The notes below the pieces were generated by a model. It was given only the letters and a program-made list of their open reading frames with translations, had not been told where the DNA came from and searched no databases. From the NCBI RefSeq assembly GCF_002979975.1, contig NZ_PCQD01000006.1, positions 186,001-250,000 on the forward strand: 64,000 nt of DNA, written 5' to 3'. The translations under genes were made by a program, and so were the position numbers. This document shows positions 1 to 64,000 of this stretch, piece by piece (positions within the stretch are counted from its first letter, which is position 1; every line of letters begins with the position of its first letter). This DNA is from Pseudomonas sp. MYb185. Lineage in GTDB: Bacteria; Pseudomonadota; Gammaproteobacteria; Pseudomonadales; Pseudomonadaceae.

Positions 1-1
1 G

Positions 2-841
2 CTGGCCAGCCGCCTGCAGCAGGCCGGTGCGGTAGTGATCTACGGCGTGGTCGGCTTCAAGACCCACGCCAAGATGATGCTGATCCTGCGCCGCGAGGAT
101 AACGACCTGCGCCGCTACGTGCATATGGGCACCGGCAACTACCATGCTGGCAATGCGCGCCTGTACACCGACTACAGCATCCTGACCTCGGATTTGGCCA
201 TGACCGAGGACGTGCACAAGCTGTTCAACCAGTTGATCGGCATGGGCAAGGCCCAGCGCATGAAGAAGTTGTTGCAGGCCCCCTTCACGCTGAAGCGGCG
301 CCTGCTCGAGCTGATCAACCGCGAGACCCTGGCGGCCCAGGCCGGCAAGCCGGCGCACATCATCGCCAAGGCCAACGCGCTGACCGACGCCAAGATCATC
401 AAGGCGCTGTACAAGGCCTCCCAGGCCGGGGTCAAGGTCGACCTGATCATCCGCGGCATGTGCTGCCTGCGCCCCGGCATTCCGGGGGTGTCGCACAATA
501 TCAGCGTACGCTCGGTGATCGGGCGCTTCCTCGAGCACAGCCGGGTGTACTATTTCCTGCACGAGGGGCAGGAGCAGGTGTGGATGTCCAGTGCGGACAT
601 GATGGAGCGCAACCTCGACAAGCGCGTCGAGACCTGCTTCCCGCTGGAAGGCAAGAAACTGGTCACGCGCGCCAAGCAGGAGCTGCAGGTACACCTCAGC
701 GACAATACCCACGCCTGGATACTGCAGCCCGACGGCAGTTACCTGCGCAGCACGCCGACCGGCAACCAGAACCCCCGCAGCGCGCAGGGCACGCTGCTGG
801 AGAAACTGGCCAGTTCACCTCAGCGTACCGTCAACCTGTAA
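2..841 (+). CDS. ppk: Polyphosphate kinase, C-terminal part
   Basis: Reversibly transfers the gamma phosphate of ATP to polyphosphate. The reading frame is open from base 2, so the start lies outside the window and about 279 C-terminal residues are visible. The HKD-like catalytic halves typical of Ppk1 are present: KTHAKMM near the left edge, whose His is the expected phosphohistidine position, and the second half around HEGQEQVW followed by [13 protein letters not shown]. The C-terminus overlaps the convergent ppx gene by 22 bases. Identification is firm; only the N-terminal domains cannot be judged. Confidence 0.95.
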
Positions 842-2325
842 CCGATCTTCGCCCAGTATTGCGCTTCCTGGGCGAAATCAGCCTGGGTCAGTGGGTTTTC
901 CTCCAGCCAGCCCGGCGGGAAGCGCAGCGTCATGCCCTGCTCATCGGCCTCGGCTTCCAGCTCCGGCATCTCCTGATAGCCGCGGATATGGTGATAGAGG
1001 ATGGCCAGCCGCAGCAGCATGCACAGCCGGCGCAGCGGTGGGCCGTCCTCACCGAGTTCGGCCATGCGCTCCTCGCCGGGCAGGTTGCGCCGGTGGCCGC
1101 GGACCAGCAGCGCCATCGATTGCTGCTCCTGACGGGAAAACCCCGGCAGGTCGGCATGCTCGATCAGATAGGCACCGTGCTTGTGATACTGGCTGTGGGC
1201 GATGTCCAGCCCCACCTCGTGCACCCGCGCGGCCCAGCGCAGCAGATCGGCCTGCTTGCTGTCGGTCAGCCCCCAGGGCTCGGCCACCCGCTGCAGCAGG
1301 CTCAGCGCCTTGTGCTCGACCCGGGCCGCCTGTTCCTGATCGACATGGCTGCGCTCGGCCAGCGCCGACAGGGTGCGCTCGCGCACATCCTCATGCTGCT
1401 GCCGGCCGAGCAGTTCGTAGAGCACGCCCTCACGCAGCGCCCCCTCGGAATGCGTCATGCACTGCACATTGAGTGCGTCGAACAGCGCTTCGAGAATGGC
1501 CAGTCCGGAGGGCAATACCGCCCGCCGCTCGGTCTTGAGCCCGGACAGGTTCAGCTTGTCCACATGGCCGGCCTTGAGCACCTTGCGCTTGAGCCATTGC
1601 ACGCCCTCACGAGTGATCTCGCCATTGCCCAGGCCGGCACTGCGGATGCACTGGCCGATGCTGCGGATGGTGCCGGATGCGCCCACCGCTTCCTGCCAGC
1701 CCAGGCGCTGGATGCCCTGCTCGATCTGCATCAGCTCCAGCCGGGCGGCGGTATAGGCCTGGGCATAGCGTGAGGCGGAAATGCGCCCATCGGGGAAGAA
1801 CTGCCGGCCAAAGGACACGCAGCCGATATGCAGGCTCTCGCGCAGCAAGGACTCGAAGCGCTCGCCGATGATGAACTCGGTACTGCCGCCGCCGATGTCC
1901 ACCACCAGCCGTTTGCCGTCGTCGTCGGCCAGGGTATGGGCCACCCCCAGGTAGATCAGCCGGGCCTCTTCACGCCCGGAAATCACCTCCACGCGGTGGC
2001 CGATGATCTGCTTGGCCTGCTGGATGAATACCGCGCGGTTGCGCGCCACGCGCAGCGTATTGGTCGCCACGATACGCACCGCTCCGGCGGGCAGGCCATT
2101 GATCAGCTGGGCAAAGCGCCGCAGGCAATCCAGGCCCCGCTGCATGGCTTCCTCGCTGAGGTTGTCCTGCTCATCCAGGCCCGCCGCCAGTTGCACTTTC
2201 TCGCCGAGCCGTTCGAGTATCCGTATCTCACCGTGGTCCACCCGAGCCAGCACCATGTGGAAACTGTTGGACCCCAGGTCTATGGTCGCCACCAGCGGAA
2301 AATCCGTGTGTTCTGTCTGCGCCAT
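820..2325 (-). CDS. ppx: Exopolyphosphatase (Ppx/GppA family)
   Basis: Hydrolyses terminal phosphate from polyphosphate, opposing the convergent Ppk. The 501-residue protein begins with the ASKHA phosphate-binding motif [12 protein letters not shown] and carries the second nucleotide-site motif [12 protein letters not shown] around residue 145. The C-terminal half has the HD-like helical domain of long Ppx proteins ([21 protein letters not shown]). The ATG is preceded by GGGGAAG. A GppA-type pppGpp hydrolase is the alternative, but the ppk/ppx pairing and length favour Ppx. Confidence 0.93.
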
Positions 2326-2425
2326 GCACTTCCCCTATCTGTCGTGCGGGAATTCTACCCCCCTGGGCCGCCAGTGTCCGCCTCGTGCGACAAATTGCGC
2401 GATCGAATGCCGGTTTATCGCGCGT

Positions 2426-2454
2426 TTCACACTTGCGCAGGGGGATGCTATCAT
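2426..2454 (+). promoter_or_regulatory. Predicted sigma-70 promoter of trxA
   Basis: A -35 hexamer TTCACA (2426-2431) and a -10 hexamer TATCAT (2449-2454) are separated by exactly 17 bases. The pair sits about 45 bases before the trxA start, in the divergent gap with ppx. Confidence 0.6.
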
Positions 2455-2497
2455 CCGTCCCATCTGCATCTAGCGAACCTTTTCCGTGGAGAAACTC

Positions 2498-2824
2498 ATG
2501 AGTGATTTGATCGTGCATGTCACCGACGGCAGCTTCGAAGCTGAAGTGCTGAAGGCCGACGGCCCTGTCCTGGTCGACTACTGGGCTGAATGGTGTGGCC
2601 CGTGCAAGATGATAGCCCCGGTCCTGGATGACATTGCCCGCGACTACGAAGGCAAGCTCAAGATCTGCAAGCTGAACATCGACGAGAATACCGAAACCCC
2701 GCCAAAGTACGGTGTCCGCGGCATTCCCACCCTGATGCTGTTCAAGGACGGCAATGTCGAAGCCACCAAGGTGGGCGCCCTGTCCAAGTCCCAGCTGGCG
2801 GCGTTTCTCGACAGCAATATCTGA
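2498..2824 (+). CDS. trxA: Thioredoxin 1
   Basis: Cytoplasmic dithiol-disulfide oxidoreductase of 108 residues, the usual length for bacterial thioredoxin. The active site WCGPCK and the cis-proline loop GIPTLMLF are intact. The ATG beginning MSDLIV is chosen because GGAG lies about 7 bases upstream; an in-frame GTG four codons earlier would put the ribosome site inside the gene. The trxA-rho order is the standard gammaproteobacterial arrangement, and a strong terminator follows. Confidence 0.97.
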
Positions 2825-2830
2825 TATCTG

Positions 2831-2864
2831 ATGCATCCCCAGCCCGCTGGGGATGCATTTTCTT
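2831..2864 (+). terminator. Rho-independent terminator of trxA
   Basis: A perfect 12-bp stem (2831-2842 with 2847-2858, loop CCCG) is followed by TTTTCTT, directly downstream of the trxA stop codon. Confidence 0.9.
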
Positions 2865-2875
2865 GGTCACAGATG

Positions 2876-2904
2876 TAGACGGCGCCGCGCAGCGGTGCTA
2901 GATT
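2876..2904 (+). promoter_or_regulatory. Candidate rho promoter with extended -10
   Basis: TAGACG (2876-2881) and TAGATT (2899-2904) are 17 bases apart, with a TGC extended -10 before the latter. This would give a leader of roughly 120 bases before rho, in keeping with rho being autoregulated through a leader in other bacteria. The match is moderate. Confidence 0.35.
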
Positions 2905-3030
2905 TGCTTTCCAACTCCCTGTCGCACCCTGCGGCAACTGGCTTCCCTACTTGCCAAACCATCGCCCCATACCCACATGGCGGCTGTTACTAACCCGTCC
3001 TGCCGAAAGACACCACAACTCACCGAACCT

Positions 3031-4296
<1,266 letters not shown>

Positions 4297-4464
4297 CCAG
4301 CTGGAAGCGGTACGTTGCAAGCGGTAAGCCGGCCTCGCGGGCTTGCCGCAGTTCCACTGCCTGCAGCACCCCCAGCAGTCGGATGCCGCATTCCACACCC
4401 CATTCACGGGCGGCGGCTGGGTATCCATCAGCTTGCCGCTTGAAGCTTGAGGCTTGAAGCTGCC
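4297..4464. repeat. Low-complexity spacer with GCTTGAA repeats
   Basis: The rho-ubiD gap contains near-tandem GCTTGAAG/GCTTGAGG/GCTTGAAG units (about 4431-4462) just before the ubiD start. A related AGCGGTA/GCGGTAAG stretch lies after rho. Such strings are common between genes in Pseudomonas. No open reading frame is supported here. Confidence 0.5.
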
Positions 4465-5931
4465 ATGCAATATTCCGATCTCCGCGATTTCATCAAGGGC
4501 CTGGAACAGCGCGGTGAATTGAAGCGCATCCAGACACCCGTCTCCCCCGTGCTGGAAATGACCGAAATCTGCGACCGCACCCTGCGCAAGGGCGGTCCCG
4601 CACTGCTGTTCGAAAACCCCACCGGGTTCGACATGCCGGTGCTCGGCAACCTGTTCGGCACACCCGAGCGCGTGGCGCTGGGCATGGGCGCCAATGACGT
4701 CAGCGAGCTGCGCGAGATCGGCAAGCTGCTGGCCTACCTGAAGGAACCTGATCCGCCCAAGGGCCTGAAGGATGCCTGGTCCAAGCTGCCGCTGGTGAAG
4801 AAGGTCATCTCCATGGCGCCCAAGGTGGTGCGCGATGCGCCCTGCCAGGCCACCGTGATCGAAGGTGATGACGTCGACCTGTCGCAGATCCCGGTGCAGA
4901 CCTGTTGGCCCGGCGATGCCGGACCGCTGATCACCTGGGGCCTGGTGGTCACCCGCGGTCCGAACAAGGACCGGCAGAACCTGGGCATCTATCGCCAGCA
5001 GGTGATCGGCCGCAACAAGGTGATCATGCGCTGGCTCAGCCACCGCGGTGGCGCCCTGGATTTTCGCGAGTGGTGTGAAAAGCACCCTGGCGAGCCCTTC
5101 CCGGTAGCGGTGGCACTGGGCGCCGACCCGGCGACCATCCTCGGCGCGGTGACACCGGTGCCCGACACCCTGTCCGAATACGCCTTTGCCGGCCTGCTGC
5201 GCGGCCAGCGTACCGAGCTGGTCAAGTGCCGCGGCTCCGAGCTGCAGGTGCCGGCCGGTGCCGAGATCGTGCTGGAGGGGGTGATCCACCCCGGCGAGAT
5301 GGCCGACGAAGGCCCGTTCGGCGATCACACCGGCTACTACAACGAGGTGGACAGCTTCCCGGTATTCACCGTCGAGCGCATCACCCAGCGCGAAAAGCCG
5401 ATCTACCACAGCACCTATACCGGCCGTCCGCCGGATGAACCTGCGGTACTCGGCGTGGCGCTGAACGAGGTGTTCGTGCCCATCCTGCAGAAGCAGTTCC
5501 CGGAGATCACCGACTTCTACCTGCCGCCCGAGGGCTGCTCCTACCGCATGGCGGTGGTGTCGATGAAGAAGCAGTACCCCGGCCATGCCAAACGGGTGAT
5601 GCTTGGCGTGTGGAGCTTCCTGCGCCAGTTCATGTACACCAAGTTCGTGATCGTGGTCGACGATGACATCAACGTGCGCGACTGGAACGACGTGATCTGG
5701 GCTATCACCACCCGCATGGACCCCAAGCGCGACACCGTGATGATCGACAACACCCCGATCGACTACCTGGATTTCGCCTCGCCGGTCTCCGGCCTGGGCA
5801 GCAAGATGGGTCTGGATGCGACCAACAAGTGGCATGGCGAGACCACCCGGGAATGGGGTACCGCCATCGAGCAGGACCCGGCGGTGAAACAGCGCATAGA
5901 TGCCATCTGGTCCGAACTGGGAATCGATTGA
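4465..5931 (+). CDS. ubiD: 3-octaprenyl-4-hydroxybenzoate decarboxylase UbiD
   Basis: Prenylated-FMN-dependent decarboxylase acting on the polyprenyl hydroxybenzoate intermediate of ubiquinone synthesis. The 488-residue length matches Pseudomonas UbiD. Characteristic segments include [21 protein letters not shown] at the N-terminus, the [17 protein letters not shown] region, and [11 protein letters not shown] with the catalytic-region Glu. The ATG at MQYSDL matches family starts. The stop codon overlaps the next start by one base (TGATG), so the two are probably translationally coupled. Confidence 0.96.
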
Positions 5932-6920
5932 TGAAAGTCACCCTGCAGCCTTCCGGGCATGTGATCGAGCTGCTGCCCGGCGAGCGCATCATCGACGCCG
6001 CCCGGCGTCTGGGCTTCGATGCGCCGCAGAGCTGTCGCAATGGCAACTGCCATATCTGCGCTGCCAACCTGATCAGCGGCCGGGTGCTGCAGCATGGTAC
6101 CGAGCGGCGCAGTGGCGAGCTGTTCACCTGTATCGCCGAGCCGCTGGAGGATTGCGAGCTGCTCTGGGAAGACGTGCTCGCACCGGATGAACTGCCCCTG
6201 CGTACCCTCGCCTGCCAGTTGATCGAGATTCAGGATATCGGCGGTGATGTCTGCCGCGTCCTGCTGCGCCCCCCGGCCGGCAAGCCGCTGCGCTATCACG
6301 CTGGCCAGTATCTGCTGCTGGAGCGCTTCGATGGGGAGCTGTCAGCGTTTTCCATCGCCTCCGCCCCGCATGAGGGACGGGTTCTGGAATTGCATATCCT
6401 GGTCCGCGAGCAGAATACCCTGGCGTTGGTGGAACATATCCGCCAGCAGCGCATGGTGCGTATCAAGGCACCGCTGGGCGACTGCAGCCTGCCACGCCTG
6501 CCCGAGCGGCCGCTGGTACTGATCGCCGCCGGCACCGGCCTGGCGCAGATGCAGAGCCTGACCCAACACTGCCTGCATGAAGGCTTCCAGTTGCCCCTGC
6601 ACCTGTACTGGGGCGTACGCCAGCCCGTGGACTTCTACCAGGCACCGCATTGGGCGCACTGGCAACAGCAGCCCAACCTGTACCTGCATCAGGTGGTCAG
6701 CGACGTACCGGACTGGGATGGCCGCCAGGGCATGCTGTCCGAGGCGGTGTGCGAGGATCTGGCCAACCTGGCCGATTACGATTTCTACCTGTGCGGCTCA
6801 CCGGCGATGGTCTATGCCACGCTGGATGCGCTGCTGGCCGCTGGCGCCGTGGAGCAGCAGATCCATTCGGATGTGTTCGCCTATGCGCCGCGCGCGGACA
6901 TTTCCAACGACTCTGCCTGA
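5931..6920 (+). CDS. 2Fe-2S ferredoxin / FAD-NAD(P) reductase fusion
   Basis: A 329-residue single-chain electron-transfer reductase. The N-terminal plant-type ferredoxin domain has cysteines spaced C-x4-C-x2-C (SCRNGNCHIC) plus a distal Cys in LFTC. An FNR-like FAD domain (AFSIASAP) and an NAD(P) domain (LIAAGTGLAQMQSL, YLCGSPAMV) follow. Pseudomonas genomes carry a similar gene after ubiD, often annotated as CDP-6-deoxy-glucoseen-reductase-like. The coupling to ubiD hints at a role with flavin or quinone chemistry, but the partner is not shown by the sequence. Confidence 0.85.
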   Translation: MKVTLQPSGHVIELLPGERIIDAARRLGFDAPQSCRNGNCHICAANLISGRVLQHGTERRSGELFTCIAEPLEDCELLWEDVLAPDELPLRTLACQLIEIQDIGGDVCRVLLRPPAGKPLRYHAGQYLLLERFDGELSAFSIASAPHEGRVLELHILVREQNTLALVEHIRQQRMVRIKAPLGDCSLPRLPERPLVLIAAGTGLAQMQSLTQHCLHEGFQLPLHLYWGVRQPVDFYQAPHWAHWQQQPNLYLHQVVSDVPDWDGRQGMLSEAVCEDLANLADYDFYLCGSPAMVYATLDALLAAGAVEQQIHSDVFAYAPRADISNDSA

Positions 6921-6936
6921 GCCGCGTTTTCGGGTT

Positions 6937-7013
6937 GTCGAGCCCCCGCTCGACGACACGGCCTCGCCGTCAGTATCAAGCCGCGCAGGCGTAGCGCGGG
7001 GGCGCTACACCCC
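6937..7013. repeat. Dispersed double-hairpin repeat, copy A
   Basis: Two hairpins lie in the convergent gap: GTCGAGC-CCCC-GCTCGAC (6937-6954) and GTAGCGC-GGGG-GCGCTAC (6991-7008), followed by ACCCC. The second hairpin and the flanking GCAGGCGTAGCGC are shared with copies at 16.1 and 55.1 kb. The repeat reaches into the last codons of hemY, whose stop codon lies inside the hairpin arm. Confidence 0.75.
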
Positions 7014-8246
7014 AGACGCGCGCGGCTGCGGCAACTGCGGCAGGTCATGCACCATCAGCGCGAACCCCTGACGCAATACCTGCTGGCTGGCCTGGTGCTC
7101 GCCCATGTGCTCCAGCAGACGCACCAACTCGGCGCAGGTCTGGATATCACGGCGGCTGGCGAAGCTGGCTTCCAGGTACTCCCGCGCCTTGCCCCACAGA
7201 CTGTTACGCAGCGCCAGCCGCCCCAGTGCCAGCAGCAAGGTCGCATCATGCGGGTGATCGGCCAGCCAGCGCTCGGCGGTATCCAGCTGGCGGGCCGGGT
7301 CGGCGCCGCGTACCAGACCGTAGATATGCACCAGCCGATCGCTGTAGAAATGCGACAGGGCTTCGCGCAATACCTTCTCGGCATGCACCTCGGCACCGGA
7401 TGCCCGCAACTGCAACGCATAGGTCTCGATCAGCGCGACGTCCTGCCGGAGCGGCTTGGGCACCCTCTCCCAGACATTGCTGACCGGGTTGGCCGAACCT
7501 GCCTCGAGACCCTGGGCGCGCTGGGCGGCCTGGGTCAGCAAGGCAACATAGACCTGACGCTCCAATGCCTGCTGATCGGCCTCGTTGTACAGATGATGGC
7601 GACGCAGTTCCGGCAGCAACTGTTCGAGCCGCTCCCAGTCCTCCAGACGCAGATACAACTGCCCCATCAGCTTGAGTGCGTACAGATGCTTGGGATGCTC
7701 CTTGCGCACCCGGGTGAGGGTCGCCAGGGCCTGTTCCAGCTGGCCGCGGGCGATCTGCAACTGCGCCTGGGTCACGGCGATGGCGACATCGGCATTGGGC
7801 GTGGTTTCATAGGCTTCACGCAGCAGATTATCGGCCTCGCGATAATCCTCTATCTCATGCGCGGCACGGGCGGCAGCCAGGTAGTTGATCAGCGGCTGGT
7901 CGGCATGCGGCGCGGCGCGGCGCAGCAGACGCAGGCTGTTGGCCCAGTGCCCTTCGGCAAACTCCAGCAGGCCACGGGTGGTGACCTGGTTGGCACGCCG
8001 CGCGCGGTTGTGCCGTGACCAGGGGTTGACCCGGCGGCTGGAGGCGTTGATCACCCGCACCACGGCTCGCAGCAACGCCAGCAACAGCCACAGCGCCAGC
8101 AGCAGGGCCAGACCGACCCAGATGCTGGTTTCCACCGATATGTTGCGCCAGGCGATCAGCAGGTAGCCTGGATCCTCCGCCACCGCCATGCCCAGCAGGG
8201 CAGCGATCAGCAGCACCACCAGCACCGCTACATAGCTCTTACTCAT
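7005..8246 (-). CDS. hemY: HemY, tetrapyrrole-synthesis-associated membrane TPR protein
   Basis: A 413-residue inner-membrane protein of the HemY (N-terminal HemY domain plus TPR) family, always encoded with hemX/hemD/hemC in this group. Two hydrophobic segments (about residues 5-25 and 40-60) precede a cytoplasmic or periplasmic helical-repeat region (LEQALATLTRVRKEHPKHLYALKLMGQLYLR). Starts at MSKSYVAVL, overlapping the hemX stop by 8 bases. This is not the protoporphyrinogen oxidase that shares the name in Gram-positives. The extreme C-terminus is encoded by a dispersed repeat. Confidence 0.9.
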   Translation of the reverse strand: MSKSYVAVLVVLLIAALLGMAVAEDPGYLLIAWRNISVETSIWVGLALLLALWLLLALLRAVVRVINASSRRVNPWSRHNRARRANQVTTRGLLEFAEGHWANSLRLLRRAAPHADQPLINYLAAARAAHEIEDYREADNLLREAYETTPNADVAIAVTQAQLQIARGQLEQALATLTRVRKEHPKHLYALKLMGQLYLRLEDWERLEQLLPELRRHHLYNEADQQALERQVYVALLTQAAQRAQGLEAGSANPVSNVWERVPKPLRQDVALIETYALQLRASGAEVHAEKVLREALSHFYSDRLVHIYGLVRGADPARQLDTAERWLADHPHDATLLLALGRLALRNSLWGKAREYLEASFASRRDIQTCAELVRLLEHMGEHQASQQVLRQGFALMVHDLPQLPQPRASGV

Positions 8247-9423
8247 CGGAGCTCTCCCCACTGGCGGCAGGGCTCTTGCGACTCTGGATGTAGGCCGCCA
8301 ACCCCTGTTGCAGCGGAGCCAGGTCCGGCGCGGTAACGCTGACCCGCTCAGCGGCCAGTTGCACCAGGCGGTTCTGCATGGCGCGTACCTGCGGATTGTC
8401 CAGCTCGAAGAACTGTTCGAGCATACCGCCGGCACGCTCCAGGCTGTCGCGGTAGATTTCGCCCTCACCGCGCAGCACCGCCCACTGGGCCTGCTCCAGA
8501 GTCAGCTGCAGAGTGCGCCGGACGCGCTGCATTTCCGCCTCGTCGAGCAATGGCGTGATTACCTTGCCGCGCTGGAAGTCGACGCGTACATAGCGCTCCA
8601 GGCGCATCAGCATGCGCTCGCCACGGGTGCGCCGGGCCAGACGATCCTCGAATTCCTCCTCCGGCGTGACCTCATCCGGGTCGAACACCGGCACCGGCAG
8701 CGCCACCAGCTCGGCCACCTGGTCATGCAATGCAGCCAGTTTGAGGAACAATCCGGAGCGGTCAACCAGCGGCAGCGCCTCTATCTGGGTCTGGTAACGC
8801 GCCAACTGCTCGCGTACGGCAAACACCCCGCTATCGGGCTGGGCCTGCAGGATGTCGTCCACTGCCTCCAGCAACTCCCGCGCCGAGGCCACATCCTGGG
8901 CCGCCAGCAGGCGCAGCGAAGCCAACCGCAGCATGTACTCGGCCTCGGCCAGCTTCCAGTCCGCCCGCGCATCGCCCTGCAGCGTATCCAGGCGCTGGCT
9001 GAGTGCCTGCTGGCTGCGTTGCAGGTCAGCGGTCAGGCGCTGCAGTTGCTGCCACTCCTCGGCCACCGGCAGGCCTTGCAGGCGCTGCTCGGCGCTGCGC
9101 TGGCCCTGACGCTGGCTATTGGTCAGTTCGGTAAGGCGGTTTTCCAGTTGCTGCTGGTACGCCTGGCTGTGCTGCTGCGCCTGGTACCACTGCCAGCCGG
9201 ACAGACCCAGCGCCGCAGCGGCGACCAGCAAGGCCAGAACGGCGACACCGCGCCCGCCGCCACCGCCTTTCTTCTTCCCGGGGGGCACCCGGGGCGGAGG
9301 GGTGCCGGTATTCCCTGCAGCCTTGTCGGTACGCTTGTCACTGGACTGCTCGGCTGCCGGTGTCGCCAGCGCTTCTGCGGATGGCGGGTTGGCGCCTTGA
9401 TTGTTGTCTTTTGTCGGTTCCAC
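8239..9423 (-). CDS. hemX: HemX, uroporphyrinogen-III C-methyltransferase-like membrane protein
   Basis: A 394-residue protein of the HemX family: a low-complexity Pro/Ala/Gly/Lys-rich cytoplasmic N-terminus (residues 1-55), one transmembrane helix (GVAVLALLVAAAALGLSGW), a coiled coil (QAYQQQLENRLTELTNSQ and onward) and a conserved helical C-terminal domain. It lacks a SAM methyltransferase domain despite the historical name. The GTG start follows AAGGGGAAACGC; no ATG in this frame fits the ribosome site. Confidence 0.88.
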   Translation of the reverse strand: MEPTKDNNQGANPPSAEALATPAAEQSSDKRTDKAAGNTGTPPPRVPPGKKKGGGGGRGVAVLALLVAAAALGLSGWQWYQAQQHSQAYQQQLENRLTELTNSQRQGQRSAEQRLQGLPVAEEWQQLQRLTADLQRSQQALSQRLDTLQGDARADWKLAEAEYMLRLASLRLLAAQDVASARELLEAVDDILQAQPDSGVFAVREQLARYQTQIEALPLVDRSGLFLKLAALHDQVAELVALPVPVFDPDEVTPEEEFEDRLARRTRGERMLMRLERYVRVDFQRGKVITPLLDEAEMQRVRRTLQLTLEQAQWAVLRGEGEIYRDSLERAGGMLEQFFELDNPQVRAMQNRLVQLAAERVSVTAPDLAPLQQGLAAYIQSRKSPAASGESSDE

Positions 9424-9433
9424 GCGTTTCCCC

Positions 9434-10192
9434 TTATGGCGTGAGCGGGTGCGCGGCGACCGCAGCCAGTACGCTGTTGTCGTCGGCGCCCTGGCAGGAC
9501 ACCACATCGGTGCAGCCCAATTGCTGCGCCAGGGTGGCGACCCGCTCCCCCGGGACCCAGCAGCGCCAGTGGCGCTGCTGTTCCCATGCTGTTCCAGCCG
9601 CGCACTGCCAATGCTGCAGTGCCTGGCCACTGAGTATCACTATGCCGCGGCAGCCATCGGTCGCAGCGGCGGCCAGCTGCTGCGCCAGTGCTTCCGGCAT
9701 GGCGCGCCGATACAATTCCAGCAGATCGACCCGGCCGCCGGCCCGGCGTATGGTTCCAGCCAGATGCTCGCGCCCACCCTCACCGCGCCAGATCAGCACC
9801 CGCAGATCGGGCAGGCCCAGCAGCCGCTGCCAGGCCGGCAAGCGCAACAGCGCTTCGCTGTCCTGGCCGTCCAGCGGGATCTGCACCGGCAGTCCGTATT
9901 CTTCCAGCACCGCGGCGGTCCCGCCGCCAACGGCAAACCATTCGATACCCAGCGGCGGTTGCGGCCAGTACTGGTCCAGCCGCTCCAGCCCCAGGCGTGC
10001 GGCGATGGGGCTGACCACCATCACCGCATGATAACGATCCAACTCCAGTATCAGGCTGCGCTGCTGCGGCGTCTCCGGCTGCGGCTCGATCTGCAGCAGG
10101 GGCAGACTGCGCGCGGCGATGCCCTGTTGCTGCAGACGCGCAGCCAGACGGCGATTATCCTCCTCCGAGCGCGTCAGCAGCACATCGCTCAC
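9434..10192 (-). CDS. hemD: Uroporphyrinogen-III synthase
   Basis: Cyclises hydroxymethylbilane to uroporphyrinogen III with inversion of ring D. The 252-residue sequence is divergent, as is normal for HemD, but starts with [17 protein letters not shown] and has the typical two-domain pattern ([42 protein letters not shown]). It overlaps hemC by 4 bases (ATGA), and the product of HemC is its substrate. Confidence 0.93.
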
Positions 10193-11127
10193 TGGCCGTC
10201 CGCCTCCCGGTACACGGCATCGAGGATCTGCTGCGCGCCCTGGCGCAGCAGATCCTCGGCCACCGCGACGCCCAGTTGCTCGGGCTGCGACTCGGGACCA
10301 CGCGCCTCGGCGGTGATCAGCCGCTGGCCATCCGGGTCGCCGACCAGCCCGCGCAGCCAGATTTCGCCATTGCTGCGTTCGGCATAGCAGGCGATCGGCA
10401 CCTGGCAGCCGCCGTTCAGGTGATTGTTCAGCGCACGCTCGGCGCGTACCCGCAGGGCGCTGTCCAGATCGTTCAGCGGTGCCAGCAGCGCGTGCAGTTC
10501 GGTGTCATCACTGCGACACTCGATACCGACCGCGCCCTGCCCGCCCGCCGGCAGACTCAGCTCGGGGGCGATGGCGCTGCGGATGCGGTCGTCGAAACCC
10601 AGGCGCTTGAGCCCGGCGGCGGCGAGGATGATGGCGTCGTACTCACCGGCGTCCAGCTTGGCCAGACGGGTATTGACGTTACCGCGCAGGAAGCGGATCT
10701 GCAGGTCCGGGCGGCGGGCCATCAGCTGGGCCTGGCGGCGCAGGCTGGAGGTGCCGACCACACTGCCCTGCGGCAGCACGTCGATGGATTCGAAACGGTT
10801 GGAAACGAAGGCGTCACGCGGGTCTTCCCGCTCGCAGATGACATACAGCCCGAGCCCCTCGGGGAACTGCATGGGCACGTCCTTCATGGAATGCACCGCC
10901 AGATCGGCTTCGTTGGCCAGCAGCGCGGCTTCCAGCTCCTTGACGAACAGGCCCTTGCCACCGATCTTGGCCAGCGGTGCGTCCAGCAGCTTGTCGCCGC
11001 GGCTGACCATGGGCACCAGGCTGACGGTCAGGTCCGGGTGCAGTTGCTCAAGGCGCGCTTTTACATATTCGGCCTGCCACAGGGCCAATGCGCTCTTGCG
11101 GGTGGCAATTCGCAGATGTCGACTCAT
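10189..11127 (-). CDS. hemC: Porphobilinogen deaminase (hydroxymethylbilane synthase)
   Basis: Polymerises four porphobilinogens into hydroxymethylbilane. At 312 residues it has the family length. The motifs [34 protein letters not shown] and RGNVNTRL are intact, as is the dipyrromethane-cofactor cysteine segment [17 protein letters not shown]. The ATG at [10 protein letters not shown] is chosen over an in-frame GTG seven codons upstream. First gene of the hemCDXY run. Confidence 0.97.
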
Positions 11128-11194
11128 GGGATTCTCGTCCTGTACCAACGGGCATGATACGCGATGCCCCGGTTATCATCCACGCGGACCCATA

Positions 11195-11944
11195 TCAGAG
11201 TTCTTCCATCAACTTGCGCAATCCCGGTACATGACGGCGGCTGACCGTCAGGGTCTCCTCCGGTAGCCCCTTGAGGTGCAGGTGAAAATGCCCCATGGAG
11301 CTGCGCTGCAGCCGTCCTATGCGGTTGCGCGCCACCAGCGCGTTGCGGTGGATGCGCACGAAGTGCTCGCCGAACTCATCCTCCAGCGCCTTCAAGGGTT
11401 CATCCAGCAGTAGCTCGCCGGCACTGTGACGCAATGTCACATACTTGTGATCGGCAACGAAATACAGCACATCCTCGATCGGCACCAGTTCCACTCCCTT
11501 GCGGGTGCGCGCACTGATATGGCTGCGCGCCTGCTGCGTTTCGGTGACGATGCCGGCCTTGCCGAGGCTGGCCAGCTGCAGGCGATTGAGCTTCTGCGCC
11601 TTGCCCAGAGCCTCGGCCAGATCCTCGCTGCGCACCGGCTTGAGCAGATAGCCGACCGCGCTGACGGCGAAGGCCTCCAGCGCATATTCGCCATGGGCGG
11701 TGCAGAACACCACCGCCGGCGCGTCGGTCATCTCGCACAACCGTGCCGCCGCCTGCAGCCCATCCATGCCCGGCATGCGGATATCCAGCAACACGATGTC
11801 CGGGTGCAGTTTTTCAACCAGTTCCAGCACCTCCTGCCCGTTGGCTGCCATGTCCGGCAGCACGGTGTAGCCCGGCAAGGCGGAGACCAGCCTGGCCAGG
11901 CGCTCCCGGGCAAGAGGTTCATCATCGGCGATAAGTACTTTCAT
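11195..11944 (-). CDS. algR: LytTR response regulator AlgR
   Basis: A 249-residue two-component regulator: receiver domain with DDE near residues 7-9 and phospho-acceptor Asp54 (VLLDIRMPG), then a LytTR DNA-binding domain from about residue 140 (VLYFVADHKYVTLRHS, FVRIHRNALV). In Pseudomonas, AlgR controls alginate, type IV pili and other virulence or attachment genes together with FimS/AlgZ, encoded 21 bases upstream here. Position between hemC and argH matches P. aeruginosa. Confidence 0.96.
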   Translation of the reverse strand: MKVLIADDEPLARERLARLVSALPGYTVLPDMAANGQEVLELVEKLHPDIVLLDIRMPGMDGLQAAARLCEMTDAPAVVFCTAHGEYALEAFAVSAVGYLLKPVRSEDLAEALGKAQKLNRLQLASLGKAGIVTETQQARSHISARTRKGVELVPIEDVLYFVADHKYVTLRHSAGELLLDEPLKALEDEFGEHFVRIHRNALVARNRIGRLQRSSMGHFHLHLKGLPEETLTVSRRHVPGLRKLMEEL

Positions 11945-11965
11945 GCCTGAATGACTTCCTGTGCG

Positions 11966-13027
11966 TTAAGTGGACGGTTGCTTACAAGGATAGACCAGCC
12001 TGCTGAAGTAGCGCGGCCCGTCCTGCCACGCCTCGACCTGGGCCGCCGGGCCGAACAGGGCGGCCAGGCGTGCGCGGATATTGTTCAGTGCCATGCTGGC
12101 TCCCTGGTGCTCCGATTGCTGTGGACAACTATTGGAGACCAGCAGTTCAACGCGCCCCGCACGGTAATGTCCGCTGACCTGGATGTCGCCGCCGGCAATG
12201 CATGGCTGCAGACCATGCAGAATGGCATTCTCCAGCAATGGCTGCAGCGTCAGCAGGGGAAACGGCAGGTTGTCCGGCAGCCCGTCGACCTGCCACTGCA
12301 CCTGCAGGCGCTCGCCCAGACGGTACTGTTCGATGCGCAGGTAACCCCGGCACAGACGGTACTCCTCCCCCCAGGTAGCCACCGCATCGGCGTCGGCGAG
12401 GTTGGCGCGAAACAGGTCGGACAGATCCAGCACGGCATTTTCCGCCTTGTCCGGCTGCGTGCCGATCAGGCTGACGATGCTGTTGAGGCTGTTGAACAGG
12501 AAGTGCGGGCGGATACGTGATTGCAGCGACTGCAGGCGCGCCTGCAATGCTGCCTGGTTCTGCGATTGCCATTGCTGCTGCAGGTAGAAGTAGCGCAGCA
12601 GCATGCTGGTCATGATCAGCGCGATCAGGCCATGGCGCAGCAACTGCTCGGTGTGCAGCGGCGGGGTGCCGGCCATGCCCTGGTACAGCACCCAGTCGGC
12701 AAGCACGGTGAACAGCAGCGCCAGCCCCACCACCACCGCATAACAGCAGGCAATCGCCAGCCCCAGCGGGCGACGGCGCATCCAGTTGCGCAGGCGGCAC
12801 AGCAGAGCGGCGGACAGCAGCACTATCCATTGCACGAACAGCGAGGCCATCGCCAGCTGCAGCCAGTCGAAGCCCTCGGCCACCGGCTGCGCCAGCACCC
12901 AGACCAGCACCATCAGCTCGGCCAGCACCACCAGGGTGAACACCGCAACGGGCGAGCACAGGTCCGGGAGGAAGAAGTCCTCCCCTGCCTGGGGCTTGCT
13001 CAACAATGACCAGAATCCATTCTTCAT
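11966..13027 (-). CDS. algZ: Sensor kinase FimS/AlgZ (LytS-type)
   Basis: Membrane sensor paired with AlgR. The 353-residue protein has several transmembrane helices (residues about 25-150) and the LytS-type His-kinase box RIRPHFLFNSLNS with His175. As usual for this family, the ATPase domain is compact and its classic N-box/G-box motifs are weak. The start MKNGFWSLL fits the upstream spacing only moderately; a start 12 codons earlier is possible. Confidence 0.92.
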   Translation of the reverse strand: MKNGFWSLLSKPQAGEDFFLPDLCSPVAVFTLVVLAELMVLVWVLAQPVAEGFDWLQLAMASLFVQWIVLLSAALLCRLRNWMRRRPLGLAIACCYAVVVGLALLFTVLADWVLYQGMAGTPPLHTEQLLRHGLIALIMTSMLLRYFYLQQQWQSQNQAALQARLQSLQSRIRPHFLFNSLNSIVSLIGTQPDKAENAVLDLSDLFRANLADADAVATWGEEYRLCRGYLRIEQYRLGERLQVQWQVDGLPDNLPFPLLTLQPLLENAILHGLQPCIAGGDIQVSGHYRAGRVELLVSNSCPQQSEHQGASMALNNIRARLAALFGPAAQVEAWQDGPRYFSRLVYPCKQPST

Positions 13028-13120
13028 CCGCGCAGTGTCCGCCAGCCGGGCGCCCTCGTGCAAGCGTGAAATGCTATGCTATGCGCCTTTTCACATCACA
13101 GCTGCGGAACGATCCGAGAC
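13028..13120. promoter_or_regulatory. Divergent algZ/argH promoter region
   Basis: This 93-base gap separates the divergent algZ and argH starts and must hold both promoters. A plus-strand TATGCT/TATGCG stretch near 13073-13084 could serve as a -10 for argH; no confident -35 was found. Confidence 0.35.
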
Positions 13121-14515
13121 ATGAGCCAAGATCAGACTACCAACCAATCCTGGGGTGGCCGTTTCAGCGAACCGGTGGACGCCTTCGTCGCCCGTTTCAC
13201 TGCCTCGGTCGATTTTGACAAGCGCCTGTACAAGCATGACATCCAGGGCTCGATTGCCCATGCCAGCATGCTGACCAAGGTCGGCGTGCTCACCGAAGCC
13301 GAGCGCGACAGCATCATTGATGGCCTGAACGCCATCCGCGCCGAGATCGAGGCCGGTCAGTTTGCCTGGCGGGTCGATCTGGAAGACGTGCACATGAACA
13401 TCGAGGCACGCCTCACCGACCGCATCGGCATCACCGGCAAGAAGCTGCACACCGGCCGCTCGCGTAACGACCAGGTGGCTACCGATATCCGTCTGTGGCT
13501 GCGTGAAGAGATCGACATCATCGTCGCCGAGCTGGAGCGCCTGCAGCGCGGCCTGCTGGAACAGGCCGAGCAGCACGCGGCAGTGATCATGCCCGGCTTC
13601 ACCCACCTGCAGACCGCCCAGCCGGTGACCTTCGGCCACCATCTGCTGGCCTGGTTCGAAATGCTCTGCCGCGACCGCGAGCGTCTGCTCGACTGCCGCA
13701 AGCGGGTCAACCGCATGCCCCTGGGCAGCGCCGCGCTGGCCGGCACCACCTACCCGATCGACCGCAACCTGACCTGCGAGCTGCTGGGCTTCGATGCGGT
13801 ATCCGGCAACTCGCTGGATGGCGTATCCGACCGCGACTTCGCCATCGAATTCTGCGCCGCCGCCTCGCTGGCGATGATGCACCTGTCACGCTTCTCCGAG
13901 GAGCTGGTGCTGTGGACCAGCGCCCAGTTCAACTTCATCGAACTGCCCGACCGCTTCTGCACTGGCTCCTCGATCATGCCGCAGAAGAAGAACCCCGACG
14001 TGCCGGAACTGGTGCGCGGCAAGTCCGGCCGCGTGTACGGTCACCTGATGGGCCTGCTGACCCTGATGAAGAGCCAGCCGCTGGCCTACAACAAGGACAA
14101 CCAGGAAGACAAGGAGCCGCTGTTCGACGCCGCCGACACCCTGCGTGACAGCCTGCGTGCCTTCGCCGACATGATCCCGGCGATCAAGCCCCGTGTGGAA
14201 GTGATGCGTGAAGCCGCCCGCCGCGGCTTCTCCACCGCCACCGATCTGGCCGACTACCTGGTGCGCAAGGGCCTGCCGTTCCGCGACTGCCACGAGATCG
14301 TCGGCCATGCGGTGAAATACGGGGTGGACAGCGGCAAGGACCTGGCCGAGATGAGCCTGGAGGAACTGCGCCGCTTCAGCGACCAGATCGAGCAGGACGT
14401 GTTCGAGGTGCTGACCCTGGAAGGCTCGGTGAATGCCCGCGACCATATCGGCGGCACCGCTCCCAATCAGGTGCTGGCCGCGGTGCAGCGCGGACGCGAC
14501 CTGCTGGCAGGCTGA
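13121..14515 (+). CDS. argH: Argininosuccinate lyase
   Basis: Splits argininosuccinate into arginine and fumarate. The 464-residue protein has the fumarase/aspartase superfamily signature [11 protein letters not shown] around residue 285, plus [13 protein letters not shown] and the [11 protein letters not shown] substrate-binding segment. The ATG at [17 protein letters not shown] is the family start. Its location opposite algZ is conserved in Pseudomonas. Confidence 0.98.
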
Positions 14516-14531
14516 GCGCTCGGCCAACACC

Positions 14532-14732
14532 ATGCCCGACTCCGACCCGCGCCCCCGCTACCGCGTCAGTGCCGACCGCAGCTCGGCACGGCGGCGGGTG
14601 CGCTATGTGGAAAGCAGCCACCCGGATGACGGCAGCTGTACCCTGTGCCAGCTGGACGAGCTGGCACAGGACGAAGCTCAGAGCGCAGCGCTGACCGACA
14701 GGACGAAGCTGCCGGCACCCTCGTCGCCATAG
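14532..14732 (+). CDS. Possible small protein downstream of argH
   Basis: An ATG 17 bases after argH opens a 66-residue frame (MPDSDPRPRYRVSADRSS) that is Arg-rich at first and contains CTLCQLDELAQDE. No family is recognised. Its 3' end overlaps the convergent lipoprotein gene by 55 bases, and part of it encodes a perfect hairpin, so it could equally be untranslated 3' sequence of argH. Confidence 0.25.
   Translation: MPDSDPRPRYRVSADRSSARRRVRYVESSHPDDGSCTLCQLDELAQDEAQSAALTDRTKLPAPSSP
14642..14670. terminator. Perfect 12-bp hairpin between convergent genes
   Basis: CCTGTGCCAGCT (14642-14653) pairs with AGCTGGCACAGG (14659-14670) around a 5-base loop. There is no T run on either side, so it is not a classical terminator. 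Its site just before the end of the opposing lipoprotein gene suggests a 3'-end stabiliser or a Rho-assisted stop. Confidence 0.4.
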
Positions 14733-16030
14733 CTGCCGCTGCTCAACTGGTAGTCGCCGGCATCCAGCCATAGCTCGAGCTGGGCATCGGTACCGCCGGC
14801 GCTGTCATCATCCTGCTCCTCCAGCCCGGCACCCTGCAGCCCGAGTAGTGCGTCGAACTGCGATGAGCGCAGGGTGATACGGTACAGCCCGGCCTCGCTG
14901 ATGCTCAGCTGTGTGCTGGTCGGCTGCCCGCTCATCAGGCGGCCCACCCGGGTTTCACCGGCGGCGATGCCGTCACCCAGCATGGCAACCTGGGTCAGCT
15001 CGGCAGACAGGGTGAACATCCCGTCCACACCATCCAGTTGCGCCGCCTTGACCCGGTAGCTGCCCGGCTCGACCGCCACACTGATCAGCGCATCCCGATC
15101 ACCACCGCTGTCATCGTCACGGGTGTTGATACCCTGCCCGTTCAGCTCCAGCAGACTGTCGAAATCATCCGAGCGCATGCTCAGTTGCAGCAGACCGGCC
15201 TGCTCGATTGCCAGCGTGTAGGTCTGCGGATGGCCGGTGAGCATACCGGTCCGCTCTTCGCCCAGCGGCAGTTGGTCACCATCGCTGAGGGAAATACCCT
15301 CAGGCATCTCCCAACGCTTGAAACTCAGGCTGTAGATCCCTTCATCGGCGGTATCGATCCCCCCGGCAATCACCTGGTAACTCCCCTCCTGCAGCTGGGT
15401 CAGCAGGCGTGAATCGGTCCCGCCGGCACCGTCGTCATCCGTGCGGTTGAGCCCCGGGCCCCGCAGTTTCAATACCGTGTCGAATTCGGTGGAACGCAGC
15501 ACCAGCTCGTACAGCCCCTGCTCCGCGATTGTCAGGGTATAGCGGTTGCCGCCCTTGCCACCGTTGGACTGCAGGCGACCCAGGATCTCCGCCCCCGGCT
15601 CCAGCTCACCATCACTGGTGACTTCAGCGGTGCTCAGTTCCAGGCGGAACGGACCGAAGTCGCTGGCGTTGCTGCCACTGACCGCCAGGCGGTAGATGCC
15701 ATCCTGCTCCGGCTGCAGATAGAGCTGCTCGGCACGCGGGCCGCTGATCAGACGGCTGTCCTCGGACAGCAACAGCAATGTCGGTTGCTGCAGCGCACCG
15801 CTGCTGCTGACCCGATACAGGGTACCGGCCTGCAGTTGCAGCGCGAAGCTCTGCGTGCGCGAACCATCGTTGAGATTGACATCACTCTGGCTGGTCAGCT
15901 CTCCGGCCAGACTGGCCGGCATGTCGCGCACCGGTGCGGCAGAGGTAGAGGTGGCAGGCTCGTTGCAGCCAGACAACAGGATCGCAAGTCCGGCCAGCGG
16001 CAAGGCAACGGCACGATGAGCAAAGTGCAT
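14678..16030 (-). CDS. Lipoprotein with repeated PPC-like beta-sandwich domains
   Basis: A 450-residue exported lipoprotein: signal sequence with lipobox LLSGC near residue 22, then about four tandem modules of roughly 95 residues. Three repeats share the pattern GLY-x-RS-x-FD-x-LL-x-L-x-G-x-GL followed by an acidic DDD(S/G)-GG turn, resembling bacterial pre-peptidase C-terminal (PPC) domains. There is no catalytic domain, although PPC modules usually sit on proteases. The ATG at MHFAHRAV follows AAGGACA. The role is unknown; cell-surface or periplasmic binding is a guess. Confidence 0.8.
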   Translation of the reverse strand: MHFAHRAVALPLAGLAILLSGCNEPATSTSAAPVRDMPASLAGELTSQSDVNLNDGSRTQSFALQLQAGTLYRVSSSGALQQPTLLLLSEDSRLISGPRAEQLYLQPEQDGIYRLAVSGSNASDFGPFRLELSTAEVTSDGELEPGAEILGRLQSNGGKGGNRYTLTIAEQGLYELVLRSTEFDTVLKLRGPGLNRTDDDGAGGTDSRLLTQLQEGSYQVIAGGIDTADEGIYSLSFKRWEMPEGISLSDGDQLPLGEERTGMLTGHPQTYTLAIEQAGLLQLSMRSDDFDSLLELNGQGINTRDDDSGGDRDALISVAVEPGSYRVKAAQLDGVDGMFTLSAELTQVAMLGDGIAAGETRVGRLMSGQPTSTQLSISEAGLYRITLRSSQFDALLGLQGAGLEEQDDDSAGGTDAQLELWLDAGDYQLSSGSYGDEGAGSFVLSVSAAL

Positions 16031-16119
16031 GGGGTGTCCTTTTGTGCTCGATAAGGGGGGAAGACTATAGTCCGATTCTTGCCGCTTGGGCAGCAGCTTG
16101 AAGCGACCAATCAACCCAC

Positions 16120-16146
16120 AGGCGTAGCGCGGGCGCGCTACACCCC
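16120..16146. repeat. Dispersed hairpin repeat, copy B
   Basis: GTAGCGC-GGGC-GCGCTAC (16124-16141) with the same flanks as copies A and C (AGGC before, ACCCC after). The first hairpin of copies A and C is absent here. It lies upstream of the lipoprotein gene and just after the aguA stop codon, so it may act as the 3' end of aguBA. Confidence 0.7.
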
Positions 16147-16152
16147 AAGGGG

Positions 16153-17250
16153 CTAGCCCGCTGGCTGCTGCTGGGTGATGCAGTGGATATTGCCGCCGCC
16201 CAGCAGAATTTCCCGCCCCGGCACCATCACCACCCGGCGCTCGGGAAACAGCGACTCGAGGACCGACTGGGCCTGGGCATCCTGCGGGTCGTCGAACGAG
16301 GGAGCGATGATGCCGCCATTGACGATGAGAAAATTGACGTAGGAACCGGCCAGCCGGATTAACGGGGTACGCGGCTGGCTGCCGGGTACCTGATCCACCC
16401 CCGCGCATTCCTCTGCGCTGGCATGGATCGGTCCGGGTATCGGCATGCGGTGCACGGTCAATTGCCGGCCCTGGGCATCGGTGGCCTGCTCCAGCACCGT
16501 CAGCGCCGCCTGACAGCGAGCATGGTTGGGGTCTTCCGGGTCATCGGTCCAGGCCAGCAGCACTTCGCCGGGCCGGACGAAACAGCAGAAGTTGTCCACA
16601 TGCCCATCGGTTTCATCGTTGTACAAGCCTTCCGGCAGCCAGATGATGCATTCAACGCCCAGATAATCCATCAGCATCCGTTCGACTTCATGGCGCTGCA
16701 GGTGCGGATTGCGGTTGGGGTTGAGCAGGCATTCCTCGGTAGTGATCAGGGTGCCTTCGCCATCCACATGGATGGCTCCGCCTTCCAGCACGAAGCCGTC
16801 GGTACGGTAGCGCGGACAGCGCTCCAGGCCGAGGATCTTGTCCGCCACCTGATCGTCCCGGTTCCATGGCCAATAGAGTCCGCCATCGAAGCCGCCCCAG
16901 GCATTGAAGGTCCAGTCCACGCCACGCAGCCCACCCTGACCATTGCTGACGAAGGTCGGCCCGGTATCCCGTACCCAGGCGTCGTCGCTGCTGATCTCCA
17001 CCACGCGGATCGCCGGGTGGTCCAGTTGCAGGCTGGCATTGGCATACTGCGCCGCCGACACGCCCACGGTCACCGGCTCGAAGCCGGCAATGGCCCTGGC
17101 CACCTCGGCAAAGGCGGCCTGCGCCGGTTTGGCGCCCAGGCGCCAGTTATCCGGGCGCTCCGGCCAGAGCATCCAGGTCTGACTGTGCTGCGTCCACTCG
17201 GCGGGCATGGCATAGCCGTCGGCGCGGGGGGTGCTGTGCAGGGTGTACAT
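16153..17250 (-). CDS. aguA: Agmatine deiminase
   Basis: Converts agmatine to N-carbamoylputrescine and ammonia. The 365-residue protein belongs to the peptidyl-arginine-deiminase fold, with the substrate-site segment [10 protein letters not shown], a His in ETDGHVDNF, and the nucleophile Cys357 in [12 protein letters not shown]. It starts 3 bases after aguB ends, so the pair is an operon. Product feeds AguB. Confidence 0.96.
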
Positions 17251-17253
17251 GAA

Positions 17254-18132
17254 TCAGGACTCCAGCGAACCATCCAGGGTTTTCAACGGGCCATACAGGT
17301 TTGGCCGACGGTCACGGAATACGCCCCAGGCACTGCGGACATGTTCCAGTTGGTCCAGGTCGAACTGTTGCACCAGTACCGTTTCATCGGAAGCATTGGC
17401 CTCCTGTACCTTTTCACCGAACTGGTCGGCAATGAAGGACGCACCATAGAAGGTGATGTCATAACCGTCCTGCTCCTCCCGACCGACTCGGTTACTGGCT
17501 ACCAGCGGCATCAGGTTGGCACCGGCATGGCCCTGCTGCACCCGCTGCCAGTGACCCCTGGAGGTGATCGAAGCGTCATGCGGCTCGCTGCCGATGGCGG
17601 TAGGATAGAACAGGATCTCCGCCCCCTGCAGGGCCATCGCCCGGGCGCTTTCCGGGAACCACTGATCCCAGCAGATACCCACGCCGATACGCGCATACCG
17701 GGTATTCCACACCTTGAAACCGGTATCACCGGGATTGAAATAGTATTTCTCGTGATACCCCGGCCCATCGGGGATATGGCTCTTGCGATACACGCCCAGA
17801 TTGCGACCGTCGGCATCGATGATGGCAATGCTGTTGAAACGCGCCCGCCCGGACAGCTCGAAGAAGCTGATCGGCAATACCACCTGCAACTCCCTGGCGA
17901 TTTTCTGGAAGTGTGCGATAGCCGGATTGTCCTCCACCGCGGTCGCCAGCTGCAGGTATTCAGGATTGGGCTTCTGGCAGAAATAGGGCGTCTCGAACAG
18001 CTCCTGGATCAGGATGATCTGCGCCCCCTTGGCGGCAGCCTGGCGTACCAGCTGTTCGGCCTTGGCGATATTGGCCTGGCGATCCCAGCTGCAGCTCATC
18101 TGGGTGGCGGCGACGGTAACGAGGCGGGACAT
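17254..18132 (-). CDS. aguB: N-carbamoylputrescine amidase
   Basis: Hydrolyses N-carbamoylputrescine to putrescine, CO2 and ammonia. A 292-residue nitrilase-superfamily enzyme with the Glu-Lys-Cys triad visible: Glu in LIQELFETPYF, Lys in YRKSHIPDGPGY, and Cys in GVGICWDQWFPE. First gene of the aguB-aguA pair. The putrescine produced could enter the spu pathway genes at the right end of the window. Confidence 0.97.
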   Translation of the reverse strand: MSRLVTVAATQMSCSWDRQANIAKAEQLVRQAAAKGAQIILIQELFETPYFCQKPNPEYLQLATAVEDNPAIAHFQKIARELQVVLPISFFELSGRARFNSIAIIDADGRNLGVYRKSHIPDGPGYHEKYYFNPGDTGFKVWNTRYARIGVGICWDQWFPESARAMALQGAEILFYPTAIGSEPHDASITSRGHWQRVQQGHAGANLMPLVASNRVGREEQDGYDITFYGASFIADQFGEKVQEANASDETVLVQQFDLDQLEHVRSAWGVFRDRRPNLYGPLKTLDGSLES

Positions 18133-18206
18133 GGCGTTCTCCGGCAGGTGAATGATGTATCAGAGCATAACCCATGCACTCCGCCATCGCTTCCCTCCCA
18201 GCACTC

Positions 18207-19055
18207 TCATCGCGCTCTGAAACGCCACTGGCTGAGCACTATCCCGGCAAATACACAGCCTGCGCCCAACCACTGCCAACCAGTCAAACTCTGACCCAGA
18301 AACCAGTAACCCAGTGCCAACGCGGACACCGGGCTGAGCAACAGCAGAATCGAGATGAATACCGGGTCCAGTCCCCGCAGGGCACGAAACCACAGCAGAT
18401 AGGGCAGCGCCGTGCCGAGCACCGCCAGATAGAGATAACCACCCAACTCACTGGAACTCAGCGGCGGCGGCAACCCTTCATACCACAGCATCAAGGGAAA
18501 CAGCAGCAGTCCACCCAGCAACAACTGCCATCCGGTAAAGGCCAGCAGTGGAATGGGCATCTGCCAGCGTTTAACCAACAGTGTGCCCAGCGCCATGCTG
18601 AGCGCCGCCACGGTAGCCGCCAGCACGCCGATGCCATCCCAGACCAGGCGACTGGGCGATACCAGTACCAGCGCCACACCGACCAGCCCCAGCACTACCC
18701 CTGACAACGTTTGCAGGGCGGTACGCTGGCGGAATAATAGCCAACCGAACCCCACCACCAACAGTGGCTGGGTACAGATCAGCAGGGCAGCCAGCCCACC
18801 CGGCAACCGGTAGGCGCTGACAAATAATGGCCAGTGCAACAACGACATGCAGAGTGCGCTCACCACCAGCAGCCTGAGCCAATCACGCCGCGCTGGTACA
18901 TACCGGGTGAGCAGTACCATTACCAGTCCTACGGGCAGAATCCGCAATACCGCCGCCGTCAGCGGTCGATCCGGCGGTAGCCACTCGGTGGTTACCAGGT
19001 AGGTGCTGCCCCAGACCAGCGGCGGCAGCGCCGCCATGATCCATAACCGATTCAT
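18207..19055 (-). CDS. EamA/DMT-family exporter
   Basis: A 282-residue integral membrane protein with about ten transmembrane helices arranged as two EamA repeats (VWGSTYLVTTEWLPPDRPL; second repeat ending LGQSLTGWQWLGAGCVFAGIVLS). Family members export amino acids or metabolites; the substrate cannot be read from sequence. Start MNRLWIMAALPP follows GGGAGCGAT. Although it lies next to the catabolic regulon, no sigma-54 promoter was found on its own strand. Confidence 0.85.
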   Translation of the reverse strand: MNRLWIMAALPPLVWGSTYLVTTEWLPPDRPLTAAVLRILPVGLVMVLLTRYVPARRDWLRLLVVSALCMSLLHWPLFVSAYRLPGGLAALLICTQPLLVVGFGWLLFRQRTALQTLSGVVLGLVGVALVLVSPSRLVWDGIGVLAATVAALSMALGTLLVKRWQMPIPLLAFTGWQLLLGGLLLFPLMLWYEGLPPPLSSSELGGYLYLAVLGTALPYLLWFRALRGLDPVFISILLLLSPVSALALGYWFLGQSLTGWQWLGAGCVFAGIVLSQWRFRAR

Positions 19056-19248
19056 ATCGCTCCCTCTCCATGCAGCTTGCCAACGTGGTGCGCTCTGAAC
19101 CTGGCCGCAGATGATAAAGACGCCATGGCACTGGCTTACTGTCTTACTCAGCAATATGGATGCCAACCCACCCCAGCAACACCGGTGCCGCCAGTACCGC
19201 CGCGGGCGACTGCAATCCTGAGCCGGGGTCCAGTTCAGGATGAAGGCG

Positions 19249-19264
19249 TTTCTTGCATATTGCA
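19249..19264 (+). promoter_or_regulatory. Putative activator site upstream of the Rid gene
   Basis: TTTCTTGCATATTGCA reads in the direction of transcription about 70-85 bases before the -24 element. It shares ATATTGCA and TTTC with the elements upstream of the racemase-like and CoA-transferase promoters, and is a candidate enhancer for the cluster's sigma-54 activator. Confidence 0.5.
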
Positions 19265-19331
19265 GTGGCCAGGCTGTGCCATGACGTAGTCCAGCTGCCG
19301 GTGGATACCGCCAATGCAGGGCGTCGGCAGC

Positions 19332-19347
19332 TGGCTCGTTTCTTGCT
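19332..19347 (+). promoter_or_regulatory. Sigma-54 promoter of the Rid gene
   Basis: TGGCTCGTTTCTTGCT has GG and GC exactly ten bases apart and matches the -24/-12 consensus closely. Transcription would start near 19358, about 25 bases before the ATG. Confidence 0.8.
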
Positions 19348-19382
19348 CCGATATCAGTGACATTCGCTGAGGGGGTTCCGTG

Positions 19383-19775
19383 ATGCAACGTATACATACC
19401 CAACCTGATCCGTTTGAGTCCTTTGCCCTGTCCCAGGCAATAGCCGTTGGCGAGTGGATCTTCGTATCCGGGCAGGCAGCCCTGAATGATCAGGGCGACA
19501 TTGTTGGGGAGGGCAACTTTCGGCTGCAGGCCGAGGCTGCGTTTGACAACCTGCAGGCGATTCTCAAGGCCGCGCACGCCAGTCTGAAGGATGTGGTCAA
19601 GGTCACCATCTTCGTGACCGACATGCAGTATTTTCCCGATGTGGTGGAGCTGCGGCGGCGCTACTTTACCCCGCCCTATCCAGCCGACAGCATTGTCGAA
19701 GTAAAGGCGCTGGCATTACCGCAACTGATGTTCGAGATCGAGGCCATCGCCATACGCGGCGCAGGTAGCGCATGA
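19383..19775 (+). CDS. Rid (YjgF/YER057c) family protein lacking the catalytic Arg
   Basis: A 130-residue Rid-family protein, normally a trimer that hydrolyses reactive enamines/imines. Recognisable segments are VSGQAALN, AAFDNLQAILKAA, VVKVTIFVTDM and the C-terminal FEIEAIAIRG. In archetypal RidA the active-site arginine lies in an A-R-S-C-V-E-V context; here the matching stretch reads ADSIVEV (Asp102), so enamine deaminase activity as in RidA is doubtful and a Rid4-7-type role is more likely. GAGGGGG precedes GTG-ATG; the ATG is taken, but the adjacent GTG could also start. Sigma-54 promoter upstream. Confidence 0.85.
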   Translation: MQRIHTQPDPFESFALSQAIAVGEWIFVSGQAALNDQGDIVGEGNFRLQAEAAFDNLQAILKAAHASLKDVVKVTIFVTDMQYFPDVVELRRRYFTPPYPADSIVEVKALALPQLMFEIEAIAIRGAGSA

Positions 19776-19794
19776 ATGGCCGAGCGCAGACGCG

Positions 19795-21657
19795 TTACAG
19801 CTCTTCCTCACCGCCGCGTATACGCTTGAGCCGCCGCCACAGTGTGGTCTGGCTGATGCCGAGATACTCCGCGGCCTGTCCCTTGTTGCCACCGAACATC
19901 TGCAGTGCCTTGACGATTTCCTCCTGTTCGATGTTGTGCAGATGCCCGCCGCGCGGCTCCGTCGGCGGTTGCTCGTACAGTTCGGGCAGAATTCTGGGCA
20001 ACGACTCGATCAGCAGTTCACAGTTGCCGTACAGTTTCAGCGAAACGATCAGGCGTTCAACGTAGTTCTCCAATTCCCGCACGTTGCCAGGCCAGCGGTA
20101 ACGGCGAAAAATCGGGGAAACGCCCTTGACCAACTCATCCACCGCCACCTCGATACCGTAGCGCAGCGACTCGTTGCGCATGAGGAACTCGGTCAGCAGC
20201 GGAATGTCTTCCGGGCGCTCGCGCAGCGGCGGAATATGCACCTGGAAGGTGCTGATGCGGTAATACAGATCCTCCCGGAAACGCCCGGCGCGCACCTCCT
20301 CCATCAGGTCCACGTTGGCGGCCGCGACGAACTTGATATTCAGCGCGATGGAGCGGCGTGAGCCGACCGGCGAGACTTCACGCTCCTGCAGGACCCTGAG
20401 TAGCTTGGCCTGCTGGGCCAGGGGCAGCGAGTTGATCTCGTCCATGAAAAAGGTACCGCCGTTTGCGCTTTCGAGCAGGCCCGACTTGCCACCACTCTTG
20501 GCGCTGGTAAAGGCACCCTCGGCGTAGCCGAACAGCTCGGATTCAAACAGCTCCGCCGGAATCGCTGCGCAGTTGATGGCGACAAAGGGCCCATCGGCAT
20601 TGGCACTGGCCTGATGCGCCTGGCGGGCGGCAAGCTCCTTGCCGGTACCTGTCTCACCCCGAATCAGCACCGTACCGGGAGTGGCCCCATACACCAGCAG
20701 CTGGTTCTGCACGTCCGCCATACGGCCAGACTGGTAGACCAACCGGCGATTGTCACCACTCGGTACGGCCACCGGACTGGGCACGACATGGTAGAGATAG
20801 CCCACACGCTCACCATCGACCTCGAACGGCTGCTTGCTCAGGCTGCACAGGCGCTCACCCAGCAGCAGCCCCTCAGCGCTGATACTCTCAGCCTCCAGCA
20901 CCCGGCTATCAAACAGCCCCTCCAGCCGGCGCCGACGGTTGAGTGACGGAACCAGACTGCTGGCGCCAGCATTCCACGATACCAGCCCGCCCTCGCGGTT
21001 GGTCAGTATCTGCGCGTTGGGCGTCTGCTCCATCAGAAACTGCACCAGCGCATGCTGCTGCTGTTGGCGTTTGTGTTCGCCGGCATAACGTATCGCCTTG
21101 CGTACCAGGTTACGGCAGGACTCCCGCGAGTACAGCAGTACCGACTCCAGCCCCCACTGCTGGGCCAGGTCACAGGCGTAGCTGGAGCCAATAACCACGC
21201 CAAACCCCTGGTCACGCAGGTTGTGGAAGATCTCCTTGGCATGTTCTGCGGTGCTGTAGGTGTGATGAGACAGCTCAAGCCCCTCGAACAGGCCGAGCAG
21301 TTCAATGTTGGTCTCCTGTCGCTCATAGGTCATCAACAGGATCCGCGAGGAGATCCGCCGGGCGGTGATGACCGCCTGGACCAGATCCGTTTGCTCCACC
21401 TTCAAGGCCAGTACCGGCATCGGCAAGGTGTCGTTCAGATAAAAGGCATTGGCACCGGCGCTGATGAAGACATCCACCGCCTGGCGTTCGATCAGGTCCC
21501 GGGCGGCGCGCACCGCATCATTGAAAATGTTGTCAATGATGGTGATGCTGGCCAGCGCCTCGAATTCAGGTATGAGACTGTGCACCAGTCTGCTCAGCTT
21601 CGAGTTGCCGATCAGGCACACCCTGACCCGTTCAAGCTCCGCATTGGCAAATTCCAC
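19795..21657 (-). CDS. PrpR-like sigma-54-dependent activator
   Basis: A 620-residue bacterial enhancer-binding protein and likely regulator of the surrounding catabolic genes. Domains: PrpR-type N-terminal sensor (about 1-195), PAS-like segment (200-290), AAA+ domain with Walker A GETGTGKE (334-341) and Walker B FFMDE (to 407), and a Fis-type helix-turn-helix (590-612, GQAAEYLGISQTTLWRRL). The sigma-54 contact loop reads GAFTSA (381-386), not GAFTGA. The GTG start is chosen because AGAGGT lies 6 bases upstream and an AACAATAA motif precedes it; the frame extends 57 codons further, into leuD. Last gene of the operon, giving possible positive feedback. Confidence 0.93.
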   Translation of the reverse strand: MEFANAELERVRVCLIGNSKLSRLVHSLIPEFEALASITIIDNIFNDAVRAARDLIERQAVDVFISAGANAFYLNDTLPMPVLALKVEQTDLVQAVITARRISSRILLMTYERQETNIELLGLFEGLELSHHTYSTAEHAKEIFHNLRDQGFGVVIGSSYACDLAQQWGLESVLLYSRESCRNLVRKAIRYAGEHKRQQQQHALVQFLMEQTPNAQILTNREGGLVSWNAGASSLVPSLNRRRRLEGLFDSRVLEAESISAEGLLLGERLCSLSKQPFEVDGERVGYLYHVVPSPVAVPSGDNRRLVYQSGRMADVQNQLLVYGATPGTVLIRGETGTGKELAARQAHQASANADGPFVAINCAAIPAELFESELFGYAEGAFTSAKSGGKSGLLESANGGTFFMDEINSLPLAQQAKLLRVLQEREVSPVGSRRSIALNIKFVAAANVDLMEEVRAGRFREDLYYRISTFQVHIPPLRERPEDIPLLTEFLMRNESLRYGIEVAVDELVKGVSPIFRRYRWPGNVRELENYVERLIVSLKLYGNCELLIESLPRILPELYEQPPTEPRGGHLHNIEQEEIVKALQMFGGNKGQAAEYLGISQTTLWRRLKRIRGGEEEL

Positions 21658-21670
21658 GTTCTGACCTCTT

Positions 21671-21678
21671 TTATTGTT
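21671..21678 (-). promoter_or_regulatory. Crc/Hfq-type CA motif before the activator gene
   Basis: AACAATAA fits the AAnAAnAA consensus bound by Hfq/Crc in Pseudomonas and sits just before the ribosome-binding site AGAGGT. Confidence 0.5.
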
Positions 21679-21697
21679 ATAAGGGACAGTGGAGCGC

Positions 21698-22336
21698 TCA
21701 GGAACGAAAGATCCAGGGTTCCGCCAGCAGTCTTCCAGCCTCGTGTTCCCTGATCTGCTCAGCATACTGCAAGGTCTCGCCAATTTCGTCCAGCCCGCTG
21801 AGCAGATGCTGACGCCGCCCCTCCTCAAGCTCGAAGAACCAACGGAGACTGCCGACTCGCAGCGTCTTTTCCGTCAAGTCCACCTGCGCCTGCAACCCGG
21901 GATCGGCCTGTGCCAGGACGAACAACTGGTCGATGTCGGCCTGCGGCAATCTCAGCGGCAGCAGGCCGTTATTGAAACAGTTGTTGGTAAAGATATCGCC
22001 GAAGCTGGGTGCGATGATGACCCTCACACCAAAATCCCGCAATGCCCAGACCGCATGTTCACGGCTGGAGCCGCAGCCGAAATTGGCCTGGGCCAGCACC
22101 ACGCTACCCTGTCGATAAGGCTCCCGGTTGAGAATGAAGTCGGGATTTTCCCGCCGTGATGCCAGCGGGGTATCGATCTCTCCCGGATCCAGGTAGCGCT
22201 CGTCGTCGAACAGGAAGGGACCGAAACCATGGGAGTCCAGGCTCTTCAGATACTGCTTGGGCAATAACATGTCGGTATCCATGTTGGCCCGGTTCAGCGG
22301 AATGATGATGCCCGTATGCTTGATCAAAGGCTGCAT
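21698..22336 (-). CDS. LeuD-like small subunit of an aconitase-family (de)hydratase
   Basis: A 212-residue swivel-domain subunit matching LeuD in length and motifs (TGIIIPLNRANMDTDMLLPKQYL, NFGCGSSREHAVWALRDFGVRVIIAPSFGDIF). It would form a heterodimer with the LeuC-like protein, whose stop is 3 bases upstream. No leuB or leuA is present, and the pair is embedded in a catabolic operon. It is therefore probably a paralogue hydrating an alkylated maleate such as citraconate or dimethylmaleate, not leucine biosynthesis; this is inference. Confidence 0.85.
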   Translation of the reverse strand: MQPLIKHTGIIIPLNRANMDTDMLLPKQYLKSLDSHGFGPFLFDDERYLDPGEIDTPLASRRENPDFILNREPYRQGSVVLAQANFGCGSSREHAVWALRDFGVRVIIAPSFGDIFTNNCFNNGLLPLRLPQADIDQLFVLAQADPGLQAQVDLTEKTLRVGSLRWFFELEEGRRQHLLSGLDEIGETLQYAEQIREHEAGRLLAEPWIFRS

Positions 22337-22339
22337 GGC

Positions 22340-23755
22340 TCAAAGGCTCCTGAAGTCGACCAGTTCCCCGGCCACTGCGGCAGCGGCGGCCATGGCCGGG
22401 GACATCAGATGGGTGCGCCCGCCCTTGCCCTGACGCCCTTCGAAGTTGCGATTGGAAGTGGCGGCACAACGTTCGCCCGGGTTGAGGCGATCCGCATTCA
22501 TGCCCAGACACATGGAGCAACCCGGCGCGCGCCACTCGAACCCCGCCGCCTTGAAGATGCGGTCCAGCCCCTCACGCTCGGCCTGCAGCCGCACCAGCCC
22601 GGAACCCGGCACCACCAGCGCCTGGCGAACGCGAGCATGTACCCGATGATTACGCAGCACCGAGACAGCCGCGCGAAGGTCCTCGATGCGGGCGTTGGTA
22701 CAGGAACCGATGAATACGCGATCCACGGGTAGTCCAGCCAGCGGCTGTTCCGGTTCCAGCCCCATGTAGGCACGGGCACGCTCCCAATCCAGCCGTTGCA
22801 GGGCATCGCGTGCCTGTGCATCGCTGGGAACACGACCGTCAATCGGCACCACCATGTCCGGAGAGGTCCCCCAGGTGACCTGCGGCTGTACATCCTCGGC
22901 GTCGAGTTCGACGACCTTGTCGAACGGCGCACCCGCATCGGAGTGCAAGGTACTGCGCCAGTTCTGTATCGCCTTTTGCCAGGTCTCGCCCGCAGGCGCC
23001 ATGGGCCGCCCCCTGACGTATCGCTCGGTGACCTCATCGTAGGCCACCAGCCCGACCCGGGCGCCCGCCTCGATGCTCATGTTGCACAGCGTCATCCGCC
23101 CTTCCATGCTCAGGGCCTCGATCGCCGTGCCAGAGAATTCCAGGGCATGACCACTGCCACCGGCGGCACCAATATGCCCGATGATGTACAAGGCCAGGTC
23201 CTTGGCGGTAATCCCCGGCGCCAGCCGGCCATTGACCTGGATACGGAAGTTCTTCAGCTTGCGGCTGCGCAGCGTCTGGGTCGCCAGTACATGTTCGACT
23301 TCGCTGCTGCCGATGCCATGGGCCAGCGCAGCAAAAGCACCGTGGGTGGCGGTGTGGGAATCACCACACACCAGGGTCACCCCCGGCAGGGTAAAACCCT
23401 GCTCTGGCCCGACGATGTGGACTATGCCCTGCCGCGCGTCATCCAGCGCAAACAGGGGAATCTCGAAGTCCCGGCTGTTGCGCTCCAATGCCGCGATCTG
23501 CCGCCGGGCGATGGGATCGGCGACGCCGCCAATGCCCTGTTCGCGGCTGAGCGTCGGCACGTTGTGATCCGGTGTCGCCAGGCTGGTATCGAGCCGCCAG
23601 GGCTGTCGACCCGCCAGGCGCAGGTTGGAAAATGCCTGGGGCGAGGTTACCTCGTGCAACAGATGGCGATCGATATACAGCAGAGCCGAGCCATCCGGCA
23701 TCTCCGCGACCCGGTGCCGCTCCCAGAGTTTGTCATAGAGCGTTTGTGCTCCCAT
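22340..23755 (-). CDS. LeuC-like large subunit of an aconitase-family (de)hydratase
   Basis: A 471-residue 4Fe-4S subunit with all three cluster cysteines: Cys352 in [12 protein letters not shown] and Cys413/Cys416 in [10 protein letters not shown]. Active-site segments [14 protein letters not shown] and [15 protein letters not shown] are intact. Known family reactions are isopropylmalate isomerisation and hydration of citraconate or 2,3-dimethylmaleate. Start [14 protein letters not shown] follows GAGG; an upstream in-frame ATG is less likely. True isopropylmalate isomerase remains possible if the genome has no other leuCD. Confidence 0.87.
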
Positions 23756-23797
23756 ATGTACCTCGAGACAATCAATTATCAACGGTATCGCGCGTCT

Positions 23798-24199
23798 TCA
23801 GCGATGGTGAGGCGTCCAGGGTATCCAGCGATACAGCGCTTCAGTGGTACCGTTGGCGACACGGTAGCCGCAGTAACTATCCAGCCGCCCTCCCGCTTGG
23901 GGCTGGATGATGCATAAAGGGCGCCTGCAGCTCCGCTCGTCGATATCAGCCAGTTCAAGTGCCTGTCTGCTGCGATCCAGCTCAGTACCTGATACCTCGC
24001 GCTGTACACCATCAAGGCGTGCGACGTTGGCCTTGAAATGCCCTACCCAGGCGGCGACATACTGCTCACACAGCGGCGACTGCCGGGGCAACTCCGGCGG
24101 TGCGACACCGCCGGGCTGGGAGGCGCAGGCGCTCAAGCAGAGCGACAGCACGCTAGCCAAGCAGCGCAAGGCACTCCTCCACGCTGCGAACGTCCGCAT
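23798..24199 (-). CDS. Small cysteine-rich lipoprotein of unknown function
   Basis: A 133-residue frame with an N-terminal hydrophobic signal sequence and lipobox LSAC (about residue 26), followed by a roughly 107-residue mature part with several cysteines (SPLCEQY, RRPLCIIQP, DSYCGYRVANGTTEALYRWI). It overlaps the 3' end of the amidohydrolase gene by 47 bases and ends 42 bases before leuC. I do not recognise a family. Signal, lipobox and operon position argue that it is real; a start a few codons downstream cannot be excluded. Confidence 0.6.
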   Translation of the reverse strand: MRTFAAWRSALRCLASVLSLCLSACASQPGGVAPPELPRQSPLCEQYVAAWVGHFKANVARLDGVQREVSGTELDRSRQALELADIDERSCRRPLCIIQPQAGGRLDSYCGYRVANGTTEALYRWIPWTPHHR

Positions 24200-24743
24200 A
24201 CTTGATATTCAAGTCCCTGAGGTTGGCGGCATGCGCCTGCGCATCGCGATCCCCGGTGGCCTGCTCGGGAATCAGCACCCGGAAGTCGTGCTGCAATGCA
24301 TCCACCGCAGTGGCACGCACGCAACCACTGGTGGTCAGGCCGGTGACCATCACACCATCAGCCCCGGCCTGGCGGATCAGCTCCGCCAGGTTGGTGCCGA
24401 AGAAGGCGCTGGCCCAGAACTTCACGATCACCGGCTCATCCGGCCCGGGCTCCAGCCGCGGATCGATTTCCACCAAGGGTGAACCTGCCTGCAGCACATC
24501 CAGTACCGGCAATTTTTCGCGAAATACACGGGCCTGCGCCGGATCGTCATAGGCCACGGTGGTGAAGAACACTGGCCAGCCGCGCCGGCGAAACGCCTCA
24601 AGCAGCTGGGCATTGGCCGCCACCACAGCGTCACAGGCACTGGCCAGCGGGCTGCGTTGTGGATCGGTAAAACCCACGGTCAGGTCAACCAGCACCAGCG
24701 CATAGCGCTGGGCTGGGGTCAGGGAACGGGAATCCAGAGCCAT
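24153..24743 (-). CDS. Isochorismatase-fold amidohydrolase (carbamoylsarcosine/maleamate amidase type)
   Basis: A 196-residue cysteine hydrolase with the triad Asp20, Lys108 and Cys141. The nucleophile context TGLTTSGCVRATAVDA and the tail NLRDLNIKYADV resemble N-carbamoylsarcosine amidase and the maleamate amidase NicF more than isochorismatases. Expected reaction: hydrolysis of a small primary amide or ureido acid to acid plus ammonia. The ATG at MALDSRS follows GAGGTG, 8 bases after hyuB. The context suits hydrolysis of the amide released by HyuAB. Confidence 0.88.
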   Translation of the reverse strand: MALDSRSLTPAQRYALVLVDLTVGFTDPQRSPLASACDAVVAANAQLLEAFRRRGWPVFFTTVAYDDPAQARVFREKLPVLDVLQAGSPLVEIDPRLEPGPDEPVIVKFWASAFFGTNLAELIRQAGADGVMVTGLTTSGCVRATAVDALQHDFRVLIPEQATGDRDAQAHAANLRDLNIKYADVRSVEECLALLG

Positions 24744-24751
24744 GCCACACC

Positions 24752-26605
24752 TCAATTCCAGGATGGGGTAACCGGTGCCGGCAGGCCGGTTTCCTCAAGG
24801 CAGCGCGCCTTGAGCTGATCCAGCGTGCCACCACGATCAAACAGCTGAAGTTCGCCACGCGCGGCGGCCATCTGCTCGCGCAGGCCTGCGGTGGCCTGGG
24901 TTTCGACGGCATCATCGACGATCACCACGCCATAGCGGCGAGCGCCGTCAATGCTGACCAGGCCCTTGCGCACATCGCGCAGCACCAGTGCCGGGTCACG
25001 CGCCAGGGGGTCACCCCAACCGCCACCGCCCCAGGTATCGAACAGCAGCAGATCACCAGCCTTGACCTGAATGTTGTCGCACTTGGCCGGCAATATCTGC
25101 CGGCTGCCATCGGCCCGCAGCAGCTCCTTGCGACTGCGCTCACCCGGCGACCCGCCGTTGACGCCCCAGGGATAGGTCAACCAGCGATCGTCATGGATGG
25201 AGACATCCCCGTCGACCAGCAACCGATAGGCCACGCGCAGACCGTTGCCGCCCCGGTGCAGCCCCGCGCCACCGGAGTCGGCCAGCGTCTCGTAGGTTTC
25301 GATACGCAGCGGGAAGTAGGCCTCGACGAATTCATTGGGTACGTTGGTAAAGCCAGGCCACAGCGAGTGGCCATCCGGTCCATCGCCCACCGGCCGCCCG
25401 GGAATGCCGCCAAAGCCGATCTGGAACAGCTGGAACCACTCGCCTTTCTGGTCATAACCGGAGTACATGAAGTGCGGCGAGTCGGAAAAACCGGCCGCGT
25501 TCATGGCTTCCGGCGTGCCCTGGCCGAGCAGTCCGCCCATCATGTCGAAGATGCGGCCAAGCAGATGCGTGCGACAGGACAGCGCCGCCGGGAAGTTCGG
25601 CTTGAGGATCGAACCCTGGGGAATACGCACTTCGACCAGGTCATAGAAACCATCGTTGAGCAGAATCGCCGGATCATAGAGACTGATGGTCAAGGCGCCG
25701 AAGAAGATCTTGAACATCTCTTCGTTGACATAGAAGTTGACCGAGGAAGGAGCCTGCGGGTCGGTACCCTCGAAGTCGAAGATCGCCTTGTCCCCTTCCC
25801 GCCACAGCGCGCAACGCAGGGTGTATGGTCCCAGCCCGGCACCGTCATCACAGATATAGTCTTCGAACTCCTGACGCTGCTCAGGCACCACCCGGGTGAT
25901 GACCTCGCGCATGGCCCGGTAGGTACGGTCGAGCATTTCCTGCTGGGCACTGTAGAAGGCGTCATCGCCGAAGCGCTCGGCCAGTTCGACGCAGCGCCTG
26001 CCCGCGGTACGGCAGGCGGCGACGATGGCATTCAGGTCGGAGCGGTTCCAGCGCGGCATGCGCACGTTGTGCAGAATGACATCGAGCATGTCGCTGTTCA
26101 TTTCACCGCGGCGATACAGCTTGACCGGGGGAATGCGAATACCTTCTTCCCAGATGGTGCTGGCATTGGTCGGCAGACTGCCGGGAACCTTGCCACCCAC
26201 ATCGGACATATGCCCGAACATGGCAGCATAGTTGATGATCCGCCCATCCTTGAAGATCGGCATGAGCACCAGCCAGTCCGGCAGATGGCTGACGGCGCCG
26301 TTGCACAGATAGGGGTCATTGGTCAGGAAGATGTCCCCTTCTTCGATCTCGCCCTCATAGCTGTCGAGGAAACCGGTGATGAAGGAGCCGAACTGTCCGA
26401 CGATCATCTTGCCCTCGGATGTGGCGATCATCGGGAAGGCATCGCCCTGCTCGCGGATGCCCGGACTCATGGCGGTACGGAACAGTACCGCGTCCATTTC
26501 CTTGCGGGCGTTGGCCAGCGCGTTCTCGACAATATCGATGGTGATGTTGTCCACGTCGATACGCTGGAACGGGGTGTTGTTGGTCTGTTTTATTTTCGCA
26601 ACCAT
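24752..26605 (-). CDS. hyuB: Hydantoinase/oxoprolinase family protein, subunit B
   Basis: A 617-residue HyuB family subunit, working with HyuA in ATP-dependent opening of cyclic amides or imides (N-methylhydantoin, 5-oxoproline) or in ketone carboxylation. Seen: VDNITIDIVENALANARKEMDAVLFRTAMSP-like N-terminus, GDIFLTNDPYLCNGAVSHLPD, HMSDVGGKVPGS and the C-terminal GVNGGSPGERS and DTWGGGGWGDPL motifs. Length is normal for hydantoinases and shorter than acetone carboxylase beta; no gamma subunit is nearby. Start follows AGGAG, 5 bases after hyuA. Confidence 0.9.
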   Translation of the reverse strand: MVAKIKQTNNTPFQRIDVDNITIDIVENALANARKEMDAVLFRTAMSPGIREQGDAFPMIATSEGKMIVGQFGSFITGFLDSYEGEIEEGDIFLTNDPYLCNGAVSHLPDWLVLMPIFKDGRIINYAAMFGHMSDVGGKVPGSLPTNASTIWEEGIRIPPVKLYRRGEMNSDMLDVILHNVRMPRWNRSDLNAIVAACRTAGRRCVELAERFGDDAFYSAQQEMLDRTYRAMREVITRVVPEQRQEFEDYICDDGAGLGPYTLRCALWREGDKAIFDFEGTDPQAPSSVNFYVNEEMFKIFFGALTISLYDPAILLNDGFYDLVEVRIPQGSILKPNFPAALSCRTHLLGRIFDMMGGLLGQGTPEAMNAAGFSDSPHFMYSGYDQKGEWFQLFQIGFGGIPGRPVGDGPDGHSLWPGFTNVPNEFVEAYFPLRIETYETLADSGGAGLHRGGNGLRVAYRLLVDGDVSIHDDRWLTYPWGVNGGSPGERSRKELLRADGSRQILPAKCDNIQVKAGDLLLFDTWGGGGWGDPLARDPALVLRDVRKGLVSIDGARRYGVVIVDDAVETQATAGLREQMAAARGELQLFDRGGTLDQLKARCLEETGLPAPVTPSWN

Positions 26606-26612
26606 TGTTGTT
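26605..26612 (-). promoter_or_regulatory. Crc/Hfq-type CA motif at the hyuB start
   Basis: AACAACAA fits AAnAAnAA perfectly. It overlaps both the hyuA TAA stop and the first base of the hyuB ATG, so bound Hfq/Crc would block hyuB initiation directly. Confidence 0.55.
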
Positions 26613-28674
26613 ACTCCTGACCCTGGGGGCGAATCAATAGGTTGCCGACATGATCGACAGCGGCTTCGTAACCGGGAAATAGGACGGTGGTCGAGTCCAT
26701 CTCCATGACGATGGCAGGACCGGGCACCACCAGCCCCGGAGCCAGGCGCTGACGCTGGTACAGGGTGGCCTGGTGCTCTTCACCGGAAACATAGATGGTC
26801 GAGGTTCCGGTCGCCGCGTCCTGCAGGCTGACGCCCTCGGTTGCAAATACCCGCTCGGTGATCTCCGGGCGTGGCGAACGGGCGATGGCCCGCAGGTTGA
26901 CCAGTTCATGCGCCTCGCTCAGGGCAAAGGTGAACAGCTGTTCGTGTTCGGCGTCGAAGGCGCTGGTGATCGCCGCCAATCCCTGCTCCTGTAGCGCCTG
27001 GAGCTCGATATCCAGCGTCAGCAGCAGGGCCTGCCCCTGATACCGCACGTCTGCCTGCCAGGTCAGCTGTTGCAGTTCGGCCGGCACGCCCTGCGATGCC
27101 AGCGAACCGCGCACGGTATCGCCCAGTTGCTGCAGGGTTTGCAGCACCTCTTCCTTTTCAAGCTCGCTGATGCGCTTGACCAGTGAACGGGACGCTTCGT
27201 CCTTGACCCGGGTCGTTGCATCGCCATAGGCACAGAGCACCCCCGGCGCAGGCGGTACGATGACCGGCCAGGAGTTCATCAGAATGCCCATGGCATTGGC
27301 ATGCAACGGGCCTGCACCGCCGAAACCACAGAGCGCAAAATCACGCGGGTCGTAGCCCTGCTCGACGCTGATCAGGCGCAGTGCACCGTACATGTGCTCG
27401 GTGGCGATGCGCACGATGCCCTCGGCGGCGTCGTACAGCGACACTCCCATGGCATCGGCGATCTTCTGCACCGCAGCGGTGGCCAGGTCCCTGCGCACCT
27501 GAAAATCACCACCCAGCTTCTGTTCGGCCGGCAGATAGCCCAGCACCACGTTGGCGTCGGTCACCGTGGCGTCTTCACCGCCACGGTCATAGGCCGCCGG
27601 TCCCGGCACCGCCCCTGCGCTTTCCGGGCCGACGCGCAGCGCTTTGGTCAGTTCGGGAACGGAGGCAATGGAGCCACCGCCGGCACCCACCGTGCGTACA
27701 TCCACCGATGGGGCGCGCACCGACACATCCCCTACCCGCGTCTCCCGACGAATGCGCGCCTGGTTGTTGTCGATCAGCGCCACATCCGTGGACGTGCCGC
27801 CGACATCGAAGGTCAGCACCTTGCTGAAGCCACCGCGGGAGCAGAACCAGATAGCCCCCGCCACACCGCCGGCCGGCCCGGACAGCAGCATGTTGACCGG
27901 CGTCGCTGCAGCCGACTGGCTGGTGGCCAGGCCACCGTCGGAACGCAGGATCGACAGTTGCACATCCGGGCGCAGGCGCTTGACCAGCTCGCTCTGCAGG
28001 TGCTCCATGTAGGCCGCGACCTGCGGACGCACATAGCTGTTGACCACGGTGGTTTCGGTACGCTCGTACTCCTGCATTTCCGGCACCACCTCGGAGGACA
28101 GCGAGACCGGAATGCCCGGCATCACCTGCTGCGCCAGCTCATAGATGGCCCGCTCGTGCACATCGCTGGCATAGGCGTTCACCAGGCTGATGGTCAGCGC
28201 TTCGATACCGGTTTTCCTGAGCCGCTGCAGCTCCTCGATCATGGCCTGGCGATCGAGCTCGCGCACCACATTACCCTGAGCGTCGATCCGCTCATCGGCC
28301 TCGACCGTCCATTCCAGCGGTGCCAGCAGTTCCCCCTTGTTGAAGGTGACCCAGCCGCCCAGGCCGCCCGGTACGAAGGAGCGGGCGATATGCAGTACCT
28401 GCTTGTAGCCCTTGGTGGTTACCAGACCAACCTTGGCACCACGACGGGTCAGGATGGCATTGGTAGCGACGGTGGTACCGTGCATGACCGAGCGGATATC
28501 CGAGGGCTCGACCCCGGAGATCCGACACAGTTTTTCTATTCCCTGGAGCACCGCAATCGAGGGATTGTGCGGTGTCGAAGGTACCTTTGCGGTAAAACTG
28601 TCGCCGGTTGCATCATTGATAAGAAGCAGGTCGGTGAAGGTCCCGCCCACGTCTGCACCCAAACGAAAACTCAT
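26611..28674 (-). CDS. hyuA: Hydantoinase/oxoprolinase family protein, subunit A
   Basis: A 687-residue HyuA family ATPase-type subunit with ASKHA phosphate-binding motifs: RLGADVGGTFTDLLLI at the N-terminus and TFDVGGTSTDVALI around residue 290. It also has VMHGTTVATNAILTRRGAKVGLVTTKGYKQVL and GFGGAGPLHANAMG. The product would phosphorylate or activate the ring carbonyl for hydrolysis with HyuB. Start MSFRLGAD is selected for GGAGG 4 bases upstream; a 13-codon longer start is less likely. Confidence 0.91.
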   Translation of the reverse strand: MSFRLGADVGGTFTDLLLINDATGDSFTAKVPSTPHNPSIAVLQGIEKLCRISGVEPSDIRSVMHGTTVATNAILTRRGAKVGLVTTKGYKQVLHIARSFVPGGLGGWVTFNKGELLAPLEWTVEADERIDAQGNVVRELDRQAMIEELQRLRKTGIEALTISLVNAYASDVHERAIYELAQQVMPGIPVSLSSEVVPEMQEYERTETTVVNSYVRPQVAAYMEHLQSELVKRLRPDVQLSILRSDGGLATSQSAAATPVNMLLSGPAGGVAGAIWFCSRGGFSKVLTFDVGGTSTDVALIDNNQARIRRETRVGDVSVRAPSVDVRTVGAGGGSIASVPELTKALRVGPESAGAVPGPAAYDRGGEDATVTDANVVLGYLPAEQKLGGDFQVRRDLATAAVQKIADAMGVSLYDAAEGIVRIATEHMYGALRLISVEQGYDPRDFALCGFGGAGPLHANAMGILMNSWPVIVPPAPGVLCAYGDATTRVKDEASRSLVKRISELEKEEVLQTLQQLGDTVRGSLASQGVPAELQQLTWQADVRYQGQALLLTLDIELQALQEQGLAAITSAFDAEHEQLFTFALSEAHELVNLRAIARSPRPEITERVFATEGVSLQDAATGTSTIYVSGEEHQATLYQRQRLAPGLVVPGPAIVMEMDSTTVLFPGYEAAVDHVGNLLIRPQGQE

Positions 28675-28718
28675 GTTGCCTCCAGCACTTTTATTGGAAT
28701 TATGTTGCGCCATGGAAA

Positions 28719-28738
28719 CCGGGGTGCCCGCACCCCGG
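28719..28738 (-). other. Hairpin between DUF1329 gene and hyuA
   Basis: CCGGGGTGC and GCACCCCGG form a 9-bp GC-rich stem in the 72-base gap, followed on the minus strand by only TTTCC. It may be an attenuator or an mRNA-stability element separating the envelope genes from the hydantoinase genes. Confidence 0.5.
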
Positions 28739-28746
28739 CGGCCAGA

Positions 28747-30003
28747 TTAACGTGCAGCCCTTTCCAGCTCACGTAGAGCGATATCGTCGGCGGTGATCCC
28801 GGGCGTATTCAAACGCGGACCACCGAGGACGAACACCGTGCCATGACGCCGCTGGTAGTCGATGGTGAAACCCGCAGCCGAAACAATACCGACATCACCG
28901 TCCTCGGTCTTGATGGTCTTGAGGTGATAGTTCATCCATTTCCAGAACTGGCCCTGGCGATCATAGGCCTCAGCCTGGTAGAAACGCGGGAACTCCACAT
29001 CCATATACATGACTTTCTTGCTGTAGGGGTGCTCCGGCGGCGTGGTCGCCTCCACGACCCAGACCTCGCGGGGTTCCCAATGATCGTTGGGGTTCCAGTG
29101 TGGCCAGTTGTCCAGGTCGACCACAGGAAACTCGGCATTGCCGGAGGCCTTCTGGTTCCATGTATCCCCGGTGGAGTTGGCTACAGCCAGGATCCAACGT
29201 TTGCCCAGCAGCTTGTACTCCGGATACCAGGTCGGGTGGGCATTGAAGATCTCGATATCATCATTGAGCTGGTCGGTGCCCCCGATCGGATCCATCCAGG
29301 TACCACCCGAGAGACGACGGGTGCGCCGTACGGACTTCACATAGGCCCATGAATCCTCCAGCTTGGGCGAGTCATAGCGAATGGTGAACAACCCCAGGCC
29401 CCGGATATCGTTGGGGTAGGTGGCATACAACAGCGTCTTGGTGAGGATACTGCCATCACCCTCGACCACCTGGTCGGTACCCAGGCGCCCCTTCAGGAAG
29501 TAGCGCTTGAATGCCCATTGCTGGCGCCGCTCCAGGCCCACCTTATCGTTGAGGAACAGGTAACCGAAGTTCGGGTAGTCCTGCATGTTCTTGATCGGCT
29601 GTGCGTAGTGATGATTCCAGATCAGTTTGGCAGCCGCATCCGGGTCATCCTCGCTGACATTGGGAAACGGTATACCCGCCACCCAGCCTTCAACCACACG
29701 GGTGTCGGGGTTGTATACCGCCTTGCCGGCGTTCTCCTGGGTTGCCGCCAGGTAGTCCCTGCCCAGCACAACCGGTTCGGATGCCTTGAGCCTCAGGCTC
29801 AAGCCTTCATTCTGGATCAACAGTTTCATTCGCTCGGTCAGCAAACTGTCTATGCTGTGGCCTTCGAAGCTGTCGCTCAGGTGTTGCTCAAGACTCTGCT
29901 TATTGATGACGGTGCCTGGAGCCAGCTCCGCTGCCTGGGCAACCAGGGAGGCGGACAGCGTCAGCGCCAGAGCGGCCGTCAGTCGATGTATGGTGAGTTT
30001 CAT
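28747..30003 (-). CDS. DUF1329 exported lipid/hydrophobe-associated protein
   Basis: A 418-residue exported protein with a clear signal peptide (MKLTIHRLTAALALTLSASLVAQAAE). The mature part is a DUF1329 domain of LolA/LppX-like beta fold, with segments such as NFGYLFLNDKVGLERRQQWAFKRY and GTDQLNDDIEIFNAHPTWYPEYKLLGKRW. DUF1329 genes are commonly paired with DUF1302 and MMPL genes, as here, and are thought to help move hydrophobic compounds across the envelope; exact function is unproven. Start is fixed by GGGAG and AACAATAA. Confidence 0.85.
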   Translation of the reverse strand: MKLTIHRLTAALALTLSASLVAQAAELAPGTVINKQSLEQHLSDSFEGHSIDSLLTERMKLLIQNEGLSLRLKASEPVVLGRDYLAATQENAGKAVYNPDTRVVEGWVAGIPFPNVSEDDPDAAAKLIWNHHYAQPIKNMQDYPNFGYLFLNDKVGLERRQQWAFKRYFLKGRLGTDQVVEGDGSILTKTLLYATYPNDIRGLGLFTIRYDSPKLEDSWAYVKSVRRTRRLSGGTWMDPIGGTDQLNDDIEIFNAHPTWYPEYKLLGKRWILAVANSTGDTWNQKASGNAEFPVVDLDNWPHWNPNDHWEPREVWVVEATTPPEHPYSKKVMYMDVEFPRFYQAEAYDRQGQFWKWMNYHLKTIKTEDGDVGIVSAAGFTIDYQRRHGTVFVLGGPRLNTPGITADDIALRELERAAR

Positions 30004-30010
30004 TATTGTT
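30003..30010 (-). promoter_or_regulatory. Crc/Hfq-type CA motif before the DUF1329 gene
   Basis: AACAATAA lies between GGGAG and the start codon, ending on the A of the ATG. Confidence 0.5.
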
Positions 30011-30019
30011 ATCTCCCGA

Positions 30020-31705
30020 TCAGAACTGATAGGTAATGCGCAGCGACAACTGGTCGTTGCCGGCGAAATAACCGAACAGGTTGGTATTGTTGAACCCCTG
30101 CAGTGCACGCTTCTGCCGCTGATCATCGAAGAAGATGTCCGCTTCGGCACGTATTCTCCAGTGATTGCCATAGGCAAGCTCGACACTCGGAATCACGAAG
30201 CTACCGCCGTAGCTCAGGTCGGTCCCCAGCGCCAGCGACGGGTTGATACGGTCGTTGTCATAGTTGGTAGCCAGAATGGCCGTGGCGATGGTGGAATGCT
30301 CCTTGGTACGACCGCTGAAGCCGGCCGAGTTGACTATCTCGTCATCACGATCGAAGTTGGTGATCCAGGTATTGAACAGCTGCACCGAGAAGAACGACGG
30401 ACGGCTGGTCCTGAGATAGCGCTGCAGGCTCAGCTGCTTGTCCATGCGCAACATGGTCTTGACCACATCTTTCTCGATGATGCCGCAGAAACCCGGGAAG
30501 AACGCGCAACCACCGACCTCTCCCGCTTGAATACCGACGTTGTACGGCGCGTTGGGGATGTAGGAAATTTCGGTTGAGAACACCGCATCAAGCGACTCGA
30601 CATAGCGGTTGGCGGTGACACCGAACACGTCCACGAACGGGAAGATCAGTTCGCCCACCGTGGAGTTCGGGTCGGAGCGGTAGTCACCCTTGTAGGCACC
30701 CTCGAAGCGGCGGCCACTGGCCGCGTCGCCCACACCCAGGGGGTTGTTCGGGTTGGGGTTGATCACCGGGTTCAACGACGGACCATGGAACCAGCCCAGC
30801 GAGTATTCCCACTCCCCGACCATGCTCTTCCAGCGCAGGCCGTAGGACGGATCGTCCATATCAGCTTCTTTATGATTGAAGTTGTATGGCACATCCGCAC
30901 CGAAGGTGGCCGACTCGAAGGTGATGCCCTTGTTCGGGTTATTGGCCCAGCGCCCACCTTCCAGGTCGAAGCTGTTGCCGCGATCACGCGCCCGATTCAT
31001 TCGGCCGGGGATGTACAGCAGTTGCAGGCTGCCATTCAGGCTATCGAAACGCTCAATGACGTTGACCATCCACAGCGACTTGCGCGAGTCCTCGTTCTCC
31101 GGCTCCAGGAAGGAGCGGATACGATTGTCATAACCGTGGATGACGTCCAGCGACTGGAAGAAGTCGGTTTCGCCCCAGACCACCTGCTGTTTACCCAGTT
31201 TCAGCGAGGTGCTAGGCCGTACGTCGGTCTGCCACCAGAACTCGCGAATCTCTTCGCTGTTGTACACATCGTCCATCAGGTTCACAGCGGACTTGGTGCG
31301 ATTGCTGAATAGATCCGACGCCGCGTTGCGATCCATGGCGCGCTGCAGATCCTTCAGGTAGTCGGTCTCCACTTCCCGGGCAACGCGGCCGGAAATATAC
31401 AACTGCGAATTGCCCAGCTCCTTGTACATGTTGAGTTTGAGGATGGTTCGGGCCATGGACAGGTCATACCGGTAATTGCCCCGACGCTCGGCGCCAACCA
31501 GCCCGTTTGGATCCCGCGTATCCATGACGTAGGGATTCTCGAGGTTCCACGACAGGTGTTCGCGAATGTAGCCGCTGAACTCCCAGTCCTCGAAAAAGCC
31601 AGCGTCAGCCCTAGCCAGATCATGCGCTCCCATACTCGCTGCCAAGACCGCACAGGCAAGAGAGGTTCGCATGGCGCTCGATTTTGTCTTGTTATACGCG
31701 CTCAT
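30020..31705 (-). CDS. DUF1302 outer-membrane beta-barrel-like protein
   Basis: A 561-residue protein with a signal peptide (TSLACAVLAASMGAHDLARADA) and long alternating beta-strand sequence ending in aromatic RITYQF, as expected for an outer-membrane barrel. It matches the DUF1302 family (GFFEDWEFSGYIREHLSWNLENP; LKLGKQQVVWGETDFFQSLDVIHGYD). Probably forms the outer-membrane part of the hydrophobe-handling module. The ATG at MSAYN has GGGAA six bases upstream; another ATG two codons earlier is too close. Overlaps the MMPL stop by 14 bases. Confidence 0.87.
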   Translation of the reverse strand: MSAYNKTKSSAMRTSLACAVLAASMGAHDLARADAGFFEDWEFSGYIREHLSWNLENPYVMDTRDPNGLVGAERRGNYRYDLSMARTILKLNMYKELGNSQLYISGRVAREVETDYLKDLQRAMDRNAASDLFSNRTKSAVNLMDDVYNSEEIREFWWQTDVRPSTSLKLGKQQVVWGETDFFQSLDVIHGYDNRIRSFLEPENEDSRKSLWMVNVIERFDSLNGSLQLLYIPGRMNRARDRGNSFDLEGGRWANNPNKGITFESATFGADVPYNFNHKEADMDDPSYGLRWKSMVGEWEYSLGWFHGPSLNPVINPNPNNPLGVGDAASGRRFEGAYKGDYRSDPNSTVGELIFPFVDVFGVTANRYVESLDAVFSTEISYIPNAPYNVGIQAGEVGGCAFFPGFCGIIEKDVVKTMLRMDKQLSLQRYLRTSRPSFFSVQLFNTWITNFDRDDEIVNSAGFSGRTKEHSTIATAILATNYDNDRINPSLALGTDLSYGGSFVIPSVELAYGNHWRIRAEADIFFDDQRQKRALQGFNNTNLFGYFAGNDQLSLRITYQF

Positions 31706-34106
31706 ATTCATTTCCCGATGTATTCAGGTTGGTGAGGTTGCCCTCTGATGGGGCGTGGTTCGACTGGCTGGCGCCAAAGATGAAGTCAGGTTTGAACACC
31801 AGCGCAAGCGAAGGCATGACGAAGAGGGAGGTCAACGCTGACACGGCCAGCCACAGGCCGATCAACATGCCCATCTCCGCCTGAAAACGCAGTGATGAAA
31901 AGGACCAGAACAGTACGCCGGCGGCCAGCGTGAAGGCGGTCAGCACCACCCCACGGCCCGCCGAACCAAGGGACTGCAGTACCGCATCCAGGTGATCAGC
32001 TTCAGGGTGTTTCTCCAGGTACTCCTTCATCGAGTCGACGATATAGAAGGCGTAATCCACCCCCAGGCCTATGCCCAGCGCCACCACTGGCAGGGTACTG
32101 ATGCTCATGCCGATCCCCTGCCAGGCCATGAAGGCGAAGGTCACCACGTTGGAGATCAATACCGGAATGATGAAGAAGATCCCGCTGACCGAGGAGCGGT
32201 ACACCACCAGGCAACAGAGCACCACCACCAGGAAGGCCAGGGCGGTTGCCGCGATCTGGTCATTCAACAGAATCTCGTTGACCGCCGCGATAATCCCCAG
32301 CACGCCACCGAACAGCTTGACCTCAACGCCCTCCAGCGGGTTTTCGGCGATGAACTGGTTGGCGTAGTGGGTCGCCTTGCGCAGGGTGTCGCCCTTGTGG
32401 TCACGGAAGAACAGGGTTACCGAAGCGTTGTTGAATACCACATCGACAAACTGGTTCAGGTCATCCGGGTCGGCCCCCTGCATGTAGAAGCTGATCAGTT
32501 CGCCATTCTCCATACTGCTGGCCCCCAGCTCGCCGTAGCGCGGATTGCCCTCGTAGAGATTGCGCCGGATGTCGATGACGATATCGGCCAGCGATACCGC
32601 ACCGCCGATCTCCGGTTGACGCTCCATATAGCGCGAGAAGCGCAGCATCCAGTCCAGCACTTCGGGGCGTTTCATCGCGTCCAGCTCCCCGCCTTCGAGC
32701 ACCACGAACATCTGCTCGGAACCGGGATACAGCTGGTTGATCAAGGCACTGTCACGGTTGAACTGCGAGTTCTGCCAGAGGATCGGCGAGCCATCGCTGG
32801 CATCCCCCACGTTGACCTTGGTGGCTTCGAACATGAAACCGGCCAGCAGCACCAGCGTGATCGGCCCAACCCAGTACCGGGCACGGGTGCGCACTACCCA
32901 CTTGGCTCCCGACAGGATGGCCCGCATGAACCCATCCAGGTTGAAGGGGTGTGCATAGCCCTGCGGATGGCGGATGTACGACAGCAATACCGGGGTAAGA
33001 AACACCGCCGAGACCGTGATGCTCATCACCCAGATGGCACCAACGATGGCGACCTTGTGCAGCAGCGGGATGGGCGTGATGATCACGCAGAGGATCGCGC
33101 CGGCATCGGCGTACAGCCCCAGCATGCTCGGACGGAACAGCTCACGCATGGTCTGCTCGGCCGCCTTGCGGGCGTCCAGCTCGCCATTCAGTATCAGATC
33201 GTCAAAGCGGGTGATCATCTGCACCGAATGGGAGAAAGCCCGGGCCGTGATGATGAAGGCAACGACGATGACCAGGGGGTCGAAGTTGTAGCCCAGCAAG
33301 GTGCCGATCCCCAGCGCCCAGACCGCCGCCACCACACCGGCGATCAGCGGCAGTATGGTGCCGCGCCAGGTGCGGGCGAATACGAACAGCAGCACCAGCA
33401 TGGCCATCAGCGACAGAACGGCGATGCTGACCGTCTCGTCCAGGTAGTGCGACACCCAGCCATACAGGATCGGCTCACCCACCAGGTGCAGGCTCACCTG
33501 ATCCGCCACCGGCGAGGCATCCAGCAGCCCCTGGATCTGCGGAAAGATGGTGCTGTAGTCCACCAGGTGATCGTAGAAGTCCACCTGGATCAGCGCAGAG
33601 CTCAGGTCCCGATCGACAAACAGGCCATATACCAGCGGATTGTTCAGTACCGCCTGGCGCAAGTCCCGCATCTGCTCCGCTGTTGTCGGCAGGTCTGGCC
33701 ACATCAGCGGCCGGGTTTCGATGCCTTCGCTGGAGGCGTTGACGCGCTTGAGCTTCTTCGAGGCCAGCGAGGTAATCTGCATGGGATTGACCCCTTGCAC
33801 CTGTTGCAGACCAACCGTAATGCGCTGGATCTCCCTGAGAATCTCCTGGCGGAAGATGTCGCCTTCCCGGGCTTTGACCAGGATGGTGACCCGGTTGCTG
33901 GCGGCAAAACTGTCCTGGTATTTCTGGTGCACTTTTACGTAGGGATGATCATGGGGAACCATGTCACTGAAACGTGTGCGGATATCCAGCCCACTCAGTG
34001 CCAGTGCAAAGCCCAGGGTGATGATGCCGACCACGACCAGCACCACAAGGCGATGGCGGATGGCCCAGGCGCTCAGACGCGCGGTGCGAGTTGCAAGGTA
34101 ATTCAT
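31692..34106 (-). CDS. MMPL/RND-family transporter
   Basis: An 804-residue RND-superfamily membrane protein with about 12 transmembrane helices in two halves, each with a large extracytoplasmic loop. The N-terminal half begins LVVLVVVGIITLGFALALSGLDIRTRFSDMVP and the second half includes GIGLGVDYAFYIVDSMKEYL and GRGVVLTAFTLAAGVLFWSF, typical of MMPL and hopanoid-type lipid transporters. It is coupled to YCF48 (2-base gap) and DUF1302 (overlap). Direction of transport and substrate are not evident. Confidence 0.92.
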   Translation of the reverse strand: MNYLATRTARLSAWAIRHRLVVLVVVGIITLGFALALSGLDIRTRFSDMVPHDHPYVKVHQKYQDSFAASNRVTILVKAREGDIFRQEILREIQRITVGLQQVQGVNPMQITSLASKKLKRVNASSEGIETRPLMWPDLPTTAEQMRDLRQAVLNNPLVYGLFVDRDLSSALIQVDFYDHLVDYSTIFPQIQGLLDASPVADQVSLHLVGEPILYGWVSHYLDETVSIAVLSLMAMLVLLFVFARTWRGTILPLIAGVVAAVWALGIGTLLGYNFDPLVIVVAFIITARAFSHSVQMITRFDDLILNGELDARKAAEQTMRELFRPSMLGLYADAGAILCVIITPIPLLHKVAIVGAIWVMSITVSAVFLTPVLLSYIRHPQGYAHPFNLDGFMRAILSGAKWVVRTRARYWVGPITLVLLAGFMFEATKVNVGDASDGSPILWQNSQFNRDSALINQLYPGSEQMFVVLEGGELDAMKRPEVLDWMLRFSRYMERQPEIGGAVSLADIVIDIRRNLYEGNPRYGELGASSMENGELISFYMQGADPDDLNQFVDVVFNNASVTLFFRDHKGDTLRKATHYANQFIAENPLEGVEVKLFGGVLGIIAAVNEILLNDQIAATALAFLVVVLCCLVVYRSSVSGIFFIIPVLISNVVTFAFMAWQGIGMSISTLPVVALGIGLGVDYAFYIVDSMKEYLEKHPEADHLDAVLQSLGSAGRGVVLTAFTLAAGVLFWSFSSLRFQAEMGMLIGLWLAVSALTSLFVMPSLALVFKPDFIFGASQSNHAPSEGNLTNLNTSGNEYERV

Positions 34107-34108
34107 GA

Positions 34109-34116
34109 TTATTGTT
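34109..34116 (-). promoter_or_regulatory. Crc/Hfq-type CA motif before the MMPL gene
   Basis: AACAATAA encodes the last Gln codon and TAA stop of the YCF48 gene while lying 2 bases before the MMPL ATG and directly after GGAG. Confidence 0.5.
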
Positions 34117-35086
34117 CTCCGGGCCAGATTTGCAGTTGGTCCCCATGCAACAGCCCAAGCTGCTGCCCGATCAGCACCACACCATCGTCAGTTGCCAACA
34201 GGCGGTTGTGATAGCTCATATCCAGTCCTGCCGGTGCCCAGGCATGCCACTGGCGTTGAGGGTCTTCACTTCTGAACAGGGCTCCCCGAGCTCCGGTCAC
34301 CAGCCACTGACCGTCGCGCTCCACCACATCGAACAGATGCTCACTGGTGAAAGGCGGTACCAGTCTCCAGTTGTCGCCACCGTCATGACTGATGAACGCC
34401 TGGCCGCGGTTACCTACCGCCATGCCCGTGGTGCCGCGAAAATAGACTGCCCGCAGGCTTTCGCTGCCCAGCTCCTGCACACTCCAGGTGCGGCCACGAT
34501 CCTGGCTGCGCAGCAGGCGGCCAAACTCGGCGGCGATCCATAGATCGTCATCCACGCCCGCGCTGATGGCATTCAGGTTGATGTCTTCGTCCAGCCCCAG
34601 CGCCTGCCAATCAGTGGCCTGCTCGGAGCCGCGGAACAAGGCCCCCATCTCGCCCACCACCCAGAACTCGCCATCAAGGAACTTGACGCTCTGCAGCTTG
34701 CCGGCCAGCTCCGATACCTGCAGTTCGAGATGCTGCCAGGGGCCGTCCAGCACCCGGGTCCAGACCTGCCCCTGATTGCCCACCACCACCTTCTGGCCCA
34801 TGGGCGATACGGCAATGGACTGCAGGTTGCTGCGTTGCGGCAGCTCTTCGCGAATCCAGCTGCGCCCTGCATCTTCACTGGTCAGCAGGGCGCCGTTCTG
34901 GCCTACCACCCAGATGTTCTGATCCAGCACGGCGCCGTCAAAGAAGGCATCCCGACGTTCCAGCAGCGGCTGATCCAGCGGTACCGGATCGACCGAAGGC
35001 TTGATGAATACCGCGGCGTAGGCCAAGCCGCCGATCACCATCCATGGCGCCAGGCGCGCCAGCCATCCCCCAAGAAAACTAAACAT
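34109..35086 (-). CDS. YCF48/BNR beta-propeller protein
   Basis: A 325-residue protein with one N-terminal membrane segment (LAPWMVIGGLAYAAVFI) followed by about six BNR-like repeats of the type S-x-D-x-G-x-x-W (TSEDAGRSW, RSQDRGRTW, SHDGGDNW), the YCF48/HCF136 propeller. Such proteins accompany MMPL, DUF1302 and DUF1329 in hydrocarbon and lipid gene clusters and may be assembly or periplasmic docking factors. Start MFSFLGGWL follows GGAGG and overlaps the lyase gene by 8 bases. Confidence 0.87.
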   Translation of the reverse strand: MFSFLGGWLARLAPWMVIGGLAYAAVFIKPSVDPVPLDQPLLERRDAFFDGAVLDQNIWVVGQNGALLTSEDAGRSWIREELPQRSNLQSIAVSPMGQKVVVGNQGQVWTRVLDGPWQHLELQVSELAGKLQSVKFLDGEFWVVGEMGALFRGSEQATDWQALGLDEDINLNAISAGVDDDLWIAAEFGRLLRSQDRGRTWSVQELGSESLRAVYFRGTTGMAVGNRGQAFISHDGGDNWRLVPPFTSEHLFDVVERDGQWLVTGARGALFRSEDPQRQWHAWAPAGLDMSYHNRLLATDDGVVLIGQQLGLLHGDQLQIWPGEQ

Positions 35087-36002
35087 TGCGAGCCTCCTGC
35101 TGCTTGTGCCACTGGCGCTCAAGCCAACGGAAAGAGTGGCCACCCAGTTGGCCACCGGTCAGTTGCTGCACCTGATGCACCGCTGCCACCAGCGCCAGGG
35201 GGTCAATACCGGTGCGATAGCCCATGGCATCCAGCATCAGCACCAGGTCTTCGGTGGCCAGGTTGCCGGTCGCCCCCGGTGAAAAGGGGCAACCACCCAG
35301 GCCGCCGATGGAACTGTCGAACTCCCGTACACCGCATTGCAGCGCCGCCAGTACGTTGGCCAGCGCCATGCCCCGGGTATCGTGGAAGTGACAGGAAATC
35401 CGGTCCGCCTGGCACCATGGCGCCAGCGGCTGCAGTACCCGCTGCACGCCAGCCGGATTGGCGGCGCCTATGGTGTCGGCAATGATCACCGTGTCTGCCC
35501 CGGCATCCAGCATCCGCTGCGTCAGCTCATGTACCACCGCTGGCGGCGTGACACCCTCGAAGGGACATTCAAAGGCGACGGCAACATAGGCCCGCGCATT
35601 CAACCCGTCAGCCCGTGCCCGCTGCATCAGCTCGGCACCGATCTCGGTGGCCTGGGCCAGACTCATGTTGATGTTGCGCTGGTTCATGGTTTCGGTTGCC
35701 GACAGCACCACGGCAACCGAGCCTACGCCGGCTTCGCAAGCCAGTTGATAACCTTTCAGGTTGGGGACCAGCGCCGAGTAATCGACCTCGTTGCGCATTG
35801 GCAGGCGTGCAAACAGCTCGCCAGTGCCGGCCATTTGCGGCACCGCTCTGGGTGATACGAAGCTGCCCATTTCAACCGCGCGGATACCGGCCTGCAGCAA
35901 CACCTCGATCATGTGCAGCCGCTGCTCCAGGCTCAGCGTCCGACCCTGGCTCTGCAGGCCATCGCGGGGCCCTACCTCGTTGATCTTGACGACATCTCTC
36001 AT
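35079..36002 (-). CDS. HMG-CoA-lyase family enzyme
   Basis: A 307-residue DRE-TIM metallolyase. Metal and catalytic residues are present: Arg13-Asp14 in EVGPRDGLQ, His205 and His207 in CHFHDTRGMA, and the mobile-loop Cys238 in GGLGGCPFSPGATGNLATED. The family cleaves 3-hydroxy-3-alkyl acyl-CoAs (HMG-CoA and related) into an acyl-CoA and a keto acid. It is preceded by a class III CoA-transferase 2 bases upstream, a natural activation-cleavage pair. Leucine-pathway genes are absent here, so another branched hydroxyacyl-CoA is likely. Confidence 0.9.
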   Translation of the reverse strand: MRDVVKINEVGPRDGLQSQGRTLSLEQRLHMIEVLLQAGIRAVEMGSFVSPRAVPQMAGTGELFARLPMRNEVDYSALVPNLKGYQLACEAGVGSVAVVLSATETMNQRNINMSLAQATEIGAELMQRARADGLNARAYVAVAFECPFEGVTPPAVVHELTQRMLDAGADTVIIADTIGAANPAGVQRVLQPLAPWCQADRISCHFHDTRGMALANVLAALQCGVREFDSSIGGLGGCPFSPGATGNLATEDLVLMLDAMGYRTGIDPLALVAAVHQVQQLTGGQLGGHSFRWLERQWHKQQEARNV

Positions 36003-36004
36003 GG

Positions 36005-37204
36005 TCAGCCCACCGCCTTCTGTTGTTTCAGTTCGGCGATGCGCGCTGCGTCATAGCCCAGAATCTGCTGCAGGACCCTGTCGGTGTGCTGGCCCAGCAG
36101 GGGCGGCGCGGTGTAGGTATCGGCGCTATCGGCACTGAGTTTGATCGGGTTGCCAGGCGCCTCGACACTGCCACCCAAGGGGTGAGGTACATCCACCACC
36201 ATCTGCCGATGGCGTACCTGCGGATCGGCCAGCGCCTCGCTGAAGCGATTGACCGGGCCACAGGGCACCCGCACCGCGGTCAGCTGTTCAACCCAATAGG
36301 CGGTGGTGTTGGTCTGCAGTACTTCATTGAGAATGCCGTCGATCAACGCCTTGTTGGCCAGGCGCACCGGCTGGGTCTTGTATTTGGGGTCCTTGAGCTG
36401 CTCGACATCCAACAGCCCTACCAGGTTGTCCCAGAAACTGTCGAAGATGACCGCGATGACAATGAAGCCGTCGGAAGTGGCGTAGGTGTTGTAGGGCACG
36501 TGCACGAAGTGACCGTTACCTAAAGGCTCCGGGTTCTCGCCACTGAGCAGGTGCATGGTCGCCATGTAGTTCAGCATGCTGACCTGGCAATCGAGCATGC
36601 TGATATCCACATGCTGGCCGTGGCCCTTGCTGTGCCGGGCCTGCAGCGCAGCCAATACGCCCATGACCGCAAACATGCCACCGCCCAGGTCACCAATGGG
36701 TATACCGGCACGCATGGGCGTATTCGCATCCAGACCGGTGATCGACATGCCGCCGCCTATGCCCTGGACCACCTGATCGAAGGCGGGCCGCAGATAGTTG
36801 GGCCCATCCTGCCCAAAGCCGGATACCGAGCAGGTAATGATGCGCGGGTTGATGTGCTTGAGGTGTTCAAAATCGATCTTCAGCTTCTTCGGCACACCGG
36901 CGCTGAAGTTATCCAGAACGACATCCGCCTGACGTACCAGATCATGGAACACCGCCAGACCCTGCTCGCTTTTCAAGTCGATGCAGACGCTCTGCTTGTT
37001 ACGATTGAGCGTAAGGAAATAGGCCCCCATGCCTTTGAATGAGTGCCTCGGATCACCAGCCAGCAACGCCCGCGTACCTTCACCCGCAAGAGGTTCAACT
37101 TTGATCGTCTCGGCCCCGAGGTCCGCCAGAAGCATCCCGGCGTAAGGGCCGGACAACATATGCGTCAGATCGAGGATGCGAATTCCCTCTAAAGGTTTGC
37201 TCAT
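36005..37204 (-). CDS. Class III (CaiB/BaiF) CoA-transferase
   Basis: A 399-residue family III CoA-transferase: N-terminal GIRILDLTHMLSGPYAGMLLADLGAETIKVE, the VVLDNFSAGVPKKLKID segment, SVSGFGQDGP and the central GDLGGGMFAVMGVLAALQARHSKGHGQHVDISMLD. It would transfer CoA to a carboxylic acid formed by the upstream reactions. First gene of the 13-gene operon, 31 bases downstream of a predicted sigma-54 transcription start. The ribosome site is A-rich (AAAGAG). Confidence 0.9.
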   Translation of the reverse strand: MSKPLEGIRILDLTHMLSGPYAGMLLADLGAETIKVEPLAGEGTRALLAGDPRHSFKGMGAYFLTLNRNKQSVCIDLKSEQGLAVFHDLVRQADVVLDNFSAGVPKKLKIDFEHLKHINPRIITCSVSGFGQDGPNYLRPAFDQVVQGIGGGMSITGLDANTPMRAGIPIGDLGGGMFAVMGVLAALQARHSKGHGQHVDISMLDCQVSMLNYMATMHLLSGENPEPLGNGHFVHVPYNTYATSDGFIVIAVIFDSFWDNLVGLLDVEQLKDPKYKTQPVRLANKALIDGILNEVLQTNTTAYWVEQLTAVRVPCGPVNRFSEALADPQVRHRQMVVDVPHPLGGSVEAPGNPIKLSADSADTYTAPPLLGQHTDRVLQQILGYDAARIAELKQQKAVG

Positions 37205-37245
37205 GGTTTTTTCTCTTTATACTTATTGAGTTCTACAGACTTGAT

Positions 37246-37261
37246 AGCAAGTACCTTGCCA
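37246..37261 (-). promoter_or_regulatory. Sigma-54 promoter of the CoA-transferase operon
   Basis: The minus strand reads TGGCAAGGTACTTGCT, with GG and GC ten bases apart, a near-consensus -24/-12 element. Predicted start is near 37235. Confidence 0.82.
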
Positions 37262-37349
37262 ACCACCTTAAGAACACATAACCAGTTGTTTTATAAGGTA
37301 TAAATAAACAGCCAACGCACCCCGATCGCATAAACTGAAGCGCCCCGAT

Positions 37350-37380
37350 TGCAACTTGAAATACCAGTTTCACATTGAAC
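37350..37380 (-). promoter_or_regulatory. Putative activator site upstream of the CoA-transferase operon
   Basis: In the transcribed orientation the region contains ATTTCAAGTTGCA and, inverted beside it, GTTCAATGTGAAAC, so that TGAAA and TTTCA flank a 6-base centre. It lies 90-120 bases upstream of the -24 element, a usual distance for a bacterial enhancer. Confidence 0.5.
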
Positions 37381-37444
37381 AAAAGCGTGGAATCCAACCC
37401 GGTTATGTGGCGCATGCGCGGGGCCTGGCAGGTTTCTGGCGGGC

Positions 37445-37474
37445 AAAAAAAAGCCGGCACCCGGAGGTGCCGGC
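37445..37474 (-). terminator. Rho-independent terminator after the second oxidoreductase gene
   Basis: On the minus strand a 9-bp stem GCCGGCACC/GGTGCCGGC with a 4-base loop is followed by eight T residues. It separates the racemase-to-oxidoreductase operon from the CoA-transferase operon. Confidence 0.93.
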
Positions 37475-37497
37475 AACGCCTACTGGCGGAGCAGTCT

Positions 37498-39576
37498 TTA
37501 CATGAATCTAGCCATCTCCATCGGGCCACTGAACTGCTCGATGGAGCCCGGCTCGATATAGCGTTTCCAGTTATCGAAAATTTCCCGGCCAGCCAGAAAT
37601 CCTTCGAAGATCGCATGATCGGTCTTGCGCGGAACAACCGCATCGCCAACCCGGTGGACGTTCGGCAAAGCCGCCTTCAACTGGTGGTACAGCGCATCCT
37701 GGGGAAGGTGGCGCACCGCCAGGACGATATTGTCGAAACCCGATAATGTTTCCTCGTCACCGGTATACAGGTTGAATATGTCAACCTCACTGTCACGCAC
37801 CTGGCTGACCCAGGCATTGAGGGTATAGGTCAGCCCCTGGCTGAACAGATTGGCGTAGACCACCGGCTGATCCAGGGTGGTTCCCAGGCGATGGAACAGC
37901 GCATTCCAGCGCGTCAGCACATGAACCTGGTGGCCGTTGTCCACCAGCAGCTCGGTAATGCCGGCGGAATAGCGGTTGCCCTCCTCATCCAGTACCAGCA
38001 CGCGCTTGCCGACTTTTTCCGGGTGCGCCAGCACATCCAGCGCAGTCAGTACCCTGCCGCTGTCCAGGCCTGGCACCTTGTCCACCAACGGGTTGATGTC
38101 GGAGTAGCCGCTGCGATCAGGTAACGAACCGGTAGCGACGATGACCCCGTGCGGATTCAATGCCTGGATCATCTCGACATCGGCCTCGCAGTTGAGTTTG
38201 ATCTGGACGCCGTGCTTGGCCATGTGGACCTTCAGATCCTCGGTTATCCAGGCAAAGGAATCCCGCCGCGGCAGTCGGATAATATGATTGACCTGGCCAC
38301 CCAGCTCGGCACCTTTCTCCAGCAGGGTCACCTGATGGCCGCGCTTGGCCAGCCCTTCCGCTGCTTTCATGCCCGCGGGCCCACCGCCTATCACCACCCA
38401 GTGCTTCCTGATCGGGGCCAGTTCCAGTGTCTGCGGACCGAACACTTCCTCGCGGCCGGTAGCCGGGTTGATCTGGCAGGTCATGGAAGTGCCATGGAAC
38501 AGTCGCGAGACACAGCCCTGGTTGCAGCGCAGGCAGTGATAGATCTCATCTTCCCGGCCTTCCGCGGTCTTGACGGCGAACTCCGGGTCAGCGATCTGGG
38601 CACGGGTCATGGCCACCATATCCGCCCCATCACGCGCCAGGATCGCCTCTGCCTCACCGGCGCTGCCGATACCGGAGACACAGAATACCGGGATCTGTAC
38701 CGCCCGCTTCAGCCGCGCAACCGGGTCGACCAGCCAGCCATTGGGTACATCGTATGGCGGCATGATGTAGGTGGCGGACTGGTACACTCCCGCAGTGGCC
38801 ATGATGTAATCGATATCCCCCGTGGCCTCGACCGTGCGTGCGACCTCGATCCAGTCCCCGATTTCCATGCCGCCGGGCACCATCTCGTCCATGGACAGAC
38901 GAATGCCGACCACAAAATCCGGCCCAACCCGCTCACGCACTGCCCGTATCACTTCGAGCGGAAAGCGCATGCGATTCTCGAAGCTACCGCCATATTCATC
39001 GTTGCGCTTGTTGAACAGCGGTGAAATGAACTGATGCAACAGGTAACTGTGCGCCAGGTGCACCTCGACGCCATCGAACCCTGCCTGCTTCGAATAGTCA
39101 GCCGACAGCACCCAGCCGTCGATCACCTCATCCATGTCGCTACGCTCCATGGCCTTGGCCATTTCACCAAAGACGGGCGACTTGATGTTGGATGCCGACC
39201 ACAGCACGCGGTAGTCGTCCATGGCATGGGTCTCGCCCATCACCCCGAAGTGGTTGAGCTGGGCAAAGATATGGGAACCGAAACCATGCACCACATCGGT
39301 CAGCGCACGGTCACGTTCGACCATCTCGGGACGGTAACCATAGGAGTAACCACGGCAGAAGGTATTGGAGGTGGGATGGATCAGGCGGTTGCCGGTGATC
39401 ATCAGACCAATGCCACCCTTGGCCCGGGCGGCATGGTAATAGACATCGCGATCGGTGGTCAGGCCTTCAGGCGAGTTGAAGGCCATGGCGTGGGCCGACT
39501 GCATGATGCGGTTGCGCACCGTGATGTTGCCGATCTTCAGCGGCGAAAACAGGTGGGGATAGCGCTCGACGGTCAT
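37498..39576 (-). CDS. NADH:flavin oxidoreductase, FMN/4Fe-4S/FAD type (copy 2)
   Basis: A 692-residue multidomain flavoenzyme of the 2,4-dienoyl-CoA reductase/trimethylamine dehydrogenase/DgcA group. An old-yellow-enzyme TIM barrel (1-340) is followed by the 4Fe-4S cysteines Cys348, Cys351, Cys355 and Cys367, then an FAD/NAD(P) dinucleotide-binding domain (VVIGGGPAGMKAAEGLAKRGHQVTLLEK). Family reactions are enoyl reduction or oxidative N-demethylation. Paralogue of the gene upstream; the ATG has GGAGG 8 bases before it. Substrate unknown. Confidence 0.9.
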   Translation of the reverse strand: MTVERYPHLFSPLKIGNITVRNRIMQSAHAMAFNSPEGLTTDRDVYYHAARAKGGIGLMITGNRLIHPTSNTFCRGYSYGYRPEMVERDRALTDVVHGFGSHIFAQLNHFGVMGETHAMDDYRVLWSASNIKSPVFGEMAKAMERSDMDEVIDGWVLSADYSKQAGFDGVEVHLAHSYLLHQFISPLFNKRNDEYGGSFENRMRFPLEVIRAVRERVGPDFVVGIRLSMDEMVPGGMEIGDWIEVARTVEATGDIDYIMATAGVYQSATYIMPPYDVPNGWLVDPVARLKRAVQIPVFCVSGIGSAGEAEAILARDGADMVAMTRAQIADPEFAVKTAEGREDEIYHCLRCNQGCVSRLFHGTSMTCQINPATGREEVFGPQTLELAPIRKHWVVIGGGPAGMKAAEGLAKRGHQVTLLEKGAELGGQVNHIIRLPRRDSFAWITEDLKVHMAKHGVQIKLNCEADVEMIQALNPHGVIVATGSLPDRSGYSDINPLVDKVPGLDSGRVLTALDVLAHPEKVGKRVLVLDEEGNRYSAGITELLVDNGHQVHVLTRWNALFHRLGTTLDQPVVYANLFSQGLTYTLNAWVSQVRDSEVDIFNLYTGDEETLSGFDNIVLAVRHLPQDALYHQLKAALPNVHRVGDAVVPRKTDHAIFEGFLAGREIFDNWKRYIEPGSIEQFSGPMEMARFM

Positions 39577-39633
39577 CAGATTATCCTCCGGATCCAGCGC
39601 GCCAGCGCTGGCCCGATATCTTGTTATGGTTGA

Positions 39634-41751
39634 TCAGGCCTGCGGGGCGCCCATGGCGCTGCGCCAGTCTGCACCGAAGCCTTCCAGCTCGCCTTGCTCG
39701 ATAAAGCGCGCCGGATCGCCCAGCAGCTCACGACCGGCCAGCATGCCCTCGTAGATACTGTCCTGCAGCGGGCGCGGCAGGTTGGCATCACCGATGCAAT
39801 ACAGCCGGGCGACCCGCCCCTGCAACTGGCGGTAGAGTGCATCCTCCGGCTGGTGCCCGGCGGCGATGACGAAGCTATCCGCCTCCAGCACCTCGCTGTC
39901 CTCGTCGGTAAACAGGTTGAGCAACTGGGCGCGCTCACCCTCTATGCGCCGAACCCAGCTATTGATCGTGTAACGCAGCCCCTTGGCGAAGACATGCCGA
40001 TAATTCACCGGCAGATCCAGAGTGAGCGCCAGGTTCGGTGCCAGTGCGGTAAAACGACTGACCAGATGGACTTCATGGCCACGGTCAAGCAGGAATTCCG
40101 CGGTTCCCAGGGCATAACGCCCACCATCCTCGTCGAACAGCACCACCCGCTTGCCGACCCGCTCCGGTGCCTGCAGTACCTCGATGACGCTGAGCACATT
40201 GTCCTGCTCCGTGCCCGGCACTCGATCCACTGCCGGCCGGGTCGAGGTAAACGCGGTCTTCAAGGGAGTCGAGCCGGTGGCCAGAATCACGCCATCAGCG
40301 CCCCAGCCCATGATGGCCTCGGCATCCAGCCCGGTATTCAGGCAAATCTCCACCCCGGCCTTGCGCAACTGGCGCTCCAGATCGCGTGCGATAAAGCCGA
40401 ACTTCTGCCGACGTGGCAACTGGGCGGCGAGCAGCGTCTGCCCGCCAAGCTGCTCGCCACGCTCCACCAGTGTGACCCGGTGACCACGCTGGCGCAGGGT
40501 CAGTGCGGCCTTCATGCCTGCCGGGCCGCCGCCGACCACCAACCAGTTCGCTGGCCGTTCAGTCTCCTGCAGCGTATGCAGGCCGAAACGCTGCTCGCGC
40601 CCGGCTGCCGGGTTGACCACACAGGAGATGGCATTGCCCGCCATCAGGCGGGCAATGCAGGCCTGGTTGCAACGGATGCAGTGGGTGATCTCGTCCTCGC
40701 GGCCTTCGAGCAGCTTGTTGCAGAACTCGGGATCGGCTATCTGGCTGCGGGTCATGGCCACCATATCGGTGGCACCTTCGGCGACCAGGGCCTCGGCCTT
40801 GGCCGGGTCAACGATGTGACCGACAATGAAAACGGGAATATCACTGACCTGCCGTAGCGCCGCGCGCAACCGGGCGCCATCCTCCACCAGCCAGTTTTCC
40901 GGATAGTCGCCCGGCGGAATCTGATCCGCATGCGCTGCGTAGGTACCAGCCGTGGCACTGACGTAGTCGATCAAACCGGTCTCCACCATCTTGCGGGTCA
41001 TATCGATGGCGGTATCGGCCTGCATCCCGTCGACCGTGCACTCATCCAGGGAAACGCGGATGCCAACCACAAAATCCGGCCCAACCGCATCACGTACCCG
41101 GCGCATGGTCTCGATCGGGAAACGTACGATATTGTCCAGGCTGCCGCCGTACTCATCGGTGCGCTTGTTGTAGACAAAGGACAGGAACTGCTGGTGCAGA
41201 TAGCCATGGGAATAGTGCAGCTCCACGCCATCGAAGCCAGCCGCCTTGGCATTGCTGGCGGCCAGGGCAAAGTAGTCCGAGACCTCTTCCATCTCGGCCT
41301 GGGTGATTTCCTTGGCCCACTCGTTGTAGGCCGGCGACTTCATGGTGGACGGCCCCATGAGCAGACGGTAGTCATCGAGGGCACCGCTACGCCCCTGTGG
41401 GCCGAAGTGGATCAGTTGAGCGAAAATGCGGCCGCCAAAGGCATGCACCGCCTGCACCATCTGCGCATCACGCTCGATCATTTCCTTGCGATCACCCCGC
41501 GCCAGGGAGCGATTCGGCCCGGTGGACTGCGGATGGACATGCCGCGCGCCGGTCACGATCAGGCCAATGCCACCCTTGGCACGCTCGGCCTGGTAGTGGA
41601 TATCACGGTCATTGGTCAGGCCGTCCGCCGAGGCAAAACCCTTGGCATGCGCAGTCTGCATCAAGCGGTTGCGAATCGTGACGTTGCCGATTTTCAGGGG
41701 CGAGAAAATCGAGGGATAGCGGAGCTCCCCTGGTTGTCTGGGTTGGGTCAT
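39634..41751 (-). CDS. NADH:flavin oxidoreductase, FMN/4Fe-4S/FAD type (copy 1)
   Basis: A 705-residue paralogue of the following gene with the same layout: TIM-barrel FMN domain (FSPLKIGNVTIRNRLMQTAHAKGF), 4Fe-4S cysteines Cys358, Cys361, Cys365 and Cys377, and a C-terminal FAD/NAD(P) domain (VVGGGPAGMKAALTLRQRGHRVTLVE). The two copies differ widely outside the motifs, so they probably act on different intermediates. An AATAACAA motif lies in the leader. It follows the SnoaL-like gene by 102 bases. Confidence 0.9.
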   Translation of the reverse strand: MTQPRQPGELRYPSIFSPLKIGNVTIRNRLMQTAHAKGFASADGLTNDRDIHYQAERAKGGIGLIVTGARHVHPQSTGPNRSLARGDRKEMIERDAQMVQAVHAFGGRIFAQLIHFGPQGRSGALDDYRLLMGPSTMKSPAYNEWAKEITQAEMEEVSDYFALAASNAKAAGFDGVELHYSHGYLHQQFLSFVYNKRTDEYGGSLDNIVRFPIETMRRVRDAVGPDFVVGIRVSLDECTVDGMQADTAIDMTRKMVETGLIDYVSATAGTYAAHADQIPPGDYPENWLVEDGARLRAALRQVSDIPVFIVGHIVDPAKAEALVAEGATDMVAMTRSQIADPEFCNKLLEGREDEITHCIRCNQACIARLMAGNAISCVVNPAAGREQRFGLHTLQETERPANWLVVGGGPAGMKAALTLRQRGHRVTLVERGEQLGGQTLLAAQLPRRQKFGFIARDLERQLRKAGVEICLNTGLDAEAIMGWGADGVILATGSTPLKTAFTSTRPAVDRVPGTEQDNVLSVIEVLQAPERVGKRVVLFDEDGGRYALGTAEFLLDRGHEVHLVSRFTALAPNLALTLDLPVNYRHVFAKGLRYTINSWVRRIEGERAQLLNLFTDEDSEVLEADSFVIAAGHQPEDALYRQLQGRVARLYCIGDANLPRPLQDSIYEGMLAGRELLGDPARFIEQGELEGFGADWRSAMGAPQA

Positions 41752-41764
41752 CTTGCCTTATCCT

Positions 41765-41772
41765 TTGTTATT
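41765..41772 (-). promoter_or_regulatory. Crc/Hfq-type CA motif before oxidoreductase copy 1
   Basis: AATAACAA fits AAnAAnAA and lies 13 bases before the ATG, next to AAGGATAAGG. Confidence 0.5.
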
Positions 41773-41853
41773 CTTTTGCATCAGGCAGGGGGTCGCCAGG
41801 ACTCAGGGGCTATCGTTGCCTCCACCTGAGCGACCCGTTGTCATAGGTGAAGA

Positions 41854-42243
41854 TCAGCGCAGTACATTCTCACCACTCATGAAAACGAATACCCGGCGAA
41901 ACTTGCCTTCTTCGACATACCAGAAGTTGCAGTTTCGCAGACGGGTTTCGTTACCCTGATAATCCTTGAGATAAACATTGAATCGTGCACAGACAGTCTG
42001 TGTAGTTTCATCGGCCGCCACTTCAAAGTCGCCATGCCAGATCTCTTCATAACCGGAAAACAGGTTCTCGAACATCTTGCGCACACCAACATGGCCACTG
42101 TGAGTAAGGTTGTCGGTCTGAATGGTGAACTCGACATCTTCATGACAGCAGTCCAGCACTTGCTGCATATTCTTCTTATCAACATTACCGAAGTATGAAA
42201 GGGTCGCCAGCTCGGTCAGTTGTTCGCGGGTCAAACGGGTCAT
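41854..42243 (-). CDS. SnoaL/NTF2-like protein
   Basis: A 129-residue alpha+beta-barrel protein of the SnoaL-like/ring-hydroxylating small-subunit type (DKKNMQQVLDCCHEDVEFTIQTDN; HSGHVGVRKMFENLFSGYEEIWHGDFEV; NCNFWYVEEGKFRRVFVFMSG). Relatives are isomerases, small dehydratases or non-catalytic ligand binders. Start MTRLTREQL follows CAGGAG and an AATAATAA motif. Catalytic residues cannot be assigned with confidence. Confidence 0.75.
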   Translation of the reverse strand: MTRLTREQLTELATLSYFGNVDKKNMQQVLDCCHEDVEFTIQTDNLTHSGHVGVRKMFENLFSGYEEIWHGDFEVAADETTQTVCARFNVYLKDYQGNETRLRNCNFWYVEEGKFRRVFVFMSGENVLR

Positions 42244-42256
42244 GTCACTCTCCTGA

Positions 42257-42264
42257 TTATTATT
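42257..42264 (-). promoter_or_regulatory. Crc/Hfq-type CA motif before the SnoaL-like gene
   Basis: AATAATAA fits AAnAAnAA and lies directly upstream of the CAGGAG ribosome site. Confidence 0.5.
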
Positions 42265-42265
42265 G

Positions 42266-43012
42266 TCAGTTAACGAATGCGTGATAGGCCGCATCATTCG
42301 GGTTTTCCGGCGCAGGGTAGGCTTTGCGGCTGTGGCTCAACCCCAGGCTCAACATCAATTCACAGAGTTTGTAGGCCACCTGGCCTGGATTGATTACCGG
42401 AATCGGCAATCGCTCAGTCAGGTAAGCGTGGGACTGGTGCATGGTGGTCGAGCCAAGGACGATGACATCCGCGCCATCTTCGTCCATGGCCTTGCGCGCC
42501 TCCGCCTCCAGCTTGGCAAACACCACATCTTCCTTGCCACCAAGCAGCTCCTTGAGATCTGGCCGGGTATCGATCGAGCGCAGTGATGCCACACGATCCC
42601 ACAAGCGGTACTCGGTCAGGGTTTTTTCATACAGGGGGAACCACTCATCCCACATGGTGATGACGCTGAACTTCTTGCCCAGCATGCAGGCCATATAGAA
42701 CGCCGACATACCTGGCGCGATTACCGGAATATCCAGACGGGAACGCAGGGCAGCCAGCCCGGAGTCGCTGACGGTATCAATACATACCGCACTATAACCT
42801 TCATCCTGGGCACGTATGCCCGCCTCGACCACCGAGAAATCCATCAGCAGGACGTCATAGGCACTATCAGCCAGCGAGGCTCCGCGAGCTACCGGGACAA
42901 ACTCGGGATGAAAGCCAGGCAGGATCAAACTGTCAGGTAACTGCGAAGCACGATTCATTGCACCGGCCTGATCCATGGGGATCGGGATGATGACCTTGAT
43001 ACGGTATGTCAT
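42266..43012 (-). CDS. Asp/Glu/hydantoin racemase-superfamily protein with one catalytic Cys
   Basis: A 248-residue protein of the Asp/Glu racemase, hydantoin racemase and maleate isomerase superfamily. The first catalytic cysteine position is kept (Cys77 in AVCIDTVSDSG), but the second, usually LGC(T/A)GM, reads VLGSTTM with Ser188. A two-base racemase mechanism is therefore unlikely; an isomerase or lyase using one cysteine is possible. Start MTYRIKVIIP follows AAGGAG. First gene of the racemase-SnoaL-oxidoreductase operon with a sigma-54 promoter. Confidence 0.85.
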   Translation of the reverse strand: MTYRIKVIIPIPMDQAGAMNRASQLPDSLILPGFHPEFVPVARGASLADSAYDVLLMDFSVVEAGIRAQDEGYSAVCIDTVSDSGLAALRSRLDIPVIAPGMSAFYMACMLGKKFSVITMWDEWFPLYEKTLTEYRLWDRVASLRSIDTRPDLKELLGGKEDVVFAKLEAEARKAMDEDGADVIVLGSTTMHQSHAYLTERLPIPVINPGQVAYKLCELMLSLGLSHSRKAYPAPENPNDAAYHAFVN

Positions 43013-43056
43013 GATGTCTCCTTCCCGGCGCTCTGGCTTTCCTCGGAAGCGCCTAC

Positions 43057-43067
43057 TTATTGTTGTT
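43057..43067 (-). promoter_or_regulatory. Overlapping CA motifs in the racemase-like gene leader
   Basis: AACAACAATAA contains two overlapping AAnAAnAA matches and begins at the predicted sigma-54 transcription start, about 45-55 bases before the ATG. Confidence 0.5.
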
Positions 43068-43078
43068 CCGGATACCAA

Positions 43079-43094
43079 TGCAATAAGGCGGCCA
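43079..43094 (-). promoter_or_regulatory. Sigma-54 promoter of the racemase-like operon
   Basis: The minus strand reads TGGCCGCCTTATTGCA with GG and GC ten bases apart. Predicted start is near 43068. Confidence 0.82.
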
Positions 43095-43172
43095 AGTGTG
43101 GACAAATCGACTCCAGCCTTTAGGAAGTGTGGCTTCGACAACAGTGGATCGACATGGCTGCTCGGTCAGCAG

Positions 43173-43205
43173 TGCAATATGAAATCGTTCAGTGCAATAG
43201 GAAAT
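43173..43205 (-). promoter_or_regulatory. Twofold direct repeat, putative activator site
   Basis: On the plus strand TGCAATATGAAAT (43173-43185) and TGCAATAGGAAAT (43193-43205) repeat with exact 20-bp spacing, two helical turns. They lie 80-110 bases upstream of the -24 element, and similar elements precede the other two sigma-54 promoters. Confidence 0.6.
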
Positions 43206-43222
43206 GAAGGCAGAATAAGAAA

Positions 43223-43245
43223 CGCCGTGTCAGTATGACACGGCG
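43223..43245 (-). terminator. Rho-independent terminator of the esterase gene
   Basis: A perfect 10-bp stem CGCCGTGTCA/TGACACGGCG with a 3-base loop is followed on the minus strand by TTTCTTATT, 30 bases after the esterase stop codon. Confidence 0.85.
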
Positions 43246-43275
43246 CTCCAGCTCCATACGCGTGCATCCAACAGC

Positions 43276-45288
43276 TTAATCCGATTCCGGGAACGCCTCC
43301 TCCAGGCCCGTTTCCATGGTCAGACTCTGGGCAATGCGTATGTAAGTGTCGTTCTCCGAGGTATACGCCGGCCACTCGAAGTCCTCGATGGAAGGGTCAC
43401 CGCTACGGGCAAAGTTGGCCCACATGGCACGCATGTTGTCGGTTACCGCCTCATCATTCGGGTTCCAGCCCGGGTGGTTCATGAAGAAGCCTTCCGGTGT
43501 CGGCGTATCTCCCCCCACCGGGTCCTGCAGGCCGGTCAGCCCCAGCAGGTAATGGGACAGGAAGCTGTCCGGATAGTCGAATACGTACACCAGCTCGGCA
43601 CCGTGATAGGCCAGCGCGCCCTGGCTCGACCAGTTGTCCGGCAGATGATCGAATACATAGGTGAAGACCGCCGACGCGTTGTTATCAGCCATCCACGGCA
43701 TGTACCACTTGAGGCCATCGATCAGGCCAGGTGTATCGCCCTGGTTGGCACCAGCGATGACCGGTACATCATTGTGTGCCCCGGCCTCAAAACTCTCGCG
43801 GATGCCGCCCAGCATGTAAATACCATCCACGTTCGGCGAGAATAGCCGACCGGTGCTGTCCGCCACGGCCGCCAATTCAGGCCAGGGAACGGCGCGCAAT
43901 GCCGCGGCGACGTCCTCGGCATCCTGCACCTGGAGCGCTTCGGCAACAGCGACGCCATCGGCCTCTTCCGCCGCCAGCAGGTTCTTGATCGGCATCAGTT
44001 GATCATCGGGCCCGGCCATGCCGCTCTGCACTATGGCCTTGTGGAACAGCCCGCTGGCCATGGGTGAGTTGATCAATGACAGTACCTTGCCGCCGCCACC
44101 GGACTCACCAAAGATGGTGACATTATCCGGGTCGCCGCCGAAGCCGGCGATGTTGTCACGCACCCACTCCAGCGCCGCGATGAGGTCCAGTTGCCCGTAG
44201 TTGCCCGAGGTGCTGTCCGGCGACTCGGCGGTCAGTGCCGGATGCGCCATATAGCCGAACGGCCCGAGACGGTGGTTGACCGTGACCACCACGACGCCTT
44301 CCTGCGGCAGGGAGGTGTTGTTGAAGGCCTTGGTGTTGCCGGTGAGGATGGCGAAGCCGCCCCCATGGAACCAGACCATCACCGGCAGTTTCTCGCCATC
44401 ATGCCCATCCGGCACGGTGATGTTCAGGTACAGGCTGTCCTCACTCATCCCCCCTTCACCGAAAGCGGCATAGGCCGGGTTCTGTGCCGACTGGTCAGCC
44501 CAGCCGGTGGCCCAGCGCACGCCCTCCCAGGCCTCTGGCTTGACTGGCGGTTTCCAGCGCAGCTCGCCCACTGGGGGCTTGGCATAGGGCACCCCATACC
44601 AGGCCCAGGTACCGTCCGGATGCTGGAAGCCCGACAGTTTGCCGTATTCGGTATCGACCACCTTCTGCGGCGCAATGGCACGGCCCAGATGCTCCTGTGC
44701 CTCCGCCTCGGCCACCACTGCTCGCGGGCCGGGGAAGGTATCGGTGAACAGCGGTGGCTCGGCGCTGTTCAGATCCGCCAGCAAATCGGCCAATGACGCG
44801 CTGAAGGCGGCGTAATCCATGTCGAAGGCCAGACGGTCCGCGTAGTCGGACACCCGTTCGGCTATCTCGGGGGTAATGGTGATCCCATTGCTGACATTGC
44901 CATCCTGATCCAGGGTCTGCAGCAAGACGGCGATATTGGTCACTGTCTCATCGGTGTGATCGTCGGCATCCGCGACCAGATCCAGTGGTGTGATCACCTC
45001 CGCTCCGTTCGCTTCCCCCAGTTTCAGATCGCCCAGATAGAAGGCGACGGTTTCGTTGTGTCGATATTCGAAGGTGCCCTGACTGTCGGTCACCCCATCC
45101 TGGCTATCGGTCGCATAACGCAAACCGGAAACCGGACTGTCGACAAATACCCCGGTGCGGGTGTCGTGGCGCTTGCTGCTACCGCCGCCTCCGTCAAAGC
45201 AACCGGTCTGGCTGGCTGCCAGGGCAAGGATGGCAAGCAGCAGCGGCAAGCGTCCCGCCGCGCTGCGAAGTGCATTGTTGGTTGTCAT
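43276..45288 (-). CDS. Type-B carboxylesterase lipoprotein with N-terminal accessory domain
   Basis: A 670-residue exported protein: signal sequence ending in SQTGC (lipid-attachment Cys near residue 29, with an unusual Gln at -3), a GGGGSS linker, an approximately 190-residue accessory domain (VFVDSPVSGLRYATDSQDGVTD, EYRHNETVAFYLGDLKLG) and a type-B carboxylesterase domain. The nucleophile elbow is GESGGGG and the oxyanion region is WFHGGGFAILTG. It probably hydrolyses an ester at the cell surface before uptake. The ATG at MTTNNAL is preferred because the upstream in-frame ATG forms part of the ATGAGG ribosome site. Confidence 0.88.
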   Translation of the reverse strand: MTTNNALRSAAGRLPLLLAILALAASQTGCFDGGGGSSKRHDTRTGVFVDSPVSGLRYATDSQDGVTDSQGTFEYRHNETVAFYLGDLKLGEANGAEVITPLDLVADADDHTDETVTNIAVLLQTLDQDGNVSNGITITPEIAERVSDYADRLAFDMDYAAFSASLADLLADLNSAEPPLFTDTFPGPRAVVAEAEAQEHLGRAIAPQKVVDTEYGKLSGFQHPDGTWAWYGVPYAKPPVGELRWKPPVKPEAWEGVRWATGWADQSAQNPAYAAFGEGGMSEDSLYLNITVPDGHDGEKLPVMVWFHGGGFAILTGNTKAFNNTSLPQEGVVVVTVNHRLGPFGYMAHPALTAESPDSTSGNYGQLDLIAALEWVRDNIAGFGGDPDNVTIFGESGGGGKVLSLINSPMASGLFHKAIVQSGMAGPDDQLMPIKNLLAAEEADGVAVAEALQVQDAEDVAAALRAVPWPELAAVADSTGRLFSPNVDGIYMLGGIRESFEAGAHNDVPVIAGANQGDTPGLIDGLKWYMPWMADNNASAVFTYVFDHLPDNWSSQGALAYHGAELVYVFDYPDSFLSHYLLGLTGLQDPVGGDTPTPEGFFMNHPGWNPNDEAVTDNMRAMWANFARSGDPSIEDFEWPAYTSENDTYIRIAQSLTMETGLEEAFPESD

Positions 45289-45299
45289 GTTCTGCCTCA

Positions 45300-45307
45300 T
45301 TGTTCTT
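45300..45307 (-). promoter_or_regulatory. Crc/Hfq-type CA motif before the esterase gene
   Basis: AAGAACAA fits AAnAAnAA and sits immediately upstream of the GAGG ribosome site. Confidence 0.45.
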
Positions 45308-45318
45308 GTAATCAGCGA

Positions 45319-45339
45319 GCCGGGAAGATTTTTCCCGGC
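45319..45339 (-). other. Hairpin in the esterase leader
   Basis: GCCGGGAA and TTCCCGGC form an 8-bp stem with a 5-base loop, 30-50 bases before the esterase start. No T run follows, so it may be a leader structure and not a terminator. Confidence 0.4.
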
Positions 45340-45436
45340 CCTACAAGACATAGACAAAAAAGCGGAACGCATCAAGTCGATACTATAAATGAAATCAACC
45401 CGCCCTTGGAACAGATGACATACTTGACCTCTATAT

Positions 45437-46717
45437 CTACATCCCCAGCCATCCCGGCAGCGCCAGAGAAATCGCCGGCACATAGGTGATCAACACCAGG
45501 AAGCACAGCAGCAACATCAGCCAGGGCGCAGCGGCGCGCATGACCGAGGTCACCGGCATGCCGGTCACCGCCGAGGTGACGAACAGGTTCAGGCCCACTG
45601 GCGGGGTGATCAGGCCGATCTCCATGTTCACCACCATGATGATGCCCAGGTGGATCGGGTCGATGCCCAGCTGCATGGCGATCGGGAACAGGATCGGCGC
45701 CAGGATCAGGATGATCGCCGAGGGCTCCATGAAGGCACCGGCGATCAGCAGCACTATGTTGACCACCAGCAGGAACATCCAGGGCGACAGCTCCATGGCG
45801 GTGACCCAGGCGGTGATGGCCTGGGGGATCTGTTCGGTGGTCAGCACGTGGGCGAACAGCATGGCGTTGGCGATGATGAACATCAGCATGATGCTCAGCT
45901 TGCCCGCCTCGAGAATCACCTTGGGGCATTCGCGCAGGGTCATGTCCTTGTAGATGAATACCGCGACGAACCAGGCATAGACTGCCGCCACCGCAGCCGC
46001 CTCGGTGGGCGTGAACATGCCCGAGTAGATACCGCCAAGGATGATGATCATCAGCGACAGTCCCCACATGGCCTTGTGTCCGGTGGACAACCACTGGCGG
46101 AAGCTGGCTCTGGGCAAGGCCGGCAGGTTCTTCTTCACGGCGATGATGTAGATCGCCACCATCAACGCCAATCCCAGCATCAGGCCCGGAATCACCCCGG
46201 CCATGAACAGCTTGCCCACCGACTGCTCGGTAGCCGCTGCGTATACCACCATGACGATGGACGGCGGAATCAGGATGCCGAGGGTACCGGCGTTACACAC
46301 GATGCCGGCACCGAAGGCCTGGGGATAGCCTGAGCGCACCATGCCGGCAATGGCGATCGAGCCGACCGCCGCCACCGTGGCCGGGGAAGAACCGGACAGC
46401 GCCGCGAACAGCATGCAGGCCATCACCGCACCGATCGCCAGACCACCACGGATATGCCCGACACTGGCATTGGCGAAGTCGATCAACCGCCGCGCCACAC
46501 CGCCGGTGGTCATGAAGGCCCCCGCCAGCAGGAAGAACGGAATCGCCATCAGGGTGTAGTGCTCGGAGGTTTCGAACAGCTTGATCGCCAGCGAGCCTAC
46601 CGAGTCGGGACTGAACAGGATGATGGTGAGCGAGCCTGCCAGGCCGAGGGATACGGCGACCGGCACGCCGATCAGCATCAGCGCGAACAGGGCGACGAAC
46701 AGGAACAGAATGGTCAT
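45437..46717 (-). CDS. dctM: TRAP transporter large permease (DctM type)
   Basis: A 426-residue inner-membrane protein with about 12 helices, the large subunit of a tripartite ATP-independent periplasmic transporter. Typical segments: LIGVPVAVSLGLAGSL, GSSPATVAAVGSIAIAGM, IPPSIVMVVYA and NLEIGLITPPVGLNLFV-like C-terminal motif. It overlaps dctQ by 4 bases. As last gene of the itaconate-type operon it should import a C4/C5 dicarboxylate. Confidence 0.95.
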   Translation of the reverse strand: MTILFLFVALFALMLIGVPVAVSLGLAGSLTIILFSPDSVGSLAIKLFETSEHYTLMAIPFFLLAGAFMTTGGVARRLIDFANASVGHIRGGLAIGAVMACMLFAALSGSSPATVAAVGSIAIAGMVRSGYPQAFGAGIVCNAGTLGILIPPSIVMVVYAAATEQSVGKLFMAGVIPGLMLGLALMVAIYIIAVKKNLPALPRASFRQWLSTGHKAMWGLSLMIIILGGIYSGMFTPTEAAAVAAVYAWFVAVFIYKDMTLRECPKVILEAGKLSIMLMFIIANAMLFAHVLTTEQIPQAITAWVTAMELSPWMFLLVVNIVLLIAGAFMEPSAIILILAPILFPIAMQLGIDPIHLGIIMVVNMEIGLITPPVGLNLFVTSAVTGMPVTSVMRAAAPWLMLLLCFLVLITYVPAISLALPGWLGM

Positions 46718-47358
46718 TGGTGGCGCTCCTCTTCCTCGGCCAGCTTGATGGCATCAGCGGCCTCGTCAGCCAGGCCCAGGCCAGTCTGTTCGTGACGCAG
46801 GATACGGATCAGGATTTCAACAAAACGGATGAACATCATGGCGAAGCCCAGCGGCACGACCAGCGCGATATGCCACTGGCGAATGCCGAACTGGTCCAGG
46901 TCCTCGGCATGCACGGCGGTGCCGAGCAGTGCGGAGACCCAGTCGAAGCTAGCGACGCTGAGCAGCCCGGCGTACCCCAGGCAGATCAGGCAGGCGATGA
47001 TGCCGATGACCCACTGGGTGCGCTGGCTGGTCAACTTGACCAGCGCATCGACACCGATATGCCCGGCGGTGCGCACGCCGTAGGCCAGACCGAAGAAGAT
47101 CAGCCAGGCGAACAGCGCCTTGCCCAGGGCATTGCCCCAGGTCATGTCCTGGGCAAGGCCGATGATGAAGTCGCCGATGCCGTAGAAGAAGGCGGTGATG
47201 CCCTCGCTGCTGCCCTCGAACTGGTCACCGATGATGAAGAACACGTTGTACAGGTTGTTGATGATGACGTAGACAAAGGTCACCAGGGTCATGACCGACA
47301 GCAGCAGGACGATGATGCCCTCCTCGATGTGGTCCCAGGCCAGACGCAGTGCGTGCAT
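46714..47358 (-). CDS. dctQ: TRAP transporter small permease (DctQ type)
   Basis: A 214-residue membrane protein with four main helices, belonging to the DctQ family though somewhat longer than usual because of an insert after helix 1 (NNLYNVFFIIGDQFEGSSEGITAFFYGIGDF). Helix 2-4 motifs (GVRTAGHIGVDALVK, LGFAMMFIRFVEILIRIL) are typical. Start MHALRLAWDHIEEG follows GGAG. Confidence 0.92.
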   Translation of the reverse strand: MHALRLAWDHIEEGIIVLLLSVMTLVTFVYVIINNLYNVFFIIGDQFEGSSEGITAFFYGIGDFIIGLAQDMTWGNALGKALFAWLIFFGLAYGVRTAGHIGVDALVKLTSQRTQWVIGIIACLICLGYAGLLSVASFDWVSALLGTAVHAEDLDQFGIRQWHIALVVPLGFAMMFIRFVEILIRILRHEQTGLGLADEAADAIKLAEEEERHQ

Positions 47359-47392
47359 GGTGGTTACTCCGGAAAATGGAAACGGAAAGCCC

Positions 47393-47416
47393 GCAGCCGG
47401 CATCACTGCCGGCTGC
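47393..47416 (-). other. Intercistronic hairpin between dctP and dctQ
   Basis: GCAGCCGGCA and TGCCGGCTGC form a perfect 10-bp stem with a 4-base loop, without a T run. Such hairpins commonly stabilise the abundant binding-protein message relative to the permease genes. Confidence 0.55.
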
Positions 47417-47428
47417 GCCAGAATGTCT

Positions 47429-49315
<1,887 letters not shown>

Positions 49316-49319
<4 letters not shown>

Positions 49320-50521
49320 ACCGCCCCCTGCTGGCGCAAGTGCTGGATATCGCCCGCCGCATAGCCCAGTTCGGCCAGCAGGCTGTCGGTATGCTCGCCG
49401 AGCCCCGGCACCGCATCCATCCGCGGTTCGAAGGCGGCATTGCGACCCGGTGGCAGCAGCGCCGGCAGCATGCCCGCAGGGCTGTCCACCTCGACCCAGC
49501 GCTGGCGCGCCTTGAGCTGCGGGTGGGCCCAGACGCTGGCCATGTCGTTGACATGGGCATTGGCGATCGGCGCGGCATCCAGGCGGGCAATCACCTCATC
49601 GGAGCTCAGCGCGGCAAACGCCTCGACGATGATGGCGCGCAGTTCCGCGCGGTTTTCCGAGCGTCGGGAGTTGCTGGCAAAGCGTTCGTCGCTGGCCAGC
49701 TGCGGCTGCAGCAGAACCTTGTCGCAGAACGCCTGCCACTCGCGCTCGTTCTGCAGACCGAGCATCACCGACTTGCCGTCGCCGGCAGGGAACGGACCAT
49801 AGGGGTAGATGGTGGCGTGCGCGGCACCGGCACGCGGTGGCGGCGTCGCGCCCTGATAGGCGTAGTACAGTGGGAAGCCCATCCATTCCACCAGGCTTTC
49901 CAGCATGGATACATCGACCCGGCTGCCGACCCCGGTCTTGTCGCGCAGCATCAGCGCCGAGAGCACCCCGGTATAGGCATACATGCCGGCGGCGATATCG
50001 GCGATCGAACAGCCGGCCTTGGCCATGTCGTCGTCACCGGGTCCGCCAGTGACCGACAGGAAACCGCCCTCGCTCTGGATCAGCAGGTCATAGGCCTTCT
50101 TCTGTTCGTAGGGGCCGCCCTCGCCGTAGCCGGAAATATCGCACACGATCAGCTGCGGAAAACGCGCATGCAGCGCCTCGAAGGACAGCCCCATGCGCGC
50201 CGCTGCGCCCGGTGCCAGGTTCTGTACCAGCACGTCGGCCTGGGCCAGCAGGCGCTCCAGCACCTGATCGGCGCCCGGCTGCTTGACGTCCAGGGTCAGG
50301 CTCTCCTTGGAGCGGTTGGTCCAGACGAAGTGCGAGGCCAGGCCGCTGACCCGCTCGTCGTAACCCCGGGCGAAATCGCCGGAGCCAGGACGCTCGACCT
50401 TGATCACCCGCGCGCCCAGATCGGCCAACTGACGGGTGCAGAACGGCGCGGCAATCGCGTGCTCCAGACTGACCACGGTGATGCCGTCCAGTGGACGGGG
50501 CTTGTCTGTCACCTTGTTCAT
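49316..50521 (-). CDS. ict: Itaconate CoA-transferase (CaiB/BaiF family)
   Basis: A 401-residue family III CoA-transferase (LDGITVVSLEHAIAAPFCTRQLADLGARVIKVERP, VLVQNLAPGAAARMGL, CDISGYGEGGPY, GSRVDVSMLESLVEWMG). Synteny with P. aeruginosa PA0882 supports transfer of CoA from succinyl-CoA to itaconate. It overlaps both neighbours by 4 bases, indicating tight coupling. It is clearly different from the CaiB protein of the unknown cluster. Confidence 0.88.
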
Positions 50522-51897
50522 GCGCGGCTCTCCCGCGGCGCAACGCCGACCAATGTATTGAGATCATCCAGCGCATGCAGGCTCCAGACCTGCTCGATAA
50601 AGCGGCTGGCCTGCGGCTCATCGCAGGCACCGGAGAACGCCACCAACCGGCGGAACTTGTCCTCCAGCTCGGCGCGGCTCAGGGTGTTGCCCGGATCGCC
50701 CTTGGGCTCATCGATGCTGTCATGCAGGGTGCGACCATCGGTGGTACTGACCACCACCCGACCCAGCCAGCGCTGCGGATAGGCGCCGTCCACTTCCGGA
50801 TCCAGTTGCATCTCGACTTTCTCGCGGAACACTCCGATGCGCGCATCGGTCAGGCTGTGCTGCTCGAACTCCGGCAGCCCGGCCTTGCCGTAGATGGCGA
50901 TCAGGCCCAGCACCGTGCCCATGGAGAACTTGGCCTGGTGTACCGTCTGCGGCACCACCACCCGGCCCAGCACATCAATCGCGCCCTGGTGCACGCGGGT
51001 CACCACGCCGGCAATTTCCTCGGCCTGCAGCTGCTCGCGCTGCATCAGCTGCAGCAGCGCATCGGCCGCCGGGTGGGTGTGCCGGCAGGAAGCGTGGAAC
51101 TTGAACGACGTTTCCGGCAGCGCCCAACGGCTGCCCAGCCGGTCGGACAGCTTGCTCGGATCGGCATCGCTGGACATGCCCGCGGCCATGCCCTGCTCCC
51201 CTTCCAGAATGTTCTGCGCACCACTCAGACCATCAGCGGTCAGGTAGGCGGCCAGCAGGCCATCGGCAGCGGCCTTGGCGGTGTGCAACTGCTTGGAATC
51301 CGCCGCATCGCGAAGGAACTCCCACAAGCCGGCGGCCTGGGTCCCGGCACTGCCGAGCAGGTTGGTGAACTGCTGTTGGTCGAAGTCCAGCAGCTTGCCC
51401 ACGGCCACGGCGGCGGCCAGGGTGCCGACGGTCGCAGTGGTGTGGAAGATGCGGTAGTGCGAGCGGCCAAGGAATTCACCGATGCGGATACCTGCCTCGT
51501 AGCCGGCCACCGAGGCCAGAATCAGTTCGCGCCCGCTCTTGCCCAAGTCCTGGGCGGCGGCCAGCGCGGCGGGGAATACCACCGTGGCCGGGTGCAGTAC
51601 CGAGCTGTTGTGCAGGTCATCCTGCTCGACCAGGTGCGAGCTGGCAGCGTTGACCAGCGCGGCAAAGTAGGCCGAGCTGGAACGACCATTGACCAGGATC
51701 TGCGCCTTGCCACTGGCCGGCCCCATGCGCTCGGCATAACGCTCGAACAGCGGGATCGGGTGCGCGCCCTGGGCGGCCAGTGCCGAGGCCAGCCAGTCGA
51801 GGAACAACTCTTCGGTACGACGCACCACGGCCTCGGGCAGTTGCTCGTAGCTCAGGCCGGCAAGAAACTCGGTAAGTGCCTGGGTATGCTGACTCAT
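50518..51897 (-). CDS. MmgE/PrpD family protein
   Basis: A 459-residue MmgE/PrpD family protein (2-methylcitrate dehydratase and cis-aconitate decarboxylase fold): FLDWLASALAAQGAHP, NAASSHLVEQDDLHNSSVLHPATVVFPAALA, GYEAGIRIGEFLG, KFHASCRHTHPAADALL. In P. aeruginosa PA0881 lies at this place in the itaconate cluster; its exact role there is not settled. A dehydratase or decarboxylase acting on a C5/C6 carboxylate is plausible. Confidence 0.87.
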   Translation of the reverse strand: MSQHTQALTEFLAGLSYEQLPEAVVRRTEELFLDWLASALAAQGAHPIPLFERYAERMGPASGKAQILVNGRSSSAYFAALVNAASSHLVEQDDLHNSSVLHPATVVFPAALAAAQDLGKSGRELILASVAGYEAGIRIGEFLGRSHYRIFHTTATVGTLAAAVAVGKLLDFDQQQFTNLLGSAGTQAAGLWEFLRDAADSKQLHTAKAAADGLLAAYLTADGLSGAQNILEGEQGMAAGMSSDADPSKLSDRLGSRWALPETSFKFHASCRHTHPAADALLQLMQREQLQAEEIAGVVTRVHQGAIDVLGRVVVPQTVHQAKFSMGTVLGLIAIYGKAGLPEFEQHSLTDARIGVFREKVEMQLDPEVDGAYPQRWLGRVVVSTTDGRTLHDSIDEPKGDPGNTLSRAELEDKFRRLVAFSGACDEPQASRFIEQVWSLHALDDLNTLVGVAPRESRA

Positions 51898-51927
51898 GCT
51901 GTTTTCCTTGTAGTTGCCCGGAGACGA

Positions 51928-53091
51928 TCAGAAGCTGCGCGGCAGATCGAGAATGTGCTCGGAGACATAGGACAGGATCAGGTTGGTGGAGATCGGTGCC
52001 ACCTGATACAGCCGGGTCTCGCGGAACTTGCGCTCGACGTCGTATTCGTTGGCGAAGCCGAAGCCGCCATGGGTCTGCAGGCAGGCGTTGGCCGCTTCCC
52101 AGGACGCCTTGGCCGCCAGGTACTTGGCCATGTTCGCCGCCGCGCCGGCGTTGCGTCCGGCGTCGTATTCCTCACAGGCGCGCCAGCGCATCAGGTCGGC
52201 CGCCTCGATCTCGATATGCGCCTCGGCAATCGGGAACTGCACACCCTGGTTCTGGCCGATCGGCCGACCGAACACCACCCGGTCCCTGGCATACTCGGTG
52301 GATTTCTGGGTGAACCAGTGGCCGTCACCGATACATTCAGCAGCGATCAGCGTGCGTTCGGCATTCAGGCCGTCGAGGATGTAGCGGAAGCCCTTGCCCT
52401 CTTCGCCAATCAGGCTGCTGGCGGGAATTTCCAGATTGTCGAAGAACAGCTCGTTGGTCTCGTGGTTGACCATGTTGGCGATCGGCTGCACGGTCATGCC
52501 GTTGCCGATGGCCTCGCGCAGATCGACCAGGAAGATCGACATGCCATCGGCCTTGCGCTGCACCTCGGCCAGCGGCGTGGTGCGCGCCAGCAGGATCATC
52601 AGGTCGGAGTGCTGGATACGCGAGATCCACACCTTCTGGCCGTTGATCACATACTTGTCGCCCTGCTTCACCGCCGTGGTCTTGATCTTGGTGGTGTCGG
52701 TGCCGGTGGTCGGCTCGGTCACGCCCATCGACTGCAGGCGCAGCTCGCCGCTGGCCAGTTTGGGCAGGTAGAAGCTCTTCTGCTCGTCGCTACCGTTACG
52801 CAGCAGGGTGAACATGTTGTACATCTGGCCGTGCACGGTGCCGGAGTTGCCACCGCAGCGATTGACCTCCTCGAGGATGATCGAGGCCTCGGCCAGGCCC
52901 AGGCCGGAACCGCCGTACTGTTCGGGAATCATCGCCGACAGCCAGCCGGCCTGGGTCAGGGCGCTGACGAAGGCCTCGGGGAAGCCCTTGGCCTCGTCGA
53001 TCTTGCGCCAGTATTCGCCGTCGAACTCGGCACACAGGGCGCGCACACCCTCGCGGATGGCGTTGTATTCGTCATTCAGGTACGGATTCAT
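51928..53091 (-). CDS. Acyl-CoA dehydrogenase family protein
   Basis: A 387-residue FAD-dependent acyl-CoA dehydrogenase: YGGSGLGLAEASIILEEVNRCGG, MGVTEPTTGTDTTKIKTTA (FAD-binding), WISRIQHSDLMILLART, and QTHGGFGFANEYDVERKFRETRLYQVAPIS. The start MNPYLNDEY follows GAGGAACCGAG. It corresponds to PA0879 in the P. aeruginosa itaconate cluster and may oxidise methylsuccinyl-CoA-like intermediates; that substrate is inferred. Confidence 0.9.
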   Translation of the reverse strand: MNPYLNDEYNAIREGVRALCAEFDGEYWRKIDEAKGFPEAFVSALTQAGWLSAMIPEQYGGSGLGLAEASIILEEVNRCGGNSGTVHGQMYNMFTLLRNGSDEQKSFYLPKLASGELRLQSMGVTEPTTGTDTTKIKTTAVKQGDKYVINGQKVWISRIQHSDLMILLARTTPLAEVQRKADGMSIFLVDLREAIGNGMTVQPIANMVNHETNELFFDNLEIPASSLIGEEGKGFRYILDGLNAERTLIAAECIGDGHWFTQKSTEYARDRVVFGRPIGQNQGVQFPIAEAHIEIEAADLMRWRACEEYDAGRNAGAAANMAKYLAAKASWEAANACLQTHGGFGFANEYDVERKFRETRLYQVAPISTNLILSYVSEHILDLPRSF

Positions 53092-53152
53092 CTCGGTTCC
53101 TCTCATCAGCGGCAGCCCGCGCCGCAGCTGGTCATCACGGTTGCTTGAATGC

Positions 53153-53980
53153 TCAGTCGAACTGCACGTCAGCCTGCTGCGCCATGCCGTCGGCATTGCC
53201 GGTCCACAGCTCGGCCTTGCCCGGCTCGACAATGCGGCCACCGGCCACGAAGGGCTGCGGCGCGATCAGCGGCCGCAGTCCGCGGTAGGCGAAGCGCCGC
53301 AGGCGGGCCTCGGGGTTGGCCCGGCAGAAGGCGCGCAGATTCAGTGTGGCCATCAACGGGCCGTGGACCACCAGGCCCGGGTAACCTTCGGTCTCGGTGA
53401 CATAGGGCCAGTCATAGTGGATACGGTGGCCATTGAAGGTCACCGCGGAATAGCGGAACAACAGGGTCGGGGTGGGCGTGACCGGCTCCTGCCAGTCGGC
53501 CTCCGGCAAGGCCACGCCGGCGGACAGCTTGGGCGGGCTCGGCTCGCGATAGACAATATCCTGCTCCTCGCGGATCGCCAGTAGGTCGTCCTGCAGATAA
53601 TCGTGCTGCACGGTGACGAACAGCAGCGAGCCAGTGCGGCCGGCCTTTTCCTCGATCTTGAGGATGGTGGACACGCGCTTGGCCTCGGCACCCACCCGTA
53701 GCGGCTGATGGAATTCCACGCGGCCACCGGCCCACATGCGGTTGCGGTTGTCCGCCGGCGGCAGGAACCCGCCCCGGGCCGGATGCCCATCACCACCCAG
53801 ACCGGACTCGGCCACCGCCGGCTGGAAGAAGCACCACTGCCACAGGGGCGGCAGGGGCTCGCCCGGTTGTGGCGCCGCCTCGCCGAAGGTGGCGGCAATG
53901 CGCTGAATCAGGTTCAGGCTCAGGTGGTCATGGATATCTTCGCTGCGCCCGACCCAGGCGGACAGTGCAGTATCGCTCAT
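53153..53980 (-). CDS. ich: Itaconyl-CoA/mesaconyl-C4-CoA hydratase (MaoC-like)
   Basis: A 275-residue protein with an N-terminal FAS1-like dehydratase domain and a C-terminal hotdog domain, as in mesaconyl-C4-CoA hydratases. Visible motifs: WQWCFFQPAVAESGLGGDGHPARGGFLPP, RMWAGGRVEFHQPLRVG, and FRYSAVTFNGHRIHYDWPYVTETEGYPGLVVHGPLMATLNL, with the hot-dog Asp/His region. It hydrates itaconyl-CoA to citramalyl-CoA. First gene of the minus-strand operon, divergent from lysR. The ATG at MSDTALSAW has GGGGA upstream. Confidence 0.87.
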   Translation of the reverse strand: MSDTALSAWVGRSEDIHDHLSLNLIQRIAATFGEAAPQPGEPLPPLWQWCFFQPAVAESGLGGDGHPARGGFLPPADNRNRMWAGGRVEFHQPLRVGAEAKRVSTILKIEEKAGRTGSLLFVTVQHDYLQDDLLAIREEQDIVYREPSPPKLSAGVALPEADWQEPVTPTPTLLFRYSAVTFNGHRIHYDWPYVTETEGYPGLVVHGPLMATLNLRAFCRANPEARLRRFAYRGLRPLIAPQPFVAGGRIVEPGKAELWTGNADGMAQQADVQFD

Positions 53981-54005
53981 CGGTATGCATCCCCGTGGCT
54001 GCGTT

Positions 54006-54018
54006 GTTGTGTCGCAAC
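54006..54018. promoter_or_regulatory. Candidate LysR-type operator
   Basis: GTTGTGTCGCAAC is a 13-bp imperfect palindrome (GTTG-N5-CAAC) within the 144-base divergent gap between ich and the LysR gene, containing a T-N11-A type arrangement. It lies 26 bases upstream of the ich start. Confidence 0.4.
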
Positions 54019-54124
54019 CTTGCCAAGGAGCCGGCGATCTGTGAATCTGCATTTCAGCAAGGGTGCGTTCGGTTCTGATTAACGCCAACCCGGACGCCAG
54101 TATCCACGCGGAAAACAGTTATCC

Positions 54125-55015
54125 ATGCATTTCGATTTATCCGACCTTCGCCTGTTCATCCACATCGCCGAATCGCCCAGCCTGACCCAGGGCGCGCGCA
54201 AGGCCTTCATCTCCCCGGCGGCAGCCAGCGTGCGGATCAAGAGCCTGGAGACCAGCTTTGGCAGCCGGCTGTTGTACCGTGACAGCCGCGGCGTCGAGCT
54301 GACTCCCGCAGGTCAGCTGTTTCTGCAGCATGCGCGACTGATCATGCGCCAGGTGGATTACATGAAAAGCGAGTTCACCGAATACGGTGCCGAGGCCGCC
54401 GGGCATATCCGCATCTTCGCCAACACCACCGCCGCCACCGAGTTCCTGCCTGATGTGCTGGCTGGTTTTCTCGCCGAACGGCCGGGGGTAACGGTGGATC
54501 TGCAGGAGCGCCTGAGCCGGGATATCGTGCGCGGGGTGCTGGATGGCTCCACCGACCTGGGCATCATCGCCGGGCCGGTCGAAGCCCAGAACCTACAGGT
54601 GATCCGCTTCAGCACCGACCGCCTGGTGCTGGCCACCCCGCTGGATCATCCGCTGGCCAGCCGCCAGAGCCTCAAGCTGCTCGACACCCTGGGCTACCCG
54701 CATATCAGCATGCACGAGGGCACCACCCTGCTGCGCTTCCTGCAGGAACAGGTGGCGCTGCATGGGCACAGCCTGAACATGCGCATCAAGGTCTACAGCT
54801 TCGAAGCCATGTGCCGGATGGTCGAAGCGGGTGTGGGCATAGCTGTGCTGCCGGACTCCTCGGCCCGCCGCCACCAGCGCACCATGAGCCTGTCGGTGAT
54901 CGAACTGGACGAACCCTGGCGGGTACGCGAGCGCAGCATTCTGGTACGGGATCTGCAGGCGCTGCCCAAGGTGATCCGGGCGTTGATCGAGTTGATGCAG
55001 AGTAAAGGCGAGTGA
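54125..55015 (+). CDS. LysR-family regulator of the itaconate-type operon
   Basis: A 296-residue LysR-type regulator: winged helix-turn-helix (DLRLFIHIAESPSLTQGARKAFISPAAASVRIKSLETSFGSRLLYRDSRG) and a periplasmic-binding-like effector domain. Divergent position to ich matches PA0877 opposite the P. aeruginosa itaconate genes. It probably activates the operon in response to itaconate or its CoA product and represses its own gene. Confidence 0.92.
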   Translation: MHFDLSDLRLFIHIAESPSLTQGARKAFISPAAASVRIKSLETSFGSRLLYRDSRGVELTPAGQLFLQHARLIMRQVDYMKSEFTEYGAEAAGHIRIFANTTAATEFLPDVLAGFLAERPGVTVDLQERLSRDIVRGVLDGSTDLGIIAGPVEAQNLQVIRFSTDRLVLATPLDHPLASRQSLKLLDTLGYPHISMHEGTTLLRFLQEQVALHGHSLNMRIKVYSFEAMCRMVEAGVGIAVLPDSSARRHQRTMSLSVIELDEPWRVRERSILVRDLQALPKVIRALIELMQSKGE

Positions 55016-55040
55016 AATCGCGCTACCGACGGGTGCAACC

Positions 55041-55120
55041 CGGGTTGGCGAGCCCCTGCTCGCCGACAAGCTACGCACCCACTGCGACTTTGCAGGCGTA
55101 GCGCAGGCGCGCTACACCCC
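55041..55120. repeat. Dispersed double-hairpin repeat, copy C
   Basis: GGCGAGC-CCCT-GCTCGCC (55047-55064) and GTAGCGC-AGGC-GCGCTAC (55098-55115) followed by ACCCC, in the convergent gap between the LysR gene and mtfA. It has the same two-hairpin layout as copy A, with compensating changes in the first stem. Confidence 0.75.
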
Positions 55121-55127
55121 GAGCCCC

Positions 55128-56018
55128 TTATGACTGCAGCAGGTCCTGCCGATAGAAGTCCGCCAGATGCCGATATACCCCAGGCCAGGCGGCCTGCAGC
55201 GGCTCGGGCTGCTCGAAGAAGGTTTCCGACAGCACCGCGAAGAACTCCGCCGGGTCTTCCAGCGCGTACTCATCCACCGGCAGCGGCTCGCCCTGCTCGG
55301 CGCGTCTGGCCAGATCATCCCAGGCCGCCTGCATATCCTGCTTCCAGGCAGCAGCATCCATACCCGCATGCAAGGGTGGCGCACCGTTGGCCGACGCATC
55401 ACGCATATCCAGGGTATGCGCCAGCTCATGAATGACCACGTTGTAGCCGTCGCCCTGCCCCGAATGCCAGACATCCTCCAGCGACAACACCACCGGCCCG
55501 CGCTCCCAGGCTTCGCCACTGCGCTCGCTGACTTCCTGATGGACAATACCGAACTCATCTTCCCAGCTATGCTCGGCAACGAAGGGCCCGTCATACAGAA
55601 TCAGCGTCCGCCAGCCGTCATACCAGTCCAGGCCCAGCTCCAGCACCGGAACGGCGGCCATCCCCGCGATGCGCAGGCGCAGCCGGTCGTCCAGTTCAGC
55701 ATCATTGATGGCGACCAGATGCTTGCGCAGCAGCAGGCGCAGGGCCAGTTGCTGGATGCGCTGTTGCTGCTCCAGCGGGTAGCGCTGATACACCGTCCAG
55801 TCGCCCAGTGCGGCATGCCATTGCGCGGAGGTAACCGCTAGTCGGCGTAGCTGGCGATCTTCCCGCCAGTAACGCAGACGCTGCCACCAGCCCGAAGCAG
55901 CGGGCGCATTCAACTTGGCTACGATGACTCTCTCCTCCCGACTCGACAAGAACAATGACACTGACTCCGAATCGCACCGATAAACCCGTGCGTTCCAGGC
56001 ATGCCTTGAGTTTGACAT
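55128..56018 (-). CDS. mtfA: MtfA-type zinc peptidase
   Basis: A zinc-dependent peptidase of the MtfA family (E. coli MtfA binds the repressor Mlc). HELAH (His197-Glu198-x2-His201) forms the metal site, with a downstream Glu in the EDPAEFFAVLSE segment. LPVLELGLDWYDGW-type core is conserved. Family members of about 265 residues would begin near residue 30 here; a strong GGGAGGAG site lies before an ATC-GTA stretch with no usual start codon, so the N-terminus is uncertain and the ATG at 56018 is provisional. Confidence 0.85.
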   Translation of the reverse strand: MSNSRHAWNARVYRCDSESVSLFLSSREERVIVAKLNAPAASGWWQRLRYWREDRQLRRLAVTSAQWHAALGDWTVYQRYPLEQQQRIQQLALRLLLRKHLVAINDAELDDRLRLRIAGMAAVPVLELGLDWYDGWRTLILYDGPFVAEHSWEDEFGIVHQEVSERSGEAWERGPVVLSLEDVWHSGQGDGYNVVIHELAHTLDMRDASANGAPPLHAGMDAAAWKQDMQAAWDDLARRAEQGEPLPVDEYALEDPAEFFAVLSETFFEQPEPLQAAWPGVYRHLADFYRQDLLQS

Positions 56019-56077
56019 CCTCCCCTGCGACTGGCCATTCTGCTCTGCCGCTGTTTCCTCAACCCTGATGGAAAGTC

Positions 56078-56992
56078 ATGACCCGCAACAACGCCACCCT
56101 GATAGGTTTGATCGCCATCCTGCTATGGAGCTCGATCGTGGGGCTCATTCGGGGTGTAAGCGAACACCTGGGCGCGACCGGTGGCGCGGCCATGATCTAT
56201 ACCGTGGCAGCTGTTTTTCTATTGTTTTCCGTGGGTCCCACCCGGGTCAGTCGATTCCCCAAACGCTATCTGTTCTGGGGTAGTCTGCTGTTCGTGACCT
56301 ATGAGCTGTGCCTGGCCCTGTCCATCGGCTATGCCAACTCCAGCAGGCAGGCCATCGAGGTCGGCATGGTGAACTACCTGTGGCCGGCCTTCGTCATGGC
56401 CGCTGCCATCCTGTTCAATAGGCAACGAGCCAACCTGCTGATCCTGATACCCGGCTTTGTTCTGGCCATTCTCGGTATCTGCTGGGTGCTGGGCGGTGAC
56501 GAGGGGCTGCATCTGCCGAGCATGCTGGCAAATATCCAGGACAACCCGCGGAGCTATGGACTGGCCTTTAGCGGCGCACTTATCTGGACCCCTTACTGCA
56601 CGGTAACCGCGCGGATTTCCGAGGGTAACAATGGCATCACCCTGTTCTTCATGCTCACTGCGCTGGTGCTGTGGCTGAAGTACCTGTTTATCGGCGGCGA
56701 GCCAATGCACTTCAGCCTGCAGGCCATCGTCTACCTGGTGCTGGCTGCGGCCGCAATGGGTTTTGGTTACGCAGCCTGGAACGTCGGCATTCTGCACGGC
56801 AACGTCACCGTGCTCGCCGGCGCTTCGTATTTCATTCCGGTGATCTCGGCGGCGCTGGCGGCATTGGTATTGCAAACACCGCTATCGCTATCGTTCTGGC
56901 AGGGCGCGGCCATGGTCTGTGTGGGTTCCATCCTGTGCTGGGTGGCCACACGAGGAAAGCGCAGCAGAATGCAGGAAGCCACTGCTAACTGA
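56078..56992 (+). CDS. yddG: YddG-type EamA exporter (aromatic amino acids)
   Basis: A 304-residue DMT transporter with ten predicted helices. Its sequence follows YddG closely (ATLIGLIAILLWSSIVGLIRGVSEHLG; YANSSRQAIEVGMVNYLWPAF; GYAAWNVGILHGNVTVLAGASYFIPVISA). YddG exports aromatic amino acids and analogues such as paraquat. Monocistronic and divergent from mtfA with a 59-base gap. Confidence 0.88.
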   Translation: MTRNNATLIGLIAILLWSSIVGLIRGVSEHLGATGGAAMIYTVAAVFLLFSVGPTRVSRFPKRYLFWGSLLFVTYELCLALSIGYANSSRQAIEVGMVNYLWPAFVMAAAILFNRQRANLLILIPGFVLAILGICWVLGGDEGLHLPSMLANIQDNPRSYGLAFSGALIWTPYCTVTARISEGNNGITLFFMLTALVLWLKYLFIGGEPMHFSLQAIVYLVLAAAAMGFGYAAWNVGILHGNVTVLAGASYFIPVISAALAALVLQTPLSLSFWQGAAMVCVGSILCWVATRGKRSRMQEATAN

Positions 56993-57003
56993 GAGAGGCG
57001 TCA

Positions 57004-57069
57004 AGGCCGCTAATCTGCAAACGCAAAAAGCCAGGCCGCTAATCTGCAAACGCAAAAAGCCAGGCCGCT
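57004..57069. repeat. Tandem 29-bp duplication
   Basis: A 29-base unit (57004-57032) is repeated exactly at 57033-57061 and begins a third time (to about 57069). The unit includes CAAAAAGCCAGGCC, one arm plus the T tract of the terminator that follows the metallo-beta-lactamase gene on the minus strand. Confidence 0.85.
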
Positions 57070-57089
57070 GTGGTAACAGCAGCCTGGCT
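57054..57089 (-). terminator. Rho-independent terminator of the metallo-beta-lactamase-fold gene
   Basis: On the minus strand AGCCAGGC (57082-57089) pairs with GCCTGGCT (57058-57065), extended by further partial pairs, and is followed by TTTTTG. The tandem duplication places a second copy of the 3' arm and T tract 29 bases further on. Confidence 0.8.
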
Positions 57090-57109
57090 CTATATTCAGG
57101 GCTCAGCAT

Positions 57110-58009
57110 TCAGAAGTTGAGCGTCGCACCGTCTTCAGGAATCTCGACACGATCTGCGATGCCCTGTTCCTGCACATACTCGCGCAGCTCTTCGCGGGTC
57201 AGAGCCATGTGGTTGATGGCATCCATGTGCGTGGCAACGATGGTCGCATCCGGAGCTGCCTGGGATGCGCGCAGCACATCTTCCTTGCCCATGATGATGG
57301 AGCCATCAAACCCATTCATCATCGCATAGCCTGCGTTGATCAAGACGATCTGCGGGCCGTAGTCCTCAAGCGCCATATCGACTTCATCACGCCAGATGGT
57401 GTCGCCCACCAGGTACAGTGTGTCGTAACCAGGTGATTGGAACACCACACCCATGGCCTCTCCAAGTGCAGTAGCGAGTTCCGCAACAGCATACATTTCG
57501 TCAGTGCCATGCTGACCGCCAACCTGACTAAGGGTCACTCCATTGAACTCGGCCCTGGAAAGAACGCGAACATTGGTAAAACCCTGCCCACGGATCATCA
57601 ATGCATCAGCCAGGTTCTGTACAAAAAGCGGGATGTCCTTCGGCAACAACTCCTGTGCCGCATCATCCCAGTGGTCCAAATGGGTATGGGTGACGATCAC
57701 GGCGTCGATACCAGCCAGGACTTCTTTCTCGGACATCGGCAGATCTACCAGCGGGTTACGCAGGTTGCTGCGATAGGTGCCTTCGAAGCCGGGGTAGGTG
57801 CCTTTTTTCGCCAGCATCGGGTCGACCAGGAAAGTGGTGTCACCGTAGGTAATCTTCACTGTGGCATTGCGGATCTGTTGCAGCTGCACTGCCTCGGTAG
57901 CAGCGGGTGCGGTGGCGTCAACGCTAGCAGGCTGTGCTTGGGCAAAGGTCGCAGCGATGCTCAGACTCAGCGCCACGGCGAGCGAGCTGGCAAGGGTTTT
58001 CATGGTCAT
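57110..58009 (-). CDS. Exported metallo-beta-lactamase-fold hydrolase (UlaG-like)
   Basis: A 299-residue protein with a signal peptide (SSLAVALSLSIAATFAQAQP) and an MBL-fold domain of the UlaG/RNase-Z-like L-ascorbate lactonase type, with the metal motif THTHLDHWDD and later GGQHGTDE and VGDTIW segments. Secreted UlaG-like proteins have varied or unknown hydrolase roles. The ATG at MTMKTLASS is six bases after CAGGAG; the ATG two codons upstream overlaps that site. Confidence 0.85.
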   Translation of the reverse strand: MTMKTLASSLAVALSLSIAATFAQAQPASVDATAPAATEAVQLQQIRNATVKITYGDTTFLVDPMLAKKGTYPGFEGTYRSNLRNPLVDLPMSEKEVLAGIDAVIVTHTHLDHWDDAAQELLPKDIPLFVQNLADALMIRGQGFTNVRVLSRAEFNGVTLSQVGGQHGTDEMYAVAELATALGEAMGVVFQSPGYDTLYLVGDTIWRDEVDMALEDYGPQIVLINAGYAMMNGFDGSIIMGKEDVLRASQAAPDATIVATHMDAINHMALTREELREYVQEQGIADRVEIPEDGATLNF

Positions 58010-58221
58010 GTGCATCTCCTGGGAATAGCCAATGAAAGTGAGCCGCTATTGTCGGCTTGACCCATCCCTGTTTAAAGTGGCCTGAATGACAATATTAGTT
58101 ATAAATGGGCCATTCCTCTTCTGGTACTCGCTACCTTAATTTTGACCCGAATCCATACATACGTTAATTTTGGGCAGGATAGGGTTCGTCCAGCGCTTCT
58201 CCTTCAGCCTCGAGGCATGCA
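58010..58221. promoter_or_regulatory. Divergent region with TTAATTTTG direct repeat
   Basis: The gap between the MBL gene and the GlxA-type regulator is AT-rich. It holds TTAATTTTG twice (58136-58144 and 58164-58172, 28 bases apart), a possible AraC-type binding site. No coding sequence is supported. Confidence 0.35.
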
Positions 58222-59193
58222 ATGTCTGTCATCCGTGTGGTTATCCTGACTTTTGAGGGCGTGAGCCTGTTCCACCTCTCTGTCCCCGGTATGGTCTTCG
58301 GTGCGAGTGATGGCCCCGCTCTGGCTCGCTATGAAGTACTGTATTGCGCGCAGATGCCCGGTCAGATTCGCAGCGACCAGGGCGTGATAATTGAGGTACC
58401 CCATGGCCTCGATGTCATGGCGGACGCCGATATCATCATCGTTCCGGCCTGGAGTGATGCTGGAGAACCGACATCCCCCGAGCTGACCGCCGCATTGCGA
58501 CAGGCCAATGAGCAAGGCAAGCTGATTGTGGGTTTGTGTCTGGGCGCTTTCGCTCTCGGCCATGCGGGCCTGCTGGACGGACGGGAGGCCACCACCCACT
58601 GGGTAGCGCGCGAGATGTTTGCCCAGAGCTTCCCTCACACCCTGTTTCGGCCCGATGTGCTGTATGTCGCCGATGGCAACATCATCACCTCCGCCGGCAC
58701 GGTGGCCGCCATCGATTGCTGCCTGCATCTGCTGCGCGAGCGCCACGGTTCCGAGGCGGCCAATCACGTCGCCCGGTTGTTAGTCACACCACCGCACCGG
58801 GCCGGTGGCCAGGCGCAGTACATCGAACGGCCACTGCCCCGCTGCGCGAATGACGATCGCTTGCCCGGCGTATTGGAATGGGCTCGCGAGAACCTGTCGC
58901 AAACGCTGTCAGTCGATGCGCTCGCCGAGGTGGCGAAAATGAGTCGGCGCACCTTCACTCGCCGCTTCCGCGAGGCCACCGGTACCACGGTGAGCAAATG
59001 GCTGAATACCGAGCGGGTCGCCAGAGCCCAGCAATTGCTGGAGACCACCGATCTGTCGATCGAGCTCATTACTGCAGAGGCCGGCTTCGGCACGCCGCTG
59101 GCGCTGCGTCAACAGTTTGCAGCGCAACTGGGAACCTCACCGTCCAGTTATCGGCGCAACTTTAATAGCCAGACAAGCCAGGTAGTGCCCTAG
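58222..59193 (+). CDS. GlxA-type AraC-family transcriptional regulator
   Basis: A 323-residue regulator combining an N-terminal DJ-1/PfpI (GATase1-like) domain (VVILTFEGVSLFHLSVPGMVFG; IVGLCLGAFALGHAGLLDGREATTHW with the nucleophile-elbow Cys) and a C-terminal AraC double helix-turn-helix (LAEVAKMSRRTFTRRFREATGTTVSKWLNTERVARAQQLLE; FGTPLALRQQFAAQLGTSPSSYRR). It is divergent from the exported MBL protein, its likely target; effector unknown. Confidence 0.9.
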   Translation: MSVIRVVILTFEGVSLFHLSVPGMVFGASDGPALARYEVLYCAQMPGQIRSDQGVIIEVPHGLDVMADADIIIVPAWSDAGEPTSPELTAALRQANEQGKLIVGLCLGAFALGHAGLLDGREATTHWVAREMFAQSFPHTLFRPDVLYVADGNIITSAGTVAAIDCCLHLLRERHGSEAANHVARLLVTPPHRAGGQAQYIERPLPRCANDDRLPGVLEWARENLSQTLSVDALAEVAKMSRRTFTRRFREATGTTVSKWLNTERVARAQQLLETTDLSIELITAEAGFGTPLALRQQFAAQLGTSPSSYRRNFNSQTSQVVP

Positions 59194-59196
59194 CCG

Positions 59197-60642
59197 CTAC
59201 ACCGTGTGCAGGTACCACATGTACTCCAGATCCGAGATGGTCCGCTCGAACTCCTCCATCTCGCTCTCCTTGCACAGCACGAAGACATCGAGGTATTCCT
59301 CGCCGATGTATTCCTTCATCACCGCCGAGCCTTCCAGTTCGCGCAACGCATCGCGCAGGTTGGTCGGCAGCGACGGCTCATGCTGTTCGTAGGCGTTGCC
59401 CTCGGTCATCGGTGGCGGCTCGATGCGGTTGCTGATGCCGTAGTGGACGGCCGACAGCAATGCCGCCATCAACAGGTAGGGGTTGGCATCGGCGCCGCCG
59501 AGGCGGTGTTCGATGCGCATGGCCTCCGGCTCACCGCCCGGCACGCGCACCGCCACAGTACGGTTGTCGATGCCCCAGGTGGGTGCACAGGGCACGAAGA
59601 AGCCCGGACTGAAACGGCGGTAGGAGTTGACGTTGGGACACAGGAAGGCCATGTACTGCGGCAACGTTTCCAGCAATCCGCCGATGGCCCAGCGCAGGGT
59701 CTCGGACAGCTCGCCATCGGCATTCGGGGCGAAGGTGTTCTGGCCGTCGCGCTCCAGGCTGATATGCACATGCATGCCGTTGCCCGCCTGGTCGTGATAG
59801 GGCTTGGCCATGAAGGTGGTATCCATCTCATGGTCGTAGGCGACGCTCTTGATCACCCGCTTGAGCAGCACGCTGTAGTCGCAGGCCTTGACCGGATCAT
59901 CGACGTGGTGGAGGTTGACTTCGAACTGGCCGGGGGCCGATTCGGCGACGATGGCGTCAGCGGGGATGCCCTGCTCGTGGGCAGCTTCGATGACGTCCTC
60001 GAGAAATTCAGCGTATTCGTCCAGGTCATCCATGGAGTAGACCTGCACCGAGTTGGGACGCTTGCCGGAGATCGGTGAGCGCGGCGGCTGTGGGCGGCCG
60101 GTGATGTTTTCCTGGTCAATCAGGAAGAACTCCAGCTCGAAGGCCGACACCGGCTTGAGGCCCAGCTCGGTGAAACGCTCGACCACCCGCTGCAAGACAT
60201 AGCGCGGGTCGGCAAAGAACGGCGTCTTGCGGTCCAGTTCGTACATGGTCATCAGCAGCTGCCCGGTCGGGCGCTTCTGCCAGGGCTCCATGCACAACGT
60301 ACCGGGGATCGGCAGGCAGATGCGGTCGGCATCGCCAATTTCCACACCGAGGCCGGTTTCCTCCACGGTAGTGCCCTGGATATTCAGGGCGAATACCGAT
60401 GCCGGCAGGGCGATACCGCGCTCGAAGGCCTTGACCAGCGCTGAGCGGTCGATCCGCTTGCCGCGGACGATGCCGTTCATGTCGGCGATCAGCAGATCGA
60501 TGAAGTGAACCTCGGGATAGGCAGCAAGAAAGGTTTCGGCTTCCCGTACTGAGACGGGAGCTGCAACAGTATCGGCAGCGTCAATGGTAATGACCTTGGC
60601 GGGCTCGGTACCGACGCCCGTGACATCGGCTGGGGAGGGCAT
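59197..60642 (-). CDS. spuI: Glutamylpolyamine synthetase, glutamine-synthetase family (SpuI-like)
   Basis: A 481-residue type-III glutamine synthetase homologue of the PuuA/Spu group that ligates glutamate to polyamines or amines. Seen: VHFIDLLIADMNGIVRGKRI, AFELEFFLID (metal Glu), GQFEVNLHH, GNGMHVHISL, and NRTVAVRVPGG. The ATG at MPSPADV follows AGGTGAAGAAC; a GTG three codons upstream is less likely. Divergent from spuA as spuI is in P. aeruginosa; convergent with the regulator gene by a 3-base gap. Confidence 0.87.
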   Translation of the reverse strand: MPSPADVTGVGTEPAKVITIDAADTVAAPVSVREAETFLAAYPEVHFIDLLIADMNGIVRGKRIDRSALVKAFERGIALPASVFALNIQGTTVEETGLGVEIGDADRICLPIPGTLCMEPWQKRPTGQLLMTMYELDRKTPFFADPRYVLQRVVERFTELGLKPVSAFELEFFLIDQENITGRPQPPRSPISGKRPNSVQVYSMDDLDEYAEFLEDVIEAAHEQGIPADAIVAESAPGQFEVNLHHVDDPVKACDYSVLLKRVIKSVAYDHEMDTTFMAKPYHDQAGNGMHVHISLERDGQNTFAPNADGELSETLRWAIGGLLETLPQYMAFLCPNVNSYRRFSPGFFVPCAPTWGIDNRTVAVRVPGGEPEAMRIEHRLGGADANPYLLMAALLSAVHYGISNRIEPPPMTEGNAYEQHEPSLPTNLRDALRELEGSAVMKEYIGEEYLDVFVLCKESEMEEFERTISDLEYMWYLHTV

Positions 60643-60911
60643 GTTCTTCACCTGTTATTTGTAAAATATATCAATCATGTCTCTCTTGTCTGAGAGTAAA
60701 TCCGAAAGGCCCCGGTGAGTCAATAGAACCCCAAGCGCCCCAAAACAGGGCGCAGCGCACCCTCTATGACCATTGCGACGACCTTGCGAAGGTGTATCCC
60801 CACCCTTGCCATCATCAGATCATCATCATTTTGTGGTTAGTATTTTTTGTTGCTATTGTATGAAAAATTGAACAATACACTTTGCAAGCCGCTACCCGCG
60901 CAGACGCCATC
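60643..60911. promoter_or_regulatory. Divergent spuI/spuA control region
   Basis: A 269-base AT-rich gap with no supported gene. It contains TATTGT (60854-60859) and ACAATA (60872-60877), an inverted repeat around 12 bases, and runs of T and A near 60842-60868 that could hold the spuABC promoter. Polyamine-responsive control is expected from P. aeruginosa but not shown here. Confidence 0.35.
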
Positions 60912-61682
60912 ATGCCCGAGACCCGCAAGCCGTTGATCGGCATTTCCTGCTGTACCACCACCTTCGGCCCCCATCCGTTTCACATGGCCGGTGAGAAGTA
61001 CATTCTCGGCGTACTGCAGGGAGCCGATGGGCTACCATTGCTGATCCCGGCGCTGGGTGCGCAGTTGCCACCCGATCAACTGCTGGACACCCTCGACGGC
61101 CTGCTGTTCACCGGCTCGCCATCCAACGTCGAGCCGCATCATTATGCCGGGCCCGCCAGCGCACCCGGCACCCTCCACGACCCCCAGCGCGACGCCACTA
61201 CCCTGCCGCTGATCCGCGCCGCCATCGAACGTGGCGTGCCGGTGCTGGGCCTGTGCCGCGGTTTTCAGGAAATGAATGTGGCCTTTGGCGGCAGCCTGCA
61301 CCAGCGGCTGCATGACGTGCCCGGCTTTATTGAACACCGGGAAGACACCAGCCAGCCGGTGGATGTGCAATATGGCCCCGCACATGGGGTACGCATCGAA
61401 CCTGGAGGACTGCTCGACCGCGTCAGCGGCTGCAGCTCGGCACAGGTCAACTCCCTGCATACCCAGGGCGTCGATCGTCTGGCCCCCGGTCTGCAGCCCG
61501 AAGCGACGGCGCCCGACGGACTCATCGAGGCCTTTTCCGTTACCGCGGCCAGCGGCTTCGCTCTTGGTGTGCAATGGCACCCGGAGTGGAAGGTAATGGA
61601 AAACCCGTTCTACCTGCGTATATTCAAGGCGTTTGGTGACGCCTGCCGGGCGCACATGGCCCGGCCCAAGAGGACTGTATGA
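60912..61682 (+). CDS. spuA: Gamma-glutamylpolyamine hydrolase (PuuD/SpuA)
   Basis: A 256-residue class-I glutamine-amidotransferase-like hydrolase that removes glutamate from gamma-glutamyl intermediates of polyamine breakdown. Nucleophile Cys115 in LGLCRGFQEMN, and the His/Glu of the triad in VQWHPEW. The ATG at MPETRKPLIGISC is the family start although the upstream ribosome site is poor; a TTG ten codons earlier is the alternative. It overlaps spuB by 4 bases. Confidence 0.9.
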   Translation: MPETRKPLIGISCCTTTFGPHPFHMAGEKYILGVLQGADGLPLLIPALGAQLPPDQLLDTLDGLLFTGSPSNVEPHHYAGPASAPGTLHDPQRDATTLPLIRAAIERGVPVLGLCRGFQEMNVAFGGSLHQRLHDVPGFIEHREDTSQPVDVQYGPAHGVRIEPGGLLDRVSGCSSAQVNSLHTQGVDRLAPGLQPEATAPDGLIEAFSVTAASGFALGVQWHPEWKVMENPFYLRIFKAFGDACRAHMARPKRTV

Positions 61683-63025
61683 ACAAGATTGAAGCCTTTC
61701 TCAAGGAACACAGAATCACCGAGGTCGAATGCATGGTCAGTGACCTTACGGGCATCGCCCGGGGCAAGATCGCACCGACCGCCAAGTTCATGTCGGAAAA
61801 GGGCATGCGCCTGCCCGAAAGCATCCTGCTGCAATCGGTCACCGGCGATTACGTGGATGACGACATCTATTACGACCTGCTGGACCCAGCGGACATCGAC
61901 ATGATCTGCAAGCCGGATGACGACGGTATCTATCTGGTGCCCTGGGCCATAGAGCCCACCGCGCAGATCATCCACGACTGCTACGACAAGCAGGGCGAGC
62001 CGATCGAGATGTCGCCGCGCAACATGCTGAAGAAGATCCTGCGGCTGTATGCCGAAAAAGGCTGGAAGCCATTGGTGGCTCCGGAGATGGAGTTCTACCT
62101 GACCAAGCGCAACGACGACCCGGATCTGCCCCTGCAACCACCGGTCGGTCGTTCCGGACGCCAGGAAACCGGACGCCAGTCGTTCTCCATCGATGCTGCC
62201 AACGAGTTCGATCCGCTGTTCGAGGACATGTATGACTGGTGCGAGGCCCAGGGCCTGGATCTGGATACCCTGATCCACGAGGAAGGCACCGCGCAGATGG
62301 AGATCAACTTCCGCCATGGCGATCCGCTGCACCTGGCCGACCAGGTCCTGGTGTTCAAGCGCACCATGCGCGAGGCGGCGCTCAAGCATGATGTGGCTGC
62401 CACCTTCATGGCCAAGCCGATCACCAACGAGCCAGGCAGCGCCATGCACCTGCACCAGAGCATCGTCGACGTCAAAACCGGGGAGAATATCTTTTCCAAC
62501 CCGGACGGCAGCATGAGCGAGCTGTTCCTGCACCATATCGGCGGCCTGCAGCGCTATATCCCGGATGTATTGCCGCTGTTCGCGCCCAACGTGAACTCAT
62601 TCCGTCGTTTCCTGCCGGACACCTCGGCGCCGGTCAACGTCGAGTGGGGGCTGGAAAACCGCACCGCCGGACTGCGCGTACCCGACTCCAGCCCGCAGAA
62701 CATGCGCCTGGAGAACCGCTTGCCGGGCGCCGATGCCAACCCCTATATCGCCATCGCCGCCAGCCTGCTGTGTGGCTACCTGGGCATGATCAACCGTATC
62801 GCCCCCACCGCTCCGGTAGAGGGCCGCGCCTACGAACGGCGCAACCTGCGCTTGCCGTTCTCGCTGGAGTCGGCTTTGGAGCGCATGGAACAGTGCCAGG
62901 ATGTGCAGGAGGTGTTGGGCGAGAAATTCTGCCGCGGCTATATCGCGGTCAAGCGGGTGGAAAACGAGAACTACAAGCGCGTCATCAGTTCCTGGGAACG
63001 GGAGTTTCTATTGCTGAGCGTATAG
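61679..63025 (+). CDS. spuB: Glutamylpolyamine synthetase, glutamine-synthetase family (SpuB)
   Basis: A 448-residue glutamine-synthetase-fold ligase: VECMVSDLTGIARGKIAP, APEMEFYLT, GTAQMEINFRHGDPLHLADQV, GSAMHLHQSIVD and NRTAGLRVPDSSPQNMRLENRLPGADANPY. It corresponds to SpuB in P. aeruginosa, which gamma-glutamylates putrescine or other diamines. ATGA overlap with spuA indicates coupling. Confidence 0.92.
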   Translation: MNKIEAFLKEHRITEVECMVSDLTGIARGKIAPTAKFMSEKGMRLPESILLQSVTGDYVDDDIYYDLLDPADIDMICKPDDDGIYLVPWAIEPTAQIIHDCYDKQGEPIEMSPRNMLKKILRLYAEKGWKPLVAPEMEFYLTKRNDDPDLPLQPPVGRSGRQETGRQSFSIDAANEFDPLFEDMYDWCEAQGLDLDTLIHEEGTAQMEINFRHGDPLHLADQVLVFKRTMREAALKHDVAATFMAKPITNEPGSAMHLHQSIVDVKTGENIFSNPDGSMSELFLHHIGGLQRYIPDVLPLFAPNVNSFRRFLPDTSAPVNVEWGLENRTAGLRVPDSSPQNMRLENRLPGADANPYIAIAASLLCGYLGMINRIAPTAPVEGRAYERRNLRLPFSLESALERMEQCQDVQEVLGEKFCRGYIAVKRVENENYKRVISSWEREFLLLSV

Positions 63026-63076
63026 CGCCGGGCCGCGCGCCCATCGGTAACACAGCGGATCACAGGAGTACCGACC

Positions 63077-64000
63077 ATGACCAGAGCAGGCAAACCCACC
63101 ACAGCTGAACTGCAGGCACTGGACGCAGCCCACTATCTGCATCCCTTTACCGATCACAAGGATCTGGGCAGCCGGGGCGCGCGCATCATCGAGCGCGCTT
63201 CAGGGGTGTATCTGTGGGACAGTGACGGCAATCGCCTGCTCGACGGCATGGCCGGGCTGTGGTGCGTCAACATCGGCTATGGCCGTACCGAGCTGGCCGA
63301 TGCCGCCTACCGGCAGATGCTGGAGCTGCCCTATTACAACAGCTTCTTCCAGTGCACCCACCCACCGGCGGTGCAGCTGGCCAGCGCGATAGCCGAGCAG
63401 GCGCCGGCGCACATGAACCATGTGTTCTTCACCGGCTCCGGTTCCGAGGCCAACGACACCGTACTGCGCATGGTGCGCCGCTACTGGGACCTGCAGGGCC
63501 AGCCGCAGAAGAAAGTGGTGATCGGCCGCATCAATGGCTACCACGGCTCCACCGTCGCCGGCGCCAGCCTCGGCGGCATGAGCGCCATGCACGAGCAGGG
63601 CGACCTGCCGATCCCCGGCATAGTGCATATCCCCCAGCCGTACTGGTACGGCGAAGGCGGCGACATGAGCGAGAACGAATTCGGCCTGTGGGCGGCGCGC
63701 CAGCTGGAGGAGAAGATCCTGCAGGTCGGCACCGACAAGGCTGCCGCCTTCATCGCCGAGCCGATCCAGGGTGCCGGCGGGGTGATCGTTCCGCCGCCGA
63801 CCTACTGGCCCGAAATCAAGCGCATCGTCGACAAGTACGGCATCCTGCTGGTGGTCGACGAGGTGATCTGCGGTTTCGGGCGTACCGGCGAATGGTTCGG
63901 CAGCCAGTACTACAACCTGCAGCCGGATCTGATGCCGATCGCCAAGGGCATGACCTCCGGCTACCTGCCGATGGGCGGAGTGATCGTCGGTGAACGCGTG
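63077..64000 (+). CDS. spuC: Polyamine:pyruvate aminotransferase SpuC, N-terminal part
   Basis: A class-III PLP aminotransferase cut by the window end; 308 residues are visible. The start MTRAGKPTT follows CAGGAG. Motifs: HYLHPFTDHKDLG, GMAGLWCVNIGYGR, FFTGSGSEANDTVLRMVRRYW, GYHGSTVAGASLGGM, the PLP Asp in VVDEVICGFGRTG, and the Schiff-base Lys290 in PIAKGMTSGYLPMGG. It transaminates putrescine and related amines, completing spuABC. Confidence 0.94.
   Translation, partial: MTRAGKPTTAELQALDAAHYLHPFTDHKDLGSRGARIIERASGVYLWDSDGNRLLDGMAGLWCVNIGYGRTELADAAYRQMLELPYYNSFFQCTHPPAVQLASAIAEQAPAHMNHVFFTGSGSEANDTVLRMVRRYWDLQGQPQKKVVIGRINGYHGSTVAGASLGGMSAMHEQGDLPIPGIVHIPQPYWYGEGGDMSENEFGLWAARQLEEKILQVGTDKAAAFIAEPIQGAGGVIVPPPTYWPEIKRIVDKYGILLVVDEVICGFGRTGEWFGSQYYNLQPDLMPIAKGMTSGYLPMGGVIVGERV

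Follow-up and report, generated by a model that had tools for sequence, protein, structure and literature searches.

Gene content and organization of the locus

The window analysed here is a 64,000-nucleotide stretch of the Pseudomonas sp. MYb185 genome. The families named in the earlier note were confirmed by family searches of the window genes, which placed 18 such genes on the minus strand at about 19.8-45.3 kb. Seventeen of the 18 genes (19795-43012) form one conserved set, which excludes the carboxylesterase. They were arranged as Race–SnoaL–OYE2–OYE1 (operon 1) and CoAT–HMGL–transport genes–HyuA–HyuB–amidase–LeuC–LeuD–PrpR (operon 2), and all coordinates below refer to the minus strand.

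A -24/-12 (sigma-54-type) sequence, TGGCCGCCTTATTGC, was located before Race (43080..43094), and a similar sequence with at most two mismatches was present 5' of Race in 8/8 loci tested. A second -24/-12 sequence, TGGCAAGGTACTTGC, was located before CoAT (37247..37261) and was kept with at most one mismatch in 8/8 loci with the window architecture. The distance from the TGGCAAGGTACTTGC-type sequence to CoAT was 57-61 bases, and 86 bases in Marinobacter. A terminator-like hairpin followed by eight T, read from the sequence, was located 3' of OYE1 between both operons (37453..37474). The final gene of operon 2 encoded a PrpR-type sigma-54-dependent activator with PrpR_N, Sigma54_activat and HTH_8 domains (19795..21657, start estimated). 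Three transcription units had been proposed earlier; two promoter-led operons were found instead. The proposal of one regulon with a local activator was retained, and the activator gene and the -24/-12 sequences suggest that both blocks are transcribed as operons and co-regulated.

The carboxylesterase (43276-45300) was found in only one of 51 HyuAB neighbourhoods, namely the window itself. A surface esterase as the first step was not supported. An inverted repeat with a T-rich run was located 3' of this gene (43245-43223). A TRAP/CitE/CoAT/MmgE cluster adjoins the gene set in the window. Among seven mapped relatives with the window architecture, homologues of CitE, ACAD and MaoC were located beside Race only in locus L052.

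Operon 1 encodes a racemase-fold protein and two flavoenzymes

Race (42266..43012; PF01177), the first gene product of operon 1, has the allantoin/hydantoin-racemase fold (Asp/Glu racemase fold), and its best Foldseek match was allantoin racemase 3qvk (TM 0.84). The catalytic-cysteine positions were occupied by Thr80 and Ser188, which were invariant in 9/9 aligned sequences, including that of the window. The remaining cysteine nearby, Cys77, was replaced by Leu in locus L155. Because both catalytic cysteines are replaced, a two-cysteine racemase mechanism is impossible, and Race was rejected as a member of the two-cysteine Asp/Glu/hydantoin racemases and maleate isomerases. The idea of a single-Cys racemase performing a cis-trans rearrangement fails for the same reason.

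The SnoaL-like protein (41854..42243; PF12680) was present in 11/11 neighbourhoods with Race. OYE2 (39634..41751; PF00724 and Pyr_redox_2) and OYE1 (37498..39576; family search) are TMADH/2,4-dienoyl-CoA reductase-type flavoenzymes with the cysteine clusters CIRCNQAC at 358 and CLRCNQGC at 348, respectively. Identity with the long form of bilirubin reductase BilR was rejected for the flavoenzymes, which scored 325.9 and 333.8 bits against a cut-off of 750, and OYE2 scored far under the cut-off of the BaiCD model. The Race–SnoaL–OYE block is a peripheral module that probably trims either a side chain or a precursor of the pyrrolinone type.

HyuAB, amidase and LeuCD-like hydratase

HyuA (26611..28713; PF01968, PF05378 and PF19278) and HyuB (24752..26605; PF02538) were adjacent and carried the Hydant_A_N, Hydantoinase_A and Hydantoinase_B domains of the ATP-dependent hydantoinase/lactamase superfamily. 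The best PDB match of HyuA was N-methylhydantoinase, with 438 bits versus 356 bits for 5-oxoprolinase, and the acetone and acetophenone carboxylases were likewise more distant from HyuA than N-methylhydantoinase was. A role in 5-oxoprolinase/oxoproline metabolism was rejected because the closest solved relative is N-methylhydantoinase and not 5-oxoprolinase. CapA and CapB were the best NCBIfam models for HyuAB, and identity with caprolactamase CapAB was rejected at 493.6 and 207.4 bits, with 1000 needed for each. In the caprolactam and N-methylpyrrolidone pathways, CapAB and NmpAB open lactams in an ATP-dependent manner with HyuA/HyuB-type subunits. The window HyuAB shares these subunit types, but here an amidase, LeuCD, CoAT and HMGL are added alongside.

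The isochorismatase-fold cysteine amidase (24153..24743; PF00857) had the triad Asp24-Lys112-Cys145 in the numbering of the 200-residue frame, with the Cys taken from the alignment to a PDB match. Its best PDB match was N-carbamoylsarcosine amidohydrolase (144 bits), and the matches included 26st, 4l07, 3ot4 and 1nba, of which 4l07 and 3ot4 are maleamate amidases. The triad and the closest solved relatives place the enzyme with the N-carbamoylsarcosine/maleamate amidases. A small predicted lipoprotein without a Pfam family, orf133 (23798..24199), was kept in the window architecture.

These matches, together with the hydantoin/allantoin racemase match of Race, could fit a ureide/hydantoin pathway, in which HyuAB would open a hydantoin-like ring, the amidase would act as N-carbamoyl hydrolase and Race would racemise the ring. 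However, both catalytic cysteines of Race are replaced in all nine sequences, and this route would yield an amino acid, whereas the 18 genes include no aminotransferase or amino-acid dehydrogenase. Such a pathway also leaves LeuCD, the CoA-transferase and the HMG-lyase without a role, and we consider it improbable.

The large and small subunits of the LeuCD-like hydratase were encoded at 22340..23782 (LeuC, 4Fe-4S cluster Cys 361, 422 and 425) and 21698..22336 (LeuD, family and model searches). With 706 bits against a cut-off of 560, the LeuC of the window also satisfies the standard leuC model TIGR00170. A separate LeuC–LeuD pair, followed by a LeuB-like gene recognised by eye, was located in the window genome at C25. 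In the tree, the window LeuC fell in an operon-specific group of 10 rows with support of 90/80, which is under the program's star level. This group was apart from 17 LeuC copies labelled as housekeeping, for which the leuB context was seen only in the window genome's own copy. The second leuCD locus with its LeuB-like gene and the operon-specific grouping led us to reject the window LeuCD as the leucine enzyme of this genome. The window LeuCD is a paralogue alongside that separate locus, in line with the earlier note, which set these genes apart from ordinary leucine metabolism. LeuC copies in HyuAB neighbourhoods came from several tree branches, and the LeuC of L099 was split over two frames.

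CoA-transferase, lyase and transport block

The class III CoA-transferase CoAT (36005..37204; PF02515) scored 288 bits with a formyl-CoA transferase and 272 bits with succinate-hydroxymethylglutarate CoA-transferase, its best PDB matches. Its identity as SUGCT/succinate-glutarate CoA-transferase was rejected at 303.8 bits, with 750 needed for the curated equivalog. The HMG-CoA-lyase-like enzyme HMGL (35079..36002; NF004283, 338 bits, cut-off 246) contained the catalytic motifs RDG, HFH and GGLGGCP of the HMG-CoA lyase subfamily, the last of which was read from the translation.

The transport block consisted of a YCF48/BNR-repeat protein (34109..35086; PF14870), an MMPL/RND-type membrane transporter (31692..34106; PF03176), a DUF1302 protein that is probably outer-membrane (30020..31711; PF06980) and a DUF1329/LolA-like protein starting at a signal-peptide-like Met (28747..30003; PF07044). 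In other lineages, a TonB-dependent receptor is present. The block may take up a hydrophobic substrate.

Co-occurrence of the gene families across bacteria

Fifty-one HyuAB neighbourhoods were tabulated, with HyuAB present by construction; they ranged from those of Proteobacteria to one on a Geobacillus plasmid. CoAT, HMGL and the amidase were present in 43, 45 and 39 of the 51, respectively, and LeuC and LeuD in 19; the amidase was missing from 12 and LeuCD from 32. Among the 41 neighbourhoods that were neither the window nor chosen via the amidase, 29 had the amidase. The families surround HyuAB in most of the 51 neighbourhoods, which is more than chance, and the co-occurrence anticipated earlier was observed. 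Gene order was kept in 7/9 amidase matches. Outside the taxonomic order, HMGL (36-39%) and CoAT (29-33%) were distant, yet occupied the same places. The Geobacillus plasmid carried a bare core of sigma-54 regulator, amidase, HyuA, HyuB, CoAT and HMGL, with LeuC and LeuD past an IS element, and its core proteins showed 31-57% identity. The cluster was also carried by Stutzerimonas degradans. G792, G369 and Acidiphilium had PuuE-type relatives adjoining their amidase and LeuCD genes, and no PuuE-type gene was present in the window set. L099 and L149 contained PEP-mutase/ICL-family proteins in addition to HyuAB and LeuC. HapK, a family called REDY-like in Pfam, occurred in L149, L169 and L217.

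The closeness of CoAT to SUGCT and of the lyase to true HMG-CoA lyases, and the adjoining TRAP/CitE/CoAT/MmgE cluster, would suit a pathway for a branched C5/C6 acid (itaconate, citramalate or hydroxymethylglutarate-type), with HyuAB being carboxylase-like or an unrelated passenger. Since CoAT and HMGL lie beside HyuAB in 43/51 and 45/51 neighbourhoods chosen for HyuAB, mostly with the amidase, and HyuA is closer to N-methylhydantoinase than to the carboxylases, we regard this as very improbable.

A CpeT/CpcT-family gene in related genomes

CpeT/CpcT (bilin-lyase family, PF06206) was present in 7 of the 390 genomes of the order sample, and six of these seven were among the 31 HyuB carriers (Fisher p 1e-6, genomes counted without correction for kinship). 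In three genomes, G249 and G222 from the order sample and G1121 from another draw, CpeT was located within about 22 kb of HyuAB. Among ten CpeT matches of the order search, seven were near core or linked pathway genes, L168 and L173 had only accessory genes nearby, and L174 had none. In a second, smaller sample, CpeT was present in 2/17 HyuB carriers versus 1/62 others, which was not significant (p 0.12); of its seven CpeT matches five were read, and core genes were near only one (L232). No PF06206 match was found in the window genome. The best match of a modelled CpeT homologue was phycocyanobilin-bound CpcT (TM 0.76 by target), and sequence similarity to CpcT itself was weak (25 bits). HapK was above the cut-off in 2/30 HyuB carriers versus 1/50 others (p 0.31). 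The assignment of CpeT to bilin and of HapK to prodigiosin systems follows family naming.

A bilin-lyase-family gene was linked to HyuAB in relatives, as expected of a tetrapyrrole (bilin) catabolic cluster, and no tetrapyrrole ring-opening enzyme was identified in this analysis. The earlier note's suggestion of a pyrrole-derived substrate gained support from one of the two samples and from the three genomes with CpeT near HyuAB.

The same core chemistry could instead serve another hydrophobic N-heterocycle, such as an alkylpyridine- or prodiginine-type alkaloid. Some related clusters contained FAD monooxygenases closest to PnpA, then HspB (pyridine hydroxylase), and some contained AMDase/EutA-type proteins and HapK. 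An OYE, an imidase and an amidase also act in turn in the fungal nicotinate route (PMC9304392), and the CpeT-HyuB association did not reach significance in the second sample. However, CpeT tracks HyuB in the order sample, and a pyridine dioxygenase or xanthine-dehydrogenase-type hydroxylase was not recognised by eye in the neighbourhood maps that were read. We consider a non-tetrapyrrole heterocycle rather unlikely.

Proposed pathway

The two blocks (19795-43012) are predicted to encode a cyclic imide/lactam pathway whose likely substrates are dialkylmaleimides from tetrapyrrole pigments, a reading to which we give a probability of slightly under one half. The sequences show which families are encoded, their catalytic motifs and gene order, the promoter sequences, the co-occurrence, and LeuC copies of several tree branches in the same neighbourhood, whereas the reaction order, hydrophobic-substrate uptake, cleavage to pyruvate and acyl-CoA, and the substrate are inferred. 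HyuAB would spend ATP to open the ring of an imide or lactam, and the cysteine amidase would free the nitrogen from the opened ring. The LeuCD-like enzyme would hydrate the resulting substituted maleate, the class III CoA-transferase would load the hydroxylated diacid onto CoA, and the HMG-CoA-lyase-like enzyme would cleave the CoA ester. A methyl/R-substituted maleimide would yield pyruvate and R-CH2-CO-CoA, the latter being glutaryl-CoA in the case of hematinic acid. The imide/alkylmaleate reaction order of the earlier note is chemically coherent.

In the dimethylmaleate branch of nicotinate fermentation, Eubacterium barkeri uses the hydratase DmdAB and dimethylmalate lyase. This branch resembles the window set in the LeuCD-type hydration of a substituted maleate followed by C-C cleavage, and in the PEP-mutase/ICL-family protein of the L099 and L149 clusters. 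The window set differs in its CoA-transferase, HMG-type lyase and upstream chemistry, and we know of no HyuAB or amidase in the E. barkeri branch. Chloroflexus uses a citramalate CoA-transferase and citramalyl-CoA lyase and, like the window set, combines a class III CoA-transferase and an HMG-type lyase for a hydroxylated branched diacid; to our knowledge, no imide or amide reactions belong to these steps. The CpeT-family proteins and fold of the cyanobacterial CpcT/CpeT bilin lyases and plant CRL occur in the clusters of some relatives but not in the window genome.

In Aspergillus nidulans, the nicotinate route HxnT-HxnW-HxnM-HxnN uses a flavin alkene reductase, a cyclic imidase related to the PuuE family (HxnM) and then an amidase (PMC9304392). 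It resembles the present clusters in this sequence of steps and in the PuuE-type genes of some relatives, but it is fungal and has a piperidine-dione (glutarimide-type) intermediate and other downstream steps. Pseudomonas sp. LM27, 99% similar to P. stutzeri, is reported to break the porphyrin ring in synthetic metalloporphyrins, giving products with one, two or three pyrrole rings (PMC8669743). The proteome described for it lists oxygenases and dehydrogenases, and the main text does not mention a hydantoinase (PMC8669743). The cluster described here is carried by S. degradans, which is a Stutzerimonas. Chlorophyll turnover (synthesis and degradation) is on a scale of 10^12 kg per year, and maleimides and hematinic acid have been reported from leaves and lake sediments, with one study of leaves finding hematinic acid and no maleimides (PMC7318184). 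Our literature search did not find genes described for using single-ring imides as food, nor, in searches by family names, an imide-to-acyl-CoA module ranging from Pseudomonas to Geobacillus, and the latter would apply with another heterocycle as substrate as well.

We tentatively propose, at a probability of about one in three and thus below that of the reading above, that the set makes up the lower half of an undescribed, widespread bacterial pathway by which chlorophyll, heme and phycobilin pyrrole rings are mineralised via dialkylmaleimides. HyuAB and the amidase would remove the ring nitrogen, LeuCD, the CoA-transferase and the HMG-type lyase would turn each ring into pyruvate and acyl-CoA, and, to deal with the intact pigment, sister genomes would add a CpcT-like bilin-binding protein, a TonB receptor and oxygenases. 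If true, the small gene set would make pigment-imide use testable, for example in Stutzerimonas degradans and Halopseudomonas xiamenensis, and would provide marker genes for pigment mineralisation.

Organization of the Gene Set

We confirmed the 18 minus-strand genes at 19.8-45.3 kb, with the families named for them, which an earlier note had read as a HyuAB/amidase/LeuCD/CoAT/HMGL regulon with, as a speculation, alkyl maleimides or related pyrrole-derived compounds as substrates. The window comes from contig 27 of a genome of 4.1 Mb. The set followed here comprises 17 genes (19795-43012, minus strand) in two blocks. Block 1 encodes Race (an Asp/Glu-racemase-fold protein), SnoaL, OYE2 and OYE1, and block 2 runs from CoAT (class III CoA-transferase) to PrpR with intergenic gaps of -47 to +40 bases. 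The blocks are 293 bases apart, with a terminator-like hairpin followed by a -24/-12 sequence in the space between them. The esterase, earlier placed as the first pathway step, was present in 1 of 51 HyuAB neighbourhoods and was for this reason rejected in that role. The orf133 gene (23798-24199, minus strand), encoding a small predicted lipoprotein, overlaps the end of the amidase gene; it matched no Pfam family and is conserved (36-71%) in loci of the window architecture.

An itaconate/citramalate-type cluster at 45437-54088 (minus) and 54125-55015 (plus) encodes TRAP DctMQP, a CitE-type lyase, a class III CoA-transferase, MmgE/PrpD, acyl-CoA dehydrogenase, a MaoC-like protein and LysR; CitE, acyl-CoA dehydrogenase and MaoC homologues also adjoin Race in locus L052. 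A peptidyl-arginine-deiminase-family gene (16153-18132, minus) lies beside a carbon-nitrogen hydrolase, the pair probably belonging to the agmatine pathway, and glutamine-synthetase-family genes occupy 59197-63025.

Conservation Across Genomes

Scanning genome contigs with the amidase yielded nine loci. Seven retained the order BNR-MMPL-DUF1302-DUF1329-HyuA-HyuB-amidase-orf133-LeuC-LeuD-PrpR (Halopseudomonas, three Pseudomonas, Stutzerimonas degradans, Marinobacter santoriniensis and Alloalcanivorax marinus), and the other two had CoAT-HMGL-HyuA-HyuB plus the amidase. Race-SnoaL-OYE2-OYE1 lay upstream in five of the seven and was rearranged in Alloalcanivorax; in Marinobacter it was not found near the set, and no Race match occurred anywhere in that genome. 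Extra genes were inserted between this block and CoAT in L052, L054 and L055. In two of these, from Stutzerimonas degradans and Pseudomonas sp. 5P, a luciferase-like monooxygenase gene, RutA-like by eye and with a flavin-reductase-like neighbour, sits between OYE1 and CoAT (L054:14281-15339, L055:4405-5469).

Among 390 genomes from the order, 31 have a HyuB match of E 1e-180 or better; with E 1e-150 as the limit, matches occurred in 14 of 398 (phylum draw) and 7 of 369 (class draw), the last two draws sharing some genomes and each draw including the window genome. The predicted families did co-occur: among 51 HyuAB neighbourhoods, which include the window and contain HyuAB by construction (51/51), CoAT was present in 43, HMGL (HMG-CoA-lyase-like) in 45, the amidase in 39, and LeuC and LeuD in 19 each. 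Nine of these rows were chosen via the amidase and the window row via the original finding; with these removed, the amidase was present in 29 of 41. Also counted were PrpR (26), TonB (27), SnoaL (12), Race (11), the DUF1302/1329 block (10) and OYE (9). The neighbourhoods represent 20 of the 31 HyuB genomes of the order, all 17 HyuB genomes outside it and 5 of 20 plasmid records, with the 3.4-kb contig L061 omitted and the gene content of L140 taken from this table alone. Since their lengths ranged from about 12 to 64 kb, absences have to be read as lower bounds.

The core is present in bare form on the Geobacillus plasmid pGYMC5201: a sigma-54 regulator, amidase, HyuA, HyuB, CoAT, HMGL, an IS element, then LeuC and LeuD. 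Two further plasmids, a conjugative one from Acidiphilium and one from Novosphingobium, carry variants; pJE1 and pTomTYG65b had HyuAB and, within the stretch viewed, no CoAT, HMGL, amidase or LeuCD. Loci outside the order shared 36-39% (HMGL) and 29-33% (CoAT) identity with the window proteins, which is distant, yet the set was the same. A VOC/glyoxalase-fold protein resembling methylmalonyl-CoA epimerase by eye is encoded near CoAT, HMGL or HyuA in L090, L091 and L093-L096, and is perhaps an epimerase of the CoA ester ahead of cleavage. The catabolic gene set is thus real and conserved, and promoter-type sequences precede both of its blocks.

Promoter-Type Sequences

The -24/-12 sequence TGGCAAGGTACTTGC lies 57 bases upstream of CoAT in the window. 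Equivalents with at most one mismatch preceded CoAT in all eight loci of the window architecture, at 57-61 bases (86 in Marinobacter), and in each of the eight loci tested for Race an equivalent with no more than two mismatches preceded that gene. Matches across the window showed no excess (7 observed, 8.4 expected from shuffles), so the credibility of the two sites comes from position and conservation. Six of eight TonB-type loci with PrpR beside the set carried a site before CoAT (at most two mismatches), compared with none of three having no PrpR in the locus (L094, L104, L105); in L131-L133, where PrpR is situated before TonB, no site was found upstream of CoAT. These tests covered 24 chosen loci, not all 51 neighbourhoods. 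At the control position ahead of HyuA, a sigma-54 site was not supported, matches with at most two mismatches occurring in just 2 of 17 loci. In the activator, PrpR_N is combined with sigma-54 and Fis-type domains; we infer two co-regulated operons.

Predicted Enzymes and Reaction Order

The nearest PDB match of HyuA was N-methylhydantoinase (438 bits), ahead of 5-oxoprolinase (356 bits), which makes ATP-dependent ring opening likely and led us to reject ordinary oxoproline metabolism. The amidase, of isochorismatase fold, keeps the catalytic triad, and its closest match is N-carbamoylsarcosine amidohydrolase. LeuC retains its cluster cysteines, HMGL has kept its motifs and scores above the cut-off of the HMG-CoA-lyase subfamily, and CoAT is close to formyl-CoA transferase and SUGCT. 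An imide or lactam would be opened to a maleamate-type half amide and hydrolysed to a substituted maleate, which would be converted to a hydroxylated diacid and then a CoA ester, to be cleaved into an alpha-keto acid and acyl-CoA. This order of core reactions is probably correct. Dimethylmalate lyase belongs to the PEP-mutase/ICL family, and a protein of this family is encoded in two neighbourhoods having HyuAB and LeuC. The fungal imidase HxnM is reported to be related to PuuE-type proteins (PMC9304392), and such PuuE-type proteins adjoin the amidase and LeuCD in L149, L169, Acidiphilium and L134.

Ordinary leucine metabolism was also considered for LeuCD. It was rejected because the genome has a separate locus on contig C25, where LeuC (67% identical to the window copy) precedes LeuD and a gene recognised by eye as LeuB-like, and because the window LeuC falls in its own tree group. 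This group comprises the window copy and nine others of the same architecture (support 90/80, below the program's star level), separate from 17 copies labelled housekeeping, that is, lying outside the set in each genome. Copies from three loci of family f48 formed a further clade, and CpeT-linked or second copies with L097 another, while the set copies of L134 and L099 were placed among the housekeeping ones; the program flagged long branches in this tree. From this scattered placement, LeuCD-type hydratases seem to have entered the HyuAB neighbourhood more than once. A third LeuC (G000:C4:32488-33891, L148), accompanied by LeuD and 53% identical to the window LeuC, groups with L211-L213.

Race had been read as a cysteine isomerase, which did not hold: both catalytic cysteine positions are replaced, by Thr80 and Ser188, and these residues are invariant in nine sequences. 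Its model (pLDDT 84) is closest in structure to allantoin racemase. SnoaL accompanies Race in all 11 cases. Trihydroxypyridine C-N opening in other bacteria has been ascribed to a "polyketide cyclase" (PMC9304392), a lead only for the reaction of Race.

CpeT and the Putative Substrate

Moving outward from HyuAB in genomes G249 and G222, we encountered genes of the CpeT/CpcT bilin-lyase family (PF06206; 115 and 116 bits, cut-off 21). PF06206 was found in 7 of the 390 order genomes, representing seven genera and five families (f24, f40, f41, f44, f47), and six of these (G222, G249, G289, G309, G369, G408) belong to the group of 31 with HyuB (Fisher p 1e-6, kinship ignored). In the seventh, G286, CpeT lies beside CoAT, HMGL, LeuC, an AMDase-type gene and a FAD monooxygenase. 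In a second, smaller sample (79 genomes), CpeT was present in 2 of 17 HyuB carriers and in 1 of 62 others, the latter picked by handle number and not randomly (p 0.12); both samples summed gave p 3e-7, kinship ignored. In G1121, from the second sample, HyuB, HyuA, HMGL, CoAT, a HapK-like (REDY-like family) gene and CpeT all lie within 18 kb.

Seven of ten order-sample CpeT matches lie with core or linked genes: with LeuCD (L167, L169, L153) or LeuC (L171), with CoAT and HMGL (L169, L170, L171, L153), and with an AMDase-type gene and a FAD monooxygenase (L151, L171, L172). Accessory genes alone were nearby in L168 and L173, and none in L174. Second-sample contexts were taken for five of seven matches (L232-L236; the stretches L237 and L238, as well as the CpeT match G1121:C6, were left out): L232 lies with the core, L233 and L234 with a Rieske oxygenase, and L235 and L236 had nothing of the core nearby. 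Rieske oxygenases recur near CpeT (L153:7667-8812, L233:16670-17878, L234:8120-9244), possibly as ring-cleaving or side-chain oxygenases for intact pigment. DUF3108-like, DUF1838, DUF1330, nitrilase-type, SDR and methyltransferase-like genes also recur linked to CpeT or HyuAB (L167-L169, L149, L232).

The best matches of a modelled CpeT homologue (pLDDT 84) were phycocyanobilin-bound CpcT and Arabidopsis CRL; in sequence it resembles CpcT weakly (25 bits). HapK was above cut-off in L149, L169 and L217 and was not a significant marker of HyuB (p 0.31) against G286 plus 49 genomes picked by handle number, not randomly.

Both leaves and lake sediments are reported to contain maleimides and hematinic acid, and methyl-ethyl- and methyl-vinyl-maleimide are drawn among tetrapyrrole products; in that paper's own leaf data, hematinic acid was found and maleimides were not (PMC7318184). 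A strain with 99% similarity to P. stutzeri, Pseudomonas sp. LM27, is described as breaking down the ring of synthetic nickel and vanadyl porphyrins into compounds with one, two or three pyrrole rings; oxygenases and dehydrogenases are named as the enzymes, "hydantoinase" is absent from the main text, and a title cited there concerns a heme-degrading protein releasing hematinic acid and a tripyrrole (PMC8669743). The reported porphyrin degradation by LM27 would be congenial to a tetrapyrrole-derived substrate. The literature searched, in which subscription journals were thinly covered, yielded no description of the gene set or of maleimide-use genes, and searching by family names yielded no paper.

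Tetrapyrrole-derived dialkylmaleimides are a plausible, if tentative, substrate. No CpeT was found in the window genome, so the pathway there would begin from smaller or differently delivered fragments. As a whole, we give slightly under an even chance (about 0.48) to a two-block set predicted to degrade imides, likely dialkylmaleimides derived from tetrapyrroles.
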